Assembly: GCA_021737695.1 (NCBI GenBank)
Contig: JAIPDL010000013.1
Coordinates: forward strand, 1-58,637
Reading direction: 5' to 3'
Source: Desulfotignum sp.
GTDB lineage: Bacteria; Desulfobacterota; Desulfobacteria; Desulfobacterales; Desulfobacteraceae
Length of the DNA: 58,637 nt
In this document: one piece after another, positions 1 through 58,637 of the stretch
Layout of the letters: every line of letters starts with the position of its first letter
Numbering within the stretch: position 1 is the stretch's first letter
Made by a program: the position numbers and the translations under genes
Notes under the pieces: generated by a model
The model's database searches: none
What the model was told of the DNA's origin: nothing
The model's input: the letters and a program-made list of their open reading frames with translations, nothing else

Positions 1-313
1 AATCAGGCTCGAAAACCCTGAATCTCACTTCAAAGAATCAGCCGGCCGAAAAATTTTGCGAATCTGACCCTGGCCGGTGAAAAAAATCCCCAAAATGCTC
101 TTCGGAGGGGTCTGAAAAAAACAGGCGGTGGATTTGGGTCTCAGAAATTCAATTGTATTCCATGAACGACCTGTGATAGAATGACCATAAAATTATCATT
201 TATTTTGCCAACACGGTACACGAATTGCATAATAAATTTTCGTAATTTTGATAATAAAATAAAAAAGGTGTTTTGCCGCAAAAAAACAGTACCAACAAAC
301 AAGGAGAAAAAAA
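1..313. other. Non-coding start of window, leader of first PEP-CTERM gene
   Basis: No convincing coding sequence lies in these bases. There is a CCGGCC/GGCCGG inverted pair around 41-97, which could be the end hairpin of an unseen upstream gene, though no clear T-tract follows. From about 180 the DNA becomes AT-rich and holds a sigma-54-like promoter (214-229) and, at about 300-305, an AAGGAG ribosome binding site for the gene starting at 314. Short open frames here on both strands have no recognisable features. Confidence 0.5.
214..229 (+). promoter_or_regulatory. Sigma-54-like (RpoN) promoter for PEP-CTERM gene 1
   Basis: CGGTACACGAATTGCA shows the invariant GG and GC of a -24/-12 promoter with exactly ten bases between them, and the TTGCA of the -12 box is perfect; the -24 box (CGGTACA against TGGCACG) is weaker. 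It would start transcription near 240, about 75 bases before the ATG. PEP-CTERM genes in several Proteobacteria are known to be controlled by RpoN with the PrsK/PrsR two-component system, which makes the match more believable. No PrsR site was identified. Confidence 0.5.
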
Positions 314-1003
314 ATGAAAAAATCACTTTATTTCGGGCTTGCCGCATTGATGATCCTGTTATTTTCACTCAGTGCCTCTGCCGCCACTATGGATGTTACC
401 TGGGGGGCTACTCAAAAGGTAAATTTTAACTATACGGGGGGCACCGCTGCCAGTGATTATGTCGCCGAGTTTGAAGTCACATTGGATGGGACAGACTGGG
501 ATCCTTACTTATCTAAAGTTGCGTATTGTGTGGATTTAGAAAATTTGATTTATGAGCAATCATACGAGGTTACACTCAATCCTATTACCCTCGGCAGCGC
601 CTATGGCAGCGACAACTATCTGCAGGCCGCCTGGCTGATGGATACGTATTCAGCAGATGCTTCAGGGGATATACAAAAAGTTTCCGGGCTGCAGCTGGCC
701 ATCTGGGATGCCGTCTATGGAGAAGACGACGAAGGTAACGACCTCTTTGCAAACACAACCACCGGCGATATCGGCGGCTATTACAATTTTTACTACAGTT
801 CCTTGAATGACGAAACCTGGGATGACGCCATGTGGTCCTCTCTTGGCTACAATTATGCCGTCACCACCTACGGCGAAGACATCAATGCCCAGGAACTTCT
901 CGTTCAACTGGATCCGGTGCCGGAGCCTGCCACCATGCTGTTGCTGGGAATGGGTATTGCCGGACTGGGTGCAGCCGGCAGAAAACGGTTCAGAAAACAA
1001 TAA
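314..1003 (+). CDS. PEP-CTERM surface protein with a possible Cys-Gln thioester domain
   Basis: A 229-residue exported protein. Residues 1-23 are a classical signal peptide (Lys-Lys, hydrophobic core, ASA cleavage site). The C-terminus is a full PEP-CTERM sorting signal: VPEP at 202-205, a hydrophobic helix to about 221, then a basic tail with RKRFRK. Exosortase should cut it and fix the protein at the cell surface or release it into exopolysaccharide. The only cysteine is Cys72 in an AYCVD motif, and Gln127 sits in GLQLAIWD; these resemble the [YF]C and hydrophobic-Q motifs of thioester domains (TED/TQXA), in which Cys and Gln side chains form an internal thioester that captures host or surface amines. 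This domain call is inference from motif and spacing. AAGGAG precedes the ATG by about eight bases. Exosortase itself is not in the window. Confidence 0.85.
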   Translation: MKKSLYFGLAALMILLFSLSASAATMDVTWGATQKVNFNYTGGTAASDYVAEFEVTLDGTDWDPYLSKVAYCVDLENLIYEQSYEVTLNPITLGSAYGSDNYLQAAWLMDTYSADASGDIQKVSGLQLAIWDAVYGEDDEGNDLFANTTTGDIGGYYNFYYSSLNDETWDDAMWSSLGYNYAVTTYGEDINAQELLVQLDPVPEPATMLLLGMGIAGLGAAGRKRFRKQ

Positions 1004-1076
1004 ACGAAATAAAGCCTGGATGAAATGATTTAACCCTCGTATCTTTGAAATAAATAACAATTTTCGGCAAAAATCA

Positions 1077-1091
1077 TGACAAATATTGTCA
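1077..1091. promoter_or_regulatory. 15-bp palindrome upstream of PEP-CTERM gene 2
   Basis: TGACAAATATTGTCA is a perfect inverted repeat with six-base arms and a three-base centre, 34 bases before the second PEP-CTERM start codon. Its form suits a dimeric repressor or activator site. No clear -35/-10 pair and no sigma-54 GG-N10-GC could be found between the two genes, so the second gene may be read through from the first or depend on an activator. Confidence 0.3.
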
Positions 1092-1125
1092 CACACAAAC
1101 ACATTTTTCAAAAAGGAGGCAAGCA

Positions 1126-1722
1126 ATGAAACCGTTATTTCTAAAAATTTCAATTATTTTGTGCACGCTGTTTTTATGGACGGGCATGAGTATGGCAACG
1201 TCAACGGGTATTTTTGTGGGTGATTCCAACGATCTTACAACAAACTTTCAACCTCAACAAGACTCCGAAATAAATGTAAATGCGCTGGTTGATCTATACA
1301 ATGCCAACACTGACACCGATCTGCCGGAAGATCTGACCCTTATTGGAAAATGGGAAGATGGTGGTTGGAGTGTCTGGAATGATGATTCTATTACAGAATT
1401 CACCGGCTCTTTTACAGGCGATGATGGCGTCTGGTCTGTCGTCAGTGATGACTGGGATATGGCGGACCCTCTCTACTACAGTTTGAAAGCCGGGGGCAAA
1501 GGAAAAAGTGGTGGTGGTTTTGAACTCTGGTACGCAGACGGATTTTTGGATGGTGTGTGGGACACATCCGGCCTTGACAATAAAGACTTATCCCACATTT
1601 CCTTCTGGACGGCCGACGGCACCACGCCTGCAGACCCCGTGCCTGAACCTGCGACATTGGCTCTGGTGGGACTGGGGCTAGCCGGCATTGCCGGATATCG
1701 GCGCAAACGGCATTCCAGTTAA
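1126..1722 (+). CDS. PEP-CTERM sorting domain protein
   Basis: A 198-residue exported protein. Residues 1 to about 24 form a signal peptide (MKPLFLKIS, hydrophobic stretch, cleavage near SMA). The mature part is acidic and rich in Asp, Trp and Gly, with a GGKGKSGGG stretch, and shows no enzyme motif. The C-terminus carries VPEPATLALVGLGLAGIAG followed by YRRKR, a textbook PEP-CTERM exosortase signal. The mature region does not resemble the preceding PEP-CTERM protein, so the two are not simple duplicates; they share only the sorting tail. An AAGGAGG ribosome binding site lies six bases before the ATG, and a strong terminator follows the stop. The role is probably in surface or exopolysaccharide structure; specific function unknown. 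Confidence 0.85.
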   Translation: MKPLFLKISIILCTLFLWTGMSMATSTGIFVGDSNDLTTNFQPQQDSEINVNALVDLYNANTDTDLPEDLTLIGKWEDGGWSVWNDDSITEFTGSFTGDDGVWSVVSDDWDMADPLYYSLKAGGKGKSGGGFELWYADGFLDGVWDTSGLDNKDLSHISFWTADGTTPADPVPEPATLALVGLGLAGIAGYRRKRHSS

Positions 1723-1746
1723 TTAGATTTTCATACGCGCCTTCTT

Positions 1747-1783
1747 CCGGTGAATGGATTTTTCCATTCACCGGTTTTTTTTT
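1747..1783 (+). terminator. Rho-independent terminator after the PEP-CTERM pair
   Basis: CCGGTGAATGGA (1747-1758) pairs perfectly with TCCATTCACCGG (1763-1774) around a TTTT loop, and nine T residues follow directly. It ends the PEP-CTERM transcript 25 bases after the stop codon and isolates it from fusA. Confidence 0.95.
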
Positions 1784-1793
1784 CATGCATTCA

Positions 1794-1822
1794 TTGACAA
1801 ACCCGGCTGATTCGTATATAGA
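1794..1822 (+). promoter_or_regulatory. Sigma-70 promoter for fusA
   Basis: A perfect TTGACA (1794-1799), a 17-base spacer and TATAGA (1817-1822) make a strong housekeeping promoter directly after the preceding terminator. Transcription would start near 1829, leaving an unusually long leader of about 168 bases before the fusA ATG. No ribosomal-protein-like or riboswitch structure could be named in that leader. Confidence 0.75.
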
Positions 1823-1996
1823 ATCCTTTTTCATGTACTGAGAGTAACCTGACAATTCAATTATAATACCATCGCAACATAACATTAGCTGAACCCGGAA
1901 AAATGGACCGCCCTTTGTTGGCAGACCGTTGCGTTTTTTTTGAACCAATGACATGCCGCTTTTGGGGCAAATTTTATTCATGAAGGATGATGTAAA

Positions 1997-4075
1997 ATGA
2001 TCAGAGATTTAAAACAGGTGAGAAATATCGGCATCAGTGCCCATATCGACTCCGGCAAAACCACCCTGACAGAACGGATTTTATTTTATACGGCCCGGAT
2101 TCACAAAATCAATGAAGTCCGGGGAAAAGACGGTGTCGGCGCGGTCATGGACTCCATGGAACTGGAAAGAGAACGGGGTATTACCATTGCATCAGCTGCC
2201 ACATATTGTGAATGGAAAAAACACAATATCAACCTCATCGATACCCCGGGCCATGTGGATTTTACCGTGGAAGTGGAACGGTCCCTGCGGGTGCTGGACG
2301 GGGTGGTGCTTATTTTATGCTCGGTTGCCGGTGTGCAGTCCCAGTCCATCACGGTGGATCAGCAGATGAAACGCTATCAGGTGCCGTGTATCGCCTTTGT
2401 CAACAAATGCGACCGGTCCGGTGCCAACCCGGCCAAAGTGGCCAAACAGCTGAAAACCAAACTGGGACACAATTCCGTGTTGATGCAGCTGCCCATCGGG
2501 CTGGAGGATAAACACGAAGGCGTGGTGGACCTGGTGGCCATGAAAGCCTATTATTTTGAAGGCGAGCATGGCGAGCGCGTGGCAGTCAAAGATATTCCCG
2601 AGGATCTGCTGGAAGCGGCAAAAGAAGCCAGAGAGGATTTGATCGATTCCGCCTCTTTGTTCTCAGAGGAACTGACCGATGCCATTCTCGAAGAATCGGA
2701 CATCAGTGAAGAATTGATCAAAAACGCCGTGAGAACCGGCGTGATAACCAGACAGATCACCCCGGTATTTTTAGGTTCCGCTTACAAGAACAAAGCCATT
2801 CAGCCACTGCTGGATGCCGTGCTTGATTACCTGCCCTCTCCCTTAGACATTCATAACGAAGCCATTGACCTGGACAACAATGAAGAAAGTGTGATCCTGG
2901 AAAGCAATTTTGACAAACCCACGGTGGCACTGGCCTTCAAACTCGAAGATGGTCAATATGGCCAGTTGACCTATATCCGTGTCTATCAGGGATGTATCTC
3001 CAAGGGCGACACCCTGGTGAACACCCGGGACGGCAAAAAAATCAAGGCCGGCCGGCTGATCCGCATGCATGCCTCCCAGATGGAGGACGTGGAAGAGATC
3101 CCTGCCGGCCATATCGGTGCCATGTTCGGGATCGACTGTGCCTCCGGAGACACATTTGTCTCTCCGACGATCAATTACTCCATGCTGGCCATGCATGTGA
3201 TGGAACCGGTGATTTCACTCTCCATCGTTCCCAAGGACAACAAGGCCCAGATCAACATGTCCAAGGCTTTGAACCGGTTCACCAAGGAAGACCCGACTTT
3301 CAAGACATATGTGGATCATGAAACCGGTGAGACCATTATTCAGGGTATGGGCGAGCTGCATCTGGAAGTGTATGTGGAGCGCATGAAACGGGAATACAAG
3401 GCAGAGGTCACCACAGGCGCCCCCCGGGTGGCCTACCGGGAGACCATCACCCAGAAATCGTTGTTCAACTACACCCATAAAAAACAGACCGGTGGTGCCG
3501 GCCAGTTCGGTCGGGTGGCTGGATTTATGGAACCGTGCGAAGAAGATTTTGAATTTGTCAACAAAATCACCGGGGGCCGGATTCCCACTCAGTATATCCC
3601 GGCCTGTGAAAAAGGGTTTGCCGCGTGCATGGCAAAAGGTCCCAAACTGGAATTCCCGGTCACCGGTGTCCGGGTGACCATCGACGATGGTGCGTTCCAT
3701 GCGGTGGACTCATCGGAAATGGCGTTTCAGGCCGCTGCCCGGGGCGCATTTCTGGAAGGCTACATGAAGGCCAAACCCGTGGTCAAGGAACCCATCATGA
3801 AAGTGGTCATCGAGACCCCCAATGAATTCCAGGGGTCCTGCATGGGGCTGATCAACCAGCGCCGGGGAATCATCCAGGGATCCCAGGAAGAAGGCGTCAT
3901 GTCGGTGATTGAAAGTCAGGTGCCCTTGTCAGAAATGTTCGGGTTTTCAACGGTTCTCAGGTCCGCCACCCAGGGAAAGGCCCAGTTCACCATGGAATTT
4001 TCTTCCTATAAACAGGTTCCCCAATCCATTGCCGAAGAAATCATCAAACAAAAACAGGAAGAAAAAAAAGCCTAA
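1997..4075 (+). CDS. fusA: Elongation factor G, spd/mitochondrial type
   Basis: A 692-residue translational GTPase that moves tRNAs and mRNA through the ribosome. G motifs are clear: AHIDSGKTT (P-loop, about residues 15-23), RGITI (switch I), DTPGH (switch II) and NKCD (guanine specificity). Domain IV is present, with the GGAGQFGRV stretch near residue 497. The N-terminal signature [16 protein letters not shown] and the [22 protein letters not shown] segment match mitochondrial EF-G1 and the spd EF-G1 group rather than the common bacterial form, which has MAHIDAGKTT. In spd-EF-G organisms translocation and ribosome recycling are split between two paralogues, and this looks like the translocase; a partner would lie elsewhere. 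AAGGA precedes the ATG. A P-loop gene follows after 25 bases and is probably co-transcribed. Confidence 0.95.
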
Positions 4076-4100
4076 GACCGCCATATCAAGGAGAGGGAAT

Positions 4101-4793
4101 ATGTTAAAACAAGATCTCAATCTCAGAAGCCCCATTGAAAAAATCATGGGCATTGACAATATTACCAACAGTAGATTCGGTGCCGTGCTCTCCAGAGCCG
4201 GCGTGGGGAAAACCCGGTTTCTGGTCCAGATTGCGCTGACACAACTTTTAAAAGACCAGAAAATCGTTCATGTCAGCCTGGATGATTCCATAGGAAAAAT
4301 CAACCTGCGCTACAACGAAGGATACACCAACCTGGTGGACAGCATCGGGTATGTGGATCCCCAGAAAGCGGTTCGGCTGTGGGATGACATCAGCCTCAAC
4401 AAGGTGGGCATCAGCTACAATGATGTCACATTTGACACTGAAAAGCTTAAAGATTACCTGAAAAGCTTTAAAAAAGCCGACCTGCCCATGCCGGCAATCA
4501 TGATCATCGACGGCCTTAATTTTGATGAGGACATTACAGACATTCTGGAAAACCTGCAGGCACTGAATCAGAAATTTTCCACTTCCATCTGGTTTGCCAT
4601 GAAGACCCACCGGGACGAGGCCATGGCAAAAGACGGATATCCGGTCCAGCTGGAAACCCGAAAAGACCTGTTTGACAAGGCCCTGTTTCTGCAACCCGTG
4701 GACAACCAGATTCAGGCGGTCGTGCTCAAGGACGGCAACAGAACCGACCAGTCATTTCTTCTGGATCCGGCCACCATGATGCTGGCGGAATAA
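4101..4793 (+). CDS. P-loop NTPase of RecA-like fold, function unknown
   Basis: A 230-residue cytoplasmic protein. A longer frame is open upstream into fusA, but the ATG at 4101 follows a GGAGAGG site and is the sensible start. SRAGVGKT at residues 31-38 is a Walker A motif and PAIMIIDGLNFDE, near residues 135-147, looks like Walker B with a following acidic pair. The order (short N-terminal segment, P-loop, helix, Walker B, FAMKTHRDE) recalls RecA/KaiC/DnaB-like ATPases. There is no membrane segment and no metal-binding Cys cluster. It follows fusA by 25 bases and shares the downstream terminator, so it is probably the second gene of the fusA operon; a role tied to translation or GTPase recycling would be a guess from position only. 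Confidence 0.8.
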   Translation: MLKQDLNLRSPIEKIMGIDNITNSRFGAVLSRAGVGKTRFLVQIALTQLLKDQKIVHVSLDDSIGKINLRYNEGYTNLVDSIGYVDPQKAVRLWDDISLNKVGISYNDVTFDTEKLKDYLKSFKKADLPMPAIMIIDGLNFDEDITDILENLQALNQKFSTSIWFAMKTHRDEAMAKDGYPVQLETRKDLFDKALFLQPVDNQIQAVVLKDGNRTDQSFLLDPATMMLAE

Positions 4794-4815
4794 GACCCTT
4801 TTGATATTCTTCAGG

Positions 4816-4853
4816 GATGTTCCGGCTGTTCCGGCCGGAACATCTTATTTTTT
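4816..4853 (+). terminator. Terminator after fusA and the P-loop gene
   Basis: GATGTTCCGG (4816-4825) and CCGGAACATC (4835-4844) form a ten-base-pair stem with a nine-base loop, followed by TTATTTTTT. It separates the plus-strand operon from the converging minus-strand gene ending at 4860. Confidence 0.85.
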
Positions 4854-4859
4854 GCATTC

Positions 4860-7028
4860 TCAGATCCATTGCCGGATGAAGTTTTCAATGGCCTGATACA
4901 CCCGCTTTACCCCTTCCCCGATCAGAATTCCGTGCCGTTCATAATCAAACAGATACAATTCCTTGACCGTTGATCCCAGCTGATGGAACAATTTTTCGGT
5001 GCCTCCGGGATTGACCACCGGGTCTTTTCTGGACTGGACCACCAGGACCGGACGGGTGATCTGTTTCAGCTTGGGAGCCAGCTGCTCCATGAGCAGTTCC
5101 AGTTGATGGATACCGGCAATGGGGTTTCTCAGATAATTGATATGGGGATTTTCCGGGTGATTGTCAATGAATTCCCTGGCCATTGCGTTGAAACGGATAC
5201 GACGGATCATGGTATTCCAGGCATTGATGGCCGGTATAAAATGAGCGCCCATATCCTGGAGCCGCATGGGCGGCGCCACGGCAAAAACCGCCTCATAATC
5301 CGTCACCCGGGTCGCCATCTCCAGGGCCAGGCCCGCCCCCGTGGAAAACCCGCCGATAAACCGTTTACCACAGGAGTGACGTAAAGCCACATAGGCTTCT
5401 TCCACGGAGTCCATCCATTGTTCATAACCGATCCGGGCCAGATCATCCGGAGAGGTACCATGTCCTTTGAGCCGGGGCACATGCACAGTGAATCCTTTTG
5501 AATGCAGATACCGGGCAAATTTTTTCATCTCTTCCGGGGCCGCCATATATCCGTGGATCAACAGAACCCCAGGACTGTCAGATGCCTGATTCAGGAATCG
5601 AGGCCGGCCGATCCGCTTGTTTTTGGATTCATCCGGTCTGAAAAAAGCGGCATAATCTGCGGTAAAATCCATATTCATCTTTTCAATGATCCGGGATCTG
5701 ACCCGTCCCCTGATCTGACGACGGGGCATCTGGGCGATCTTTTTCAGGCAGATCTGGGCCGCTTCTACCGGTTCCACTTCATTGGCCATGACCAGAATGG
5801 GATTTTCCATGCGGATGGCATGAAATTCCGATAAATTGTACAATCGGGCCTGATCTTTGAAAAACCGGCGCCCGTCTTCATCCATGCGAATCACCCCGGT
5901 TTTTTCCGCCAGGGTCAGAAAATCCGATATCCGTTTGAACCGGTCATCCACCAGCAGATGAATCTGATTCTCTTGCAGCAGATCCGCCACATGACATATG
6001 CGATTCAGCACCAGACAGGTGATGGCATAAAACACCTTGCACGCGAATTCATACCGGTCGATCCCTTCTCTTTTGTATGGATAATGCTTGAGAATGCCTG
6101 CCATGACATGGTCATAATTAATCGTAGTCAAGCCATACACCTGGGCCATGTATGTTTCCATGACACCAACGGCGATCTGTCTTGAAATCTGCCTGGATTC
6201 CAGATCTTCAAAAGGCCGGATCCGGCGTTTCACCGTTAAAAGACTTTCCAGAAAATGATGATGCAGATACGGCGCCATATCGATGGGCGTGCCGAACCGG
6301 ATGGTGATGTCCACACCGGTGAACAGCATGGCCCCTTCGGTCATCAGTTCATCCATCACCCGCCTGGAGGTTTTTTTCAAAAGCAGCCCGGCCATGGATC
6401 CTAAAATGTTTTCCCGGGGATTGGCCGGGTAATATGTGATATTCACAGGTACGATATGGGTGGGCCGATTCAAGATATCATCGATACCGGTTAAATCGAG
6501 TTCTGCTGTCAACCGGTGAAATTCCGGGGCTTTCAATGCTTTCAGACGGCGCAGGCGTTCCCTGAAAAATGCACATCTGAGCGCCACCACTGCGGCCCCG
6601 GTATGGGGGCGCAGGTCTCCTTTGTCATCAGTGAGAACAAACCGGCCGTCTTTGACCAGTTTTTTATTTTTTACCATCATGCCTTCCGGAAAAATGATCC
6701 AGTGGGCATCCCCGGACAACAGGGTTTTCAAAAGCAGGTCATCCCGATCCGGTGCCTCTGTGGACACCGCGCCCAACCGTCTGAGCAACCCTTCGAGAAC
6801 CGGCACATCAAACAGTTCCCGGGCTGCCAGAGACCAGACCTGCCTGCCGGTGATGCTGTGGATATGATAGGGCAGAAACACCGTTTCAATGCGGGTGAAA
6901 TGGTTGGCACAGAACACCACCGACCCTTCCGGAATATTGGATTGTCCCTGGATGGTGATTCGGGCCCTGGAGAACCCGGAAAGGGTTTTTAACGTATAAG
7001 AGGACAATTTGAATGCAACCCGGTTCAT
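4860..7028 (-). CDS. Acyltransferase (PlsC/PlsB-like) fused to alpha/beta hydrolase
   Basis: A 722-residue two-enzyme fusion. The N-terminal part (about 20-330) is a glycerolipid acyltransferase: ANHFTRIE holds the catalytic His followed at +5 by Glu, where the family normally has Asp (HX4D), and IIFPEGMM is the substrate-binding block. A helical middle part (about 330-520) recalls the C-terminal region of PlsB. The C-terminal part (about 525-722) is an alpha/beta hydrolase with LLIHGY (oxyanion hole), GFSTGAG (nucleophile elbow), a late KDPVV acid and a C-terminal His in YERHG. It may make or remodel membrane lipids. The frame is open to 7175, but the ATG at 7028 has AAAGG upstream and lies downstream of the predicted promoter at 7158-7188, so I chose it. 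It is transcribed divergently from the NIL-ferredoxin gene. Confidence 0.85.
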   Translation of the reverse strand: MNRVAFKLSSYTLKTLSGFSRARITIQGQSNIPEGSVVFCANHFTRIETVFLPYHIHSITGRQVWSLAARELFDVPVLEGLLRRLGAVSTEAPDRDDLLLKTLLSGDAHWIIFPEGMMVKNKKLVKDGRFVLTDDKGDLRPHTGAAVVALRCAFFRERLRRLKALKAPEFHRLTAELDLTGIDDILNRPTHIVPVNITYYPANPRENILGSMAGLLLKKTSRRVMDELMTEGAMLFTGVDITIRFGTPIDMAPYLHHHFLESLLTVKRRIRPFEDLESRQISRQIAVGVMETYMAQVYGLTTINYDHVMAGILKHYPYKREGIDRYEFACKVFYAITCLVLNRICHVADLLQENQIHLLVDDRFKRISDFLTLAEKTGVIRMDEDGRRFFKDQARLYNLSEFHAIRMENPILVMANEVEPVEAAQICLKKIAQMPRRQIRGRVRSRIIEKMNMDFTADYAAFFRPDESKNKRIGRPRFLNQASDSPGVLLIHGYMAAPEEMKKFARYLHSKGFTVHVPRLKGHGTSPDDLARIGYEQWMDSVEEAYVALRHSCGKRFIGGFSTGAGLALEMATRVTDYEAVFAVAPPMRLQDMGAHFIPAINAWNTMIRRIRFNAMAREFIDNHPENPHINYLRNPIAGIHQLELLMEQLAPKLKQITRPVLVVQSRKDPVVNPGGTEKLFHQLGSTVKELYLFDYERHGILIGEGVKRVYQAIENFIRQWI

Positions 7029-7157
7029 GAAGATGCCTTTATTTTCAAAATCATTGCCCGGGTCATCCCCGGTGTGTTGAATTTTCAGCCGGTTGGTGAT
7101 ACAACTCCCATAAAACACACGACCCGGCCGGACCTGTTTTTTTGATACCCTGCCCGG

Positions 7158-7188
7158 ATTATAGTATGGAACCATACCAGGTTGTCAA
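7158..7188 (-). promoter_or_regulatory. MerR-like promoter: consensus boxes, 19-bp spacer, internal dyad
   Basis: On the minus strand a perfect TTGACA (7188-7183) and a perfect TATAAT (7163-7158) are separated by 19 bases, two more than ideal. The spacer contains the dyad GTATGGTTCCATAC (7177-7164). A stretched spacer with a dyad between the two boxes is the hallmark of promoters switched by MerR-family activators, which untwist the DNA. It drives the acyltransferase/hydrolase gene; no merR gene is adjacent. Confidence 0.6.
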
Positions 7189-7216
7189 AAACAATTTATT
7201 GAATGGAGACTTTGTT

Positions 7217-7648
7217 TTGTACGCTAAAATCGTTATTTTAACATTTCCCCCGAACGTGGCCCATAAAGCCCTGGTCTGCCAGCTGGTTAAAAAATTCGAT
7301 CTGCTGTTCAATATTCTGCGGGCTGAAATTTCCAGCCAGAAAAAAGGGGCCATGGTACTGGAAATCACTGCGGCATCCCGACCCGACTTCAACAAAGGCA
7401 TCCAGTTTCTCAAACAGCAGGGGGTTCAGGTGTCCACACCGGAACATCAGATCTACAAAGATGAGCAGATCTGTACCCATTGCGGGGCATGCACGGCTGT
7501 CTGCCCCACCCAGGCGCTGTATATCCAACGACCGTCCATGGAAGTGGTGTTTGACAAGGACAAATGCTCTGTGTGTGAATTGTGTATTGTGACCTGCCCT
7601 TCCCGGGCCATGGGGCTGTTCACTAAAGAGCCCGAAGCCGCCATCTGA
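7217..7648 (+). CDS. NIL domain plus 2x[4Fe-4S] ferredoxin
   Basis: A 143-residue protein. The N-terminal half (about 2-75) is a NIL domain (KIVILTFPPNVAHKALVCQL, FDLLFNILRAEI), a small ferredoxin-like fold. The C-terminal half has two cluster motifs, CTHCGACTAVCP and CSVCELCIVTCP. The frame is open from ATG 7142 and ATG 7166, but NIL proteins begin right at this point, and TTG 7217 has GGAG eight bases upstream, so the TTG is the likely start. Its stop overlaps the mnmA ATG (TGATG), showing translational coupling. NIL-ferredoxins take part in sulfide-dependent sulfur insertion in methanogens; by analogy this one could feed electrons or sulfur to MnmA, which is an inference. Confidence 0.85.
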   Translation: MYAKIVILTFPPNVAHKALVCQLVKKFDLLFNILRAEISSQKKGAMVLEITAASRPDFNKGIQFLKQQGVQVSTPEHQIYKDEQICTHCGACTAVCPTQALYIQRPSMEVVFDKDKCSVCELCIVTCPSRAMGLFTKEPEAAI

Positions 7649-8706
7649 TGAACGCACCCGCCATCGGTGTGGCTGTCAGCGGCGGGGTGGATTCCCTGGT
7701 GGCAGCGTTTCTGCTCAAACAGCAGTACAAACAGATATTTGGTCTGCATTTCACCACCGGGTACGAGACCCGGAAAACAGATATTAACCGGCTCAAAGAT
7801 CAGCTGAAAATGGACATCATCACCCTGGATCTGTCCGAACCGTTTGAAAACCAGGTGGTTCAATATTTCTTATCCACCTACGCCCGGGGAAAAACTCCGA
7901 ATCCCTGCATGGTCTGCAACCAGAAGATCAAATTCGGATTCCTGCTGGAACAGGCGCAAAAACAAAGGGCCGATTATCTGGCCACCGGGCATTATGCCAC
8001 CATTGTCAATGCCTTGACCCAACCCGATGATACCATGCCTCATCCCCGGCTTGAAAAAGCGGTGGATGAGAAAAAAGATCAATCCTATTTTCTGGCCCGG
8101 CTGTCCTGTGAACAGCTGTCTAAAATTCTATGTCCGCTGGCCGGGTTCTCCAAAGACCAGGTCAAAGCCCTGGCCGCCGAACATGGCCTGGTACCGGTCT
8201 CTGCCAAGGAAAGTCAGGACATCTGTTTTGTTCATGACAAACATCTGGCTGCATTTCTGACGGACAAAATCGGGCTGAGACCCGAACCCGGGCCCATCGT
8301 CGATATTCACGGCCGCCGGGTGGGAACCCATACCGGGGTCCATGCCTTTACTGTGGGCCAGCGCCGGGGAATCAACTGTCCGGCATCTGAACCCTATTAT
8401 GTGAGACGTATCGATCCTTTGACCCATACCCTTCATGTGTGCTTTAAAAAAGACCTGGCCCAGCAGCAGATGACTGTGGCACAACTGGTCTGGCATGATA
8501 CCCGGTCGGATGCCCGACCAGATAATGCCGCCCGGGAAGTGGCGGTTAAAATCAGATACCGCCACAGGCAAGCCCCTGCCACGCTGGTTTGCCAAGGCAC
8601 ATCGGGCCGGGTGTTGTTCAATCAGCCCCAGTATGCCGTGACCCCGGGTCAGGCAGCTGTTTTTTACCATGGACCCCGGGTGCTGGGATCGGCAATTATC
8701 CAATGA
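7648..8706 (+). CDS. mnmA: tRNA-specific 2-thiouridylase MnmA
   Basis: A 352-residue enzyme that replaces the O2 of wobble uridine 34 with sulfur in tRNA Lys, Glu and Gln. SGGVDS at residues 11-16 is the PP-loop that adenylates the uridine. The catalytic region reads NPCMVCN, placing Cys90 at the usual nucleophile position and an extra Cys87 where the E. coli enzyme has Asp99; the second catalytic Cys is Cys193 in SQDICFV. Three cysteines in this geometry would suit a [4Fe-4S] cluster, as in TtuA/TtcA-type thiolases. GHYA and the C-terminal beta-barrel (TVGQRRGI) are present. The start overlaps the NIL-ferredoxin stop and the stop overlaps mtaB, so the three form a tight operon. Confidence 0.95.
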   Translation: MNAPAIGVAVSGGVDSLVAAFLLKQQYKQIFGLHFTTGYETRKTDINRLKDQLKMDIITLDLSEPFENQVVQYFLSTYARGKTPNPCMVCNQKIKFGFLLEQAQKQRADYLATGHYATIVNALTQPDDTMPHPRLEKAVDEKKDQSYFLARLSCEQLSKILCPLAGFSKDQVKALAAEHGLVPVSAKESQDICFVHDKHLAAFLTDKIGLRPEPGPIVDIHGRRVGTHTGVHAFTVGQRRGINCPASEPYYVRRIDPLTHTLHVCFKKDLAQQQMTVAQLVWHDTRSDARPDNAAREVAVKIRYRHRQAPATLVCQGTSGRVLFNQPQYAVTPGQAAVFYHGPRVLGSAIIQ

Positions 8707-10025
8707 AAACATTTTATATTAAAACGCTGGGATGCAAGGTCAATCAATATGAGTCCGATGGCATTGCCGCCGGTCTTGAACAACACGGACTGGTCCGGTC
8801 AAACAAAGGCACATCCAATGATGTGTGCATCATCAACACCTGTGCCGTGACATCCAAGGCAGCCATGCAGTCCCGTCAGGCAGTCCGGAAACTGGCCCGG
8901 GACAACCCGGATGCAAAAATCATCGTGACCGGTTGCCATGCCCAGACAGACCCGGATATTATCCGACAGATGGATGATTCATTTGAACTGGTCTGTCACC
9001 GGGATAAAACCCGCCTGGCAGATCACATGCTTGCAGCGGTTGATCCATCGCCCATGGGTTTCAAACCGGCAGACCACTCTGCCGCCAACCGGTTTCACAG
9101 CTTTGAAACCCCGGTTTTCGGCAGCATGACCCGGGCTTATCTGAAAATTCAGGACGGATGCGATGCCTTTTGCACTTACTGCATTGTGCCCCATGCCCGG
9201 GGATCTTCCGTGAGCATGCCCCAACACCTGGTGTTGAACCATCTGAACGCATTGGGGCGTGCCGGTTTCAAAGAAGTGATTCTTACCGGAATCCATGCAG
9301 GCCGGTACGGCCGGGACCTGACCCCGCCCACCACCCTGCTGGATCTGGTGACAACCATTGAGAAAAAACGCCCGGTGGACCGGATCCGGCTGTCTTCCAT
9401 CGAACCCAATGAAATCGATGAAAGACTTGTGGATATGGCCGGCCCGGACAGCCTGCTGTGTGATCATTTTCACGTGCCGCTCCAGTCCGGTGACGATGAC
9501 ATCCTCAAAAAAATGACACGCCCCTATACGGCAAAATTGTTCAAAGACATCATCTGCTATATCCATGAAACACACCCGTTTGCCGGAATCGGTGTGGATA
9601 CGCTGATCGGATTTCCCACGGAAACCGACGATCAGTTTGAAAACACGTTTTCGTTGATCAAACAACTGCCCGTGTCTTATCTGCATGTGTTTCCGTTTTC
9701 CCCCCGGAAAGGCACACCGGCGTTTTCTTTCAAACCCCGGGTACCGGACCCGGTAATCACCGAGCGGTGCCAGAGAATGCGGGAACTGGGAAAACAAAAA
9801 CAGATGGCGTTTATCAAAGCCAATCAGGGCCGGCCCCTGAAAGCCGTGATACAGAACCGAACCAACGTTAGCACCGGCAGGCTCACTGCCGTGACATCCA
9901 ACTATTTGAATATCCATTTGAAAAAAGACAGCACCTTGAAAGGCAAACTCGTGGATGTTGTCTTTGATCGCTGGGATAGCAACCTGAACATATCTGGAGA
10001 GATCTATCATGGAAAAAGTATATAA
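8703..10025 (+). CDS. mtaB: tRNA t6A37 methylthiotransferase MtaB
   Basis: A 440-residue radical SAM methylthiotransferase that converts t6A to ms2t6A at position 37 of tRNAs reading ANN codons. The N-terminal UPF0004 domain has its three cluster cysteines in LGCKVNQ (Cys11), INTCAV and VTGCHAQ; the radical SAM domain has CDAFCTYC (CX3CX2C); a TRAM-like tail ends the protein. The frame extends upstream to 8589 inside mnmA, but ATG 8703 overlaps the mnmA stop (ATGA) and begins the conserved KTFYIKTLGCKVNQ, so it is chosen. It belongs to the same operon as mnmA; both enzymes modify the tRNA anticodon loop. Confidence 0.95.
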   Translation: MKTFYIKTLGCKVNQYESDGIAAGLEQHGLVRSNKGTSNDVCIINTCAVTSKAAMQSRQAVRKLARDNPDAKIIVTGCHAQTDPDIIRQMDDSFELVCHRDKTRLADHMLAAVDPSPMGFKPADHSAANRFHSFETPVFGSMTRAYLKIQDGCDAFCTYCIVPHARGSSVSMPQHLVLNHLNALGRAGFKEVILTGIHAGRYGRDLTPPTTLLDLVTTIEKKRPVDRIRLSSIEPNEIDERLVDMAGPDSLLCDHFHVPLQSGDDDILKKMTRPYTAKLFKDIICYIHETHPFAGIGVDTLIGFPTETDDQFENTFSLIKQLPVSYLHVFPFSPRKGTPAFSFKPRVPDPVITERCQRMRELGKQKQMAFIKANQGRPLKAVIQNRTNVSTGRLTAVTSNYLNIHLKKDSTLKGKLVDVVFDRWDSNLNISGEIYHGKSI

Positions 10026-11067
10026 ACAGCTGGCCCGCCACCTGGACAACACCCCGGGCGGCTTTCCTCCCACAGAGTACGGTGTGGAGCTGCGCATCCT
10101 CAAACAATTGTTCACACCCGAACACGCCCAACTGACCCTGTGCCTGGTGATGATGCCCGAACCGGTAGAAGCCATTGCATTGCGGGCCGGAAAACCCGCT
10201 GAAACGATCCTGCCCATGCTCAAAGAGATGGGTGAAAAAGGCTTGATTCTGCATATTAAAAAATCAGACAAAGACACCTTTATGCTGCTGCAGTTTGTGG
10301 TGGGCATCTGGGAATACCAGGTGAACCGGCTGACCCAACAGCTCATCAAAGATTTCAACGAATATGTGCCCTTTCTCATGAAAGCCCAGGAAGCGCACAA
10401 AACCCAGCAACTCCGGGTGGTGCCCGTGGAAAAATCCATCAACACCCAGCTCAACATCATGGACCATGAACACCTGGAAAATCTGGTACGAAGTCAGTCC
10501 AAAATTCTGGTGGCACCGTGTATCTGCCGGAGGGAACACACCATGGTGGGCAAAGGGTGCGGCAAAATGGAAGAATCCTGCCTGATCTTCGGAGGCGGTG
10601 CCTATATTTATGAAAGCCGGGGCATCGGCCGCACCATCACAGCGGATGAAGCCATGGATATCGTCCGCAAGGGGGCAGCCCAGGGACTGGTGGCCCAGCC
10701 CTCCAATTCCGTAAAACCCATGAACATCTGCCTGTGCTGTGACTGCTGCTGTCAGATTTTAAGCAACATCAAAAAAACACCGTCTCCGGCCCGGATCGTG
10801 AATTCCAATTTCCAGGCATCGGTGGACACAGACCAGTGCACGGGGTGTCAGGCCTGTGAAGAGATCTGCCCCATGGATGCCATTGCCGTGACCGACGGTC
10901 TGGCACAAGTGGATAAGGAGCGGTGCATCGGGTGCGGTCTGTGCGTGATCGCATGCGAATTTGACGTCATGTCTCTGGCGGACAAACAAGAGATGGCGCG
11001 GTGGAAGCCGCCCCAGACCCTGGTGGATACGTACATGCGCATCGCCCAGGAAAAAGGGCTGTTCTAA
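10009..11067 (+). CDS. Winged-helix / Cys-rich / 2x[4Fe-4S] ferredoxin protein
   Basis: A 352-residue protein of unknown exact role. Residues 20-90 look like a winged helix (ILKQLFTPEHAQL... ALRAGKPAETILPMLKEMGEKGLI). The middle has CICRREH and KGCGKMEESC and a dense CLCCDCCCQIL stretch. The C-terminus (about 270-325) has two ferredoxin motifs, CTGCQACEEICP and CIGCGLCVIACE. Such proteins are frequent in sulfate reducers and other anaerobes and are usually annotated only as 4Fe-4S proteins. It overlaps the end of mtaB by 17 bases, so it is the fourth gene of the NIL-ferredoxin/mnmA/mtaB operon. A redox-responsive regulator or an electron donor to the radical SAM enzyme are both possible. Its end overlaps the converging J-domain gene by four bases. 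Confidence 0.8.
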   Translation: MEKVYKQLARHLDNTPGGFPPTEYGVELRILKQLFTPEHAQLTLCLVMMPEPVEAIALRAGKPAETILPMLKEMGEKGLILHIKKSDKDTFMLLQFVVGIWEYQVNRLTQQLIKDFNEYVPFLMKAQEAHKTQQLRVVPVEKSINTQLNIMDHEHLENLVRSQSKILVAPCICRREHTMVGKGCGKMEESCLIFGGGAYIYESRGIGRTITADEAMDIVRKGAAQGLVAQPSNSVKPMNICLCCDCCCQILSNIKKTPSPARIVNSNFQASVDTDQCTGCQACEEICPMDAIAVTDGLAQVDKERCIGCGLCVIACEFDVMSLADKQEMARWKPPQTLVDTYMRIAQEKGLF

Positions 11068-11831
11068 AACCCTCTTTTCTTGCGTATCTGGTCATAGGCT
11101 TCCTGTATTTCAGAAAATTTGTCATTGGCAAATTTGATGAACTCTTCAGGAAGCCCTTTGGCCTCAATTTTGTCTGGATGGTATTCAGTCACCAGCTTGC
11201 GGTACTGTTTTTTGATCTCCTCGTTGGACGATGTTTCATCGCACTTGAGCACGGCATAGTATTTGTCTGCCGGACGGATATACTTGGATTTCAGCCGGTT
11301 GAACGCCACATCCGACACATTGAAAATCCGGGCCGCCGACCGCAAAGTGGCATCCTCGGCATCGGACAGACGGCCGTCTGCCGCACCCACACGGAACAAT
11401 ACATCCATCATCAACGAAATGATGTTGGGCTGGGTTTTGAATACCGAATAAAACTGCATGGCAAACGCTTCAAAGCTTTCAGACGACTGGACCGCGTGTC
11501 TGAAGATCTTCTTGGCACTTTCCTGGCCGGTGATATCCAGCTGAAGATCCTGTTTCATAAAGGATTCCACCACCTGGATCTCTTTTTCAGAGACCTGACC
11601 GTCCGCCTTGCACAGCTTGGCCAGCATGGAAAAGGCAGCCGTGAAAAATATCAGCTGGGCCTCTTCGTTGGAAGACAAAGCGCCTGTTCTTCCGGGAATG
11701 GATCTCAGATAGGCATCCTCTTTTTTGTCCACAAACGCATGACCGAATGCAGCCCCGGCCACGGCACCGATGGGGCCTCCCAGGGCGAATCCGATGGTTC
11801 CACCAATCATTTTTCCCAGCCAGCTCATCAT
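11064..11831 (-). CDS. DjlA-like protein: Gly-rich segment, TerB domain, C-terminal J domain
   Basis: A 255-residue co-chaperone-like protein. Residues 8-30 are a glycine/alanine-rich hydrophobic stretch (GGTIGFALGGPIGAVAGAAFG) of the kind found in TerB/DjlA proteins, probably inserting in a membrane. Residues about 57-180 are a TerB-like helical domain with two KADG/GAADGRLS acidic loops. Residues 190-253 form a J domain with the HPD tripeptide at 218-220, needed to stimulate DnaK. There are two ATGs in tandem (11831 and 11828). The first overlaps the dnaE stop codon, so it is translated after dnaE. E. coli DjlA has the same TerB-J order and is membrane anchored. Confidence 0.9.
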   Translation of the reverse strand: MMSWLGKMIGGTIGFALGGPIGAVAGAAFGHAFVDKKEDAYLRSIPGRTGALSSNEEAQLIFFTAAFSMLAKLCKADGQVSEKEIQVVESFMKQDLQLDITGQESAKKIFRHAVQSSESFEAFAMQFYSVFKTQPNIISLMMDVLFRVGAADGRLSDAEDATLRSAARIFNVSDVAFNRLKSKYIRPADKYYAVLKCDETSSNEEIKKQYRKLVTEYHPDKIEAKGLPEEFIKFANDKFSEIQEAYDQIRKKRGF

Positions 11832-14800
11832 CAGACTCCTTGTTTCATTGTTCCGTTACGGGATTTCCCCCAGGATTTTTTCTTTTTGACTTTTGCTTTG
11901 ACCGGTGCACATCTGGTTTCAATGCATCCTTTTTCCATCAGATCTTCCACTTGTTTAAAAAAAACCGGATCAGAACAGGTCATATATTCATCCGCCAGTT
12001 TCACCAGCACCTCGGGTTTGTCCGGAATGCAGATTTTCAGACATGCCGGGCAATCCCCGGGATACCGCTGAATGATGGGCTTGAGCCGTTCCAGGGTGTC
12101 GGCACTGAACCGGTCCGCATCCACGGCAATTAAAATGCCGTTGGTCCATTCTTGGGCCGCCTGATCAATGGGCACGATTTTCTCCGCCAACAGCTTGATG
12201 GTGGATTCTTTTTTCTGGACTTCCGCCTCCAGGATCACCACCTGTTCCATGGACAGCAACGGATGGACCAGCGCATACACATTGGGAAAGACCACCACCT
12301 CCACACTGGCGTTGCGGTCCTCAATGGTACAGAAAGCCATCAGATCCCCTTTTTTGGTTTTATGGGTCTTGAGCACCTTGATGATCCCGCCGATGCGGAT
12401 CATTCTGCCGTCGGCCTTCTCCTGAAGGGTCACGGTGTTGACCGTGGCAAACCGGGCAATTTCTGCCTGGTATTTGTCCAGGGGATGCCCGCTGATATAA
12501 AATCCCAGGGATTCTTTTTCCTTTTCCAGCAGAAAGTGGTCTTCCCATTCTTCCATGTCCGGCATCTCAGGGGTGCTGGCAGGAATCTCAGTTCCCATAC
12601 CGGAGTCCGCAAACAGATCCATCTGGGAATCGGCTTTTTCCTTCTGAACCCGGTTGCCATGGTCCAGGGCCTCTTCCAGCACCGCCATCAACTGACTTCT
12701 GGCGGATCTTGTGGAGTCGAACGCGCCGCATTTAATGAGCGCTTCCAGCACTTTTTTGTTTACCTTGGTCAATGGCACCCGTTCACAAAAATCATACAGG
12801 CTTTCAAAGGGACCATTTTGTTTGCGATCTTCCACAATCACGTCAATGGCGGCATTTCCCACGCCTTTGACGGCAGCCAGTCCGAACCGGATACAGCCTT
12901 TGGACACAATGAACTGGGATTCGCTCTCATTGACATCCGGCGGCAGTACCTGAATATCATGGGTCCGGCATTCATCCATGAATTTGAGCACGGCATCGGT
13001 GTTGCCCCGTTCACTGGTCATCAACGCGGCAATGAATTCCAGGGTATAATTGGCTTTCAGATATGCGGTCTGAAACGCAATCAATGCATAGGCCGCACTG
13101 TGGGATTTGTTGAACCCATACCCGCCGAATTTTTCCATGAGATCAAAAAGCTCTCCCGCTTTTTTGGGATCATGGTTGTTTTTGGCAGCCCCTTCCAGAA
13201 AGAGTTTCCGGTGGGCTTCCATCATAGCGGCAATCTTCTTGCCCATGGCTTTCCGAAGCCCGTCCGCATCCGCCATGGAATAATTGGCAAGAACCCCGGC
13301 GATCTTCATCACCTGTTCCTGGTACAGGATCACCCCATAGGTTTCTTTGAGAATCGGCGCGAGTTCGTCAAACAGATAGACAACCTCTTCCCTGCCATGC
13401 TTTCGTTCCACATAGGTGTTGGCCATGCCGCTGTCCAGAGGGCCTGGCCGGTACAGGGCCACCAGGGCCACGATATCGGAAAACGTGGCCGGCTTGAGGC
13501 GAAGAATCAGTTCTTTCATGCCCGAGCTTTCCAGCTGAAACACCCCGGTGGTATCGGCCCGCTGAAGCAGGTCAAAGGTGTTGGCATCTGAAAAATCCAG
13601 ATGATCCATATCCGGCACGGGCTTGCCCTGCTTTTCGATCAGTTCCAGGCAGTTCTTGATGACGGTCAGGTTTCTCAACCCCAGAAAATCAAATTTCACC
13701 AGCCCCAGTTTTTCCACATAATTCATGTCAAACTGGGTAATAGTCTCCCCTTCCTTGCCCCGAAACAACGGCAGGTATTCGTTTAGCGGCTTGTCCGCCA
13801 CCACCACACCAGCGGCATGGGTGGACGCATGCCGGGGCAGCCCTTCCAGGAGCAGGGCGGTTTCCAGCATCTGGGTCTTGTCTTCTGAAACGTCACATAT
13901 TTCCCGGATGGCCGGCACTTCTTCCAGGGCCTTTGTCAGATTCTTGGCCCCGTCCGGAATCAATTTGGCAATCTCATCCACTTCGGATAAGGGGATTCCC
14001 ACCGCCCGGCCCACATCCCGGATCACGGCCTTGGCTTTGAGTTTTCCAAAGGTGATGATCTGGCAGACGTATTCAGGCCCCCCATACCGGTCAATGGTAT
14101 AGTGATACACCTTGTCCCGGCCCTCAATACAGAAATCCACGTCAATATCCGGCATGGAGATCCGGGAAGGGTTCAGAAACCGCTCAAAAATCAGGCCGTG
14201 TTCAATGGGATCCAGGGCCGTGATATCCATGGCATAGGCCACCATGGACCCGGCGGCAGACCCCCGGCCCGGCCCCACGGGCACCCCGATTTTCCGGGCA
14301 TGGGCAATGAAATCCGCCACAATGAGAAAATATCCGGGAAACCCCATGTCCAGGATAATCTTGATCTCATAGGCGATGCGGTCCCGGTATTCCTGTTCAT
14401 TGACACGGGGATTCTTTTTTTTGATGATGGCCAGTTTTTCTTCAAACCCGGCCATGGCTTTCTGCTTGAACAGTTCCGCCTCACTGTCTTCGTCCGACTG
14501 GGCATACCGGGGGAAATGATAAGTTTTATCATCAAATTCCACATTGCACCGGGCCGCCACATCCTTTGTGTTTTCGATGGCCCCGGCATACTGGCCCAGG
14601 GTGGCGATCATCTCATCGGATGATTTGAAATACAGCTGATCGGAATCAAATTTGAACCGGTTCTGATTGGAGACGGTATCCCCGGTCTGGATGCACAAAA
14701 GGATGTCGTGGGCTTTTTTGTCCTCTTTGGCCAGATAATGGCAGTCATTGGTGGCCACCATGGGAATGGACAGGCGCTGGCTGATATCGGCAATGCCCTG

Positions 14801-15373
14801 GTTGACCTTTTGCTGGATCGGCATCCCGTTTTCCTGGACTTCCAGAAAAAAATTGCCCTCCCCCAGGGTTTCCAGATAAAACCGGGCCGCCGCATCCGCC
14901 CCTTCCATATCATTGGCCATGATGGCCTTGGGAATATCCCCTTTCAGGCAGGCGGACAACCCGATCAGGCCTTTTGAATGGGCCGCCAGCAATTCTTTGT
15001 CAATTCGGGGTTTGTAATAAAATCCCTGGAGCTGGGCAATGGACACCAGCTTGCACAGGTTGGCATACCCTTCCCGGTCCTGGGCCAGCAGCACCAGGTG
15101 GCTCAATCCCTTGTGATCCAGCTGGGTTTTATGAGTGATGGACCGGGGGGCCACATAGACCTCACACCCTAAAATGGGCTTGATCCCTGCTTTCCGGGCT
15201 TTTTCATAAAATGCCGCCACACCGAACATGGTGCCGTGATCGGTCATGGACACGGCATCCATGTTGTATTCTTTGCATTTTTTCAACAAAGGATCCAGTC
15301 GGATGGCCCCGTCCAGCAGCGAATATTCCGTGTGCAGATGAAGGTGATAAAACATGCCGGCGGAATCAGTCAT
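11831..15373 (-). CDS. dnaE: DNA polymerase III alpha subunit
   Basis: A 1180-residue replicative polymerase, normal length for DnaE1. The N-terminus is a PHP domain (YHLHLHTEYSLLDGAI, SMTDHGTMFG). The palm has PDIDVDF with catalytic aspartates and GPGRGSAAGSMVAY. The fingers, helix-hairpin-helix and OB domain (about 985-1065, IRIGGIIKVLKTHKTKKGDLMAF) follow. ATG 15373 gives a slightly long N-terminus; ATG 15355 just before FYHLHLHTEYS is an alternative. It lies five bases after guaB and its stop overlaps the DjlA-like gene, so guaB-dnaE-djlA are one operon. Confidence 0.97.
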   Translation of the reverse strand: MTDSAGMFYHLHLHTEYSLLDGAIRLDPLLKKCKEYNMDAVSMTDHGTMFGVAAFYEKARKAGIKPILGCEVYVAPRSITHKTQLDHKGLSHLVLLAQDREGYANLCKLVSIAQLQGFYYKPRIDKELLAAHSKGLIGLSACLKGDIPKAIMANDMEGADAAARFYLETLGEGNFFLEVQENGMPIQQKVNQGIADISQRLSIPMVATNDCHYLAKEDKKAHDILLCIQTGDTVSNQNRFKFDSDQLYFKSSDEMIATLGQYAGAIENTKDVAARCNVEFDDKTYHFPRYAQSDEDSEAELFKQKAMAGFEEKLAIIKKKNPRVNEQEYRDRIAYEIKIILDMGFPGYFLIVADFIAHARKIGVPVGPGRGSAAGSMVAYAMDITALDPIEHGLIFERFLNPSRISMPDIDVDFCIEGRDKVYHYTIDRYGGPEYVCQIITFGKLKAKAVIRDVGRAVGIPLSEVDEIAKLIPDGAKNLTKALEEVPAIREICDVSEDKTQMLETALLLEGLPRHASTHAAGVVVADKPLNEYLPLFRGKEGETITQFDMNYVEKLGLVKFDFLGLRNLTVIKNCLELIEKQGKPVPDMDHLDFSDANTFDLLQRADTTGVFQLESSGMKELILRLKPATFSDIVALVALYRPGPLDSGMANTYVERKHGREEVVYLFDELAPILKETYGVILYQEQVMKIAGVLANYSMADADGLRKAMGKKIAAMMEAHRKLFLEGAAKNNHDPKKAGELFDLMEKFGGYGFNKSHSAAYALIAFQTAYLKANYTLEFIAALMTSERGNTDAVLKFMDECRTHDIQVLPPDVNESESQFIVSKGCIRFGLAAVKGVGNAAIDVIVEDRKQNGPFESLYDFCERVPLTKVNKKVLEALIKCGAFDSTRSARSQLMAVLEEALDHGNRVQKEKADSQMDLFADSGMGTEIPASTPEMPDMEEWEDHFLLEKEKESLGFYISGHPLDKYQAEIARFATVNTVTLQEKADGRMIRIGGIIKVLKTHKTKKGDLMAFCTIEDRNASVEVVVFPNVYALVHPLLSMEQVVILEAEVQKKESTIKLLAEKIVPIDQAAQEWTNGILIAVDADRFSADTLERLKPIIQRYPGDCPACLKICIPDKPEVLVKLADEYMTCSDPVFFKQVEDLMEKGCIETRCAPVKAKVKKKKSWGKSRNGTMKQGV

Positions 15374-15378
15374 CAGTC

Positions 15379-16848
15379 TCAGCTGCTTTCCACGCGGTAA
15401 TTGGGGGCTTCCTTGGTGATCACCACATCATGGACATGGCTTTCCTTTAACCCGGCAGCCGTGATTTTTACAAACCGGGCTTTTTCATGCAGGTCCTCGA
15501 TGGTGACAGCCCCCAGATATCCCATACCGGCTTTGACACCGCCGACCATCTGAAGAATATTCTCCCGGATGGTGCCTCGATAGGGAATCCGGCCCACAAT
15601 GCCTTCGGGCACCAGTTCCTCGGCATCTGACGTGTCTTTTTGATAATACCGGTCAGACGATCCTTTTTTCATGGCTTCCACAGACCCCATGCCCCGGTAG
15701 GCTTTATAGGAACGACCCTGGTAGATGACGATTTCACCGGGGCTTTCATGGGTGCCGGCCAGAAGGCTGCCCAGCATCACGGAATGGGCCCCGGCCCCTA
15801 AAGCCTTGGCAATGTCTCCGGAAAATTTAATGCCCCCGTCGGCGATGATGGGCACGCCGGTCTTTCTGGAAATATCCTTGCAGTTCTGTATGGCGGTGAG
15901 CTGGGGAACCCCCACTCCTGCCACGATGCGGGTGGTGCAGATGGACCCCGGACCGATCCCGATTTTCACGGCATCGGCCCCGGCATCGATCAAAGCCTGG
16001 GTTCCTTTTTCCGTGGCCACATTACCGGCCACCACCTGGGCATCGGGAAAATGATGCTTGATCTTTTTCACCGCATCGATCACATTTTTGGAATGCCCGT
16101 GGGAGGTGTCAATGACCAGGGCATCCACCCCGGCATTGATCAGGGCCTCCACCCGGGTCATCATGTCCGACCCCACGCCTACGGCCGCTCCAGCCCTCAG
16201 ACGTCCATATGAATCTTTGCACGCATTGGGATATTTTTTTATTTTTTCAATATCCTTGATGGTGATCAGCCCCGTGAGCCTTCCCTGACCGTCCACCACC
16301 AGCAGTTTTTCAATGCGGTGTTTGTGCAGCAGAATCTTGGATTCTTCCAGGGTGCACTTTTCAGTCACTGTGACCAGGTTTTCACTGGTCATCACCTCTT
16401 TGGCCGGTTTTTCCAGCTGGGTTTCAAACCGCAGGTCCCGGTTGGTGACAATGCCCACCAGTTTTTCACCCTCAACCACCGGTATACCGGAAATCCGGTA
16501 TTTGGCCATGATGTTGAGCACCTCTGAAATAGGCACGTCCGGGTGAATGGTCACCGGATCCACGATCATCCCGCTTTCCGATTTTTTGACCCGGTCCACT
16601 TCAATGACCTGGTCCTCGATGGACAGATTTCTATGAACAAACCCCAGACCGCCGGCTCTAGCCATGCTGATGGCGGTCAAGGCTTCAGTCACGGTATCCA
16701 TGGCTGCCGCGACAATGGGAATATTGAGTTCAAGTCCCCGGGTCAGCCGGGTTTTGACCGATACTTCATCAGGAAGAATCGCGGAAAAATCAGGCACCAG
16801 CAGGACATCATCAAAAGACAGCCCTTCATCCGGTAATATTTTGGACAT
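15379..16848 (-). CDS. guaB: Inosine-5'-monophosphate dehydrogenase
   Basis: A 489-residue enzyme oxidising IMP to XMP with NAD, the committed step of GMP synthesis. The (beta/alpha)8 barrel begins with [10 protein letters not shown]; two CBS domains occupy about residues 95-210 ([15 protein letters not shown] and [15 protein letters not shown]); the catalytic loop is GPGSICTTR with the nucleophilic Cys near residue 306. The Arg/Tyr flap ([10 protein letters not shown]) and the ending EAPNYRVES fit the family. GGAGG lies seven bases before the ATG. It heads the guaB-dnaE-djlA operon. Confidence 0.97.
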
Positions 16849-17134
16849 AACTTGCCTCCAGAAAGGAAAAAATTTGTTTATTCATACCATTGAGAACAGC
16901 CATTACAGGAAAGTGAAAAATCTGTTGCCCGATGTATCTTCCCAACCGGTATATATAAACACAATCTTTTAACAAATTTGGATCTCCAAGGCAAGATTTT
17001 ATATCCCTTGGCGCCGGTGTTGGCGGTTGGGCACCGGCATCCACATCCCGGCGGAACGCTTCCGGGGTCCGGCACTCCGCATTCAATCCAAGCAAAAAGA
17101 TCAGAATTCCGATTTTAAAAACAGAAGCAGTCAT
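16826..17134 (-). CDS. Possible small exported protein, doubtful
   Basis: A 102-residue frame that fills the gap between the lipase-like gene and guaB. Its ATG overlaps the stop of the upstream gene (ATGA), a coupling pattern common in this genome, and its first 20 residues ([20 protein letters not shown]) look like a signal peptide. The following Cys is not in a proper lipobox. The last third runs over the guaB ribosome binding site and 23 bases of guaB, and a putative guaB promoter lies inside it, which speaks against the full frame being real. No family is recognised. Confidence 0.35.
16948..16975 (-). promoter_or_regulatory. Possible guaB promoter
   Basis: On the minus strand TTGTTA (16975-16970), a 16-base spacer and TATACC (16953-16948) sit about 100 bases before the guaB ATG in the only AT-rich stretch available. 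Both boxes match four of six consensus bases, so this is a modest candidate. Confidence 0.35.
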
Positions 17135-18120
17135 CCCTCAAGTTTCGCCAGTATTTCAGGAATTGCCGGAGGAACCCGGGTACTGGACCGGGTCAGATTC
17201 CGAATCATGGAAAAATGATTGCCCGGCACCCGGATCAAAGGCAGGTCATTGAGCCGGGTGGCATTCACCGAGACCAGGCCGTCACCCAGCATATTATTCA
17301 CATCAGATGGTTCCCGGTAAAAAAACATCATTCCGGCAATGATATCGATGGGCACATCCCCGGGGAGCGGCCGCTGATTCAACTGAGTCAGAAACCGGCT
17401 GCCAGGCAGAAGATCCACCCCGGCCGCACCCGTACCGTCCAGCAGGCAGTGCAGCCAATGGGTGCCCGGCTTGAACAGGTGAAACATCTGGTCCTTGATC
17501 TCGGTAACGATGCGAAATCTTGCCATTTGTGCGCCCTGATTCGGGGTTCCCACCAGAATGAGCCGTTTGACATCCGGCACTTTTCCAGCCGCCGCTGCAC
17601 GTGAATAATTTATTTTTGGACAGGTGAGCATATCCCGGGCCACCAGCCCGCCCATGGAATGGGCCACAATAAAAACCGGGGATGAATTTGTTTGTGCCAG
17701 CGCCTGCATATTGTCAAAAAAGAACCTTGAAGATGCCTGGATGGCCTGGTCATTGGGATAGGACATGATGTACACCTGGAATTGTTTTTCCCAAAGGATC
17801 GGTGCCAGGTCATCCCACATGATGCCTGGATCATCCAGACCGTGAATCAGAATCACCCGGCCCTGAAAAAATCGATTTTCAGACGCACCTTCATGGTGAA
17901 AAGGGTGGATTCCCTGCCTTTGGGCCAGATGACGGGTGGCTTCCGGAAACCAGGCCTGGACCTTGAGATGAAACGCATGTCTGAGCTGCTGCTCGTTGGG
18001 CAATAAAATCCGGCGGCCCGACTGAAACACCACCACCAGGAAAACCAGCAACAGAAAGGCGGTCCACCTTTTATGCCGCCGGTAAAATGTATTGTTTGAA
18101 CCCGTCATTTCTGATAGCAT
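17131..18120 (-). CDS. Membrane-anchored lipase-like alpha/beta hydrolase
   Basis: A 329-residue protein. Basic residues then a hydrophobic helix at about 19-35 (FLLLVFLVVVF) form an uncleaved N-terminal anchor, so the catalytic part should face the periplasm. The hydrolase core starts with VILIHGLDD (oxyanion region, about residue 90), then AHSMGG (nucleophile Ser) and a C-terminal PGNHFSM with the catalytic His. This layout matches PGAP1-like or triacylglycerol lipase families; the substrate is unknown. ATG 18120 and ATG 18108 are both possible; neither has an ideal ribosome binding site (AGGAC is only one base from the first). It is divergent from the phosphofructokinase gene. Confidence 0.85.
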   Translation of the reverse strand: MLSEMTGSNNTFYRRHKRWTAFLLLVFLVVVFQSGRRILLPNEQQLRHAFHLKVQAWFPEATRHLAQRQGIHPFHHEGASENRFFQGRVILIHGLDDPGIMWDDLAPILWEKQFQVYIMSYPNDQAIQASSRFFFDNMQALAQTNSSPVFIVAHSMGGLVARDMLTCPKINYSRAAAAGKVPDVKRLILVGTPNQGAQMARFRIVTEIKDQMFHLFKPGTHWLHCLLDGTGAAGVDLLPGSRFLTQLNQRPLPGDVPIDIIAGMMFFYREPSDVNNMLGDGLVSVNATRLNDLPLIRVPGNHFSMIRNLTRSSTRVPPAIPEILAKLEG

Positions 18121-18160
18121 GTCCTATTTTTATTTGCCTTAAAAATACACCAGGAAAATC

Positions 18161-19261
18161 ATGAACACCACCCATAAAAAAAAGAAAATAGGCATTGTCA
18201 CCGGTGGCGGTGACTGTCCCGGCCTTAATGCGGTTATCCGGGCCATTGTCAAAGCCGCGGCCTTGCAGGGATGGGAAAGCATCGGTATCTACGGCGGCTA
18301 TGACGGGCTCCTGACGCCCATGAAAACCCGGCCCCTGTCCATCAAGGATATGGACGGCCTGCTGGTCCGGGGCGGCACGATCTTAGGCACGGCCAGCAGC
18401 GGCCCTTTTTCAGCCAAAACCGGGCAGGGATCGGCCCGTCAAATCGATTCCAAAATTCTGGCCCAGGCAAAGGCCAACTTTGACCGGCAGGGGCTTTCAG
18501 CCCTGGTGGCCATCGGCGGGGACGGCACCTTGACCGTGGCATGGCAGATGTACGAGGCTGGATGGCCTGTGGTGGGCGTTCCCAAAACCATTGATAACGA
18601 CCTGGATGCCACGCTCATGACATTTGGATTTGACACCGCAGTCTCCTGTGCCGTGGATGCATTGGATCGGCTTCACAGCACGGCCCAGAGCCATGACCGG
18701 GTCATGGTGTTAGAAGTCATGGGCCGGTATGCCGGCTGGATTGCGGCCCAGGCCGGCCTGGCCGGCGGGGCTGACGTCATTCTCATTCCTGAAATTGCGT
18801 TTAATTATGATGCGGTGTGCCGAAAAATCAACGCCCGTGAGACCGAGGGGAAACTGTTCACCCTTGTCATTGTGGCGGAAGGCGCCAGCCCGGCCGGTCA
18901 GGATTTAATTTCCAACTCGGCAAACCACATGGACCGGGAAATTCGTCTGGGGGGCATCGGGGCGCAGGTGGCCAAAGAAATCCAGTCCAGGACCGGAAAA
19001 GAATCCCGATGCGTGGTGTTGGGCCATTTGCAGCGGGGCGGTACGCCCACGCAGTTTGACCGTCAATTGTGCACCCGGTTCGGGGTTTATGCCGTTCAGA
19101 TGATTGCCAGAAACCAGTTCGGCATGATGGCCGCGTTGACCGGGACCGGGATAGCACCGGTGTTTCTGGCCAATGCCGTGGACCGGATCCGCACCGTTCC
19201 CCGGGAAGGGGAACTGGTCATGACCGCCCGGGCGCTAGGTATCAGTTTCGGTGACGATTAA
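18161..19261 (+). CDS. pfkA: 6-phosphofructokinase with mixed ATP/PPi signature
   Basis: A 366-residue phosphofructokinase of the PfkA superfamily. Key motifs: TGGGDCPGLNA (phosphate donor site, residues 14-24), GGDGT (119-123), PKTIDND (141-147, substrate/catalytic Asp), MGRYAGWIA and the PEIAF block. The two residues used to predict the donor disagree: Gly122 (Gly104 of E. coli) is typical of ATP enzymes, whereas Lys142 (Gly124 of E. coli) is typical of PPi enzymes. The Gly/Lys pair is found in the group III PFKs of actinobacteria, some of which use ATP and others PPi. A PPi enzyme would make sense in a sulfate reducer, because sulfate activation releases PPi. AGGAAA precedes the ATG. It stands alone between a divergent lipase and a converging Usp gene. 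Confidence 0.9.
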   Translation: MNTTHKKKKIGIVTGGGDCPGLNAVIRAIVKAAALQGWESIGIYGGYDGLLTPMKTRPLSIKDMDGLLVRGGTILGTASSGPFSAKTGQGSARQIDSKILAQAKANFDRQGLSALVAIGGDGTLTVAWQMYEAGWPVVGVPKTIDNDLDATLMTFGFDTAVSCAVDALDRLHSTAQSHDRVMVLEVMGRYAGWIAAQAGLAGGADVILIPEIAFNYDAVCRKINARETEGKLFTLVIVAEGASPAGQDLISNSANHMDREIRLGGIGAQVAKEIQSRTGKESRCVVLGHLQRGGTPTQFDRQLCTRFGVYAVQMIARNQFGMMAALTGTGIAPVFLANAVDRIRTVPREGELVMTARALGISFGDD

Positions 19262-19282
19262 GTGGCCTGTCCGCTTAAAGTC

Positions 19283-20218
19283 TTATGGAACGATCCAGAC
19301 GGCAATATCTGATGCATGACTGATGATCTGCCTGGACACGGATCCCATGAAAAACGATTTATTGATTCCCCGCCGGCCGATGACCAGGGTATTGAATTTG
19401 TTTTTTTCCGCATAGGTCACCACGTCCTGCCCGATATGTCGGGAACCTTTCAGCGTGTGGACATCCACCTGATCCTGTGACAGCCCCATCTGTGTAAATT
19501 TATCCATGGCCTGGGGATAGAACTGATCCACACAGGCCCGATCTTTTTTTTCAATAATCTGGACAAATTCGGGATCATCATCCAGGTTGATTTCACAATA
19601 ATTATGGGCGGTGTTGGTGACATGGATCAGTGTGACGTGGACCTCTTTATTTTCCGATATCATAAATCCCACGTGATCCACGGCCCGCAAGGCATCTTCA
19701 GACCCGTCAATGGCCACCAGAATCTTTTCAGCCGAATTCTGCCCCGCATCTTTGTTCACCATCCATACGGGGATCACCTGGGATCGTTCCAGAATGGCTT
19801 CGGAAACGCTGGTGTCAAAAAATTTCTGAATCCCTGATACGCCCCGTCGCCCCACCACAATGGCATCCATCATTTTTTTCTGGGCATATTCGATCACATC
19901 CTGTGCCAGTCCCAGTTCCCGGGGCCGGGTCAGCAGCCGGATACACTCTTTTGGAAAACCGGCTTCCGTCATTTCAGATTTAAGGCGGGTCAGCAGTTCC
20001 ATGGCCGCAGCCTCATTTTTTTTCAACACCCGGTTCAACTGGGCACGGACATGCATATCCCTGGCCGCTTCTTCTTTAAGATACAATGACACCGGGGCCT
20101 GCACATGATACAGCACACAATGCAGTTCTTTGACAAAAGACGATACCCGGGCCGCATACCTGACCGCCTGCAGCGAAGTCCGGGAGTGATCCACGGGAAC
20201 GAGAACCTGTTTTTCCAT
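19283..20218 (-). CDS. Tandem universal stress protein (two UspA domains)
   Basis: A 311-residue protein with two Usp folds, about residues 1-148 and 165-311. Each starts with a VLVPVDHS / ILVAIDGSED strand and ends in the nucleotide loop: GRRGVSGIQKFFDTSVSE in the first and GRRGINKSFFMGSVSRQ in the second. The second matches the ATP-binding G-2X-G-9X-GS pattern; the first has TS at the end. ATG 20230 is in frame, but GGAGGGG lies between it and ATG 20218, so the second is the real start, with a short spacing of about three bases. Usp proteins help survival under growth arrest or energy stress; the specific trigger is not visible. Confidence 0.92.
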   Translation of the reverse strand: MEKQVLVPVDHSRTSLQAVRYAARVSSFVKELHCVLYHVQAPVSLYLKEEAARDMHVRAQLNRVLKKNEAAAMELLTRLKSEMTEAGFPKECIRLLTRPRELGLAQDVIEYAQKKMMDAIVVGRRGVSGIQKFFDTSVSEAILERSQVIPVWMVNKDAGQNSAEKILVAIDGSEDALRAVDHVGFMISENKEVHVTLIHVTNTAHNYCEINLDDDPEFVQIIEKKDRACVDQFYPQAMDKFTQMGLSQDQVDVHTLKGSRHIGQDVVTYAEKNKFNTLVIGRRGINKSFFMGSVSRQIISHASDIAVWIVP

Positions 20219-20248
20219 ACTCCCCTCCATTTTTAGAAACGATCTCTT

Positions 20249-20278
20249 ACAATAGCGTTACTCATATCCCGGGGTCAA
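20249..20278 (-). promoter_or_regulatory. Probable usp promoter
   Basis: TTGACC (20278-20273), 18 bases, then TATTGT (20254-20249) on the minus strand, placing transcription start about 25 bases before the Usp start codon. It is the best sigma-70 match in the intergenic region. Confidence 0.45.
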
Positions 20279-20304
20279 GTCAAGAATGACACATGGTTTT
20301 TCAT

Positions 20305-20332
20305 TTGCCCCAAAGGGCAGATGTGCTATATT
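20305..20332 (+). promoter_or_regulatory. Probable yciO promoter
   Basis: TTGCCC (20305-20310), 16 bases and TATATT (20327-20332). The start point near 20339 lies downstream of the first in-frame ATG (20321), which supports translation beginning at ATG 20369. Confidence 0.5.
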
Positions 20333-20368
20333 GACAGATTGAATTCAATTTATACAGGAAACCCGCTC

Positions 20369-20977
20369 ATGCTGCTGAAAATAAATCCGGACAATCCCCA
20401 GGAACGACTGGTTTCCCGGGTGGTGGAAATCCTCAGAAAAGGCGGTATCATCGCCTATCCCACAGATACATTCTATGGTATCGGCTGTGATATCATGAAC
20501 AAAAAAGCCATCGAACAGGTGTATGCCATCAAACAGCGCACCCCCAGCAAACCCTTCAGCTTTATCTGCCCGGACCTGAAAGATATCGCCACCTATGCCA
20601 AGGTATCCAATATCGCCTACCGGAACATGAAACGACTGCTGCCGGGCCCGTACACCTTTGTGCTGCCGGGATCCAGGATGGTGCCCAAAATCATGCTCAC
20701 CAACCGGAAAACCGCCGGTATCCGGGTACCGGATCACAAGATCGCTTTAGCACTGGCCTTAGAACTGGGCAACCCCATTATCTCCACTTCCGCCACAGAT
20801 CCCGAAGGCACGGTGTTTCAGGACCCGTCTTTGCTTCATGATTATTTCGGTACCCGCCTGGATGTGGTCATTGACGGAGGACCGGTACCCGGAACCGCGT
20901 CATCCGTGATCTCCTTAATGGATGATGTACCGGAGATTATCCGTTATGGTGCCGGAGATATTGAGATCTTTGAATAA
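20369..20977 (+). CDS. yciO: YciO family protein (YrdC/Sua5 superfamily)
   Basis: A 202-residue YrdC-fold protein. GGIIAYPTDTFYGIGCD is the characteristic strand-loop of the family, RTPSKPFSFIC binds nucleotide, and the layout LPGPYTFVLPGS, NRKTAGIRVPDH, NPIISTSATDPEG follows E. coli YciO more closely than TsaC. The superfamily makes threonylcarbamoyl-AMP for t6A tRNA; YciO itself is thought to be weak or to have another role. In this genome t6A is further processed by MtaB (8703-10025). ATG 20369 is preceded by AGGAA and lies after the predicted promoter. The last 63 bases overlap the converging sppA gene. Confidence 0.88.
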   Translation: MLLKINPDNPQERLVSRVVEILRKGGIIAYPTDTFYGIGCDIMNKKAIEQVYAIKQRTPSKPFSFICPDLKDIATYAKVSNIAYRNMKRLLPGPYTFVLPGSRMVPKIMLTNRKTAGIRVPDHKIALALALELGNPIISTSATDPEGTVFQDPSLLHDYFGTRLDVVIDGGPVPGTASSVISLMDDVPEIIRYGAGDIEIFE

Positions 20978-21814
20978 GGTCTGAGTCATTTTTCGCAGAA
21001 CCGATATGGGATTGTCTTTCGGATACACCGGCACCGGCTCCTGCTCCATTTCCGCCAGTTCTGCGGCCCAGACCACTGCATCGTCCAGATTTCCCAGGCG
21101 GTCCACCAGATTCAGCTCCAGGGCCGTCTGCCCGGTATAAATCCGGCCGTCTGCAATGTCACCCATTATTTGTTTTTCAATATTCCGGGCCCGGGCCGCA
21201 TCCGATACAAACTGCTGGTGAAGCTCATCCACCAGCTCCTGGAGCAATTGCCGCTCGTTGTCTCCCAGTTCCCGAAACGGGGAGCCCAGGTCCTTGAATT
21301 CACCGCTTTTGATGACCCGAGGCGAAATCCCGATTTTTTGCACCAGTTCCGTCAGATTAACATGTTCCATGATCACGCCGATGCTGCCGGTAATGGTTCC
21401 CGGATTGGCCACAATGGCCTGAGCCCCGGCAGCGATATAATATCCGCCGGACGCTGCCACAGATCCCATGGAAGCGACCACGGTTTTCACCGGCCGGGTT
21501 TTCATCAGTTCCCTGAAAATCTCCTGGGAAGGCCCCACCCCACCGCCGGGGCTGTCCACCCGGACGACAATGGCTTTGATGTCATCATCATCCCGGAATA
21601 TCTTGATATTTTCAATCACCTGCCTGGAAGATAGAATCGGACCGGTCACTTCAACGATACCGATATTGCCTTTGGATTCATGAAACGTACCAGCCGTGGT
21701 GAACACCATGCGGGAAACGGAAAAAACCACCAGCATTCCCCCCACGCACAGCACCGTGGCACAAGCGGTTAGAATCAGCAGGAAAAACAGGATGGGATGA
21801 CGTCGTGAAAACAT
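20915..21814 (-). CDS. sppA: Signal peptide peptidase SppA, short form
   Basis: A 299-residue membrane protease (S49 family) that degrades cleaved signal peptides. Residues 7-35 are a transmembrane segment, the rest faces the periplasm. The catalytic Ser is in MGSVAASGGYY, with the general-base Lys expected in the IKSGEFKDLGSP block; SPGGGVGPSQE is the first oxyanion loop. The frame is open to a TTG at 21820, but ATG 21814 has GGAGG at eight bases and is preferred. It follows rpsA after a hairpin and ends inside the converging yciO gene. Confidence 0.92.
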   Translation of the reverse strand: MFSRRHPILFFLLILTACATVLCVGGMLVVFSVSRMVFTTAGTFHESKGNIGIVEVTGPILSSRQVIENIKIFRDDDDIKAIVVRVDSPGGGVGPSQEIFRELMKTRPVKTVVASMGSVAASGGYYIAAGAQAIVANPGTITGSIGVIMEHVNLTELVQKIGISPRVIKSGEFKDLGSPFRELGDNERQLLQELVDELHQQFVSDAARARNIEKQIMGDIADGRIYTGQTALELNLVDRLGNLDDAVVWAAELAEMEQEPVPVYPKDNPISVLRKMTQTLFKDLNISGTITDNLRYIIH

Positions 21815-21852
21815 GAACAAAGCCTCCTTTTCAAATCATACACATATATAAA

Positions 21853-21883
21853 GGGCCGGGCAAAATAAATTTTTGCCCGGCCC
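21853..21883 (-). terminator. Hairpin after rpsA
   Basis: GGGCCGGGCAAAA (21853-21865) pairs perfectly with TTTTGCCCGGCCC (21871-21883) around a five-base loop, 45 bases after the rpsA stop. On the minus strand a TTTATATA run follows, so it can end or attenuate transcription between rpsA and sppA. Confidence 0.75.
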
Positions 21884-21928
21884 TGACCCGTTTGTCAACA
21901 CATGGATGTCGATTGAAAACCGCTGTGT

Positions 21929-23800
21929 TTACTTGTCTTTTTTATTTTCCTGGGTTTTGTTGGCTTCAATCTGCTCCTGGATGTTATTGCGCAGAATCTC
22001 TCCAAAAGAAGAGGTTGCCGGCCGCATGTTCTTGGCAAATTCCTCCAGATATCTGTCATCATCGTCATCTTCCAGGCGTTTGATGGAAAGTCCGATGCGG
22101 CGTTCATCTGAATTGATATTCATGACCTTGGCGGTGATGCTGTCTCCCACCTGGTAGTGATCTTTGGGACTTTTAACATTTTCTTTACTGATTTCAGACA
22201 CATGCACAAGCCCTTCAATGCCTTCTTCCAGTTCCACAAACACGCCGAAATCCGTTAGATTGGTGATGACACCGGAAATCTCCTTGCCCACTTCATACCG
22301 CTGGGCAACCGTTTCCCAGGGATCTGACTGGGTCTGTTTGATCCCTAAAGAAAACCGTTCATTGGCCTTGTCGATATCCAGAACCACCGCCTGAATGGTA
22401 TCGCCTTTTTTATAGACTTCAGACGGATGCTTGATCCGTTTGGTCCATGAAATATCAGAAATATGCACCAGCCCGTCAATATCATCGTCAATACCGATGA
22501 ACAGGCCGAATTCAGTGATGTTTTTGATTTTGCCTTCAATAATGGTGCCCACGGGGTATTTCTGGGAAATCACTTCCCAGGGATTTTCCTGGGTCTGTTT
22601 GATGCCCAATGAAATCCGCCGGTTGTCCGGCTTGAGGTCCAGCACAACGGCTTCGATGACCTCTCCCACAGTGACCATCTGGGATGGATGCCGGATTTTC
22701 CGGGTCCAGGACATTTCACTCACATGGATCAGTCCTTCAACCCCTTCTTCCAGCTCAATAAATGCACCATAATCGGTCAGGCTGACCACTTTACCCATAA
22801 TTTTTGAACCAATGGGATATTTGTCCACTGCCGTGGTCCAGGGATCGGGTGTCAGCTGTTTCATGCCCAAAGATACACGCTCTTTTTCAAAATCATAGGA
22901 CAGAATCTTGACCGTGATTTTATCACCCACCGAATAAAGTTCAGACGGATGTTTCACACGGCCCCAGGAGATATCGGTGATGTGCAGCAATCCGTCCACA
23001 CCGCCGAGATCCACAAAGATGCCGTATTCCGTGATGTTTTTGACGATCCCTTCCATCACCTTGTCGTTTTCGATGGCTTCCAGGGTGGCGGCCCGCAGTT
23101 TTTCCCGTTCCGCTTCCAGCAGTACCCGCCGGGACAGAACAATATTGTTGCGTCGCTTATTGTACTTGAGAATCTTGAATTCATAGGTTTTGTTCACCAT
23201 TTCATCCATATTGCGGATGGGACGCAGATCAGCCTGGGATCCGGGCAGAAACGCCTGAAGGCCGATATCCACGGAAAATCCGCCTTTGACTCGATTGGTG
23301 ATGACGCCCTCAATGGTACCGTCTGCATCGTAAATTTCCTTGATGGCATCCCATACCTTGACTTTTTTGGCCTTGTCACGAGACAGAAGCACGGTTTCCT
23401 CTTCTTCGTCCCATACTTCGATCATGACCTCGAACTGATCATTGACTTTGACATTGACATTGCCTTGTTCATCAATGAATTCCTGAATAGAGATCCGGCC
23501 TTCTGATTTATATCCCACATCCACCAGGACCATATCACGGCCCACAGAGATGACAGTGCCGGTGACGACCTGCCCTTCCTCAAATTTTTTGAGGCTGGAT
23601 TCATAAATGCCCAATAATTCTTCCATGGTTTCTTCACCGGTGATTTCCGTTTCCGGTGACAGGGCATTCACTTCTTCGATTGCATTGGATTCTTCTTCAG
23701 TATCCAATGCAGTGTCCCGGGCCTCGACGTCCACGTTTTGTGTCTCTAACTCTTCAGTATTCATTTCCTGGTTTTCGTTCTCTTCAGCAATGTTGTTCAT
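21929..23800 (-). CDS. rpsA: 30S ribosomal protein S1
   Basis: A 623-residue RNA-binding ribosomal protein needed to load structured mRNAs. After an acidic N-terminal extension of about 70 residues, rich in Glu and Asn and absent from E. coli S1, six S1 repeats follow, at about residues 77, 165, 247, 333, 420 and 507 (e.g. DGLLHITDISWGRVKHPSE, EGLIHVSEMSWTRKIRHPS, DGLVHISDISWTKRIKHPSE). The last repeat ends in an EISKENVKSP variant and the tail is charged (EDDDDDRYLEEF, NKTQENKKDK). GGGGGA precedes the ATG. It lies downstream of cmk, the usual order, and has its own promoter. Confidence 0.96.
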   Translation of the reverse strand: MNNIAEENENQEMNTEELETQNVDVEARDTALDTEEESNAIEEVNALSPETEITGEETMEELLGIYESSLKKFEEGQVVTGTVISVGRDMVLVDVGYKSEGRISIQEFIDEQGNVNVKVNDQFEVMIEVWDEEEETVLLSRDKAKKVKVWDAIKEIYDADGTIEGVITNRVKGGFSVDIGLQAFLPGSQADLRPIRNMDEMVNKTYEFKILKYNKRRNNIVLSRRVLLEAEREKLRAATLEAIENDKVMEGIVKNITEYGIFVDLGGVDGLLHITDISWGRVKHPSELYSVGDKITVKILSYDFEKERVSLGMKQLTPDPWTTAVDKYPIGSKIMGKVVSLTDYGAFIELEEGVEGLIHVSEMSWTRKIRHPSQMVTVGEVIEAVVLDLKPDNRRISLGIKQTQENPWEVISQKYPVGTIIEGKIKNITEFGLFIGIDDDIDGLVHISDISWTKRIKHPSEVYKKGDTIQAVVLDIDKANERFSLGIKQTQSDPWETVAQRYEVGKEISGVITNLTDFGVFVELEEGIEGLVHVSEISKENVKSPKDHYQVGDSITAKVMNINSDERRIGLSIKRLEDDDDDRYLEEFAKNMRPATSSFGEILRNNIQEQIEANKTQENKKDK

Positions 23801-23883
23801 TAATATTAATCCCCCTAATCGAATTTAGTTACTCACATCCCTGGATGTTAAAAATGTGTCAAAGAATGCGGGTACAATTTACC

Positions 23884-23912
23884 TTTATAGCAATCAGTAA
23901 AAAAAAAATCAA
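23884..23912 (-). promoter_or_regulatory. rpsA promoter
   Basis: TTGATT (23912-23907), 17 bases that include an eight-T run, and TATAAA (23889-23884) on the minus strand. Transcription would start about 75 bases before the rpsA ATG. The A/T-rich spacer resembles strong ribosomal protein promoters. Confidence 0.65.
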
Positions 23913-23939
23913 TAAAATAATCGATGCTTTTTCTTGATT

Positions 23940-24590
23940 CTACAGATGTTTGAGCATCTCTTCCACCACCTGCGGAGCTGTCAGCCGGGAAGAATCGATC
24001 AGAATCGCATCCGGCGCGGGTTTCAACGGAGCCTGGGTCCGCCGGGTATCCTGATCGTCCCGGGCGGCCATGTCGGCTTGAATTCGGAATAAATCCTTTG
24101 CCGGATCCGGGATTTCATCAAACCGGCGCTGGGCCCGAACCGCCAGATCGGCTACCAGAAAAAACTTGACCGTGGCATCGGGAAACACCACCGTGCCCAT
24201 GTCCCGGCCTTCAAACACCGCATCCTGCCGCCGGGCGATCCGGCGTTGAATATCCAGGAGCGCGGCCCGGACCGCCGGTCTGGCCGAGGTCGAAGAAGCC
24301 AGCATGGTGATTTCAGGTGTACGCAGAAACGGCGTGATATCGTTGCCTGAAGACAGAACCCGCATTTCCTCGTTTTCCAGTACCACATTCAAATCCAGAC
24401 CCGATACAAATGCATCCAGTGCCGCATCATTTTCCCAGCAGTTGTGCTGCCGGTGGATCTCAAACGCCACGGCCCGGTACAGGGCACCGGTATCCACCCG
24501 GACACAGTGCAGATGCCGGGCCAGAAGTTTACTGACCGTTGTTTTGCCGGATCCGGCCGGGCCGTCAATGGTGATGATTCGGTAAGTCAT
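23940..24590 (-). CDS. cmk: Cytidylate kinase
   Basis: A 216-residue kinase phosphorylating CMP and dCMP. TIDGPAGSGKTTVSK is the P-loop; RVDTGALYRAVAFE binds the nucleotide base; VFEGRDMGTVVFPDA is the conserved D-R-G region; RRFDEI and RDDQDTRRTQAPL form the lid and the product-binding block. The frame is open to 24638, but ATG 24590 starts the conserved YRIITIDGP and overlaps the hisC stop (ATGA), so it is chosen. It sits between hisC and rpsA. Confidence 0.95.
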   Translation of the reverse strand: MTYRIITIDGPAGSGKTTVSKLLARHLHCVRVDTGALYRAVAFEIHRQHNCWENDAALDAFVSGLDLNVVLENEEMRVLSSGNDITPFLRTPEITMLASSTSARPAVRAALLDIQRRIARRQDAVFEGRDMGTVVFPDATVKFFLVADLAVRAQRRFDEIPDPAKDLFRIQADMAARDDQDTRRTQAPLKPAPDAILIDSSRLTAPQVVEEMLKHL

Positions 24591-25675
24591 GACAATTCCG
24601 CTTTCAATGCTGCGATACATGCCTGGTTTTCCTGACACGTGCCTGCGTTGATTCGTAAAAACGTGTCAAACCCGTAGGATTTCATGGATCGGACAATCAC
24701 CCCGTGATGGAGCAGCCGGGTGAACAGTTTTAAGGCATCGGTTTTTACATCCACCATCAGAAAATTGGCCTGGGTGGGCAGGGGATCTAACCCGAGTGCG
24801 GACAGTTCCCGGGTCAGAAAATCAATACCCTGATGCACCGTGTCAATGCTTTTGCCCAGAAAATCCTGGTCTGCCAGAGCCGCTTCCGCTGCCACCTGGG
24901 CAAGCCCGTTGACATTGAACGGCTGGCGAATGCGGTTGAGAATCTGAGCCACATCCTTGTCCATGATGCCGTAACCAATTCTGAATCCGGCCAGGCCATA
25001 GGCTTTGGAAAAAGTTCTCAGCGTCACGATCCGGGGGTCTGCCAGAGGGGTGTCCAGGGAATTATACACGGCCGGATCACGCACAAACTCCATATATGCT
25101 TCATCCACCACAATCAGCACATCCGGCGGCACCTGATCGGCAAATGCGTCAAATGCATTTCTTGTAATGATACTGCCGGTAGGGTTAAAGGGATTGGTGA
25201 CAAACACCAGCTTTGTTCTGGAAGAAATTTTATCAATCATGCCTGACAATGGGGTGTCAAATCCGGACAACGGTACCATCACAGGAACGCCTTTGGCGGT
25301 TTTCACACTGATTTCATACATGAGAAACGAGGGCAGCGGCATGACCGCGTGATCACCCGGGTTCAAAAATGCATGGGCCAGCAGAGCGATCAGATCATCC
25401 GACCCGTTTCCCAAGACGATATTGTCCGGTGCCACCTTGTGATATTGGGCCAGGTTCTGGCACAGATCATGGGCCACCGGCTCAGGATACCGGTTCATGT
25501 GATGCAGGTTTTTCATGACCGCATCCGTGACCTGGGGTGAAAACCCCAATGGATTCTCATTGGATGCCAGTTTCACTGCCGACTCAATGTTGAACTCCCT
25601 TTCAAGTGCCTTTAACGGCTTGCCCGCCTCATAGGGTTTGATTGAGGCGATGGATTCACTGATTTTGAACAACAT
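24587..25675 (-). CDS. hisC: Histidinol-phosphate aminotransferase
   Basis: A 362-residue fold-type I PLP enzyme of histidine synthesis. LASNENPLGFSP begins the conserved core, GNGSDDLI is the cofactor phosphate region, VVDEAYMEF contains the Asp that binds the pyridine nitrogen, and RTFSKAYGLAGFRIGYG carries the PLP lysine. The open frame starts at 25741, but MLFKISESIASIKPYEAGKP at ATG 25675, with AAGGAAA upstream, is the family N-terminus. It is the first gene of hisC-cmk and is not with other his genes. Confidence 0.93.
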   Translation of the reverse strand: MLFKISESIASIKPYEAGKPLKALEREFNIESAVKLASNENPLGFSPQVTDAVMKNLHHMNRYPEPVAHDLCQNLAQYHKVAPDNIVLGNGSDDLIALLAHAFLNPGDHAVMPLPSFLMYEISVKTAKGVPVMVPLSGFDTPLSGMIDKISSRTKLVFVTNPFNPTGSIITRNAFDAFADQVPPDVLIVVDEAYMEFVRDPAVYNSLDTPLADPRIVTLRTFSKAYGLAGFRIGYGIMDKDVAQILNRIRQPFNVNGLAQVAAEAALADQDFLGKSIDTVHQGIDFLTRELSALGLDPLPTQANFLMVDVKTDALKLFTRLLHHGVIVRSMKSYGFDTFLRINAGTCQENQACIAALKAELS

Positions 25676-25742
25676 GCACAAAATTTCCTTCCAAAAAAAC
25701 AAAAAACACAGATAAAATAAAAAATTGTTGCGGTCAGGCATT

Positions 25743-25771
25743 CACATAGTTAGGATTTGATATTTTGTCAA
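25743..25771 (-). promoter_or_regulatory. hisC promoter
   Basis: A perfect TTGACA (25771-25766), 17 bases and TATGTG (25748-25743) on the minus strand, 60-70 bases before the hisC start. It lies in the 134-base gap shared with the divergent namZ-like gene. Confidence 0.55.
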
Positions 25772-25809
25772 CGATAACTCGATAATTATGAAAATTTTTG
25801 GAGAAACCT

Positions 25810-26985
25810 ATGCCGCCTTGTGTCACCATCGGGCTTGAAAATCTGAAAAACGGGCTTACATCAGAATTCAAAAACCGTCGTCTCGGCCTGCTTGCCAACC
25901 CCGCCTCAGTGGATTTTCGATTCCGTCATGCTGTCCAGGTGATCCAGGATCTGTTCCCCGGCCGGCTGACCACACTTTTTTCTCCCCAGCATGGATTTTA
26001 TGCAGAAAAACAAGACAATATGATCGAATCCCCCCATACCAGAGATCCGGAACTGGGCATCCCCATCTACAGCCTGTACAGCCACACCCGGATTCCCACG
26101 ACACAGATGTTTGATAATCTGGATACGCTGATCGTGGATATTCAGGATGTGGGGACCCGTGTTTATACCTTTATCTATACCATATCCTATTGTATGGAAC
26201 TGGCGGCCCGAACCGGTAAATCAGTGATCATTCTGGATCGTCCCAATCCCATCGGCGGCACACGGGTGGAAGGCAATGTTTTAAAACCGGAATGTGCGTC
26301 ATTTGTGGGCCGGTTTCCCATTCCCATGCGCCACGGCATGACGGTCGGAGAAATCTGCCGATATTTCAATCAGGCATGTCAGATCGGATGCGATCTGACC
26401 GTGGTGCCCATGTCCGGATGGAAACGCAACATGTACTGGCGTGACACCGGGAGGACATGGATTCTTCCCTCGCCCAATCTGCCCACACCGTTGTCGTGCA
26501 TGGTTTACCCCGGTCAGGTGATTTTTGAAGGAACCAATATCAGTGAAGGCCGCGGCACCACTTTGCCCTTTGAGTACTTCGGGGCCCCGTTCATGGACAC
26601 GGCGGCCATGGCCCCGATATTAAACCGGGATGTGGCAGGCGCCTGTTTCAGACCCGTGTATTTTCAGCCGACTTCGGGCAAATGGCAGGGTCAGGTTTGC
26701 AAAGGATTTCATATCCATGTCACCGACAAAACGGTCTTTAAATCCTATGCTGCATCCCTGCTTGCGTTACAACTGATCATCAAGTGTCATCCGGATGATT
26801 TTGAATTCAAGCCGCCCCCGTATGAGTATGAATATGAGCGCCTTCCCATGGACCTGATTTTAGGAGATGCGGCCATTCGCACCGATCTGTGCGCCATGAC
26901 AGACATCCGGAAAATCAAGGCCCGGTGGCTGCCGGAACTGGAGACATTCATCACCGAATCACAGGCCTGTTATCTGTATGACTAA
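25810..26985 (+). CDS. namZ: NamZ-like exo-beta-N-acetylmuramidase (DUF1343)
   Basis: A 391-residue DUF1343 protein (GH171). Members such as B. subtilis NamZ release MurNAc from the non-reducing end of MurNAc-GlcNAc chains. Recognisable blocks are RLGLLANPASVD, LFSPQHGFY, DIQDVGTRVYTFIYT, VIILDRPNPIGG, RHGMTVGEI and PSPNLPTPLSCMVYPGQVIFEGTNISEGRGTT. There is no signal peptide, so the enzyme should act in the cytoplasm on imported muropeptides rather than at the wall. ATG 25810 has GGAG six bases upstream; a TTG at 25798 is also in frame but lies over that site. With the MurU-AmgK-like fusion at 30243 and Mpl at 42724 it would form a peptidoglycan salvage route. Confidence 0.88.
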   Translation: MPPCVTIGLENLKNGLTSEFKNRRLGLLANPASVDFRFRHAVQVIQDLFPGRLTTLFSPQHGFYAEKQDNMIESPHTRDPELGIPIYSLYSHTRIPTTQMFDNLDTLIVDIQDVGTRVYTFIYTISYCMELAARTGKSVIILDRPNPIGGTRVEGNVLKPECASFVGRFPIPMRHGMTVGEICRYFNQACQIGCDLTVVPMSGWKRNMYWRDTGRTWILPSPNLPTPLSCMVYPGQVIFEGTNISEGRGTTLPFEYFGAPFMDTAAMAPILNRDVAGACFRPVYFQPTSGKWQGQVCKGFHIHVTDKTVFKSYAASLLALQLIIKCHPDDFEFKPPPYEYEYERLPMDLILGDAAIRTDLCAMTDIRKIKARWLPELETFITESQACYLYD

Positions 26986-27023
26986 CCAATATCTTTCAAT
27001 TTGAACGGGCTTTGAACAAACAT

Positions 27024-27053
27024 AAAAAGGGCCGGTGTAACACTGGCCCTTTT
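27024..27053. terminator. Bidirectional terminator between converging genes
   Basis: AAAAAGGGCC...GTGT and ACAC...GGCCCTTTT form a stem with one mismatch around a short loop, with A-rich and T-rich flanks. It can end transcripts of the namZ-like gene from the left and of the small membrane protein gene from the right. Confidence 0.8.
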
Positions 27054-27097
27054 CGTATACAAATACTTTGAATCGGTTCTATGTAATAACCGGTTGC

Positions 27098-27355
27098 TTA
27101 ATTTTTTTTCAGATCGTTCAATTCTTTTTCCAGTTCAGCGATTCTTGATTTGTCATCTGCAGGGGCATCTTTACCTTCTTTGTTCTTCCAGGAATCCTTG
27201 AGTTCATCAAACCCCAGATACAGTGCAAGCCCGCCGCCCAGCAACAGTACAGGGGGAATACATCCGGCCAGAAGGTTCAAAAAATGACCAAACCATACTG
27301 CCAGTCCGACCACACCGAGAAGCACAGCAATTGCACCGCCGATCAACGTTTTCAT
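27098..27355 (-). CDS. Small two-helix membrane protein, MamI-like
   Basis: An 85-residue protein. Two hydrophobic helices lie at about 3-24 (LIGGAIAVLLGVVGLAVWF) and 27-46 (LLAGCIPPVLLLGGGLALYLG), joined by a very short turn, then a charged tail ending in a coiled-coil-like SRIAELEKELNDLKKN. The pattern (short N-terminus, Gly-rich first helix ending in WF/W, turn, second helix with a Pro and Gly-rich middle) closely recalls magnetosome protein MamI. No other magnetosome gene is present, so it may simply be a relative of that fold. The frame is open to 27463, but GGAGG eight bases before ATG 27355 fixes the start. A weak TTGACA-type promoter lies near 27420. Confidence 0.75.
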   Translation of the reverse strand: MKTLIGGAIAVLLGVVGLAVWFGHFLNLLAGCIPPVLLLGGGLALYLGFDELKDSWKNKEGKDAPADDKSRIAELEKELNDLKKN

Positions 27356-27505
27356 AAATAATTCCTCCTTGTTTTTTTTCACCACCCAAAAATGGTAACA
27401 CAACAAAAAAAGCTTACTTGTCAATAGATTCTGGAAAATAGCACAGACACATTGATTTATCAAGGCTATTTTGGCATGGGCGCGTGCCGGTTTTCAACTA
27501 TCATA

Positions 27506-27534
27506 TTGCCTTTAAAGGTCAGGTTTGATAATAA
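27506..27534 (+). promoter_or_regulatory. Promoter of the plsB-dapB cluster
   Basis: TTGCCT (27506-27511), 17 bases and TAATAA (27529-27534), starting transcription about 45 bases before the plsB ATG. Confidence 0.5.
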
Positions 27535-27584
27535 ATAACGGGTGAACTGCACCTCAGCAAGGCCATAAAAATAAGGGAAACTCC

Positions 27585-30233
27585 ATGCACCTTTTCCAGT
27601 TTTTCAAAACCCTGATCCCCAGGACCAGGGCCAGAATACGCTGTACCATTGATTATCTGCTGGGAGATACATTCGATTATTTTACCAATCTTTACCCGGG
27701 CAACCACAGTTGTATCACCCGAAAAATATTGAGCCGCCTGATACGAAAAGTCAATCTGGATGATCATAACCTGGAAAAAATCAATTCGTTAGACAAAACC
27801 GCCTGTATTATATATGCCAGCAAAAACAAACGGTTGTTTGATTTTCTATATTTTCACACCCGGCTCAAAGCACTGGATCTGCCCTATCCGGAACTGGGGT
27901 TTGATCTGCATTTCTTTTTTCTGCTGCCGGTGAAGCGGTTGTTCCGGATCTGGCTGTCTCATCTGGATTATTTTTTCCATCATTTTTCGTTTAAGGATTT
28001 TTACAAATCCGGATATGCGTTCCAGGAACTGTTTTCAGGAAAATCCGGATTTGTCCACCTGATTGAAGAAGATGATTTCTATAACCGGTTTATCCGTGCC
28101 ACGCCTGATCCGCTGTACCATCTGATCGAATATCAAAAGCATATGAAGCGGCCGGTGATCATCATTCCGGAAGATATCATCTATGTGACCAAACCCATGC
28201 ACAAAAATCCGGGCTTAGGGGAAATTCTGTTCGGGACCCATGAAAAACCCGGATGGTTGAAGCGGATGACGATCCTGCTGCGCCAACCGGAAAAGATCCG
28301 GGTGGAACTGGCCCGCCCGGTCAATCTTAAGGAATTTCTGGCCAGACCGGAAATTGAACGTCTGGATTCGGAATTTCAGACCCACCGATTGAGAAGCTTT
28401 CTGGTGGATATCCTGAACCGCCAGAGAAAAAGCATTACCGGACCGGTTCTCAAGTCCCGCCAGGAAATCACTGAAGATATCCTGACCCGCCAGTCCCTCC
28501 GGGAATTTCTGGCGGATTATGCCGCAAAAAACAACATTTCTTTGAAAAAAACCAACAAAAAAGCCGCGTCCTATATCAATGAAATTGCTGCCAATTACAA
28601 CCTGCGGATCATCAACTTAGGCAACTGGATTTTGACCTGGATTTTCAAAAACATTTTTGAAGGCCTGGTGGTGGATCAGAAACAGATCAACCGGATGCGG
28701 GAGAAATACACGGAAGCGCCGTTGATTCTGGTGCCCTGCCATAAAAGCCACTTAGACTATCTGCTGCTGCCCTATGTCATGTTCAGAAACAACATGCCCT
28801 GCCCCCATATTGCGGCCGGCAAAAACTTGTCCTTCTGGCCGTTAGGGCCGCTGTTCAGGGGCGGCGGCGCATTTTTTCTCAGGCGTACCTTTAAAGGGGC
28901 GACCCTGTATACCAAAATTTTTGCCGCGTACCTGGAAAAGTTGTTATACGAAGGATTTAATATTAAAATTTTCGTCGAGGGCGGTCGGAGCCGCACCGGC
29001 AAACTGCTGACTCCCCGGCCGGGGGGTATGGGCATGATCATTAAGGCGTATCTGAACGGGGCCTGCGACAATCTGCATTTTGTGCCTATTTTTGTGGGGT
29101 ATGACCGCGTTCTGGAAGAAGATGCCTATCTCAAGGAGATCGAAGGCGGCAGTAAAAGCCCGGAAACCCTGAAAGGATTGATCAACACCCGCAAATTTCT
29201 GAAAAAAAAATATGGCAAAGTCTATATCCGATTTGATGATCCCATTTCCATCAAAGACTACATTCACCAGACACAAATGGATCCTGCCCGGGCAACGGAT
29301 CGGGAATTCATGGATTTTGTCAAAAAATTCAGTTATAAACTGATGTCCGCCATCAACAAACAGGCGGTGGCAACCCCCCATGGCATCATTGCCAGCGCCA
29401 TTTTAAACAGTCCGAAAAACAGTTTTTCCAAAGGACAGATGATCGAACGGGCCAACACGTATCTCAACATTCTGATGAACGACAAAGTGGAGCTGTCGGA
29501 AACGTTGCTCCTGGATCTGGACAATACCTTCAACACGGTGATTCATAATTTTCTGTCCAGAAATTTCATGGAACTGGTGGATGAGGACGAAGAAGAGATT
29601 ACCGACGATACCTATTTCATCGTTAAGCATAACAAACGGGCCATACTGGATTATTACAAAAATTCAGTGATCTCTTTTTTTATTCCAGCCGCTTTCACAG
29701 CCGTGGCCATTTTAGAGGTGGACCGGTTCAAGTTTGCATTGCCCGACCTGGTGCGAAGGTACCGGTTTCTGGAAAAAATCTTTCACGATGAATTTTTCAA
29801 TGACACGGAGATCACCTGTGAAGAGCATATCTCCAACTGTATCAAAGGATTCATCAATGAAGGCATTCTGGTACCGGATCCCACCGACATGGACACGCTG
29901 AACCTGACATCTTTAGGATTGCGCAAACTCAAATGGTTTGCCGCATTCACGCTGCCTTTTCTGGAATCCTATAAAACCGCGCTGCTATACTTTGAAAAAG
30001 AACATAAAGCGCTTTCCCAGGATGAAAAAGAACTGGCCAAAAAAATTCATTCCCACGGGGTCCGGTTGTACAAACGCAAACAAGTGTCCCTGAAAGAATC
30101 AATGTCTTTGATCAATTACAGAAATGCGGCCCGATTTTTTTCCAGGAACAAGATTAACGGATCTGAAGACCAGATTCAGATCGATTACTTTAAACAGATC
30201 ATTTCCCGGCTGATCCGGGTGATCGCTTCTTAA
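27585..30233 (+). CDS. plsB: Glycerol-3-phosphate acyltransferase, PlsB type
   Basis: An 882-residue membrane-associated enzyme adding the first acyl chain to glycerol-3-phosphate. PCHKSHLDYLLLPY contains the catalytic HX4D (His386, Asp391); GGAFFLRRTFKG, IFVEGGRSRTGK (about residue 463) and VPIFVGYDRV are the other acyltransferase blocks. The length fits PlsB (E. coli 807 residues) with some extension. Many bacteria instead use PlsX/PlsY. AAGGGAAA precedes the ATG. The nucleotidyltransferase/kinase fusion follows nine bases after the stop. A second PlsB/PlsC-like acyltransferase, fused to a hydrolase, lies at 4860-7028. Confidence 0.93.
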   Translation: MHLFQFFKTLIPRTRARIRCTIDYLLGDTFDYFTNLYPGNHSCITRKILSRLIRKVNLDDHNLEKINSLDKTACIIYASKNKRLFDFLYFHTRLKALDLPYPELGFDLHFFFLLPVKRLFRIWLSHLDYFFHHFSFKDFYKSGYAFQELFSGKSGFVHLIEEDDFYNRFIRATPDPLYHLIEYQKHMKRPVIIIPEDIIYVTKPMHKNPGLGEILFGTHEKPGWLKRMTILLRQPEKIRVELARPVNLKEFLARPEIERLDSEFQTHRLRSFLVDILNRQRKSITGPVLKSRQEITEDILTRQSLREFLADYAAKNNISLKKTNKKAASYINEIAANYNLRIINLGNWILTWIFKNIFEGLVVDQKQINRMREKYTEAPLILVPCHKSHLDYLLLPYVMFRNNMPCPHIAAGKNLSFWPLGPLFRGGGAFFLRRTFKGATLYTKIFAAYLEKLLYEGFNIKIFVEGGRSRTGKLLTPRPGGMGMIIKAYLNGACDNLHFVPIFVGYDRVLEEDAYLKEIEGGSKSPETLKGLINTRKFLKKKYGKVYIRFDDPISIKDYIHQTQMDPARATDREFMDFVKKFSYKLMSAINKQAVATPHGIIASAILNSPKNSFSKGQMIERANTYLNILMNDKVELSETLLLDLDNTFNTVIHNFLSRNFMELVDEDEEEITDDTYFIVKHNKRAILDYYKNSVISFFIPAAFTAVAILEVDRFKFALPDLVRRYRFLEKIFHDEFFNDTEITCEEHISNCIKGFINEGILVPDPTDMDTLNLTSLGLRKLKWFAAFTLPFLESYKTALLYFEKEHKALSQDEKELAKKIHSHGVRLYKRKQVSLKESMSLINYRNAARFFSRNKINGSEDQIQIDYFKQIISRLIRVIAS

Positions 30234-30242
30234 AGAAACGTC

Positions 30243-31925
30243 ATGAACGCATTGATTCTGGCCGCCGGATTCGGGACCCGGCTGTTGCCCTATACCCGGA
30301 CTCTGCCCAAACCGCTTTTCACTCTAAGCGGAAAACCGATTTTGCAGCACACCATCGAGCGGTTAATCCAAAACGGATGCCGACGGATTCTGATCAACAC
30401 CCACCATCTGTCCCATCAGATCACCGATTTTCTGGATCATCTCAATGTTCAACCGGATGTGGATATTCAGGAAGTTTATGAGCCTTTGATTCTGGATACC
30501 GGCGGGGCTATCGCCAATGTCAGGGATGTCATGAGAACAGACAGTTTTTTTGTAATCAACAGTGATGTGGTCACTGATATCGACCTGAGTTCGGTCTGGC
30601 GGTTTCATCTGACTCATCAGGCCCTGGCCACGCTGGTGCTCCATGATCGTGCCGCGTACAACCAAGTGACCATGGATTCAGACGCCTGGATCACCGGATT
30701 TCGTACCCCCGGCCAGGGCCTGGCATTCACCGGCATCCAGGTGCTGTCTCCCAAAATCTTTGACCATCTGCCCGAAAACCGCGTTTTTTCCAGTATTGCC
30801 TGGTATGCGCAATTGTGTCCGGCCAAAAAGATCAAAGCATATGTGGCACCGAACCTGTTCTGGGAAGAGATCGGTACCGTTGATGCCTATTCACGAACGG
30901 CCCGGCTGTGGATCAGCGCCAGAGCCCTTGGATCTTCTGTGAGACACGTGGATATCCATGCGTTGTCCGGAGACGGTTCTGATCGGTCCTGGTTCCGGGC
31001 TAAATCAAATTCAAACTTGCCGTCCTTGGGCAGCGCTCCCGGATCGGTGGTGGTCTGCGACCACGGCATCTGCCTGCCGGAAACAGACCGGCGTGCCCAG
31101 GTGGATGCCTTTGTGTCCATTGGGAATCATTTGTATCAAAACGGCATCTGTGTTCCGCAAATTCTGGCTTATGATGCATTCAGCGGTGTAGTGGCGGTCC
31201 AGGATCTGGGTAACCTTCATCTGGCCGATGTGGTGGTGGCTCAGATGCCGAACCTGTCTCAAATCACCGGCCTGTATGAACAAGTCATTGATCAGTTGAT
31301 TTTGTTTTCCCGAAAAGGCGCACAAGGGTTTGACCTGTCCTGGACCTGCCAGACTCCTTATTATTCCAGGACGCTGATCCTGGAAAACGAATGCCAATAT
31401 TTTGTGGAACGATTTGTTCAGGGCTATCTGGGCAAACATATTGATTTTAATGCCCTGGCAGATGATTTTTATTTCATTGCTGATCAGGCATTGACCGGCG
31501 GGGAAAACGGTCTGATGCACCGGGACTGCCAGTCAAAAAATATCATGATCAAAAATGGGGCCCCGTTTTTCATCGATTTTCAAGCCGCCCGGATCGGCCC
31601 GCTGCAATATGATCTGGCTTCCCTGTTACTGGATCCCTATGTGGCTCTGCCGAAATCCGTTCAAAAAAACCTGCTGGTCTATGCCATGGACCGGCTGAAC
31701 CTGATATCCCCGGACCGTCGACAGCAGTTTAGACACAACTTTGACTATTGCTCCCTGACCCGGAACCTGCAGATTCTCGGCGCGTTCGCCTATTTGAGCC
31801 GGATCAAGGGAAAATTATGGTTTGAAACCTATATTCCGACGGCAGTGGCATCTTTGACACACTGGATGCGCACCCAGGCACCTGATGCCGTCCGCCGCCT
31901 CAAAAAACTGATTCTGAGCCTGTAA
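30243..31925 (+). CDS. MurU-AmgK-like fusion: sugar-1-P nucleotidyltransferase + sugar kinase
   Basis: A 560-residue two-enzyme fusion. Residues 1 to about 225 form a nucleotidyltransferase: LILAAGFGTRL with PKPL (nucleotide loop and Lys), DTGGAI, INSDVV (metal Asp), LAFTGIQVLSP and LFWEEIGT. This matches MurU, which makes UDP-MurNAc from MurNAc-1-phosphate and UTP. Residues about 240-560 form an APH-type kinase: SGDGSDRSWFR, VAVQDLG, MHRDCQSKNIM (catalytic Asp428) and PFFIDFQAARIGPLQYDLASLLLD, close to AmgK, the anomeric MurNAc/GlcNAc kinase. In Pseudomonas these are two separate genes. A mannose- or heptose-phosphate role cannot be excluded. It lies between plsB and dapB, and 3.3 kb from the namZ-like gene. 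Confidence 0.85.
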   Translation: MNALILAAGFGTRLLPYTRTLPKPLFTLSGKPILQHTIERLIQNGCRRILINTHHLSHQITDFLDHLNVQPDVDIQEVYEPLILDTGGAIANVRDVMRTDSFFVINSDVVTDIDLSSVWRFHLTHQALATLVLHDRAAYNQVTMDSDAWITGFRTPGQGLAFTGIQVLSPKIFDHLPENRVFSSIAWYAQLCPAKKIKAYVAPNLFWEEIGTVDAYSRTARLWISARALGSSVRHVDIHALSGDGSDRSWFRAKSNSNLPSLGSAPGSVVVCDHGICLPETDRRAQVDAFVSIGNHLYQNGICVPQILAYDAFSGVVAVQDLGNLHLADVVVAQMPNLSQITGLYEQVIDQLILFSRKGAQGFDLSWTCQTPYYSRTLILENECQYFVERFVQGYLGKHIDFNALADDFYFIADQALTGGENGLMHRDCQSKNIMIKNGAPFFIDFQAARIGPLQYDLASLLLDPYVALPKSVQKNLLVYAMDRLNLISPDRRQQFRHNFDYCSLTRNLQILGAFAYLSRIKGKLWFETYIPTAVASLTHWMRTQAPDAVRRLKKLILSL

Positions 31926-31936
31926 GGAGCAAATTT

Positions 31937-32773
31937 ATGGATGATATTTTTGTCATGATCAACGGACTGCCCGGGAATGTGGCGGCAACCATGGCCCGGG
32001 CCGCATTGTCCGATCCCCGGTTTCAACTCATCCCGGCATCTCTGACCGGACCTGATATCAGTGAAACATCCTTTCAAGTGGATAAAGTTTCCGTCACACT
32101 GATAAAACCCGATGAACGGGAGACGGCTGTGTCAAAGATCCGGCAGGAGTACAGCGATTTCATTGCCATTGACTACACCCACCCGTCCGCCGTCAATGCC
32201 AATGCCCGGTTTTATATCCAGCAACACATTCCTTTTGTGATGGGCACCACGGGCGGTGACAGAACCGCTTTGAAAACAGACGTGTCCAAAGGAGACATCC
32301 CGGCGGTGATCGCCCCCAACATGGCCAAACAGATCGTAGGCTTCCAGGCCATGATGGCCTTTGCCGCGGATCAGTTTCCGGGCTTGTTTGCCGGGTATTC
32401 CCTTGAAATCAAAGAAAGTCACCAGCAGGGAAAAGCCGACACATCCGGCACAGCCAAAGCCATGGTGGGATATTTCAACCGCTTGGGATTGGATTTTAAA
32501 CCGGAACAGATTCAACAGATCCGTGATCCAAAAGTACAGAAAACCCAGTGGCAAATTCCGGAACAGTATCTGTCCGGTCATGGCTGGCATACTTACACTC
32601 TGACCGCTTCGGATGGAACGGCTTTGTTTGAATTCAAACACAATATCAACGGCCGCCAGGTCTATGTGGAAGGCACGTTTGATGCGGTCTTGTTCTTGAA
32701 AAAACAGATCACCAATCCCAGGGATTCAAAACGGCTGTTCACCATGATGGATGTTTTGACCCCTCAAGAGTAG
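31937..32773 (+). CDS. dapB: 4-hydroxy-tetrahydrodipicolinate reductase, plant-like type
   Basis: A 278-residue reductase of the diaminopimelate/lysine pathway. The N-terminal Rossmann part opens with FVMINGLPGNVA, DYTHPSAV is the cofactor-binding strand, VMGTTGGDR is the conserved nucleotide loop and ESHQQGKADTSGTAKAM is the substrate and catalytic block. The ESHQ...K-DTSGT form resembles the plant-type enzyme more than E. coli DapB (HHRHKVDAPSGT). AAGGAG lies before the ATG, eleven bases after the kinase fusion. Its product supplies meso-DAP for the peptidoglycan that the neighbouring genes appear to recycle. Confidence 0.9.
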   Translation: MDDIFVMINGLPGNVAATMARAALSDPRFQLIPASLTGPDISETSFQVDKVSVTLIKPDERETAVSKIRQEYSDFIAIDYTHPSAVNANARFYIQQHIPFVMGTTGGDRTALKTDVSKGDIPAVIAPNMAKQIVGFQAMMAFAADQFPGLFAGYSLEIKESHQQGKADTSGTAKAMVGYFNRLGLDFKPEQIQQIRDPKVQKTQWQIPEQYLSGHGWHTYTLTASDGTALFEFKHNINGRQVYVEGTFDAVLFLKKQITNPRDSKRLFTMMDVLTPQE

Positions 32774-32780
32774 TGCAGCC

Positions 32781-32984
32781 ATGACCTTGAAAAAATCCCA
32801 CAAAATTCTGCTGGTTCTATTCGGGTTGATCTACCTGATCTCACCGGTGGATTTGATTCCGGAATGTCTGGTCCCGTTTTTAGGATGGGTGGATGACGGG
32901 GTGATCCTTTATGTCATCTATTATTTGATTCGTTACAACCGGCTGCCCTGGAATCTTTTTTTCAACAAAAGCAGGAAACCGTGA
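32781..32984 (+). CDS. DUF1232 (YkvA-like) small membrane protein
   Basis: A 67-residue protein with the family signature YLISPVDLIPECLVPFLGWVDDGVILYVI. One hydrophobic helix lies at about 8-22 and a second at 36-50, with a basic tail. The biochemical role of DUF1232 proteins is unknown. It begins seven bases after dapB and its stop overlaps the GTG start of the next hydrolase gene (GTGA), so it belongs to the same operon. Confidence 0.88.
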   Translation: MTLKKSHKILLVLFGLIYLISPVDLIPECLVPFLGWVDDGVILYVIYYLIRYNRLPWNLFFNKSRKP

Positions 32985-33757
32985 CCCAGTTTCTGACCGT
33001 TGACAATTCCCGGTATGAGATCTGCTGGTATCATTATGGAAAAAAGAACCGGCCTGTACTGGTGTTTCTCCATGAAGGTTTGGGCTGTGTCAAACTGTGG
33101 AAATCATTTCCCGAACGCCTGGCAGAACAGACCGCCTGTGATGCGTTTGTCTTTTCCCGCACCGGATACGGCGAATCCGACCCCGATCCGTTGCCGTGGA
33201 AACCCAATTTCATGCATAGCCAGGCGTTAAAAGCATTGCCCAACATACTTGCCGCAGCAGGCATTGACACCTACATTCTGATCGGACATTCCGACGGCGG
33301 TTCCATTGCCCTGATTCATGCGGGCTCCCGGCAGGCCGCACCCGGACTGAAAGCCGTGATCACCGAAGCGGCCCATGTGTTCTGCGAACCTGTCACCCTG
33401 GCTTCCATCCGGGCGGCAAAAACCGCTTATGTCAGTCAGGGTCTCAGGGAAAAACTGGCCCCATATCACAAGGCAAACACGGACAATGCCTTCTGGGGAT
33501 GGAACAATGCCTGGCTGAACCCACGGTTTGCCCACTGGGACATCCAGAAATTTCTGCCCCGCATTCAGGTGCCGGTACTGGCCCTTCAGGGCGCGACAGA
33601 CCCATATGGCACCCCGGCCCAGCTGACGGCCATCCGAAATCACATCACTCATGGCGACATCCGGCTGATCCCGGACTGCGGCCATGCCCCCCATATGGAG
33701 CAGCCGGACCTGGCCCTGGCCCAAGTGACCGATTTTATCAAGGCCCATCTGGAATAA
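32981..33757 (+). CDS. Alpha/beta hydrolase
   Basis: A 258-residue cytoplasmic hydrolase. VFLHEGLG is the oxyanion region, RTGYGES the following turn, LIGHSDGG the nucleophile elbow (Ser near 105), ALQGATDPYG the acid region and PDCGHAPHMEQP the catalytic His. The overall pattern matches the MhpC/epoxide-hydrolase-like group; the substrate is not known. It starts with GTG overlapping the DUF1232 stop, so translation is coupled. Confidence 0.88.
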   Translation: MTQFLTVDNSRYEICWYHYGKKNRPVLVFLHEGLGCVKLWKSFPERLAEQTACDAFVFSRTGYGESDPDPLPWKPNFMHSQALKALPNILAAAGIDTYILIGHSDGGSIALIHAGSRQAAPGLKAVITEAAHVFCEPVTLASIRAAKTAYVSQGLREKLAPYHKANTDNAFWGWNNAWLNPRFAHWDIQKFLPRIQVPVLALQGATDPYGTPAQLTAIRNHITHGDIRLIPDCGHAPHMEQPDLALAQVTDFIKAHLE

Positions 33758-33839
33758 TAGGGTCCCGGCATTGACAAATCATGGGTTCTCTGGGATATAA
33801 CCCCCATTTAACCGTGTTAATTAAAAAAGGAAATACAGC

Positions 33840-34124
33840 GTGACCGGTGTAAGTGAAATCCTGGTTCTTATCCTTCTGATATCCGGTATCCTGATTTTAC
33901 CCAGGATGCTCAAACCCCAGCCCACGGAAACGCCCGGAAAAAAAATAGCCCGGTTATCCCGGCGAAAAAGAGCAGCCATCGTGGCCTCGATTCTATACCC
34001 CATCGCCACTACCCTGATTATCAAACCCTGGGAAGGGCCCTGGTTAGGCTTTGCGGTTATCGGCCTGGTACCCGTCATTCTGGGCTGGGCGGTTTACTGG
34101 ATTGCGACGGCCCCGAAAAAATAA
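33840..34124 (+). CDS. Small hypothetical membrane protein
   Basis: A 94-residue protein starting at GTG 33840, with AAGGAAA at a good distance. It has three hydrophobic segments: about 5-23 (EILVLILLISGILILPRML), 45-60 (AAIVASILYPIATTL) and 66-89 (PWLGFAVIGLVPVILGWAVYWIA), with a basic cytoplasmic loop (KKIARLSRRKR) between the first two. No family is recognised. It lies 82 bases after the hydrolase and is read towards the converging qrc operon. Confidence 0.7.
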   Translation: MTGVSEILVLILLISGILILPRMLKPQPTETPGKKIARLSRRKRAAIVASILYPIATTLIIKPWEGPWLGFAVIGLVPVILGWAVYWIATAPKK

Positions 34125-34144
34125 ACCGGTTTCATATCAGACAA

Positions 34145-34183
34145 AACCGGCCCGATTCTGTATTCGTCAGAATCAGGCCGGTT
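34145..34183 (-). terminator. Terminator of the qrc operon
   Basis: AACCGGCC.GATTCTG and CAGAATC.GGCCGGTT pair over 15 base pairs with one mismatch and a seven-base loop. On the minus strand a short TTTT follows. It lies 35 bases after the small gene at the end of the qrc operon and just after the converging membrane-protein gene. Confidence 0.75.
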
Positions 34184-34218
34184 ATCAATGACAGATCAAA
34201 CGTATCGCATCAAGCTAT

Positions 34219-34377
34219 TTAATGGTGACTTTCACCTGAATCATTCATGGTATCCCATGCTGCCTTGGCAATGCAGTATGTCATGCCGGCGCCCAAAATG
34301 CCGACCGCATACCAGAAACCACCGAAAAACAGCAAATGGCCGATGTCCCATATCCACTCGAAAATAAATGGAAACAT
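34219..34377 (-). CDS. Small membrane protein at the end of the qrc operon
   Basis: A 52-residue protein found by reading the gap after qrcD; it is shorter than usual gene-calling limits. It reads MFPFIFEWIWDIGHLLFFGG, then FWYAVGILGAGMTYCIAKAAW and a polar, His-ending tail. AAAGGAG lies seven bases before the ATG, a better ribosome binding site than most genes here. Residues about 14-38 form one membrane helix. It begins 15 bases after the qrcD stop and precedes the operon terminator, so it is probably an accessory subunit or assembly factor of the Qrc complex. No family is recognised. Confidence 0.8.
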   Translation of the reverse strand: MFPFIFEWIWDIGHLLFFGGFWYAVGILGAGMTYCIAKAAWDTMNDSGESHH

Positions 34378-34392
34378 GTTTTTTCTCCTTTC

Positions 34393-35646
34393 TTAAGATT
34401 CCCGGGCCTCGGGCCGACGGTTCAGTTCCAGTTCCTGGGGGAATACCGGCAGATACCGGTATGCCACCGCAATCAGGATGATGCCGTAAGCCACCGGCAG
34501 AATGGTAGTGGCCACTTCCTGCCAGGACGGGATATACAGGGCCCAGGTATCAAAAGGCATCACCGGGACCGCCATAATCTGAAGCACCATGACCCACCGG
34601 TTGATACACACGCCGATGACCGCCAGAACAATGGCAATCAGTCTGAAGGTGGGATTTTCCCGGGTTGTTTTAGTGATCAGCAGAAGGCCAGGAATCACGC
34701 CGCAGACAATCACTTCCAACACCAGTATCCAATACCCGTAAAATCCGTTGCTGGTATAAAAATGACTGAGCTCAAACCCCAGCCCCGGGGCAGTGATCTT
34801 GGCCCAGTAAAGCGTATCAATGATTTTGGCGATCATATAGGTGAAAATCATCCAGCCGGAGATTTTGGCCAGCAGATGAACCACATTGTCCTTGACCAGT
34901 TTTTTGCCGGTCACCGCCTCGGTGACCCGGGTGACCAGCAGGGTGAAGCAGGGACCGAAAGCGGCGGCCGACCAGGTGAACAGAAAAAACGACCAGGGCC
35001 AGATCAACAACCCTTCCCGGAATGCAAACGGCCGGCCGTACATGACACCGGCCACCCCGCCCAAAGACCCCTGGTGGAAAAAGGACAAAAACGCACCGGT
35101 AGCGGCAAAAATCGCCATCACGCCATGCATGTTATGGGCCAGATGATGGAAAAAAGGCACTTTGTTAAGCTGACGGTTTTCCAGGATATTGGGAATGAAC
35201 TCAATGGTCAGCACCGCAAAATAGCAGGACAGACAGAACGCCACTTCCGTGAGCATGGAATGCACATTGGCATGCCAGAAAATAAACCATCCCCGCAACG
35301 GCTGACCGATATCGATCGCCAGAATCAGCAACGCCGAGCTGTAGCAGATAAATCCGATGATCACGGCAAAGTTGATAATATTTTTCAGTTCATCAATTTT
35401 AAAAATATATTTGAGCAATCCGGTAAAAAAAGCGCCGCCTCCTACGGCGATCACTGCCAGGTCCGCCCAGATCCACAGAGCAAACCCGTAATAATCGTTC
35501 ATGTTGGTCTGGTTCAACCCCTTGAACCAGCACAGCAGCATGGCATAGACGCCCCAGAGCAGGACAGCCCCCACAATGGCAATCCCCAGCATGAATTTGG
35601 GGAAGGAACACCGTTTTGCACCTTCAGGTATTAATGCAGCATCCAT
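34393..35646 (-). CDS. qrcD: Qrc menaquinone reductase, NrfD-type membrane subunit
   Basis: A 417-residue NrfD/PsrC-family protein with about ten membrane helices; it binds menaquinone and passes electrons to or from the periplasmic subunits. Typical blocks are LLCWFKGLNQTNMNDYYGFALWIWADLAVIAVGGGAFF near the N-terminus, INFAVIIGFICYSSALLILAIDIGQPLRGW and FAFREGLLIWPWSFFLF. The frame opens with TTG at 35652, but ATG 35646 has AGGAG nine bases upstream. It follows qrcC, completing the QrcABCD order, and is followed by the small membrane protein. Confidence 0.92.
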   Translation of the reverse strand: MDAALIPEGAKRCSFPKFMLGIAIVGAVLLWGVYAMLLCWFKGLNQTNMNDYYGFALWIWADLAVIAVGGGAFFTGLLKYIFKIDELKNIINFAVIIGFICYSSALLILAIDIGQPLRGWFIFWHANVHSMLTEVAFCLSCYFAVLTIEFIPNILENRQLNKVPFFHHLAHNMHGVMAIFAATGAFLSFFHQGSLGGVAGVMYGRPFAFREGLLIWPWSFFLFTWSAAAFGPCFTLLVTRVTEAVTGKKLVKDNVVHLLAKISGWMIFTYMIAKIIDTLYWAKITAPGLGFELSHFYTSNGFYGYWILVLEVIVCGVIPGLLLITKTTRENPTFRLIAIVLAVIGVCINRWVMVLQIMAVPVMPFDTWALYIPSWQEVATTILPVAYGIILIAVAYRYLPVFPQELELNRRPEARES

Positions 35647-35679
35647 ATTCAATTACTCCTCACATCGATTTTGGATTTT

Positions 35680-36537
35680 CTATTCATGGGAAGCCGACCC
35701 ATAGACGTTCTTCACTTTATCCCATTCCCCATCCAGATAATGGTCTCCCAGCTTACGGACCCATTCCCGTTCAGACATGTAATATACTTTGGGATTGGTC
35801 CCGAGCCGTTCCAGCAGACGGAACACTTTGGGATTTCTGGATTTTCCCACCACATCCGGATTCAGCGGATCCGGATGTGGATCCGGTTTGACAATCTGAT
35901 GAACCTTGTGAGAGGGATTGTTCAAATCACCGAAAACAATGGCCCCGGCAGGACACGCTGTAGTACAGGCGGTCTGATAATCCGCTTCCGGAATTTCATC
36001 CGATCCGCTGGCATAGGCTTTTTCCCGGGCCAGCTGATACCGGTGATAACAAAAACTGCATTTTTCCACCACCCCCCGCATCCGCGGGGACACATTGGGG
36101 CTCAGATATTTTTCCATGCCTTCGGGCCATACCGGATCCCACCAGTTAAAATACCGGGCATGATACGGGCAGGCGGCCATGCAGTACCGGCATCCAAAAC
36201 ACCTGGTGTAAATCTGGGAAACTATCCCGGTATCATATCCATAATCGGTAGCCGTAGCCGGACAGACCGACACGCAGGGAGAATGCCCGTGGTCTCCTTT
36301 TCCGCCGCAGTGCTGACAGGGTCTGGGCAGAAATGCCACCTCAGTATCTGGAAACGGTTTGTTATTGGTCAGTCTGTAAACCCGCATCCAGGTGATGCTG
36401 TCCTTTTTGTCGGACTCATCCTCCTTGAACGGCACATTGTTCTCAGACATGCAGGATACCGCGCAGGTACCGCACCCGGTGCATTTGTCCAGATCGATCA
36501 CCATGCCGTATTTGTGTGCTTTTTTATCGTGTATCAT
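35680..36537 (-). CDS. qrcC: Qrc menaquinone reductase, Fe-S subunit
   Basis: A 285-residue periplasmic Fe-S protein related to PsrB/NrfC. Four [4Fe-4S] groups are visible: CTGCGTCAVSC (Cys19, 22, 25, 29), CQHCGGKGDHGHSPCVSVCP, CFGCRYCMAACP and CSFCYH with the later CTTACP. It links the molybdopterin-family subunit to the NrfD-type membrane protein. It has no signal peptide of its own; such subunits are exported with the twin-arginine partner. AGAGG precedes the ATG. Confidence 0.93.
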   Translation of the reverse strand: MIHDKKAHKYGMVIDLDKCTGCGTCAVSCMSENNVPFKEDESDKKDSITWMRVYRLTNNKPFPDTEVAFLPRPCQHCGGKGDHGHSPCVSVCPATATDYGYDTGIVSQIYTRCFGCRYCMAACPYHARYFNWWDPVWPEGMEKYLSPNVSPRMRGVVEKCSFCYHRYQLAREKAYASGSDEIPEADYQTACTTACPAGAIVFGDLNNPSHKVHQIVKPDPHPDPLNPDVVGKSRNPKVFRLLERLGTNPKVYYMSEREWVRKLGDHYLDGEWDKVKNVYGSASHE

Positions 36538-36569
36538 CAGAACCTCTTTGAAAATTTGTCCACATCAGT

Positions 36570-38699
36570 TTAGGCCTTTGAAATTCCGGCTTTGATGCAA
36601 AAAGCGGCATCCATGCCTGAATCCGGCTCGATTTTCGGTGAAATCAATGTATTGACATTCACCCCTTTGCCTGACACATATCTGTTGTCCAGCGTGTGTC
36701 CAAGGCCTTTAACCATACCGATGACACCGGGCATAATCCCGTCATTGAAATGCACCCGCACCGGGACGGATCCCGCAGGAGTCGTCAACGTGGCAAATCC
36801 ACCGTCTTTCAGATTTTTAGCGGATTGGGGATTTATTTCCACAAACATGTCCGTTCCCTTGAGAATCCGATCGGACACGATTTTGATGGCAAAGGGAGAG
36901 GGTGCCGGCACGGTGGGAGGTACCCGGAAATTGTCAATGGGGATCAGGGTGAATTCCAGAGCGCCTGCCGGTTTCACCGTCTCCGGATTTTCTGCCAGAA
37001 AACCGAAATCCGTTTTCACGGATCCCGCTGGCAGATTTTTTGAAAGCACCACATGGCCTTTCCGGACCAAAGGCCCCCAGATTCTGGCGGTCACCTGTTC
37101 CAGGCACGCATCATAACTGTTCCAGGCAAAACTTTTGGCCATGTCACCGCCCAGAGCCCTGGCTATTCCAATCACCACATCTCCGGGACTGCGGGTGTTG
37201 AACACCGGCTTTACCATGGGTTTTGAAAGTCCCACCACGGTGGCGGCCAGGCCGGCTTTTGAAGGCACGTCTTCCATACGTTCCATAAACGTGGATACCG
37301 GCAGAATCACATCCGATGCCATGGCTGTTTCATCCATGAACGAAGTCACACAGACCTTGAACGGAATTTTTTCAAATGCGGCCCGGATCCGGGACGGATC
37401 ATTCAGGGCAAAACAGGGATTGGCATTGTATACCAGCAACGCCTTTACCGGCGACTCACCCGATTTATCAATCCGGGTTACCAGTTCCTGAACCGAACCT
37501 GCCAGCGGAGCGGAACCCGCACCTTTCAACGCCACGGTATCCTGCACCGGATCCGGAAAGTTCAGGTATTTTGGAAGCGGTTTGACAAACGTCCCGCCTT
37601 GTTTGTTGACATTGCCGCTCAGGCAGTTCAGCGTATGAATCGCTGCAAATTCCTTGAGATTCTGGGCCCCTTCGCCGCGCCCTTTTCCCGGCAGAGCCAC
37701 AGGCATTTTTGCCTTGGCAAATGCGACGGCGGTTTTCTGGATGTCTGACGCGCTGATGCCGGTGATTCCGGCAACTTTGTCCAGGGGATATTCTTTTTGT
37801 ACCATGGCAGTGAACCGCATGAATCCGCCGGAAAACCCCTGAGCAAACCCCGGATCAAACAGGTTTTCTTTGAGCAGAACCGCGCACATGCCCATGGCCA
37901 GGTCCGCTTCAGTGCCCGGGTTGATGGGAATCCATCGGTCGGCACTGGCGGCCGTATTGGAAAGCCGGGGTTCGATCTGAACCAGGGTAGATTCTCTTTG
38001 TCTTCGGGTGCCCATGGCCTGAATACATGCCACCGGAGACCCCCATCCGTCAATCAGCCCGGCACCAAAACTTAAGATAAAATCGGAGTGATCGATATCA
38101 AATCCCAGGGTATATGCATCGCCGTGCAGGGTTTTTGCCGTCCGGATCAGCCAGGATTCAAGATCCGGCATGGTCAGGTAATTGGGAGAACCGAATGCGG
38201 CCATAAAATGTTTGAACAGGCCCGGGACCGACCCCTGATCCGAACCACTGATACAGGCCAGGGTTTCCGGATTCTGATCATTGCGAAGTTCACCCAGTCT
38301 GGCCGCCACCATGGTGAAAGCGTCATCCCATGAGATGGGCACAAACCGGTTATTGACTTTTTTCATAGGTGATTTCACCCGGCTGGGATCATACAGGTAT
38401 TGAAGTCCGGCAATCCCATGCAAACAGACCCCGCCGTTGTTCACCGGATAGGGGTCCAGGCCTTCAATCTTTACCGGCCGGCCGTCAATTTTTCGCACTG
38501 AAATACCACAGGCACCGGGGCACAAATGGCATACGGTGCGGTCATAAGATACTTCTCCATCAGGCGGAACCGGTGTCCAGGGCCAGTTCTGGGTCCAGAT
38601 GGAAAAATCATCCGTGAGTTTGGCTCCGACAGGGGAGATGGCAATGCCTGCAACTGCGCCGATTCCCAATCCCAAGAAGCTTCGTCTGTCAACTTTCAT
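36570..38699 (-). CDS. qrcB: Qrc menaquinone reductase, molybdopterin-family subunit
   Basis: A 709-residue member of the DMSO-reductase family. DRRSFLGLG at residues 4-12 followed by a hydrophobic stretch is a twin-arginine export signal. Cys57, Cys60, Cys64 and Cys92 (CHLCPGAC ... GGVC) bind one [4Fe-4S] cluster. The D. vulgaris homologue is reported to lack molybdenum and to act as an electron-transfer subunit; I cannot judge cofactor content here. An in-frame ATG at 38708 overlaps the GAGG site, so ATG 38699, nine bases from it, is the start. In sulfate reducers Qrc takes electrons from periplasmic hydrogenase/formate dehydrogenase via cytochrome c3 and reduces menaquinone. Confidence 0.93.
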   Translation of the reverse strand: MKVDRRSFLGLGIGAVAGIAISPVGAKLTDDFSIWTQNWPWTPVPPDGEVSYDRTVCHLCPGACGISVRKIDGRPVKIEGLDPYPVNNGGVCLHGIAGLQYLYDPSRVKSPMKKVNNRFVPISWDDAFTMVAARLGELRNDQNPETLACISGSDQGSVPGLFKHFMAAFGSPNYLTMPDLESWLIRTAKTLHGDAYTLGFDIDHSDFILSFGAGLIDGWGSPVACIQAMGTRRQRESTLVQIEPRLSNTAASADRWIPINPGTEADLAMGMCAVLLKENLFDPGFAQGFSGGFMRFTAMVQKEYPLDKVAGITGISASDIQKTAVAFAKAKMPVALPGKGRGEGAQNLKEFAAIHTLNCLSGNVNKQGGTFVKPLPKYLNFPDPVQDTVALKGAGSAPLAGSVQELVTRIDKSGESPVKALLVYNANPCFALNDPSRIRAAFEKIPFKVCVTSFMDETAMASDVILPVSTFMERMEDVPSKAGLAATVVGLSKPMVKPVFNTRSPGDVVIGIARALGGDMAKSFAWNSYDACLEQVTARIWGPLVRKGHVVLSKNLPAGSVKTDFGFLAENPETVKPAGALEFTLIPIDNFRVPPTVPAPSPFAIKIVSDRILKGTDMFVEINPQSAKNLKDGGFATLTTPAGSVPVRVHFNDGIMPGVIGMVKGLGHTLDNRYVSGKGVNVNTLISPKIEPDSGMDAAFCIKAGISKA

Positions 38700-38740
38700 A
38701 TGTAGCATCCTCTATAAAGTTTTCAATTCTTGTGTATGGT

Positions 38741-39412
38741 CTATTTGTGGCACTGGAAGCAATAGCCTTTATGGCCGGTTTCCTTCTCATGACACACCGC
38801 GCAGTCATTCATTTTCATGCGGTCCCAGGGATTTTTCTTGATGCCCCAGATATTTTTTCCCCATATATCCCGGCTGTAGCCGGTAAGGCGGTTTTCCTCA
38901 TAGTGCCGGGACGTCCTGGTTTCCTCGATGGGGCCGTGGCAGGATTTACAGTCCATACCTGCGGCATTGATATGGGCGGCATGGGAAAAGAAAACGCAAT
39001 CCGGCTGCCGGGCATACACGTACCAGGGAACCTCCTGTTCTTTTGCCACATATTCAGCTGCAAATATGGCCTCATCTTTTGTATCGCCCATGGGCTCATC
39101 CGTGTGGCAGTCCAGACAGGATTCGGTCTTGGGAATCCCTGAAAACGTGCCGTCTTCCCGGAGATAATGGCAGGATTCGCAGTCCCCGGTTTCCTCCACA
39201 TGGAGCACGTGGTCGAAATTAAAAGGTTGCTCGTGTTTGGAATAAAGCAGTTTGGGGAACAGGAGCCAGCCGGACAGGAAGCATATCAGAAATGCCACAA
39301 TAAAAAAAATGACTCCCAGCCCCAGGCCTGTGTCATTTTTCGGGTCACCGGCAGTGCCTGCTGTCGCACCATCCATGGAACCGTGTTCAGTTTTGTTTTC
39401 TATTTCACTCAT
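38741..39412 (-). CDS. qrcA: Qrc menaquinone reductase, multihaem cytochrome c subunit
   Basis: A 223-residue membrane-anchored cytochrome. A single helix lies at about 29-52; the rest is periplasmic. Five canonical CXXCH sites are at residues 78-82, 99-103, 155-159, 204-208 and 218-222. Between the second and third there is Cys139-VFFS-His144, a non-canonical CX4H that may be a leftover or atypical sixth site; the D. vulgaris subunit is described as hexahaem. The frame is open upstream to 39535, but ATG 39412 (GGATGGGG upstream) gives the sensible short cytoplasmic N-terminus. It receives electrons from cytochrome c3. It is the first gene after the qrc promoter. Confidence 0.92.
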   Translation of the reverse strand: MSEIENKTEHGSMDGATAGTAGDPKNDTGLGLGVIFFIVAFLICFLSGWLLFPKLLYSKHEQPFNFDHVLHVEETGDCESCHYLREDGTFSGIPKTESCLDCHTDEPMGDTKDEAIFAAEYVAKEQEVPWYVYARQPDCVFFSHAAHINAAGMDCKSCHGPIEETRTSRHYEENRLTGYSRDIWGKNIWGIKKNPWDRMKMNDCAVCHEKETGHKGYCFQCHK

Positions 39413-39545
39413 GAAAACCCCATCCATGTTAAAAAGTTGATGTTTACTATACCCTTTTATCCAGGCACTTGCCGGGACATATTCTTTTGCAGCCAGTGGG
39501 TCCCACTGGATACAATTGGTGTTCACGCAGCACAATTCGCGTTAA

Positions 39546-39574
39546 TCTATAGTAATATCTGAAATTCTTGTCAA
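39546..39574 (-). promoter_or_regulatory. qrc operon promoter
   Basis: Perfect TTGACA (39574-39569), 17 bases and TATAGA (39551-39546) on the minus strand; transcription should start near 39539, about 127 bases before qrcA. Boxes and spacing are the same as those of the fusA promoter at 1794-1822, which suggests strong constitutive expression. Confidence 0.75.
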
Positions 39575-39608
39575 GATAAAATGAGGCGGGAAACAGGAAG
39601 GACAAACT

Positions 39609-39654
39609 GGTTTCGGATGGGTATCATACAAAGGTGTGATCCCCATCCGAAACC
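39609..39654 (-). terminator. Long hairpin between ccsA and qrcA
   Basis: GGTTTCGGATGGG and CCCATCCGAAACC pair perfectly over 13 bases and a second stem (ATCATAC/GTGTGAT, one G-T pair) continues inward; outer bases AACT.../...GGTT extend it. It lies 20 bases after the ccsA stop. No good T-tract follows on either strand, so it may act as a terminator with other help or as an RNA-stabilising structure. Confidence 0.6.
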
Positions 39655-39673
39655 GGTTCTTGAACACAAACGA

Positions 39674-40507
39674 TCAGGCGTAGCTGTGAAGTCCGGACAA
39701 CAGAAAATTGACCCCGAAATAGGTGAATAACACTGCCACGAAACCGGTGATGGACACCAGCGCCAGATTGCGGCCATGCCAGCCCCGCATCAGCCGCAGA
39801 TGAAGAAAAATGGCATACACGAACCAGGTGATCAAAGACCAGGTTTCTTTGGGGTCCCAGGACCAGTATTTGCCCCAGGCGGAGTTGGCCCAGACGGCTC
39901 CTGTGATGATGCCGATGGTCAAAAAAAGAAACCCGAACACCACCATCTGGTAGGTGAGTTCATCAATGACCTCTCCATCCGGCAATCGTGAAAAAATAGA
40001 ATTTTGATCCGGTTGCCCGGGTTTCACGTAATAGGTAAGGCTGAGTCCGAAAGCCAGGGCAAAGCCGGCATACCCCAGAAAACAGGTCACCACATGGGCA
40101 ATGAGCCAGTTGCTTTTCAACGCCGGGATCAGCGGATTGATCTTGGCGCTCATGCTCGGGTCAAACGAGGCATAGGCAATGGCCAGAAAAATCAAGGGCG
40201 ATACAAACACCCCGAACCCCTGTTCCTTGTATTTGATCTCCACATACAGATACAATGCGGTCATGGTCCAGGAAAAAAAGATCAGGGATTCATACATGTT
40301 TGAAAACGGGGCTCGGCCGAACCCCATCTGGTAAGATTCCATCCACCTTAGTCCGATCCCGACCGTATTCAGAACCAGTCCAAGTACCAGCACATAAAAG
40401 CCGGCGGTCCCAAGCAGTTTTTTCTTAAAAGCAAACGCCCCGATATAACACACCATTGCCAGGCCGTACAAAAAAGTAGTCGAAGACAACGCAAACGCAC
40501 TGTTCAT
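39674..40507 (-). CDS. ccsA: Cytochrome c biogenesis protein CcsA (ResC)
   Basis: A 277-residue polytopic membrane protein of system II cytochrome c maturation. The haem-handling WGKYWSWDPKETWSLITWFVYA is the tryptophan-rich WWD signature; about eight membrane helices surround it. It works with ResB to carry haem across the membrane and attach it to CXXCH sites. It begins two bases after the resB stop, so the pair is coupled. The qrcA gene just downstream encodes a cytochrome that would need this system. Confidence 0.93.
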   Translation of the reverse strand: MNSAFALSSTTFLYGLAMVCYIGAFAFKKKLLGTAGFYVLVLGLVLNTVGIGLRWMESYQMGFGRAPFSNMYESLIFFSWTMTALYLYVEIKYKEQGFGVFVSPLIFLAIAYASFDPSMSAKINPLIPALKSNWLIAHVVTCFLGYAGFALAFGLSLTYYVKPGQPDQNSIFSRLPDGEVIDELTYQMVVFGFLFLTIGIITGAVWANSAWGKYWSWDPKETWSLITWFVYAIFLHLRLMRGWHGRNLALVSITGFVAVLFTYFGVNFLLSGLHSYA

Positions 40508-40509
40508 TT

Positions 40510-41886
40510 TTATTCACCCTTGTTTAATTGATTTTCCAGGCGGGTCGCCATTTGTTTGAGTTTCAGTGTCATGCTCCGGCTGTTGCGGCTGGATTTGCCG
40601 GACAAAATCACCCGGCTCTGTCCGGCACCCCGGGGTGCCAGTGTGAGAAGAAACGATTGATGGGACATGAAAAAAGTGACCCAGCATCCCAGGATCATCA
40701 AAATAAACCCGGCATATACATACCATACGCCCGGATCTTTGGTGACCTGAAGCCCGGTATAATACCGTTTCTCAAAATCGGTCACAACAAAAGCGAACCG
40801 GCCCTTTCGCATCTTGTCAAACGTGGGGAACTGTATGGGCATCCCGATCTGAAAACCGGTTTCCCCGGTCAGGGTCACCAGTCCGAAAAAGGTTTCTCCC
40901 AGATCATGGTTTTGGAACTCAAAATGGGGAAGAAACCCCTGAAGCGTGAACTGTCCTGCCCCGTCCGGCAAATCAATGGTTTCACCGATCCGGATGTCGC
41001 GAATGATTTCAGCGCCACTTTGATTGTCAACCATCTGCATCGTCACCGTGTCGGGTGCGGCCGTGCCGTAAGAAGATTGAAAAATGTTGATCCCTTTGTA
41101 TCGCAGCGGATGATTGACCCGGATATCGGTGGTCAGGCTTTCTTTTCCGTCTTCAATGATCGTGAGATTTGACCGGAATTCTTCCGGCGCTCCGTTCTCG
41201 TAAAATGACACGTCAAATTCATTGCACCGGATGATGAAATCCAGTGTCATGGGTTCCCTGGTTTTGCTCTCAAACACCCGGCCGGTCTGGGTTCCCTCAT
41301 CGATTCTGACATTGGCTTTGAATCCGAAAACCGCACCGATCAAGGCACCGGCCAGAAGAAGCAGCACACTGGCATGCACCACAAACACCCCTAACCGGGT
41401 CCATCGCCCTTTTTCTGCATAAAGATAAGTGGTCTGGCCATCGGTTTGCCGGGTGACCGGTCCCGCCTGTTTGGCAAGCCAGGCTTCGCAGGGTTCAAGC
41501 AACTGCTTGACCGATGATGTCTTGTCAATGGTCTGACTGGATTTTGATTTCAAATACCGGTTGACATTGAAACGGACCCGGCCCGGAAAAATGGTTTTCC
41601 ATAACAGGGACAGTCGTTCCACGGAACAGACCGTGATGTTGATGCACAAAACCAGCAGCAGCAGCAGAAACCACCAGGCATGATACATGTCATCGATGTC
41701 AAACACCTGAATCAGGTTATAGATCCCTTGTCCGTAAAGATTCACATACTGCTGGGGGGATCCGTTCTGAAGCACCACCGTCCCGATAATTGAGGTTACT
41801 GCCAGCAGAACCAGAATATACACGGTCAGTTTGACGGAACAAAAAAACACCCAGATCTGGCGGGAAATACCGTCTTTATTTTTCAA
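40510..41886 (-). CDS. resB: Cytochrome c biogenesis protein ResB
   Basis: A 458-residue membrane protein, partner of CcsA. Three helices near the N-terminus (WVFFCSVKLTVYILVLLAVTSIIGTVV, AWWFLLLLLVLCINITVC, GVFVVHASVLLLLAGALIGAVF) precede a large periplasmic domain (YKGINIFQSSYG) and a last helix (YVYAGFILMILGCWVTFF). The frame is open to 41946, but no ATG there fits; TTG 41886 has GGAGG six bases upstream and gives MKNKDGISRQIWVFF, the normal ResB opening. I therefore take the TTG. Confidence 0.9.
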   Translation of the reverse strand: MKNKDGISRQIWVFFCSVKLTVYILVLLAVTSIIGTVVLQNGSPQQYVNLYGQGIYNLIQVFDIDDMYHAWWFLLLLLVLCINITVCSVERLSLLWKTIFPGRVRFNVNRYLKSKSSQTIDKTSSVKQLLEPCEAWLAKQAGPVTRQTDGQTTYLYAEKGRWTRLGVFVVHASVLLLLAGALIGAVFGFKANVRIDEGTQTGRVFESKTREPMTLDFIIRCNEFDVSFYENGAPEEFRSNLTIIEDGKESLTTDIRVNHPLRYKGINIFQSSYGTAAPDTVTMQMVDNQSGAEIIRDIRIGETIDLPDGAGQFTLQGFLPHFEFQNHDLGETFFGLVTLTGETGFQIGMPIQFPTFDKMRKGRFAFVVTDFEKRYYTGLQVTKDPGVWYVYAGFILMILGCWVTFFMSHQSFLLTLAPRGAGQSRVILSGKSSRNSRSMTLKLKQMATRLENQLNKGE

Positions 41887-42264
41887 TTCATACCTCCATG
41901 GTAACAACCGGTGCCAAAAGATCCTTTTCCCGGACCAGCCGTGCAAGAGTTTATCCTGGAGAACACCCCTCGGTCATAATCATTGGTGTTGATCATGATC
42001 ATCTGTTTCACAGACCGGTCGGTTATAGCAGAATGTCTCGGTCTGGGCAAAATCTTTTCACAAACATGATTAATTTGTAATGTTCCGGATCCCCTGGGAA
42101 ATGCCGGTGAATCTGTGAACGAATAAAATCGGGTGCTACCGGTAAAGAACGGGTGCGGATCCGTGAAGCCCGGGTATTTACAGGCAAACACCCGGGCCAG
42201 ATACGCGGCAAAATTGCAATCCAGATGAAAAATCGCTTCCCGGGCATGCAGCCGGTTCAGAATA
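41887..42264. other. Gene-free gap between the hemerythrin gene and resB
   Basis: No believable gene is present; a 149-residue minus-strand frame across it is Cys/Pro-rich and has no family features. A perfect 12-base palindrome TGATCATGATCA lies at 41990-42001, about 105 bases before the resB start, and could be an operator. The region probably holds the promoter of resB-ccsA, but no convincing -35/-10 pair was seen. Confidence 0.4.
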
Positions 42265-42705
42265 TCACTGTTTTCTGGATGCGTCTTCAACATACTGGTG
42301 AATGCGTAAAAAAGGCACATACATCGCATCATTGGTCAGGATGTGCTCAATCAGCCAGTCCCGGAGGGAAACGATGGCTTCCAGACTCAGATTGTTGACA
42401 TCTTCTGTAATTTCCCGGCGCAGGCTGAGGGCATTCCGGATGAATCGGCGATGGTATCTGGCGTGTATATCCCGGTCCGGATATTCCCGCTGTCTGAGCA
42501 TTCTCTCTTCTTCTGTAAAATACAGTTTACTATAATCGTTGATGTCCGTAATAATATTGGCAATGGCTTTGGATTCCGCTTTTTTCTGTTTCAAATCAAT
42601 GAGTTCATTAAAAAGGTCGAACATTTTTTTCTGGTGGGCGTCGATCTCTGCCACATCCACACTGAATTCGGACTCCCATTCAACCTTAAGATCGTCTTGT
42701 ATCAT
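42265..42705 (-). CDS. Bacteriohemerythrin with one iron ligand replaced
   Basis: A 146-residue four-helix protein of the hemerythrin family, which binds O2 or NO at a di-iron site. Expected ligands seen are His24 (DAHQKK), Glu66 (FTEEE), His81 and His85 (DIHARYH), His121 and Asp126 (EHILTND). The first His of the HFxxEE motif is Tyr62 (LYFTEEE), so one of seven ligands is missing. The site may still hold iron with Tyr, or work as a mononuclear or sensor site. It lies 18 bases after mpl and probably is the third gene of hemL-mpl. Confidence 0.9.
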   Translation of the reverse strand: MIQDDLKVEWESEFSVDVAEIDAHQKKMFDLFNELIDLKQKKAESKAIANIITDINDYSKLYFTEEERMLRQREYPDRDIHARYHRRFIRNALSLRREITEDVNNLSLEAIVSLRDWLIEHILTNDAMYVPFLRIHQYVEDASRKQ

Positions 42706-42723
42706 CTGTCTCTCCTTGGTATA

Positions 42724-44115
42724 TCATTCAATTGTGTCAAGCAGTCGGATATGGATATTGTCAAATCCGCCATTGGACATGATCAGCACCAGATCGTGGG
42801 GGATCAGCCGGGAAGGCAGAAACGACAGCAGCCCGTTTGTGTCGGAAAAATGATGGGCTTCCACCCCGAGCTTATTGATATCCGACACCAGCTTTTCAGG
42901 GGAAAACCGTTCATTTTCAGGTATATTTTTTTTCACGGCCGGATTGCAGATACACACCATATCCGCTTCGGCAAATGCGGCAGGATACGTGTCCTGGAAA
43001 AACCGGCGCATGGAGGTGTTGGTACGGGGTTCAAACACGGCAATCACCCGGCCCGGATGGTAAAACGGTTTCACTGCCCGGATAGTGGCTGCCACCGCAG
43101 ACGGATGATGGGCAAAATCGTCCATGACCGTGATACCGTTTTTACCCCCCCGGACATCCTGACGGCGCCGGATACCGGAAAACGATGCCATGGCCTGTTT
43201 CACCGTGGCCGGGCTGATTCCCACCGAATGCGCCGCCGCCGCACAGGCCAGAAAATTCATCAGATTGTGATGCCCGGGCAACCGGGTTTCAATTTCATAA
43301 CCTGAATCAGGGCCCTGGATTTGAGCCCGGGTCAAATGGTCCGCCTGAACCATATCCGCATATCTCCAGTCACCGCCAGATCCGTAAAAAACAGGGTTTA
43401 TGTTTTGATCTGCCAGGATATCCATGAGATGGGGACTGTCTTTGCAGGCAATCAGAACACTGGTATCCGCCACTTTTGACACCAGTTGGGCAAACACCGA
43501 CTTGACATGATCCAGATCCTTAAAAATATCGGCATGGTCGAATTCCACACCGGTCATGATCGTGATAAACGGATCATAGTGCATGAATTTGGGACCTTTG
43601 TCAAAAAAGGCGGTATCATATTCATCCCCTTCAATGACCATGAATTCCCCGTTGCCGATCCGGAACCCGGACTGGTAGTCCTTTAAAATCCCGCCGATCA
43701 TGAACCCGGGGTCCAGCCCCGCCACGGTCAGTATATGAGCCATGACCGCCGCGGTCGTGGTTTTGCCATGGGTCCCGGTGATCAGAATGATCTTTTTATC
43801 AGCGGCGATAAACCGGTTCACAGCCTGGGGCATGGACAGATAGGGAATCTGCCTGTGAAGGACCGCGGCAGCTTCAGGATTGTCACGGGTCACGGCATTG
43901 CCGATGATCACCAGATCCGGAGAATGATCCAGATTGACCGGATCAAACCGGTCAAATAACCGAATTTTACTGGCTGCCAGAAAATCGCTCATGGGGGGGT
44001 AAACCTGCTGATCCGAGCCGGTCACTTCATACCCCATCTGCTTGAGCATGCAGGCCAGAGTTCCCATGCCGGTACCACAGGCAGCAATCAGATGTATGCT
44101 GCGAATGTTGGTCAT
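42724..44115 (-). CDS. mpl: UDP-MurNAc:tripeptide ligase Mpl
   Basis: A 463-residue Mur-ligase family enzyme. HLIAACGTGMGTLACMLKQMGYEVTGSD is the UDP-sugar domain with the Mpl-type CGTGM (MurC has IGIGGIGM); ITGTHGKTTTAAV is the ATP loop; EGDEYDTAFFDK and FDHADIF are the central-domain blocks. Mpl joins recycled L-Ala-D-Glu-meso-DAP to UDP-MurNAc, bypassing MurC/D/E. It begins three bases after hemL. It is the last step of the salvage route suggested by the NamZ-like and MurU-AmgK-like genes. Confidence 0.93.
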   Translation of the reverse strand: MTNIRSIHLIAACGTGMGTLACMLKQMGYEVTGSDQQVYPPMSDFLAASKIRLFDRFDPVNLDHSPDLVIIGNAVTRDNPEAAAVLHRQIPYLSMPQAVNRFIAADKKIILITGTHGKTTTAAVMAHILTVAGLDPGFMIGGILKDYQSGFRIGNGEFMVIEGDEYDTAFFDKGPKFMHYDPFITIMTGVEFDHADIFKDLDHVKSVFAQLVSKVADTSVLIACKDSPHLMDILADQNINPVFYGSGGDWRYADMVQADHLTRAQIQGPDSGYEIETRLPGHHNLMNFLACAAAAHSVGISPATVKQAMASFSGIRRRQDVRGGKNGITVMDDFAHHPSAVAATIRAVKPFYHPGRVIAVFEPRTNTSMRRFFQDTYPAAFAEADMVCICNPAVKKNIPENERFSPEKLVSDINKLGVEAHHFSDTNGLLSFLPSRLIPHDLVLIMSNGGFDNIHIRLLDTIE

Positions 44116-44118
44116 GGA

Positions 44119-45402
44119 CTAAATTTCCGCCATCACGGCTTTGGCCGCGGCAATGGTGTCATCAATGTCTTTTTTTGTATGGGCCAGAGAAACAAAACAG
44201 GCCTCAAACTGAGACGGTGCCAGATAAATGCCTTTTGTCAGCATGCCTCGATAAAATGCGGCAAACCGGTCCAGATCACTGGTTTTAGCATCTTGAAAAT
44301 CAACCACAGGCCGGTCGGTAAAAAAGAACCCGGCCATGGACCCCACATGCCCGGACTGAAAAGGAATACCCGCTTCATCCGCTACCGCCTTGAACCCGTT
44401 CATCAACTCGCTTGTCCGGGCCTCAAGGGTTTCATACACCCCGTCTTTCTGCAAAGCGGTCAACGTGGCAATGCCGGCCGCCATGGCCAGGGGATTACCC
44501 GACAGGGTACCGGCCTGATACACCGGCCCTGTGGGCGCAATCTGGGACATGATCTCTTTTTTTCCGCCATAGGCCCCCACAGGCAGGCCGCCTCCGATAA
44601 TTTTACCGAAACAGGTCAGGTCCGGTGTGATGTTGAACAACCCCTGGGCAGAATTTTTGGCCACCCGGAACCCGGTCATGACCTCATCAAAAATCAGCAC
44701 TGCCCCGTATTTTTGTGTTTCTTTTCGCAGGGTTTCAAGAAACCCCTCTCGAGGAGGCACCATGCCCATGTTGCCGGCCACCGGTTCCAGGATCACCCCG
44801 GCCACCTGGTCCCCCTGCTGGGCCATCACCTGTTTGAACCCTTCGATATCGTTGTATGGCAGAGACAAGGTGTTCTGTGTCACTGTCTGCGGGACTCCGG
44901 GGCTGCCGGGAATGTTCAGGGTCGCCACACCAGACCCGGCTGCCACCAGCAGGGTATCGGCATGACCATGATAGCATCCGTCAAATTTGATGATAATATC
45001 ACGTCCGATAAACCCTCTGGCCAGGCGGACGGCGCTCATGGTGGCCTCGGTGCCGGAATTGACCATACGCACCATTTCCACGGACGGCACCGTCTGGGTC
45101 ACCAGTTCCGCCAATTGGGTTTCCAGATGGATCGGGGCACCGAAACTGGTGCCGGTCTCAAGGGCCTGCATCAGGGCCTGAATCACTTCCGGCGGCCGAT
45201 GTCCCAACACCAGGGGCCCCCAGGACATGACATAATCAATATAGCCATTTCCGTCCACATCAAAAAGCCGGCTTTTGTCACCGCGTTCAATGAATACCGG
45301 CTGCCCGCCCACGGAATTGCATGCCCGTACCGGAGAATTGACACCTCCGGGAATCAATTGTTTTGCCTTGTTGAACAAATCAAGGGATTTGCTGTGTTGC
45401 AT
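44119..45402 (-). CDS. hemL: Glutamate-1-semialdehyde 2,1-aminomutase
   Basis: A 427-residue PLP enzyme making 5-aminolevulinate in the C5 tetrapyrrole route. [12 protein letters not shown] at the N-terminus, [41 protein letters not shown] (PLP Asp) and [17 protein letters not shown] with the PLP Lys are all present. A TTG in frame at 45417 overlaps the GGGAG site; ATG 45402, eight bases from it, is the start. Haem and sirohaem demand is high in a sulfate reducer. Its promoter carries a large operator-like repeat. Confidence 0.96.
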
Positions 45403-45450
45403 TATGATGTCTCCCAATATGTTTTAATGGTGCTATTCAAAACGGCTTGA

Positions 45451-45483
45451 TATTTATGCATAATAAACTTTTATGCATAAATA
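45451..45483. promoter_or_regulatory. Large operator-like inverted repeat at the hemL transcription start
   Basis: TATTTATGCATAA (45451-45463) and TTATGCATAAATA (45471-45483) are perfect inverted copies separated by seven bases. Each half itself contains the palindrome TTATGCATAA (45454-45463 and 45471-45480), so it can be read as two dimer sites spaced 17 bases apart. It starts just downstream of the hemL -10 box and covers the expected start point, a classic repressor position. The regulator is unknown. Confidence 0.7.
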
Positions 45484-45486
45484 ATA

Positions 45487-45516
45487 AGTATAACAAACCT
45501 TTTTTTAAAGGGTCAA
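45487..45516 (-). promoter_or_regulatory. hemL promoter
   Basis: TTGACC (45516-45511), 18 bases and TATACT (45492-45487) on the minus strand, each one mismatch from consensus. The start point would fall at about 45480, inside the inverted repeat just downstream. Confidence 0.7.
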
Positions 45517-45550
45517 CCGGTTTGTTTCCATTCTCATTTAAAAAAAACCG

Positions 45551-45579
45551 TTGACAGACCTATTTCCGGCTGATATTTT
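45551..45579 (+). promoter_or_regulatory. tRNA-Lys promoter
   Basis: Perfect TTGACA (45551-45556), 17 bases and TATTTT (45574-45579), ending 20 bases before the tRNA. It is divergent from the hemL promoter 35 bases to the left. Confidence 0.7.
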
Positions 45580-45599
45580 CCTGCTGTTAAATTTCAGCC

Positions 45600-45675
<76 letters not shown>

Positions 45676-45879
45676 CCATCAAGCATCTATGATCTCAAAC
45701 CCCGCCGGCTCGATTCTTGACTGCCCACATTCCGGACATTTTTTTAGATTTTTTTTAAGGGGTTTTCGATCCTTGAGCTCGAAACCACCACTCAGGTAAC
45801 GACCAGGTGTTCTTTTAATGAATTGGCTTTGGTTTAATAAAAATGAAATCCGATGTTGTTCCCTGTGACCGGTAAAAAG

Positions 45880-46509
45880 TCAGGGTTTCTTCAATCCCTG
45901 AATAATGACTTTAAATGCCGTGGTGAGCGTTGATTTGACAAAATCCTTATGATCGTCCAGCTTTTTTTTGGAATCCACCCAGAGCACCACTCCGGCGTAG
46001 GACCCCCACAACACATCTGCCAAGGCCACCGGGTGTTCATCAATAAAAATCCCTTTGTCAATACCTTCCTTGATCACCTGAATGATCGCGCCATGGGCCC
46101 GGGCCGAATTTTTTTTGAGGTGCTGCATCATCTCGTCGGACAGATTGTGAAGGGTTTCACCCGACTGCAGGTGAAACAGATTGATCAGTATGCTGGCATC
46201 ATAGCCATACACATCGATGAAAACATCTCGGAACCGTTCCATCTTGTCTTCCACACAGATATCCAGATTGACCACCTCCTGAATCTGGGTGGTCAGGTAT
46301 TTGAGGATATCAATAGAAAGTGATGTGTGCAGTTCCTCCTTGTTCTTGAAATACAGATACAAGGTGCCGGGGCTTAACTCCGCTTCAGTGGCAATCTCTT
46401 CCATGGTCGCGCTGTTAAAGCCCTTGACGGAAAAAATTTTACGTGCGGCATGAATAATATCCCGGCGCCGGCGTTGTTTTTCTCTTTGTTTTCTCTCGTG
46501 TATGCCCAT
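45880..46509 (-). CDS. TetR family transcriptional regulator
   Basis: A 209-residue repressor. Residues 14-60 are the helix-turn-helix: RRRDIIHAARKIFSVKGFNSATMEEIATEAELSPGTLYLYFKNKEEL in segments typical of the family. The C-terminal ligand domain is all-helical and has no visible specificity motif. It is transcribed away from the CoA-transferase/GNAT gene at 46743, with a 233-base AT-rich gap between, so it probably controls that gene and itself in answer to an acyl-CoA or fatty acid. GGGG lies before the ATG. Sequence repeats of a clear operator were not found in the gap. Confidence 0.9.
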   Translation of the reverse strand: MGIHERKQREKQRRRRDIIHAARKIFSVKGFNSATMEEIATEAELSPGTLYLYFKNKEELHTSLSIDILKYLTTQIQEVVNLDICVEDKMERFRDVFIDVYGYDASILINLFHLQSGETLHNLSDEMMQHLKKNSARAHGAIIQVIKEGIDKGIFIDEHPVALADVLWGSYAGVVLWVDSKKKLDDHKDFVKSTLTTAFKVIIQGLKKP

Positions 46510-46742
46510 GTTTACCCCATATGATATGAAGCAGATTCATTCTTTGGTCAATAAAACTTATTCTTATAGAATTTCCATGAATTTCGCAAGGATAAAAATG
46601 AAAATACCAAAACCTGATCAATTTTTTAATTTTATTCGCTTTTTTCTTTTTTTGTGCTTTTTTGTTCCCATGTGATGTTTTTTTGTCTATGATATTCAGG
46701 ATAAAACCGGATGATTGATCAACTTGGGGGAGATTTAAGATT

Positions 46743-48650
46743 ATGCCGAAAACAACATACTGGGCAGATGCATATGTACAAAAAGCGGGCAGCGCAGCCG
46801 ATGCACTGCAACACCTGAGGCCGGGAAATCGGGTCTTTATCGGATCTTCCTGTGGGGAGCCCCAGCACCTGGTCAATGAATTATCCAAAGTCTCGGAACG
46901 ATTCACCGACCTTGAAATCGTCCGGTTGCTGAGTGTTGACAGCGGTCCCTTGACGCTGATTGCCAACCGGTCTCATTCCCAGCAACTCAATATCCGTTCT
47001 TTTTATCTGGGGTCTGCCTCTCCCACCAAAATACAGAAAAACCAGCGGTTCATCACCCCCATTAACCTGTCCCAGATCCCCCACCTGTTCAAGTCCCGGC
47101 TCATGCCCTTGAATGTGGCCCTGATCCAGGCATCTCCGCCCGATGATTTCGGGTGGATGAGTTTAGGCGTATCCGTGGATATCAACATGGCTGCCTGTGA
47201 ATCTGCGGATCTGGTAATCTGCCAGGTGAACCCTAACATGCCCCGGGTCCTGGGCCGCAGTTTCATCCATGTCAATGATGTGGATTTCATTGTGGAACAT
47301 GAAGAGGAACTGCTTACCATTCAGCCGCTTCCGGAAATGGAAACCGCCAATATCATTGCCAAACACATTTCCCGGCTGATCACGGACGGGTCGACCATCC
47401 AGACCAGTTTAGGGGTCACCAATGACGCCACCATGGTCTGTCTGGCGGAAAAAAACGATCTGGGCGTGCATTCCCAGTATCTGTCCGAACCCATGATGCG
47501 TTTGTTTTCCATGGGGGTGATCACCAACAAGAAAAAAGGGTTCAACAACGGCAAACTGGTGGCCGGCAGTGCCGTCGGCTCTTTTATGCTGTATGAATTC
47601 ATTGATGACAACCCGTCCATTGAATTTCATCCCTCAGATTACATCAACAACCCCACCATCATCGGACGTCATAATCAGATGGTGACATTGAACACCGCCA
47701 TGGCCATTGATCTCACCGGCCAGGTGGCGGCCGATGCCCTGCCTTTGAACAACTACACCGGCATCAACGGGCTTTTGGATTTCACCCGGGGGGCCGCCAT
47801 GTCTCCCAATGGAAAGTCCATCCTGATTCTGACCTCCACAACGGACAATGACAAAACCAGCCGGATTGTTCCCCATATGTCGGACACCGCCGTGGTCGTT
47901 CCCCGGGGCGACGTCCAGTTTGTGGCCACAGAATACGGGGTAGTGAATCTGTTTGGCAAAACCCTTCAGGAACGGGCCATGGCGCTCATCAGTATTGCGC
48001 ATCCCGACTTCAGGGATGAGCTGTTTTCCCAGGCCAAGGAACTGAACCTCATCGACAAGGGACGTCAGTTCAAACAGGCCATCAAAGGGGTGTATCCCCT
48101 CAAATATGAAGAAACCATTCAGATCAAAGGCACGTCCATCAATTTCCGGCCGGCCAGAACCGTTGATGAACGGAGCATTCAGGAACATTATTACAATATG
48201 AACCGGGGAGACATCATTTCCCGTTTTTTTCATGAAAAGAAAAGTTTTGTTCACCCCCAGATTGAAACCACCTATGAAATCGATTACATCAATGACCTGA
48301 CCATTGTGGCCACCATCGGAGAGCTGGGATTTGAAACAATCATTGCTGTGGGAGAGTACTTCAGAAATCCCATTGTCAATATGGCGGAAATCGCGTTTTC
48401 CGTTACCCATAAATACCAGGGTATGGGCATTGCTAAAATACTCCAGAAAAAACTGGCAGTGGCAGCCAGAGACAACGGGATCAAAGGCCTGATTGCCTAT
48501 ACTTCCCCCCAGAATAAAGGGATGATCCGGCTGTTCAACCATCTGCCGTATAAAATCCATACGGAAAAAGATGAAGATATGATCATTCTCAACTGCCTGT
48601 TTTCAGAACCAGACCCCAAAGATAAAAAAAACCACAGGTCCCCTGCCTGA
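46743..48650 (+). CDS. Acetyl-CoA hydrolase/transferase fused to a GNAT domain
   Basis: A 635-residue fusion. Residues 1 to about 450 are a family I CoA-transferase/acetyl-CoA hydrolase: IGSSCGEPQHLVNEL, GVSVDINMAACESAD, SLGVTNDATM, NNYTGINGLLDFTRGA, and FVATEYGVVNLFGKTLQERAM with IAHPDFR. Residues about 475-625 are a GNAT acetyltransferase with the acetyl-CoA loop HKYQGMGIAK and a final YTSPQNKGMIRLF. The acetyltransferase part could acetylate proteins or act as an acyl-CoA sensor. A GGGGGAG site lies about ten bases before the ATG. The stop codon lies within the hairpin that terminates the converging rlmD-like gene. Confidence 0.9.
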   Translation: MPKTTYWADAYVQKAGSAADALQHLRPGNRVFIGSSCGEPQHLVNELSKVSERFTDLEIVRLLSVDSGPLTLIANRSHSQQLNIRSFYLGSASPTKIQKNQRFITPINLSQIPHLFKSRLMPLNVALIQASPPDDFGWMSLGVSVDINMAACESADLVICQVNPNMPRVLGRSFIHVNDVDFIVEHEEELLTIQPLPEMETANIIAKHISRLITDGSTIQTSLGVTNDATMVCLAEKNDLGVHSQYLSEPMMRLFSMGVITNKKKGFNNGKLVAGSAVGSFMLYEFIDDNPSIEFHPSDYINNPTIIGRHNQMVTLNTAMAIDLTGQVAADALPLNNYTGINGLLDFTRGAAMSPNGKSILILTSTTDNDKTSRIVPHMSDTAVVVPRGDVQFVATEYGVVNLFGKTLQERAMALISIAHPDFRDELFSQAKELNLIDKGRQFKQAIKGVYPLKYEETIQIKGTSINFRPARTVDERSIQEHYYNMNRGDIISRFFHEKKSFVHPQIETTYEIDYINDLTIVATIGELGFETIIAVGEYFRNPIVNMAEIAFSVTHKYQGMGIAKILQKKLAVAARDNGIKGLIAYTSPQNKGMIRLFNHLPYKIHTEKDEDMIILNCLFSEPDPKDKKNHRSPA

Positions 48651-48676
48651 CATCTCATGATGTCAGGCAGGGGACC
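48637..48676 (-). terminator. Perfect 18-bp terminator of the rRNA methyltransferase gene
   Basis: The 18-base arms (48637-48654 and 48659-48676, beginning GGTCCCCTGCCTGACATC) are exactly complementary around a four-base loop. On the minus strand a run of eight T residues follows after a few bases, so it terminates the gene ending at 48698. Its far arm includes the last four codons and the stop of the converging CoA-transferase gene. Confidence 0.9.
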
Positions 48677-48697
48677 AAAGCAACGCCGCTTTGGAAT

Positions 48698-50086
48698 TTA
48701 TCGCCGTTTCAGCAGGGCCACGGATTCGATATGATAGGTGTGGGGGAACATGTCCACCGGCTGAACCTCCATCACCTCATACCCGGAAGCGAGCATTTCA
48801 AGGTCCCGGGCCAGGGTGGCGGGGTTGCACGAGACATAGACAATGGTGTCTGATCCCAGGCCCAGTACCCTGGCAACCACATCCTTGTGCATGCCTACCC
48901 GGGGAGGATCGATCACGATCACATCCGGGATTTCACCCAAATTCGGGAGCACTTCCCTAATATCTCCGGCCAGAAAACGGCAATTGTCAATCTTGTTCAT
49001 GGCCGCGTTTTTCCGGGCATCGGCCACGGCCGTATCAATGATCTCGATCCCGGTGATCTGTGCGGCCTGATCCGACAGCCAGATGGGGATGGTACCGGTG
49101 CCGGAATACAGATCCAGCATGGTTTCTTTTCCTGTGAGACCGCCGTACCGGGCAATCACGTCATACAGTTTCTCACACGCCCTGGTGTTGGTTTGAAAAA
49201 AGGAGTTGGCAGAGATCTCAAATTCAAACCGTCCCAGGCGTTCGGTAATCACGTCACTGCCGTGAAGCAGGATTTCCTCTTTTCCCAGGCTGACCCCGGA
49301 TTTGGCATCTGTGATGTTGTTGACGATGGATGCCAGATTGTCAAAGGTTTGGGCCAGTGATTCCGCCAGCTGCATGACCACGGACAGATTCTTGTCCCGG
49401 GTGACGATGTTCACCATCCACTGGTCAAAGGCTACAGAATGGCGCAGCATCACATATCGCCAGAATCCGGTATGATGGCGCAGATGATAGGCCGGCAGAT
49501 CTGATGATCGGATAAACTGTCGAACGTGGTCCAAAATGGCATTGCCCTGTTCCGGCATGATGTCACAGTGATGAATGTCGATCACCTGGTCAAAGGTGCC
49601 CGGCACATGCAGCCCGATGCCCAGATCCTTGGAAATGGTTTCATCCGCCAGCTCTTCGGGCATGAGCCACCGTCTGGCAGAACAGGAAAACTCCATTTTG
49701 TTCCGGTATTCAAACACCGGATCCGATGGGATCACATCCAGAACCGGCACATGGGCCAGACCGCCGATGTGCGCCAGAGATTGAACCACATGCTGTTTTT
49801 TATAGTCCAGCTGTGTTTCATAGGGGATGGACTGCCATTTGCATCCTCCGCAAAAATCTGCATACCGGCACCGGGGGGTCTGACGCAAAGACGAGGGGGA
49901 AAGTATTTGAATGAGCCTGGCTTCTGCCCAGCTTTTTTTCTTTTTGGAAATTTTTACTTGAACACGGTCCCCGGGCACGCACCGGTCCACAAACACGGGA
50001 AATCCGTCCGGTTTTGCCAGCCCTTTTCCACCATATGCCAGATCGATAATCTCAAGTTCACACACGCGGCGTTTCTTAATGCTCAT
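48698..50086 (-). CDS. rlmD: 23S rRNA (uracil-5-)-methyltransferase, RlmD/RumA family
   Basis: A 462-residue enzyme forming m5U in 23S rRNA. The N-terminal TRAM domain (ELEIIDLAYGGKGLAKPDG ... VPGDRVQVKI) is followed by the Fe-S cysteines CRYADFCGGC (CX5CX2C) with the later Cys in FSCSARRW. The methyltransferase part has LDLYSGTGTIPIWL (SAM), VIDPPRVG and SCNPATLARDLEML with the catalytic Cys. Exact uridine (747 or 1939) cannot be assigned. It starts at ATG 50086 and is divergent from a hydrolase gene. Confidence 0.93.
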   Translation of the reverse strand: MSIKKRRVCELEIIDLAYGGKGLAKPDGFPVFVDRCVPGDRVQVKISKKKKSWAEARLIQILSPSSLRQTPRCRYADFCGGCKWQSIPYETQLDYKKQHVVQSLAHIGGLAHVPVLDVIPSDPVFEYRNKMEFSCSARRWLMPEELADETISKDLGIGLHVPGTFDQVIDIHHCDIMPEQGNAILDHVRQFIRSSDLPAYHLRHHTGFWRYVMLRHSVAFDQWMVNIVTRDKNLSVVMQLAESLAQTFDNLASIVNNITDAKSGVSLGKEEILLHGSDVITERLGRFEFEISANSFFQTNTRACEKLYDVIARYGGLTGKETMLDLYSGTGTIPIWLSDQAAQITGIEIIDTAVADARKNAAMNKIDNCRFLAGDIREVLPNLGEIPDVIVIDPPRVGMHKDVVARVLGLGSDTIVYVSCNPATLARDLEMLASGYEVMEVQPVDMFPHTYHIESVALLKRR

Positions 50087-50157
50087 GGATGTTTTCCATT
50101 TCTTTGGTTCAAAATTAAAATCTTGTGATTATATCGACTCCATGGCATAAAAACAAG

Positions 50158-50904
50158 ATGCAGATCGTTCAGACACAGTTTACGGTGGATCAGCTTATCC
50201 TGAAAGGAGAGCTGTTTTTACCGGACACGCCCCACCCCCCTGTTGTGGTGGGATCCCACGGGTTGGAAGGCAATCGGTTTTCCGCCAAACAGCAGGTGCT
50301 GTCCCGGTTGCTGCCGGAAAACGGCATGGCTTTTTTTCGATTTGATCACCGGGGGTGCGGGGACAGCCAGGGCGATTTTATTTGGGAGACCTCCCTTGAG
50401 AAACGTACCCGGGATTTTCTGGCGGCCGCGGCCCATGTGCGTGATCTGAACAAAACCGGACCTCAGCTGGGAGTATTTGGTTCCTCCATGGGCGGTGCCA
50501 CCTGCATCAATGCCTGGCAGACTCTGGAGAACACTTTTGGCCGGCTGAGCGGGGGTGTGCTGTGTGCGGCCCCCCTGAAAAGCCGGACCATTCACAATAT
50601 TCCCACCCGGGCCACTGCAACAAGACCGGCCCTGCCCATGGCATTTTTCAAAAAAAACCTGCTGTTTGATCTGACAGACAAAGCCGTGGCACTCCACCAT
50701 GTGCTTATTTTCCACGGAGATGCAGACCGGATCGTACCCGTGGAGAACGCCCGTAACCTGCTGGAAACCATGCAGCCTCCCAAACACGGCATCATCCAGA
50801 AACACGGGGATCACCCCATGTCATCGCCCCGGGATCAGGTGGAATTTGAAACAAAAGCCCTGGCCTGGTTTACCCAGATATTTCACCGATCAGATGCCGT
50901 CTGA
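50158..50904 (+). CDS. Alpha/beta hydrolase (serine aminopeptidase-like)
   Basis: A 248-residue cytoplasmic hydrolase. PPVVVGSHGLEG is the oxyanion region, RFDHRGCGDSQGDF the strand 4-helix turn, VFGSSMGGATC the nucleophile elbow, FHGDADRIVPVENA the acid loop and KHGDHPMSS the catalytic His. It resembles the YqiA/FrsA-like esterase group; substrate unknown. A GTG at 50125 is in frame, but ATG 50158 starts the conserved fold; its ribosome site is weak. The 3' end overlaps the converging cinA by 35 bases. Confidence 0.88.
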   Translation: MQIVQTQFTVDQLILKGELFLPDTPHPPVVVGSHGLEGNRFSAKQQVLSRLLPENGMAFFRFDHRGCGDSQGDFIWETSLEKRTRDFLAAAAHVRDLNKTGPQLGVFGSSMGGATCINAWQTLENTFGRLSGGVLCAAPLKSRTIHNIPTRATATRPALPMAFFKKNLLFDLTDKAVALHHVLIFHGDADRIVPVENARNLLETMQPPKHGIIQKHGDHPMSSPRDQVEFETKALAWFTQIFHRSDAV

Positions 50905-52129
50905 GCAGTTCCAGGGCCATGGCGGCAAATATTTTCTTGTTTTTTTCCCGGTCATCAAATTTGAATTCAAATTTTTTTGCCAAAGTCAGACCGCCGGGTC
51001 CGGCCAGCCCGATGCACACTGTACCCACCTCTTTCAGTGTCGGTCCCCCGCCGGGTCCGGCAATACCGGTGGTGGAAATGGCCCAGTCCGATCCCGCCAC
51101 CTGTCTTGCCCCGGCAGCCATCTCCAGGGCCGTGTTTTCATGCACGGCCCCGCAGGCATCAAGGGTTTGGGGATTGACCCCCAGCACCTTGATTTTAGCG
51201 AAATTCGCATAGGTGACCGCAGACAGTAAAAAATAATCCGAACTGCCCGGCACCTGGGTGATCAAATGGGCAATCAGTCCGCCCGTGCAGGATTCCGCCA
51301 CAGCCAGAGTCTGGCCTTTTTGGGCCAGGCATTGCCCCACTTCCGCTTCCAGAGACAGGCCGGTCGTAGACACCACTTTACTGCCCAGCTGCCGGGCCAC
51401 CCATTGTCCGGCCCGGGCCAGGGCTGTTTCCGCTTCTTTGCCGGCGTCATCCCCATCACGGACCAGCTTGACTTCAATCACGGGAAAACTGGCTCTGAAT
51501 CCCAGACGAATTCCGGGAAACAGGTCTTCAAATCCGGTAAGCCGTGTGCCCACCCGGGATTCATGAAGCCCGAACACGGTGAACCGCCGGATAAGCAGCC
51601 GGGTCTGTTTTCCTTGAATGGCTTGAATGCGGGGAACCACACACGCATCCATCATCTGTTTCATTTCCGACGGCACCCCGGGCATGCAGAAGAACCAGCA
51701 CTGGTTGAGCTGAAATGCAAATCCCGGTGCGGTGCCATGGGTATTTTCCAGTACCTGGGCTGAATTCGGCAACCAGGCCTGTTTTTCATTGTCCGGGGTC
51801 AATTCAAATCCCCGGCGGTCAAAATAGGTTTTCATGGATGCCAGGGCCGTGGGGTTCAAGGTCAAAGACGCTTCCAACGCCTTTGCACAGGCCTGGGCTG
51901 TGATGTCATCCCGGGTGGGCCCCAGCCCGCCCGTGACCAGGCAGATCGTTGCCCGCCGGGAAATGGCCTGCACTGTTTCGCAGACCGCGTCCACATCATC
52001 GCCTTTGACCGTGATCTGGGACACCCGGATGCCCATCTGTTTGAGCCGGTCACATAAAAACGCACTGTTGGTGTCCACCAGATCTCCCAGCAGCACCTCA
52101 TCTCCGGTGGAAAGAATTTCAGCTGTCAT
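50870..52129 (-). CDS. cinA: CinA: nicotinamide-nucleotide amidase / pyrophosphatase
   Basis: A 419-residue protein with two domains. Residues 1 to about 170 are the molybdopterin-binding-like COG1058 domain (AEILSTGDEVLLGDLVDTNSAFL, VTGGLGPTRDD), an ADP-ribose/NAD pyrophosphatase in other bacteria. The C-terminal part (about 255-415) is the amidase: LAVAESCTGGLIAHLITQVPGSSDYF and STTGIAGPGGGPTLKEVGTV. Together they clear nicotinamide mononucleotide and damaged NAD. The start overlaps the stop of the radical SAM gene (ATGA). Confidence 0.93.
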   Translation of the reverse strand: MTAEILSTGDEVLLGDLVDTNSAFLCDRLKQMGIRVSQITVKGDDVDAVCETVQAISRRATICLVTGGLGPTRDDITAQACAKALEASLTLNPTALASMKTYFDRRGFELTPDNEKQAWLPNSAQVLENTHGTAPGFAFQLNQCWFFCMPGVPSEMKQMMDACVVPRIQAIQGKQTRLLIRRFTVFGLHESRVGTRLTGFEDLFPGIRLGFRASFPVIEVKLVRDGDDAGKEAETALARAGQWVARQLGSKVVSTTGLSLEAEVGQCLAQKGQTLAVAESCTGGLIAHLITQVPGSSDYFLLSAVTYANFAKIKVLGVNPQTLDACGAVHENTALEMAAGARQVAGSDWAISTTGIAGPGGGPTLKEVGTVCIGLAGPGGLTLAKKFEFKFDDREKNKKIFAAMALELLRRHLIGEISG

Positions 52130-53697
52130 TGTTTCATCCTTGACTTGATAGACTTAGATCCGGCCCGGTCTGACTGCCAGTCCGGATTGAAAAACATGGC
52201 ATGGTTGGCGGAAAAAAAGGCCGGATTCTTTCGAAACCCGGATCCGATGGCCAACTGTTTCTTAAACGTTTTATCCAGAAACTGCTTCACCTGTTTTCTG
52301 TCCCATCCGGCTGGATGGATAAAATTCAGGTATAACGACAGATCTCCCTGGTAAAACTCCCTGGTTTCAAGATCCTTGGCTTCTTCGCTGAACCGGGGCA
52401 GATTGAACACCGCCAGGTTCAGATAGTCAATATATTGCGCATGGGCTTGGGTGAATGCCAGGGTAGTGTGCGCGGAAGACCGATCTTCAAACTGAGTGCC
52501 GAACAGCAGATACACATAGGTGAAAATGCCGGCCTGGTGCAGATTTTCCAGAATCCGGGACACCAGATCCAGGCGGGTGCCTTTGTTCATCCGGTCCAAA
52601 ACAGCCTGATCTCCGGACTCCAGACCCAGCTTGAGCATCAGGCATCCGCTGCGTTTGAGCTGATGACAGAACGTTGGATCCGCCAGGTCTTTTTCAAACC
52701 GGACAAACCCGTACCAGGTGAACGGCACCTTGGGGCCGGCATGGGCCAGGGCCCGCAAAAATGCCGGGGTCATGGCATCATCGATAAAATGCATGGTATC
52801 CGGCTGAAACTGATGTGCCAACGCCAGTGTGTCCGCCAGCACCCGGGAGGCCCGCTGGGTGCTGTAGGCATGGGTTTCCGCTTTTTCAAGACAGAACCGG
52901 CATTTGCGCCAGTAGCATCCGATGGTGGTTCTGAAAGGCAGTACCCGGGCCGGCGATATATATTCGGCCTTGTCGGCAAACTCAAAATCCGGCACATAAT
53001 GACGCTTTGTGGTACCGGGTTTTCCTAAAAGATTCAGCAGCGGGATCTCCCCTTCTCCGGCAATCATATGATCGATGAGTCCGGAAAACGGATGGTTGAA
53101 ATCCGGCCGGCTCATCCAGGAAGACACCAGGCCGCCGCCCATGACGATTTTTTTGTCCGGAAAATTCCTCCGGACCCACCCGGCCAGCGCAAAGCTGACC
53201 AGTGCCTGGTTCAGGTAACACAAAGAGATCCCCACCCAGGGCGAGTCCCATTGGGATACCACGGGTTTGAGTTGGTCTTCAAAAAAGGAAAAAAACGGGT
53301 TAAACCGGCAGGTGTCCGCACTTTTGAGCAGATCCCGGCTGCGCAACGGGGTCAGGTAACGGTCAGTGTAATCACTCAACGTCACCTTGAACCGGGTGAT
53401 ATCCACGGCAAGAGACAGCAGTTTATTCAAATCATACACCCGCTGGTGGTACCGGTCTTCATTGGTGTAAAGCCCCGGATTCTGGAGATCCGCCAGAATC
53501 GCATCCCGGTTTTTCAGGGCCCGGGCCGACCAGGAATCGGTTGCCGTCAAATTTTGCTGGATCAGGTAATGAAGCCCCTGAATATTGGCATCTGACACGC
53601 AGCACTCAATATTGTTTTCCTGAAGCGTTGCAGCCAGATACGCCACACCGGCCGGAGGTTCACAGGGCTTGGCCACCGGGGGAAACAATAATAACAT
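52126..53697 (-). CDS. B12-binding radical SAM protein with CX4CX2C motif
   Basis: A 523-residue protein. The N-terminal part (LFPPVAKPCEPPAGVAYLAATLQENN) matches the opening of cobalamin-binding domains, and VGISLCYLNQALVSFALAG and KKIVMGGGLVSSW continue it. The radical SAM core has TIGCYWRKCRFC, spaced CX4CX2C rather than CX3CX2C; this spacing occurs in some B12-type enzymes acting on peptides. LGLESGDQAVLDRMNKG is a conserved SAM-core strand. No precursor peptide gene is next to it, so the substrate is unknown. GAGG lies ten bases before the ATG. It is coupled to cinA and divergent from trpE. Confidence 0.85.
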   Translation of the reverse strand: MLLLFPPVAKPCEPPAGVAYLAATLQENNIECCVSDANIQGLHYLIQQNLTATDSWSARALKNRDAILADLQNPGLYTNEDRYHQRVYDLNKLLSLAVDITRFKVTLSDYTDRYLTPLRSRDLLKSADTCRFNPFFSFFEDQLKPVVSQWDSPWVGISLCYLNQALVSFALAGWVRRNFPDKKIVMGGGLVSSWMSRPDFNHPFSGLIDHMIAGEGEIPLLNLLGKPGTTKRHYVPDFEFADKAEYISPARVLPFRTTIGCYWRKCRFCLEKAETHAYSTQRASRVLADTLALAHQFQPDTMHFIDDAMTPAFLRALAHAGPKVPFTWYGFVRFEKDLADPTFCHQLKRSGCLMLKLGLESGDQAVLDRMNKGTRLDLVSRILENLHQAGIFTYVYLLFGTQFEDRSSAHTTLAFTQAHAQYIDYLNLAVFNLPRFSEEAKDLETREFYQGDLSLYLNFIHPAGWDRKQVKQFLDKTFKKQLAIGSGFRKNPAFFSANHAMFFNPDWQSDRAGSKSIKSRMKQ

Positions 53698-53803
53698 CAG
53701 CGCGGGTCCTCAATTTAAGTTACAATGATATTGCGTTATATCGGGCCTGCTTGTACCATATTTTGATCAAAATCCCCAATTAAAAAATCCTAGGCGGTTT
53801 TTT

Positions 53804-53821
53804 GTTTCTATAAATAGAAAC
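53804..53821. promoter_or_regulatory. 18-bp palindrome next to the trp promoter
   Basis: GTTTCTATAAATAGAAAC has perfect eight-base arms around AA. It ends seven bases before the -35 box of the trpE promoter, in the 200-base gap shared with the divergent radical SAM gene. It does not resemble the E. coli TrpR operator. Confidence 0.5.
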
Positions 53822-53828
53822 ATTTGCC

Positions 53829-53857
53829 TTGACAACCTAACACAAATCATTTAATTT
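53829..53857 (+). promoter_or_regulatory. trp operon promoter
   Basis: Perfect TTGACA (53829-53834), 17 bases and TAATTT (53852-53857), starting transcription near 53864. The leader of about 34 bases is too short for a Trp leader peptide or attenuator, so control is likely at initiation and by feedback on TrpE. Confidence 0.6.
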
Positions 53858-53897
53858 TTCCGTCATTTGACACATTTTAAAACAGGACGGCTTCGCA

Positions 53898-55442
53898 ATG
53901 ATTTTATCCAGATTTCCAGACAAACGCCGGTTCAAGGATCTGGCCAAAACCCACAATGTCGTTCCCGTGTGTATCCGGATTTTAGCCGACACCCACACAC
54001 CGGTCTCAGTGCTTGATAAATGCCGTGCGCCGGGAACCCAATGTTTTCTGCTGGAAAGTGTGGAAGGGGGAGAACGGTGGGCCAGATACAGCTTTTTAGG
54101 TATCCGGCCCCACGGCAGTGTGCAGGTATTTTCCGATCATGTCACGCACATCACCGGTGCCGGCACTTCAGAAGAAAACTGCCAATCCTTTGGCCACAAC
54201 AATGATCCTTTGGCCGTGATCCGGAAAATCATACAGGGATATGATCCAGCCCCCATGCCGGAACTTCCCCGTTTCTGGACCGGCCTTACCGGATATGTCA
54301 CCTATGAAATGGTGTCTTTTTTTGAAAATATCCCCGTGTCCCTGCCTGAGTCCGACCCATACGCCCATTTTATCATTCCGGATCAGATGATTATTTTTGA
54401 CAATGTCCAGCAGACCATGACCTGTCTGGGCATCTGTTATCTGGATGAAAAAACCGATGCCGATGCGGCGTATGATAAGGCATATCAAGACCTGGTACAC
54501 CTGCTTGACACGGTAAGGGCTCCGGCATCACCCCCTGTGGACATCAGTTGTCCCCCGGTAGATCTTAAGCCCCTGGTGCCGGCTTCCCAATATATGGATG
54601 GCGTGAATACCATCAAACATCATATCCGGGAAGGAGACATTTTTCAGGCCGTGTTTTCCCAGCCGTTCTCCTGCACCACCGATCTGGACCCGATCCGGTT
54701 CTACCGGGCCCAGCGGTATATCAACCCCTCCCCGTACATGTTTTTCATGAATTTCGGCGACCGGGTCATTGCCGGATCATCGCCTGAAACCATGGTACGC
54801 CTGGAAAACGGGGTGGCCACCCTCAGACCCATTGCCGGCACCCGGCCCCGGGGAGAGACCCGCCAGCAGGATCAGACCCTGGCAGACGAACTGCTCAAAG
54901 ATGAAAAAGAAAAAGCCGAACACGTGATGCTCATTGATCTGGGGCGCAACGATCTGGGACGCGTAGCCAAGGCCGGAACGGTCCAGGTGACCGATACCAT
55001 GGTCATCGAACGGTATTCCCATGTCATGCACCTGGTATCCAACATCACCTGTGACCTGGATTCTTCTTACGATGCCCTGGACCTGTTCCGGGCAGCATTT
55101 CCGGCCGGTACCCTTACAGGGGCGCCCAAAATCAGGGCCATGGAGATTATTTCAACCCTTGAAAATCGCCCCCGCCACATTTATGGAGGGGCTGCCGGAT
55201 ATATTTCCTTTACCGGCAATATGGACTTTGCCATCACCATCCGGACCGCTGTCATGGAAAACCAGACCCTGACCGTCCAGGCAGGCGCCGGTATTGTGTA
55301 TGATTCCGATCCTGACACCGAACTGAAAGAATGCATAAACAAGGCAAAAAGCGTGGAATCCGCTCTGAAGCTGGCGCTTTCCCATACGGATCTATCCATC
55401 TTACCCCGGGAGACTCCCCATGAACGTGGTCATCATAGATAA
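53898..55442 (+). CDS. trpE: Anthranilate synthase component I
   Basis: A 514-residue chorismate-using enzyme, the first step of tryptophan synthesis. FLLESVEGGERWARYSFLG near residues 49-68 contains the LLES motif that binds tryptophan for feedback inhibition. The chorismate domain has GDIFQAVFSQPF, SPETMVRLENG, PIAGTRPRG, DLGRNDLGRV and FPAGTLTGAPKIRAME, with a C-terminal GAGIVYDSDPDTE. It begins at ATG 53898 and overlaps trpG by 23 bases. Confidence 0.96.
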   Translation: MILSRFPDKRRFKDLAKTHNVVPVCIRILADTHTPVSVLDKCRAPGTQCFLLESVEGGERWARYSFLGIRPHGSVQVFSDHVTHITGAGTSEENCQSFGHNNDPLAVIRKIIQGYDPAPMPELPRFWTGLTGYVTYEMVSFFENIPVSLPESDPYAHFIIPDQMIIFDNVQQTMTCLGICYLDEKTDADAAYDKAYQDLVHLLDTVRAPASPPVDISCPPVDLKPLVPASQYMDGVNTIKHHIREGDIFQAVFSQPFSCTTDLDPIRFYRAQRYINPSPYMFFMNFGDRVIAGSSPETMVRLENGVATLRPIAGTRPRGETRQQDQTLADELLKDEKEKAEHVMLIDLGRNDLGRVAKAGTVQVTDTMVIERYSHVMHLVSNITCDLDSSYDALDLFRAAFPAGTLTGAPKIRAMEIISTLENRPRHIYGGAAGYISFTGNMDFAITIRTAVMENQTLTVQAGAGIVYDSDPDTELKECINKAKSVESALKLALSHTDLSILPRETPHERGHHR

Positions 55443-55995
55443 TTACGATTCCTTTACCTTTAACCTGGTCCACTATCTGCTGCACACCGGTGTTTCTGTG
55501 ACAGTGTTCAGAAACGATAAAATAAGTGTCCGGGAAATCCAAGACAAAGCGCCTGGCGCCATTGTCATATCTCCGGGTCCGGGCCGGCCGGAAGACGCAG
55601 GCATCTCTGTGGATGTGGTAAAAAAACTGTCCGGAACCATTCCCATTCTGGGCGTGTGCCTGGGGCATCAGGTCATTGCCCAGGCATTCGGCGGCACCAT
55701 TGTCCATGCAAAAAAGATCATGCATGGTAAAACCTCCATGGTCACGGCAGATGGCGAACATGTCTTTGCCGGGCTTGTCCGTCCTTTTTCCGTGATGCGC
55801 TATCATTCCCTGGCAGTTCAAGAATCGGATCTGCCGGCATGCCTGGTAGTCACTGCCCGGGCAGATGATGGTGAAATCATGGGGCTGCGCCACACAGACC
55901 ACCAGACCCAGGGGGTCCAGTTTCACCCGGAATCCTTCATGACCACTGTGGGAAAAAGACTGATTCGCAATTTCATCAAAGGAGCGTCCCAATGA
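55420..55995 (+). CDS. trpG: Anthranilate synthase component II (glutamine amidotransferase)
   Basis: A 191-residue class I glutamine amidotransferase that gives ammonia to TrpE. IDNYDSFTFNLVHYL starts the domain, SPGPGRPEDAG is the glutamine loop, GVCLGHQVIAQAFGG holds the nucleophile Cys, and VQFHPES the catalytic His and Glu. It stands separate from TrpE and is not fused to TrpD. It overlaps both neighbours. Confidence 0.96.
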   Translation: MNVVIIDNYDSFTFNLVHYLLHTGVSVTVFRNDKISVREIQDKAPGAIVISPGPGRPEDAGISVDVVKKLSGTIPILGVCLGHQVIAQAFGGTIVHAKKIMHGKTSMVTADGEHVFAGLVRPFSVMRYHSLAVQESDLPACLVVTARADDGEIMGLRHTDHQTQGVQFHPESFMTTVGKRLIRNFIKGASQ

Positions 55996-57011
55996 CTTTC
56001 ACCCAATACCTGAACCAGGTTATCCGCGGTCAGGACCTGACCCAGGACCAGTCTGCTGAAATGATTACCCATATTTTTTCCGGCAGCATCAGTCCGGCCC
56101 AGACCGGTGCGTTTATGGCGGCGTTGGCCTCCAAAGGAGAATGTTTTGAAGAGCTGGCCGGCGGCGCACTTGCCATGCGCCGCAAAGCGCTGCGGGTCCA
56201 GACCTTGGATCCAACCGTTATTGATATTGTGGGCACCGGCGGCGACGGCACCGGTACATTCAATGTGTCCACCACGGCGTCGTTTGTGGTGGCCGGCGCA
56301 GGCATCACGGTTGCAAAACACGGCAACCGGAGTGTGTCCAGCAAATGCGGATCCGCCGATGTGCTCGAGGCGCTTGGGGTCAATCTGGCAGCTGACCCTG
56401 AGATCATTGAAGAGGCCATCAATGAAATCGGCATTGGATTTATGTTCGCCCCCCTGTATCACGGCAGCATGAAACATGCCATGACAGCCAGAAAGGAATG
56501 CGGCATCCGCAGCATTTTCAATATGCTGGGCCCATTGACCAATCCAGCGGCTGCGTCCTGTCAGGTGGTGGGTGTCTATGCGCCCGCCTTGACGGAAATG
56601 TTTGCCAATGCCCTGCATCTGCTGGGTGTCAAACGCGCGTTTGTGGTCCATGGCCATGACGGCATGGATGAAATCACCACCACGGATCTCACCCGGGTAT
56701 CTGAACTGTGTGATGGCCGCATCAAATCCTATGACCTGGATCCATTGACCTATTTTGATGACTATGCCGATCCTGACGCGCTGCAAGGCGGTGAGGCAAA
56801 GGAAAATGCAGCCATTCTTACCCGGGTTCTGTCCGGAGACAAAGGCGCGCCCAGGGATATCGTGCTCATCAATGCCGCTGCTGGTCTGATGGCGGCAAAT
56901 GCAGCCCCAGATATCGGTCAGGGAATACAGATGGCTGGGGATGCCATTGATTCCGGCCGGGCCATGAAAAAACTGGCGGCGCTGGTCCAGTACACTCAGG
57001 AGAATGGATAA
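55992..57011 (+). CDS. trpD: Anthranilate phosphoribosyltransferase
   Basis: A 339-residue enzyme transferring phosphoribose from PRPP to anthranilate. DIVGTGGDGTGTFNVST is the PRPP-binding loop, KHGNRSVSSKCGSADVLEALG the anthranilate site and NMLGPLTNPA the conserved hinge; VHGHDGMDEIT is the metal-binding loop. It overlaps trpG (ATGA) and trpC. Confidence 0.96.
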   Translation: MTFTQYLNQVIRGQDLTQDQSAEMITHIFSGSISPAQTGAFMAALASKGECFEELAGGALAMRRKALRVQTLDPTVIDIVGTGGDGTGTFNVSTTASFVVAGAGITVAKHGNRSVSSKCGSADVLEALGVNLAADPEIIEEAINEIGIGFMFAPLYHGSMKHAMTARKECGIRSIFNMLGPLTNPAAASCQVVGVYAPALTEMFANALHLLGVKRAFVVHGHDGMDEITTTDLTRVSELCDGRIKSYDLDPLTYFDDYADPDALQGGEAKENAAILTRVLSGDKGAPRDIVLINAAAGLMAANAAPDIGQGIQMAGDAIDSGRAMKKLAALVQYTQENG

Positions 57012-57012
57012 C

Positions 57013-57810
57013 ATGGCAGCCTCCGGATTTTTGAAAACCGTGCAGGAAATTAAACAGGCGGAAATTGCCGACCACCGGCGGCGCATCCCGCTGGCTTCGT
57101 TGCGGCGGGATGCAGAAACCCTCGCGGCCCCGCCGGATTTTAAAGCGGCCATGGCAGCCGGCACTCCGACAGACATCGGCATTATTGCGGAAATCAAAAA
57201 AGCCTCTCCATCCAAAGGAGACCTGTGTGTAGACCTTGATCCGGCCACATATGCCAGAATCTATGAAACCGCCGGGGCCCGGGCAATTTCTGTTCTCACA
57301 GAATCGGTCTATTTCAAAGGCAGTCTGACAGATCTTAAAACCGTTTGTACGCACACGGGTTTGCCCGTGCTCAGAAAAGACTTTATCATCCATGAGTATC
57401 AGATTTATGAAGCCAGACAGGCCGGGGCCGGGGCTGTCTTGATCATCACCACCCTGCTGTCATCGGCCCAGCAAAGCGATTTCATTCATCTGATCCGGGA
57501 ATTGAACATGACTCCCCTGGTGGAAATCTGTTCTGAATGGGAAATGGACCAGGCCCTGACAACCGGGGCGGACATTGTAGGGATCAACAACCGGAACCTG
57601 TCCACCCTGGATGTGGACCCCAACGCAGCACTCCGCATGGCACCGTTGTTTTCCGAAGCGATCATTCCGGTGGCAGCATCCGGTTTTTCCTGCCGTAAAG
57701 ATATCCAGGCAGGCATACACACCGGCATCTTCAATTTTCTGATCGGAGAAAGTATTGTTAAATCAGAAGATCCTGAGACATTTATCCGGTCATTGAAAAC
57801 CGATGACTGA
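57013..57810 (+). CDS. trpC: Indole-3-glycerol phosphate synthase
   Basis: A 265-residue (beta/alpha)8 enzyme. IIAEIKKASPSKGDL carries the catalytic Lys and substrate-binding Ser, ISVLTESVYFKGS and VLRKDFIIHEYQI follow, and VGINNRNLSTLDVD and ASGFSC complete the barrel. ATG 57004 is also in frame, but AGGAG lies only one base before it and ten bases before ATG 57013, so I took the second. It is not fused to TrpF, unlike in E. coli. Confidence 0.95.
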   Translation: MAASGFLKTVQEIKQAEIADHRRRIPLASLRRDAETLAAPPDFKAAMAAGTPTDIGIIAEIKKASPSKGDLCVDLDPATYARIYETAGARAISVLTESVYFKGSLTDLKTVCTHTGLPVLRKDFIIHEYQIYEARQAGAGAVLIITTLLSSAQQSDFIHLIRELNMTPLVEICSEWEMDQALTTGADIVGINNRNLSTLDVDPNAALRMAPLFSEAIIPVAASGFSCRKDIQAGIHTGIFNFLIGESIVKSEDPETFIRSLKTDD

Positions 57811-58474
57811 TCGCAATCCCAAATCCCAACACCCGAAATCCGGGACACTGGTCAAAATCTGCGGGTTGACCGATCCGGACAATGCCGCCGCATGTGCCAG
57901 TGCCGGTGCCGATATTATCGGGCTGGTATTTTACCCCAAAAGCCCCCGGCATGTTGAACCGTCCCGGGCCAAAGCGGTGGTCCATGCCCTGCCCGCCCAT
58001 ATACCGGCCTGGGGCGTGTTTGTAAATGAAGATCCGGACGTCATTTTGGCAACCGTGCGTGCCTGTGGATTAAAAGGGGTGCAACTGCACGGACAAGAAG
58101 CCCCGGGCCTGATTACCGCTTTACAAAGCCAGCATCTGACCGTTACCAAAGCCGTGTTTGCCTCCCGGACTCCCGGCATAGAAACGATTAACACCGGGTA
58201 TCAAGCAGCCGATTTTTTTCTTGTGGAATGCGGGCAAGGCACCCTGCCCGGAGGAAACGCAAAATCCTGGGATTATCGTCAGGTTCGAAAAACAGCCTGT
58301 GACCATCCCGTGATCCTGGCCGGAGGTCTGTCCTGTGACAATATTGACCAGGCCCTGGCTGAAGCAGATCCCACAGGCGTCGATGTATCATCCGGTGTGG
58401 AATGCTCTCCGGGAATCAAAGATGTAGTATTGGCAGCTGAATTCATCCGACGCGTCAAAAACAAAAAGACCTGA
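57803..58474 (+). CDS. trpF: Phosphoribosylanthranilate isomerase
   Basis: A 223-residue (beta/alpha)8 isomerase. LVKICGLTDPDNA holds the catalytic Cys, IGLVFYPKSPRHVE the phosphate strand, GVQLHGQE and LVECGQGTLPGGNAKSWDY the catalytic Asp region (here Glu-Cys), and VDVSSGVECSPGIKD the final phosphate loop. It overlaps trpC and is the last gene of the operon; trpB and trpA are not here. Confidence 0.95.
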   Translation: MTDRNPKSQHPKSGTLVKICGLTDPDNAAACASAGADIIGLVFYPKSPRHVEPSRAKAVVHALPAHIPAWGVFVNEDPDVILATVRACGLKGVQLHGQEAPGLITALQSQHLTVTKAVFASRTPGIETINTGYQAADFFLVECGQGTLPGGNAKSWDYRQVRKTACDHPVILAGGLSCDNIDQALAEADPTGVDVSSGVECSPGIKDVVLAAEFIRRVKNKKT

Positions 58475-58497
58475 TCAAAATCTGGTTCAACTGAATA

Positions 58498-58541
58498 AAA
58501 AAAGCCCTGCAAGTTGAAAAAATCAACAAGCAGGGCTTTTT
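58498..58541. terminator. Bidirectional terminator between trpF and the 5S rRNA gene
   Basis: AAAAGCCCTGC and GCAGGGCTTTT form a stem with an inner TTGA/TCAA pair; poly-A leads in and poly-T leads out, so it works from both sides. It ends the trp transcript and the converging rRNA transcript. Confidence 0.9.
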
Positions 58542-58550
58542 GAAGAATAA

Positions 58551-58637
58551 TCCGGCAGTGTCCTACTCTCCCACACAGTCACCCATGCAGTACCATCGGC
58601 GCTAAAGAGCTTAACTTCCGTGTTCGAGATGGGAACG
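58551..58637 (-). rRNA. rrf: 5S ribosomal RNA, 3' part (cut by window edge)
   Basis: Read on the minus strand the sequence contains CATCTCGAACACGGAAGTTAAG..., GCGCCGATGGTACTGCATGGG and GGGAGAGTAGGACACTGCCGGA, the conserved 3' two-thirds of 5S rRNA. The 5' end lies beyond the window. The gene presumably ends an rrn operon that comes in from the right. Confidence 0.95.

Follow-up and report, generated by a model that had tools for sequence, protein, structure and literature searches.

The systems closest to the locus described here are the anabolic AmpG-NagZ-AmpD-AnmK-MupP-AmgK-MurU recycling of Pseudomonas and Caulobacter, the catabolic AnmK-MurQ recycling of E. coli, and NamZ (DUF1343, GH171), an exo-muramidase of B. 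subtilis and Tannerella. AnmK is described in PMC5371407 as conserved in Gram-negative muramic acid recycling. For Tannerella, PMC7670621 states that no AnmK is predicted and that the fate of anhydroMurNAc awaits exploration. Here we analyse a stretch of 58,637 nucleotides from Desulfotignum sp. (assembly GCA_021737695.1, contig JAIPDL010000013.1; hereafter the window), in which a cytosolic NamZ relative may replace the kinase by which other Gram-negative bacteria reopen recycled muramic acid.

The NamZ-fusion block and Mpl

A NamZ-like protein is encoded at 25798..26985 on the + strand, with possible starts at a TTG (25798) and an ATG (25810). In a Pfam search, NamZ_N (E-value: 1.5e-81) and NamZ_C (E-value: 6e-47) jointly spanned residues 30-394 of 395, and no additional domain was found. 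The AF2 model (pLDDT 95.5) has a fold close to that of the Bacteroides DUF1343 structure 4k05 (TM 0.89/0.91), and both domains and fold place the protein in the NamZ family (DUF1343/GH171). There is no space for a signal peptide because the frame begins only two codons 5' of the TTG. Residue Q64 aligns with the Glu of PEHG in 4k05 and 4jja, two solved Bacteroides DUF1343 proteins. This Glu is presumably the catalytic residue of the family; the window protein has Gln at this position (PQHG, hereafter the Gln type), and residue 74 is Asn.

Downstream of NamZ is a gene for a PlsB-like glycerol-3-phosphate acyltransferase (27585..30233, + strand; Pfam GPAT_C, E-value: 5.6e-69), which was matched in all 20 syntenic loci of the order. 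The interval between them holds a small gene on the - strand (27098..27463) whose product weakly matches NCBIfam MamI (E-value: 1.4e-8; 34.5 bits, below the cut-off of 80); a gene in this position was matched in 18 of the 20 loci. On the other side of the acyltransferase gene is a MurU-AmgK-like fusion (30243..31925, + strand) with a nucleotidyltransferase front (Pfam NTP_transferase, residues 3-218) and an APH-fold sugar kinase back (residues 279-464). The top NCBIfam match of the front half is MurU (NF045761, E-value: 3e-33; 115.5 bits, cut-off of 250 not reached) and that of the back half is AmgK (NF045759, E-value: 2e-23; 82.9 bits, cut-off of 550 not reached). NamZ, the PlsB-like gene and the fusion form a neighbourhood that is conserved in the order. 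With three weak matches left out (G018, G024 and G040), the best match to the fusion reached an E-value ≤ 1e-50 in 55 of 59 order genomes, and NamZ lies within 7 kb of it in 39 of the 51 that carry both. The first-pass annotation had described a NamZ (DUF1343) relative without a signal peptide and a fused kinase and uridylyltransferase. The domain matches and the N-terminus of the frame bear out the former, and the latter stands as a MurU-AmgK-like fusion whose linkage is kept in the order.

The gene for a plant-type dihydrodipicolinate reductase, dapB (31937..32773, + strand; TIGR02130, 334.8 bits, above the cut-off of 294.55), starts 11 bases past the fusion and was matched in 17 of the 20 syntenic loci. 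Its role is biosynthetic and not one of recycling. An Mpl-like UDP-MurNAc:tripeptide ligase gene (42724..44115, - strand) adjoins hemL in a separate gene group; it scores 387.6 bits with TIGR01081 (cut-off 388.7), followed by murC at 315.6 bits, also under its own cut-off. A single operon of Mpl and the NamZ-fusion block was rejected, as Mpl is encoded on the opposite strand, with 11 kb separating it from the fusion, and was matched in none of the 20 syntenic loci. Mpl had earlier been counted in one set with NamZ and the fusion, with dapB as a neighbour: both genes are there, dapB is beside the fusion, and Mpl-like ligases occur near Gln-type NamZ in 12 genomes of five families besides the window, but Mpl itself falls outside the local block.

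Recycling genes in the order and the phylum

AmpG exceeds its cut-off in 51 of the 59 order genomes and is present in the window's own genome. NagZ-type GH3 matches were found in 56 of the 59 (26 exceeding the cut-off) and there was none in the window's own genome, which is 88% complete. Among congeners, G001-G008, G010 and G011 have a match, G009 has fragments and G012 has none. We rejected NagZ absence as a trait of the route, as most congeners have a match although the window's own genome does not. The AmpG and NagZ of Pseudomonas-type recycling are thus found in the order and incompletely in the window's own genome. AnmK, which the Pseudomonas-type anabolic pathway includes, exceeds its cut-off in none of the 59 (one match below it, at 20.3 bits). 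The route had first been thought to dispense with AmpG and NagZ; both occur in the order, and AnmK is the missing enzyme.

In a phylum sample of 247 genomes, Gln-type NamZ was found in 112, out of 137 that bear NamZ. AnmK exceeded its cut-off in none of the 112 Gln-type genomes versus 25 of the 135 others, a count that includes a 37-residue fragment in G267 and leaves out four matches under the cut-off (E-values: 4e-4 to 1e-3). This exclusion has a Fisher P of 1.1e-7 with genomes counted without kinship correction, and when families are counted, the 50 with Gln-type NamZ and the 9 with AnmK, among 89 in all, have 1 in common (P = 0.005). MurQ exceeded its cut-off in 11 of the 247, all of them AnmK-bearing and none of Gln type. 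G122 was rejected as an exception with AnmK and a short NamZ, since its NamZ is of the Glu type. A weak AnmK match of 79 bits accompanies Gln-type NamZ in one Planctomycetaceae genome. Matches to the MurU/AmgK parts (E-value ≤ 1e-25) were found in 108 of the 112 Gln-type genomes and in at least 47 of the 135 others, the latter a lower bound because the threshold passes over divergent MurU and AmgK (G114 has both by other searches). AmpG in the Gln-type genomes has an E-value below 1e-60 in 74 of 112 and exceeds the cut-off in 49.

In an unrooted NamZ tree, a single branch parts the Gln from the Glu forms (support 99/93); with midpoint rooting, eight Gln-type rows fall with the Glu type. A signal-peptide-like stretch was seen in 1 of 107 Gln-type and 14 of 30 Glu-type proteins. 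Short NamZ was not equated with the Gln type, as 14 of the 30 Glu-type proteins also have no detectable signal peptide.

Around 107 Gln-type loci from 48 families, the flanks contain NagZ in 29, AmgK in 19, MurU in 15, Mpl in 13, an AmpD-like amidase (Amidase_2) in 13 and AmpG in 2; five of the 29 NagZ loci contributed sequences to the NagZ profile, the other profiles were likewise built from loci later matched, and, because the genes were already known there, the G145 flanks were widened and the flanks of four order genomes were picked. Excluding G145, these four genomes and the window, AmgK was found in 13 genomes and MurU in 9. The flanks of 30 Glu-type loci contain NagZ in none and MurU and AmgK in one. 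Whole recycling sets lie at one place in L141 and L172, and in G297 and G114 the genes next to AnmK are AmgK- and MurU-like.

These data also bear on an alternative in which the fusion yields a different nucleotide sugar, for example one of mannose or heptose, and adjoins NamZ by chance. Its MurU and AmgK scores are under the equivalog cut-offs, and it also matches mannose-1-P guanylyltransferase (E-value: 3e-28) and HddC (E-value: 4e-21). We consider this explanation very improbable for three reasons. First, MurU and AmgK are the top matches of the respective halves. Second, MurU/AmgK-like parts accompany Gln-type NamZ in nearly all genomes. Third, NagZ, NamZ, MurU and AmgK are consecutive at three loci in three families, and in records titled Nitrospirae NamZ lies immediately 5' of MurU- or MurU-AmgK-like frames (the motif search did not cover L314). 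A heptose or mannose pathway was accordingly dropped on the NCBIfam scores and the linkage in NamZ flanks.

A candidate route for anhydroMurNAc

We propose, with a probability of about 0.5, that the block belongs to an AnmK-free anabolic recycling of MurNAc, in which the cytosolic Gln-type NamZ is the source of free MurNAc and 1,6-anhydroMurNAc is the most likely compound that it hydrolyses. AmpG would import GlcNAc-anhydroMurNAc(-peptides), and NagZ and an amidase would remove GlcNAc and peptide. Most likely, NamZ would then act on anhydroMurNAc, hydrolysing the internal 1,6-anhydro beta-glycosidic bond and releasing MurNAc. The kinase half of the fusion would convert this to MurNAc-1-phosphate, its nucleotidyltransferase half would form UDP-MurNAc, and Mpl would join the recycled tripeptide back on. 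We infer every reaction of this route, the ring opening above all. A wider claim is put forward somewhat more tentatively: that the whole Gln-type cytosolic clade is a hydrolase converting 1,6-anhydroMurNAc directly to MurNAc in place of AnmK and MupP, forming a third muramic acid recycling route, with kinase-free opening, in Desulfobacterota and lineages titled Nitrospirae, Acidobacteria and Planctomycetes. If this is true, a function is gained for an entire NamZ clade, and many lineages may have solved the anhydroMurNAc step through a glycosidase relative.

The main rival, and the view of the first-pass annotation, is an ordinary exo-beta-N-acetylmuramidase in the cytosol that works from the non-reducing end, trimming imported glycan oligomers or MurNAc-GlcNAc together with NagZ and supplying MurNAc to the fusion. 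The fold equals that of the two solved DUF1343 proteins, many conserved positions are common to both types in the alignment, and NagZ in the Gln-type flanks is compatible with stepwise trimming of glycan chains. We take the namZ-nagZ-amiE gene group of B. subtilis to point the same way. T. forsythia AmpG takes up GlcNAc-MurNAc too, according to PMC7670621, and with such import ring opening would be unneeded. However, the Gln type deviates from PEHG, and its residue 74 is Asn in 107 of 107 aligned copies; an exo-muramidase also leaves unexplained the AnmK absence wherever the Gln clade occurs in the phylum sample, and unaccounted for the anhydroMurNAc opener in AmpG-bearing genomes. MurNAc-GlcNAc is a doubtful substrate because the clade has Gln at the Glu position and its neighbours are anhydro-muropeptide enzymes, and we regard this explanation as unlikely.

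Less likely again, the Gln-type protein may be no glycosidase on free muropeptides, acting instead on another MurNAc conjugate or binding and sensing MurNAc ligands for the pathway. A differing residue where the catalytic one probably lies would fit this, as would a signal-less protein often found amid MurNAc-salvage genes. However, an alignment with a single sequence for each of 48 families has 48 invariant columns, and such constancy suggests selection on an enzyme pocket; the window protein also has no visible extra domain.

AmpG-bearing genomes with neither AnmK nor Gln-type NamZ number 28 of 119, and 15 genomes have MurU and AmgK parts yet neither of these two. Several genomes fit neither the ring-opening route nor the exo-muramidase scheme.

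Comparison with described recycling systems

The anabolic recycling of Pseudomonas and Caulobacter is matched here by AmpG and by NagZ-, AmgK-, MurU- and Mpl-like genes, present or linked, and UDP-MurNAc is again the predicted product. The Desulfobacterales differ from it in having no AnmK above the cut-off, in the fusion of MurU and AmgK, and in the position of NamZ by MurU/AmgK, where other genomes place AnmK. A route without AnmK would therefore have no need for MupP, which would be superfluous here (HAD phosphatases form a broad family). The catabolic AnmK-MurQ recycling of E. coli handles the same imported anhydromuropeptides, whereas neither gene is above its cut-off in the 112 Gln-type phylum genomes. 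With NamZ of B. subtilis and Tannerella, the window protein has its Pfam family, fold and many conserved positions in common; in contrast to it, the window protein lacks a signal peptide, has PQHG in place of the PEHG of 4k05 and 4jja, and is surrounded by recycling genes of the cytosolic type.

Genes of the window and their conservation in the order

The NamZ-like frame (25798-26985) contains both NamZ domains in a domain search and, as the first-pass annotation had claimed, lacks a signal peptide, its open reading beginning only two codons ahead of the TTG start. The MurU-AmgK-like fusion (30243-31925) has an N-terminal nucleotidyltransferase and a C-terminal APH-fold kinase. Domain and NCBIfam matches bear out both identifications; because the top NCBIfam matches of the two halves, MurU and AmgK, score far below the equivalog cut-offs, these names are used by resemblance. 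The adjacent dapB, which had also been noted, is of plant type and starts 11 bases 3' of the fusion. A PlsB-like acyltransferase (27585-30233, + strand) lies between NamZ and the fusion, preceded by a small predicted protein (27098-27463, - strand; NCBIfam MamI match, E-value 1.4e-8, 34.5 bits, below cut-off).

Of 59 genomes from the order, 55 (a hand count) contain a best fusion match at E ≤ 1e-50 and 52 contain NamZ matches; three (G018, G024 and G040) have neither. In the 51 genomes with both, the two lie within 7 kb of each other in 39, where the widest gap is 4.8 kb; they are 10.5 kb apart in one and on separate contigs of split assemblies in 11. Twenty regions, fetched on grounds of this linkage, contain the intervening acyltransferase (20/20), the small opposite-strand protein (18/20) and dapB (17/20). 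The acyltransferase has no obvious recycling role, yet all 20 regions retain it in this position. In 18 regions the small MamI-like protein keeps its place, with NamZ on one side and the PlsB-like gene on the other; its family is probably wider than magnetosomes. Mpl, which had been counted in the salvage set, is present in the window, but it lies 11 kb off on the opposite strand, adjoining hemL, and had no match in any of the 20 linked regions. Also on the - strand are consecutive NrfD-like, FeS, molybdopterin and c7-type cytochrome genes (34393-39535), a layout reminiscent of Qrc, a complex of sulfate reducers; next come genes for CcsA/ResB-type cytochrome c assembly (39674-41946).

AmpG is over cut-off in 51 of the 59 genomes, including the window's own. 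A NagZ-type GH3 profile has matches in 56 (26 over cut-off) and none in the window's own genome, which is 88% complete. A profile search for AnmK, positive in control genomes (E. coli, Caulobacter, Synechococcus, Deinobacterium and Bacteroides), found none over cut-off in the order (0/59). The earlier proposal that NamZ stands in for NagZ is therefore not upheld: the route in this order has AmpG and NagZ and lacks AnmK. The observation behind the salvage set is confirmed, and its interpretation is supported in part.

Two types of NamZ

The window NamZ has a PQHG motif at the position where two Bacteroides proteins of solved structure, 4k05 and 4jja, have PEHG, whose Glu is the presumed catalytic residue. 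An AlphaFold2 model (pLDDT 95.5) matches 4k05 (TM 0.89/0.91) and 4jja (TM 0.78/0.87), with no other structural match below E 0.001. NamZ is present in 137 of 247 genomes of the phylum, typed from at least one scored copy in each (the copies of G217 and G260 are fragments): 112 have the Gln type, 30 the Glu type and five both. All 107 aligned Gln-type copies share Gln64, Asn74, Val170, Tyr342 and Glu343; Tyr342 and Glu343 also occur in roughly half of the Glu-type proteins. When 61 Gln-type and 23 Glu-type proteins (84 in all) are placed in one tree, a single branch divides the types (support 99/93); as this tree is unrooted and midpoint rooting places eight Gln-type rows with the Glu type, we make no claim as to the older form.

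A crude hydrophobicity criterion picks out a signal-peptide-like stretch ahead of the domain in 1 of 107 Gln-type versus 14 of 30 Glu-type proteins; of the other 16 Glu-type proteins, 14 lack it and two are truncated. Twelve Glu-type proteins (loci L105, L106, L108-L111, L114-L116, L118, L120 and L127) are about 680-850 residues long, with roughly 390-480 residues ahead of the domain and a signal-peptide-like start in 11, one being truncated.

Distribution and gene neighborhoods

An AnmK match over cut-off is present in 25 of the 247 genomes: 0/112 with Gln-type NamZ and 25/135 others (Fisher 1.1e-7, genomes counted without kinship correction). By family labels, there are 50 Gln families and nine AnmK families among 89, with one in common (f66, in different genera; P 0.005). 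The exclusion applies specifically to the Gln type, given that AnmK is present in six Glu-type genomes. MurQ exceeds its cut-off in 11 genomes, every one with AnmK. MurU/AmgK-part matches (E ≤ 1e-25) occur in 108/112 Gln-type and 47/135 other genomes, the latter a lower bound, as a Gln-type genome supplied the query. AmpG falls below 1e-60 in 119 genomes, including 74/112 Gln-type and 17/25 AnmK genomes and 28 with neither; over cut-off it is found in 73 (49 Gln-type, 3 AnmK, 21 neither). Fifteen genomes that have no AnmK and no Gln-type NamZ carry the MurU as well as the AmgK part, as two matches or a single full-length one. The genomes with AmpG or MurU/AmgK and neither of these two proteins are real gaps in the proposed picture. 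In the two of the 15 inspected (G214 and G261; loci L355 and L356), MurU/AmgK-like genes, fused in G214, adjoin SpoIID-like genes; their MurNAc would come from another supply.

A scan of named genome contigs with a Gln-type query, which shows where this type occurs and not its frequency, confirmed at least 591 stretches, of which 80 were kept; the motif is PQHG in 79 and unread in one. PQHG stretches include records titled Nitrospirae, Acidobacteria-type and Planctomycetes, and the Nitrospirae-titled records have MurU- or MurU-AmgK-like frames immediately 3' of NamZ. AnmK was sought in 15 scanned genomes (among them 11 with those three titles, one TA06 and two Desulfobacterota isolates) and matched in one, a Planctomycetaceae genome (79 bits).

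Flanks of 107 Gln-type loci (48 families), scanned with our own profiles, contain NagZ in 29 genomes (12 families), AmgK in 19 (16), MurU in 15 (15), Mpl in 13 (6, counting the window), AmpD-like Amidase_2 in 13 (4) and AmpG in two. With the window left out, together with four genomes of the order and a widened region that had been chosen for linkage, AmgK remains in 13 (10 families) and MurU in nine (9 families). The 30 Glu-type loci have MurU and AmgK in one, weak Mur-ligase matches in three and NagZ in none, with flanks of only 1.5 kb in 12. Within 8 kb, locus L141 (G074) encodes NamZ, a MurU-AmgK fusion and AmpG together with a C26 peptidase, an AmiA-like amidase and a GH3 glycosidase. This gene content recurs in L154 (G229), except that a DNA methylase-like gene replaces GH3. 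Consecutive genes of L172:4311-12836 (G084) encode an Amidase_2-GH3 fusion (AmpD-NagZ-like), NamZ, a GHMP kinase, an Mpl-like ligase, MurU and AmgK, while L140, L179 and L188 have consecutive NagZ, NamZ, MurU and AmgK. In G297, AmgK- and MurU-like frames come after AnmK, and in G114 the opposite strand carries an AmgK-MurU-like pair that AnmK faces; Gln-type NamZ thus shares neighbors that AnmK has elsewhere.

A candidate ring-opening step

NamZ proteins recognize MurNAc, and the 1,6-anhydro bond is a beta-glycoside internal to this residue. We propose that Gln-type NamZ may use water to open the ring of anhydroMurNAc, yielding MurNAc that would serve as the AmgK substrate, with MupP no longer needed; Gln in place of Glu would suit a differently placed leaving group. 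According to PMC5371407 and PMC13046382, AmpG imports GlcNAc-anhydroMurNAc(-peptides), NagZ and AmpD release anhydroMurNAc, and AnmK, MupP, AmgK and MurU convert this to UDP-MurNAc. If AnmK is absent, the NagZ product is a dead end unless another agent opens the ring.

The main alternative, that Gln-type NamZ is a normal exo-muramidase active in the cytosol, draws on PMC7670621, in which Tannerella forsythia AmpG accepts GlcNAc-MurNAc as well; we consider it less likely. In the same paper T. forsythia is predicted to have no AnmK and its handling of anhydroMurNAc is called unexplored. Among the publications listed in literature searches, which did not extend to the founding NamZ papers, none was seen to describe an AnmK-free NamZ route, and the single NamZ passage in the review PMC13204101 deals with extracellular NamZ of Gram-positives. 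Ring opening by Gln-type NamZ would amount to a testable replacement of one recycling step: where anabolic AnmK/MupP/AmgK/MurU recycling employs AnmK and MupP, here no AnmK is over cut-off and NamZ is proposed to open the ring.
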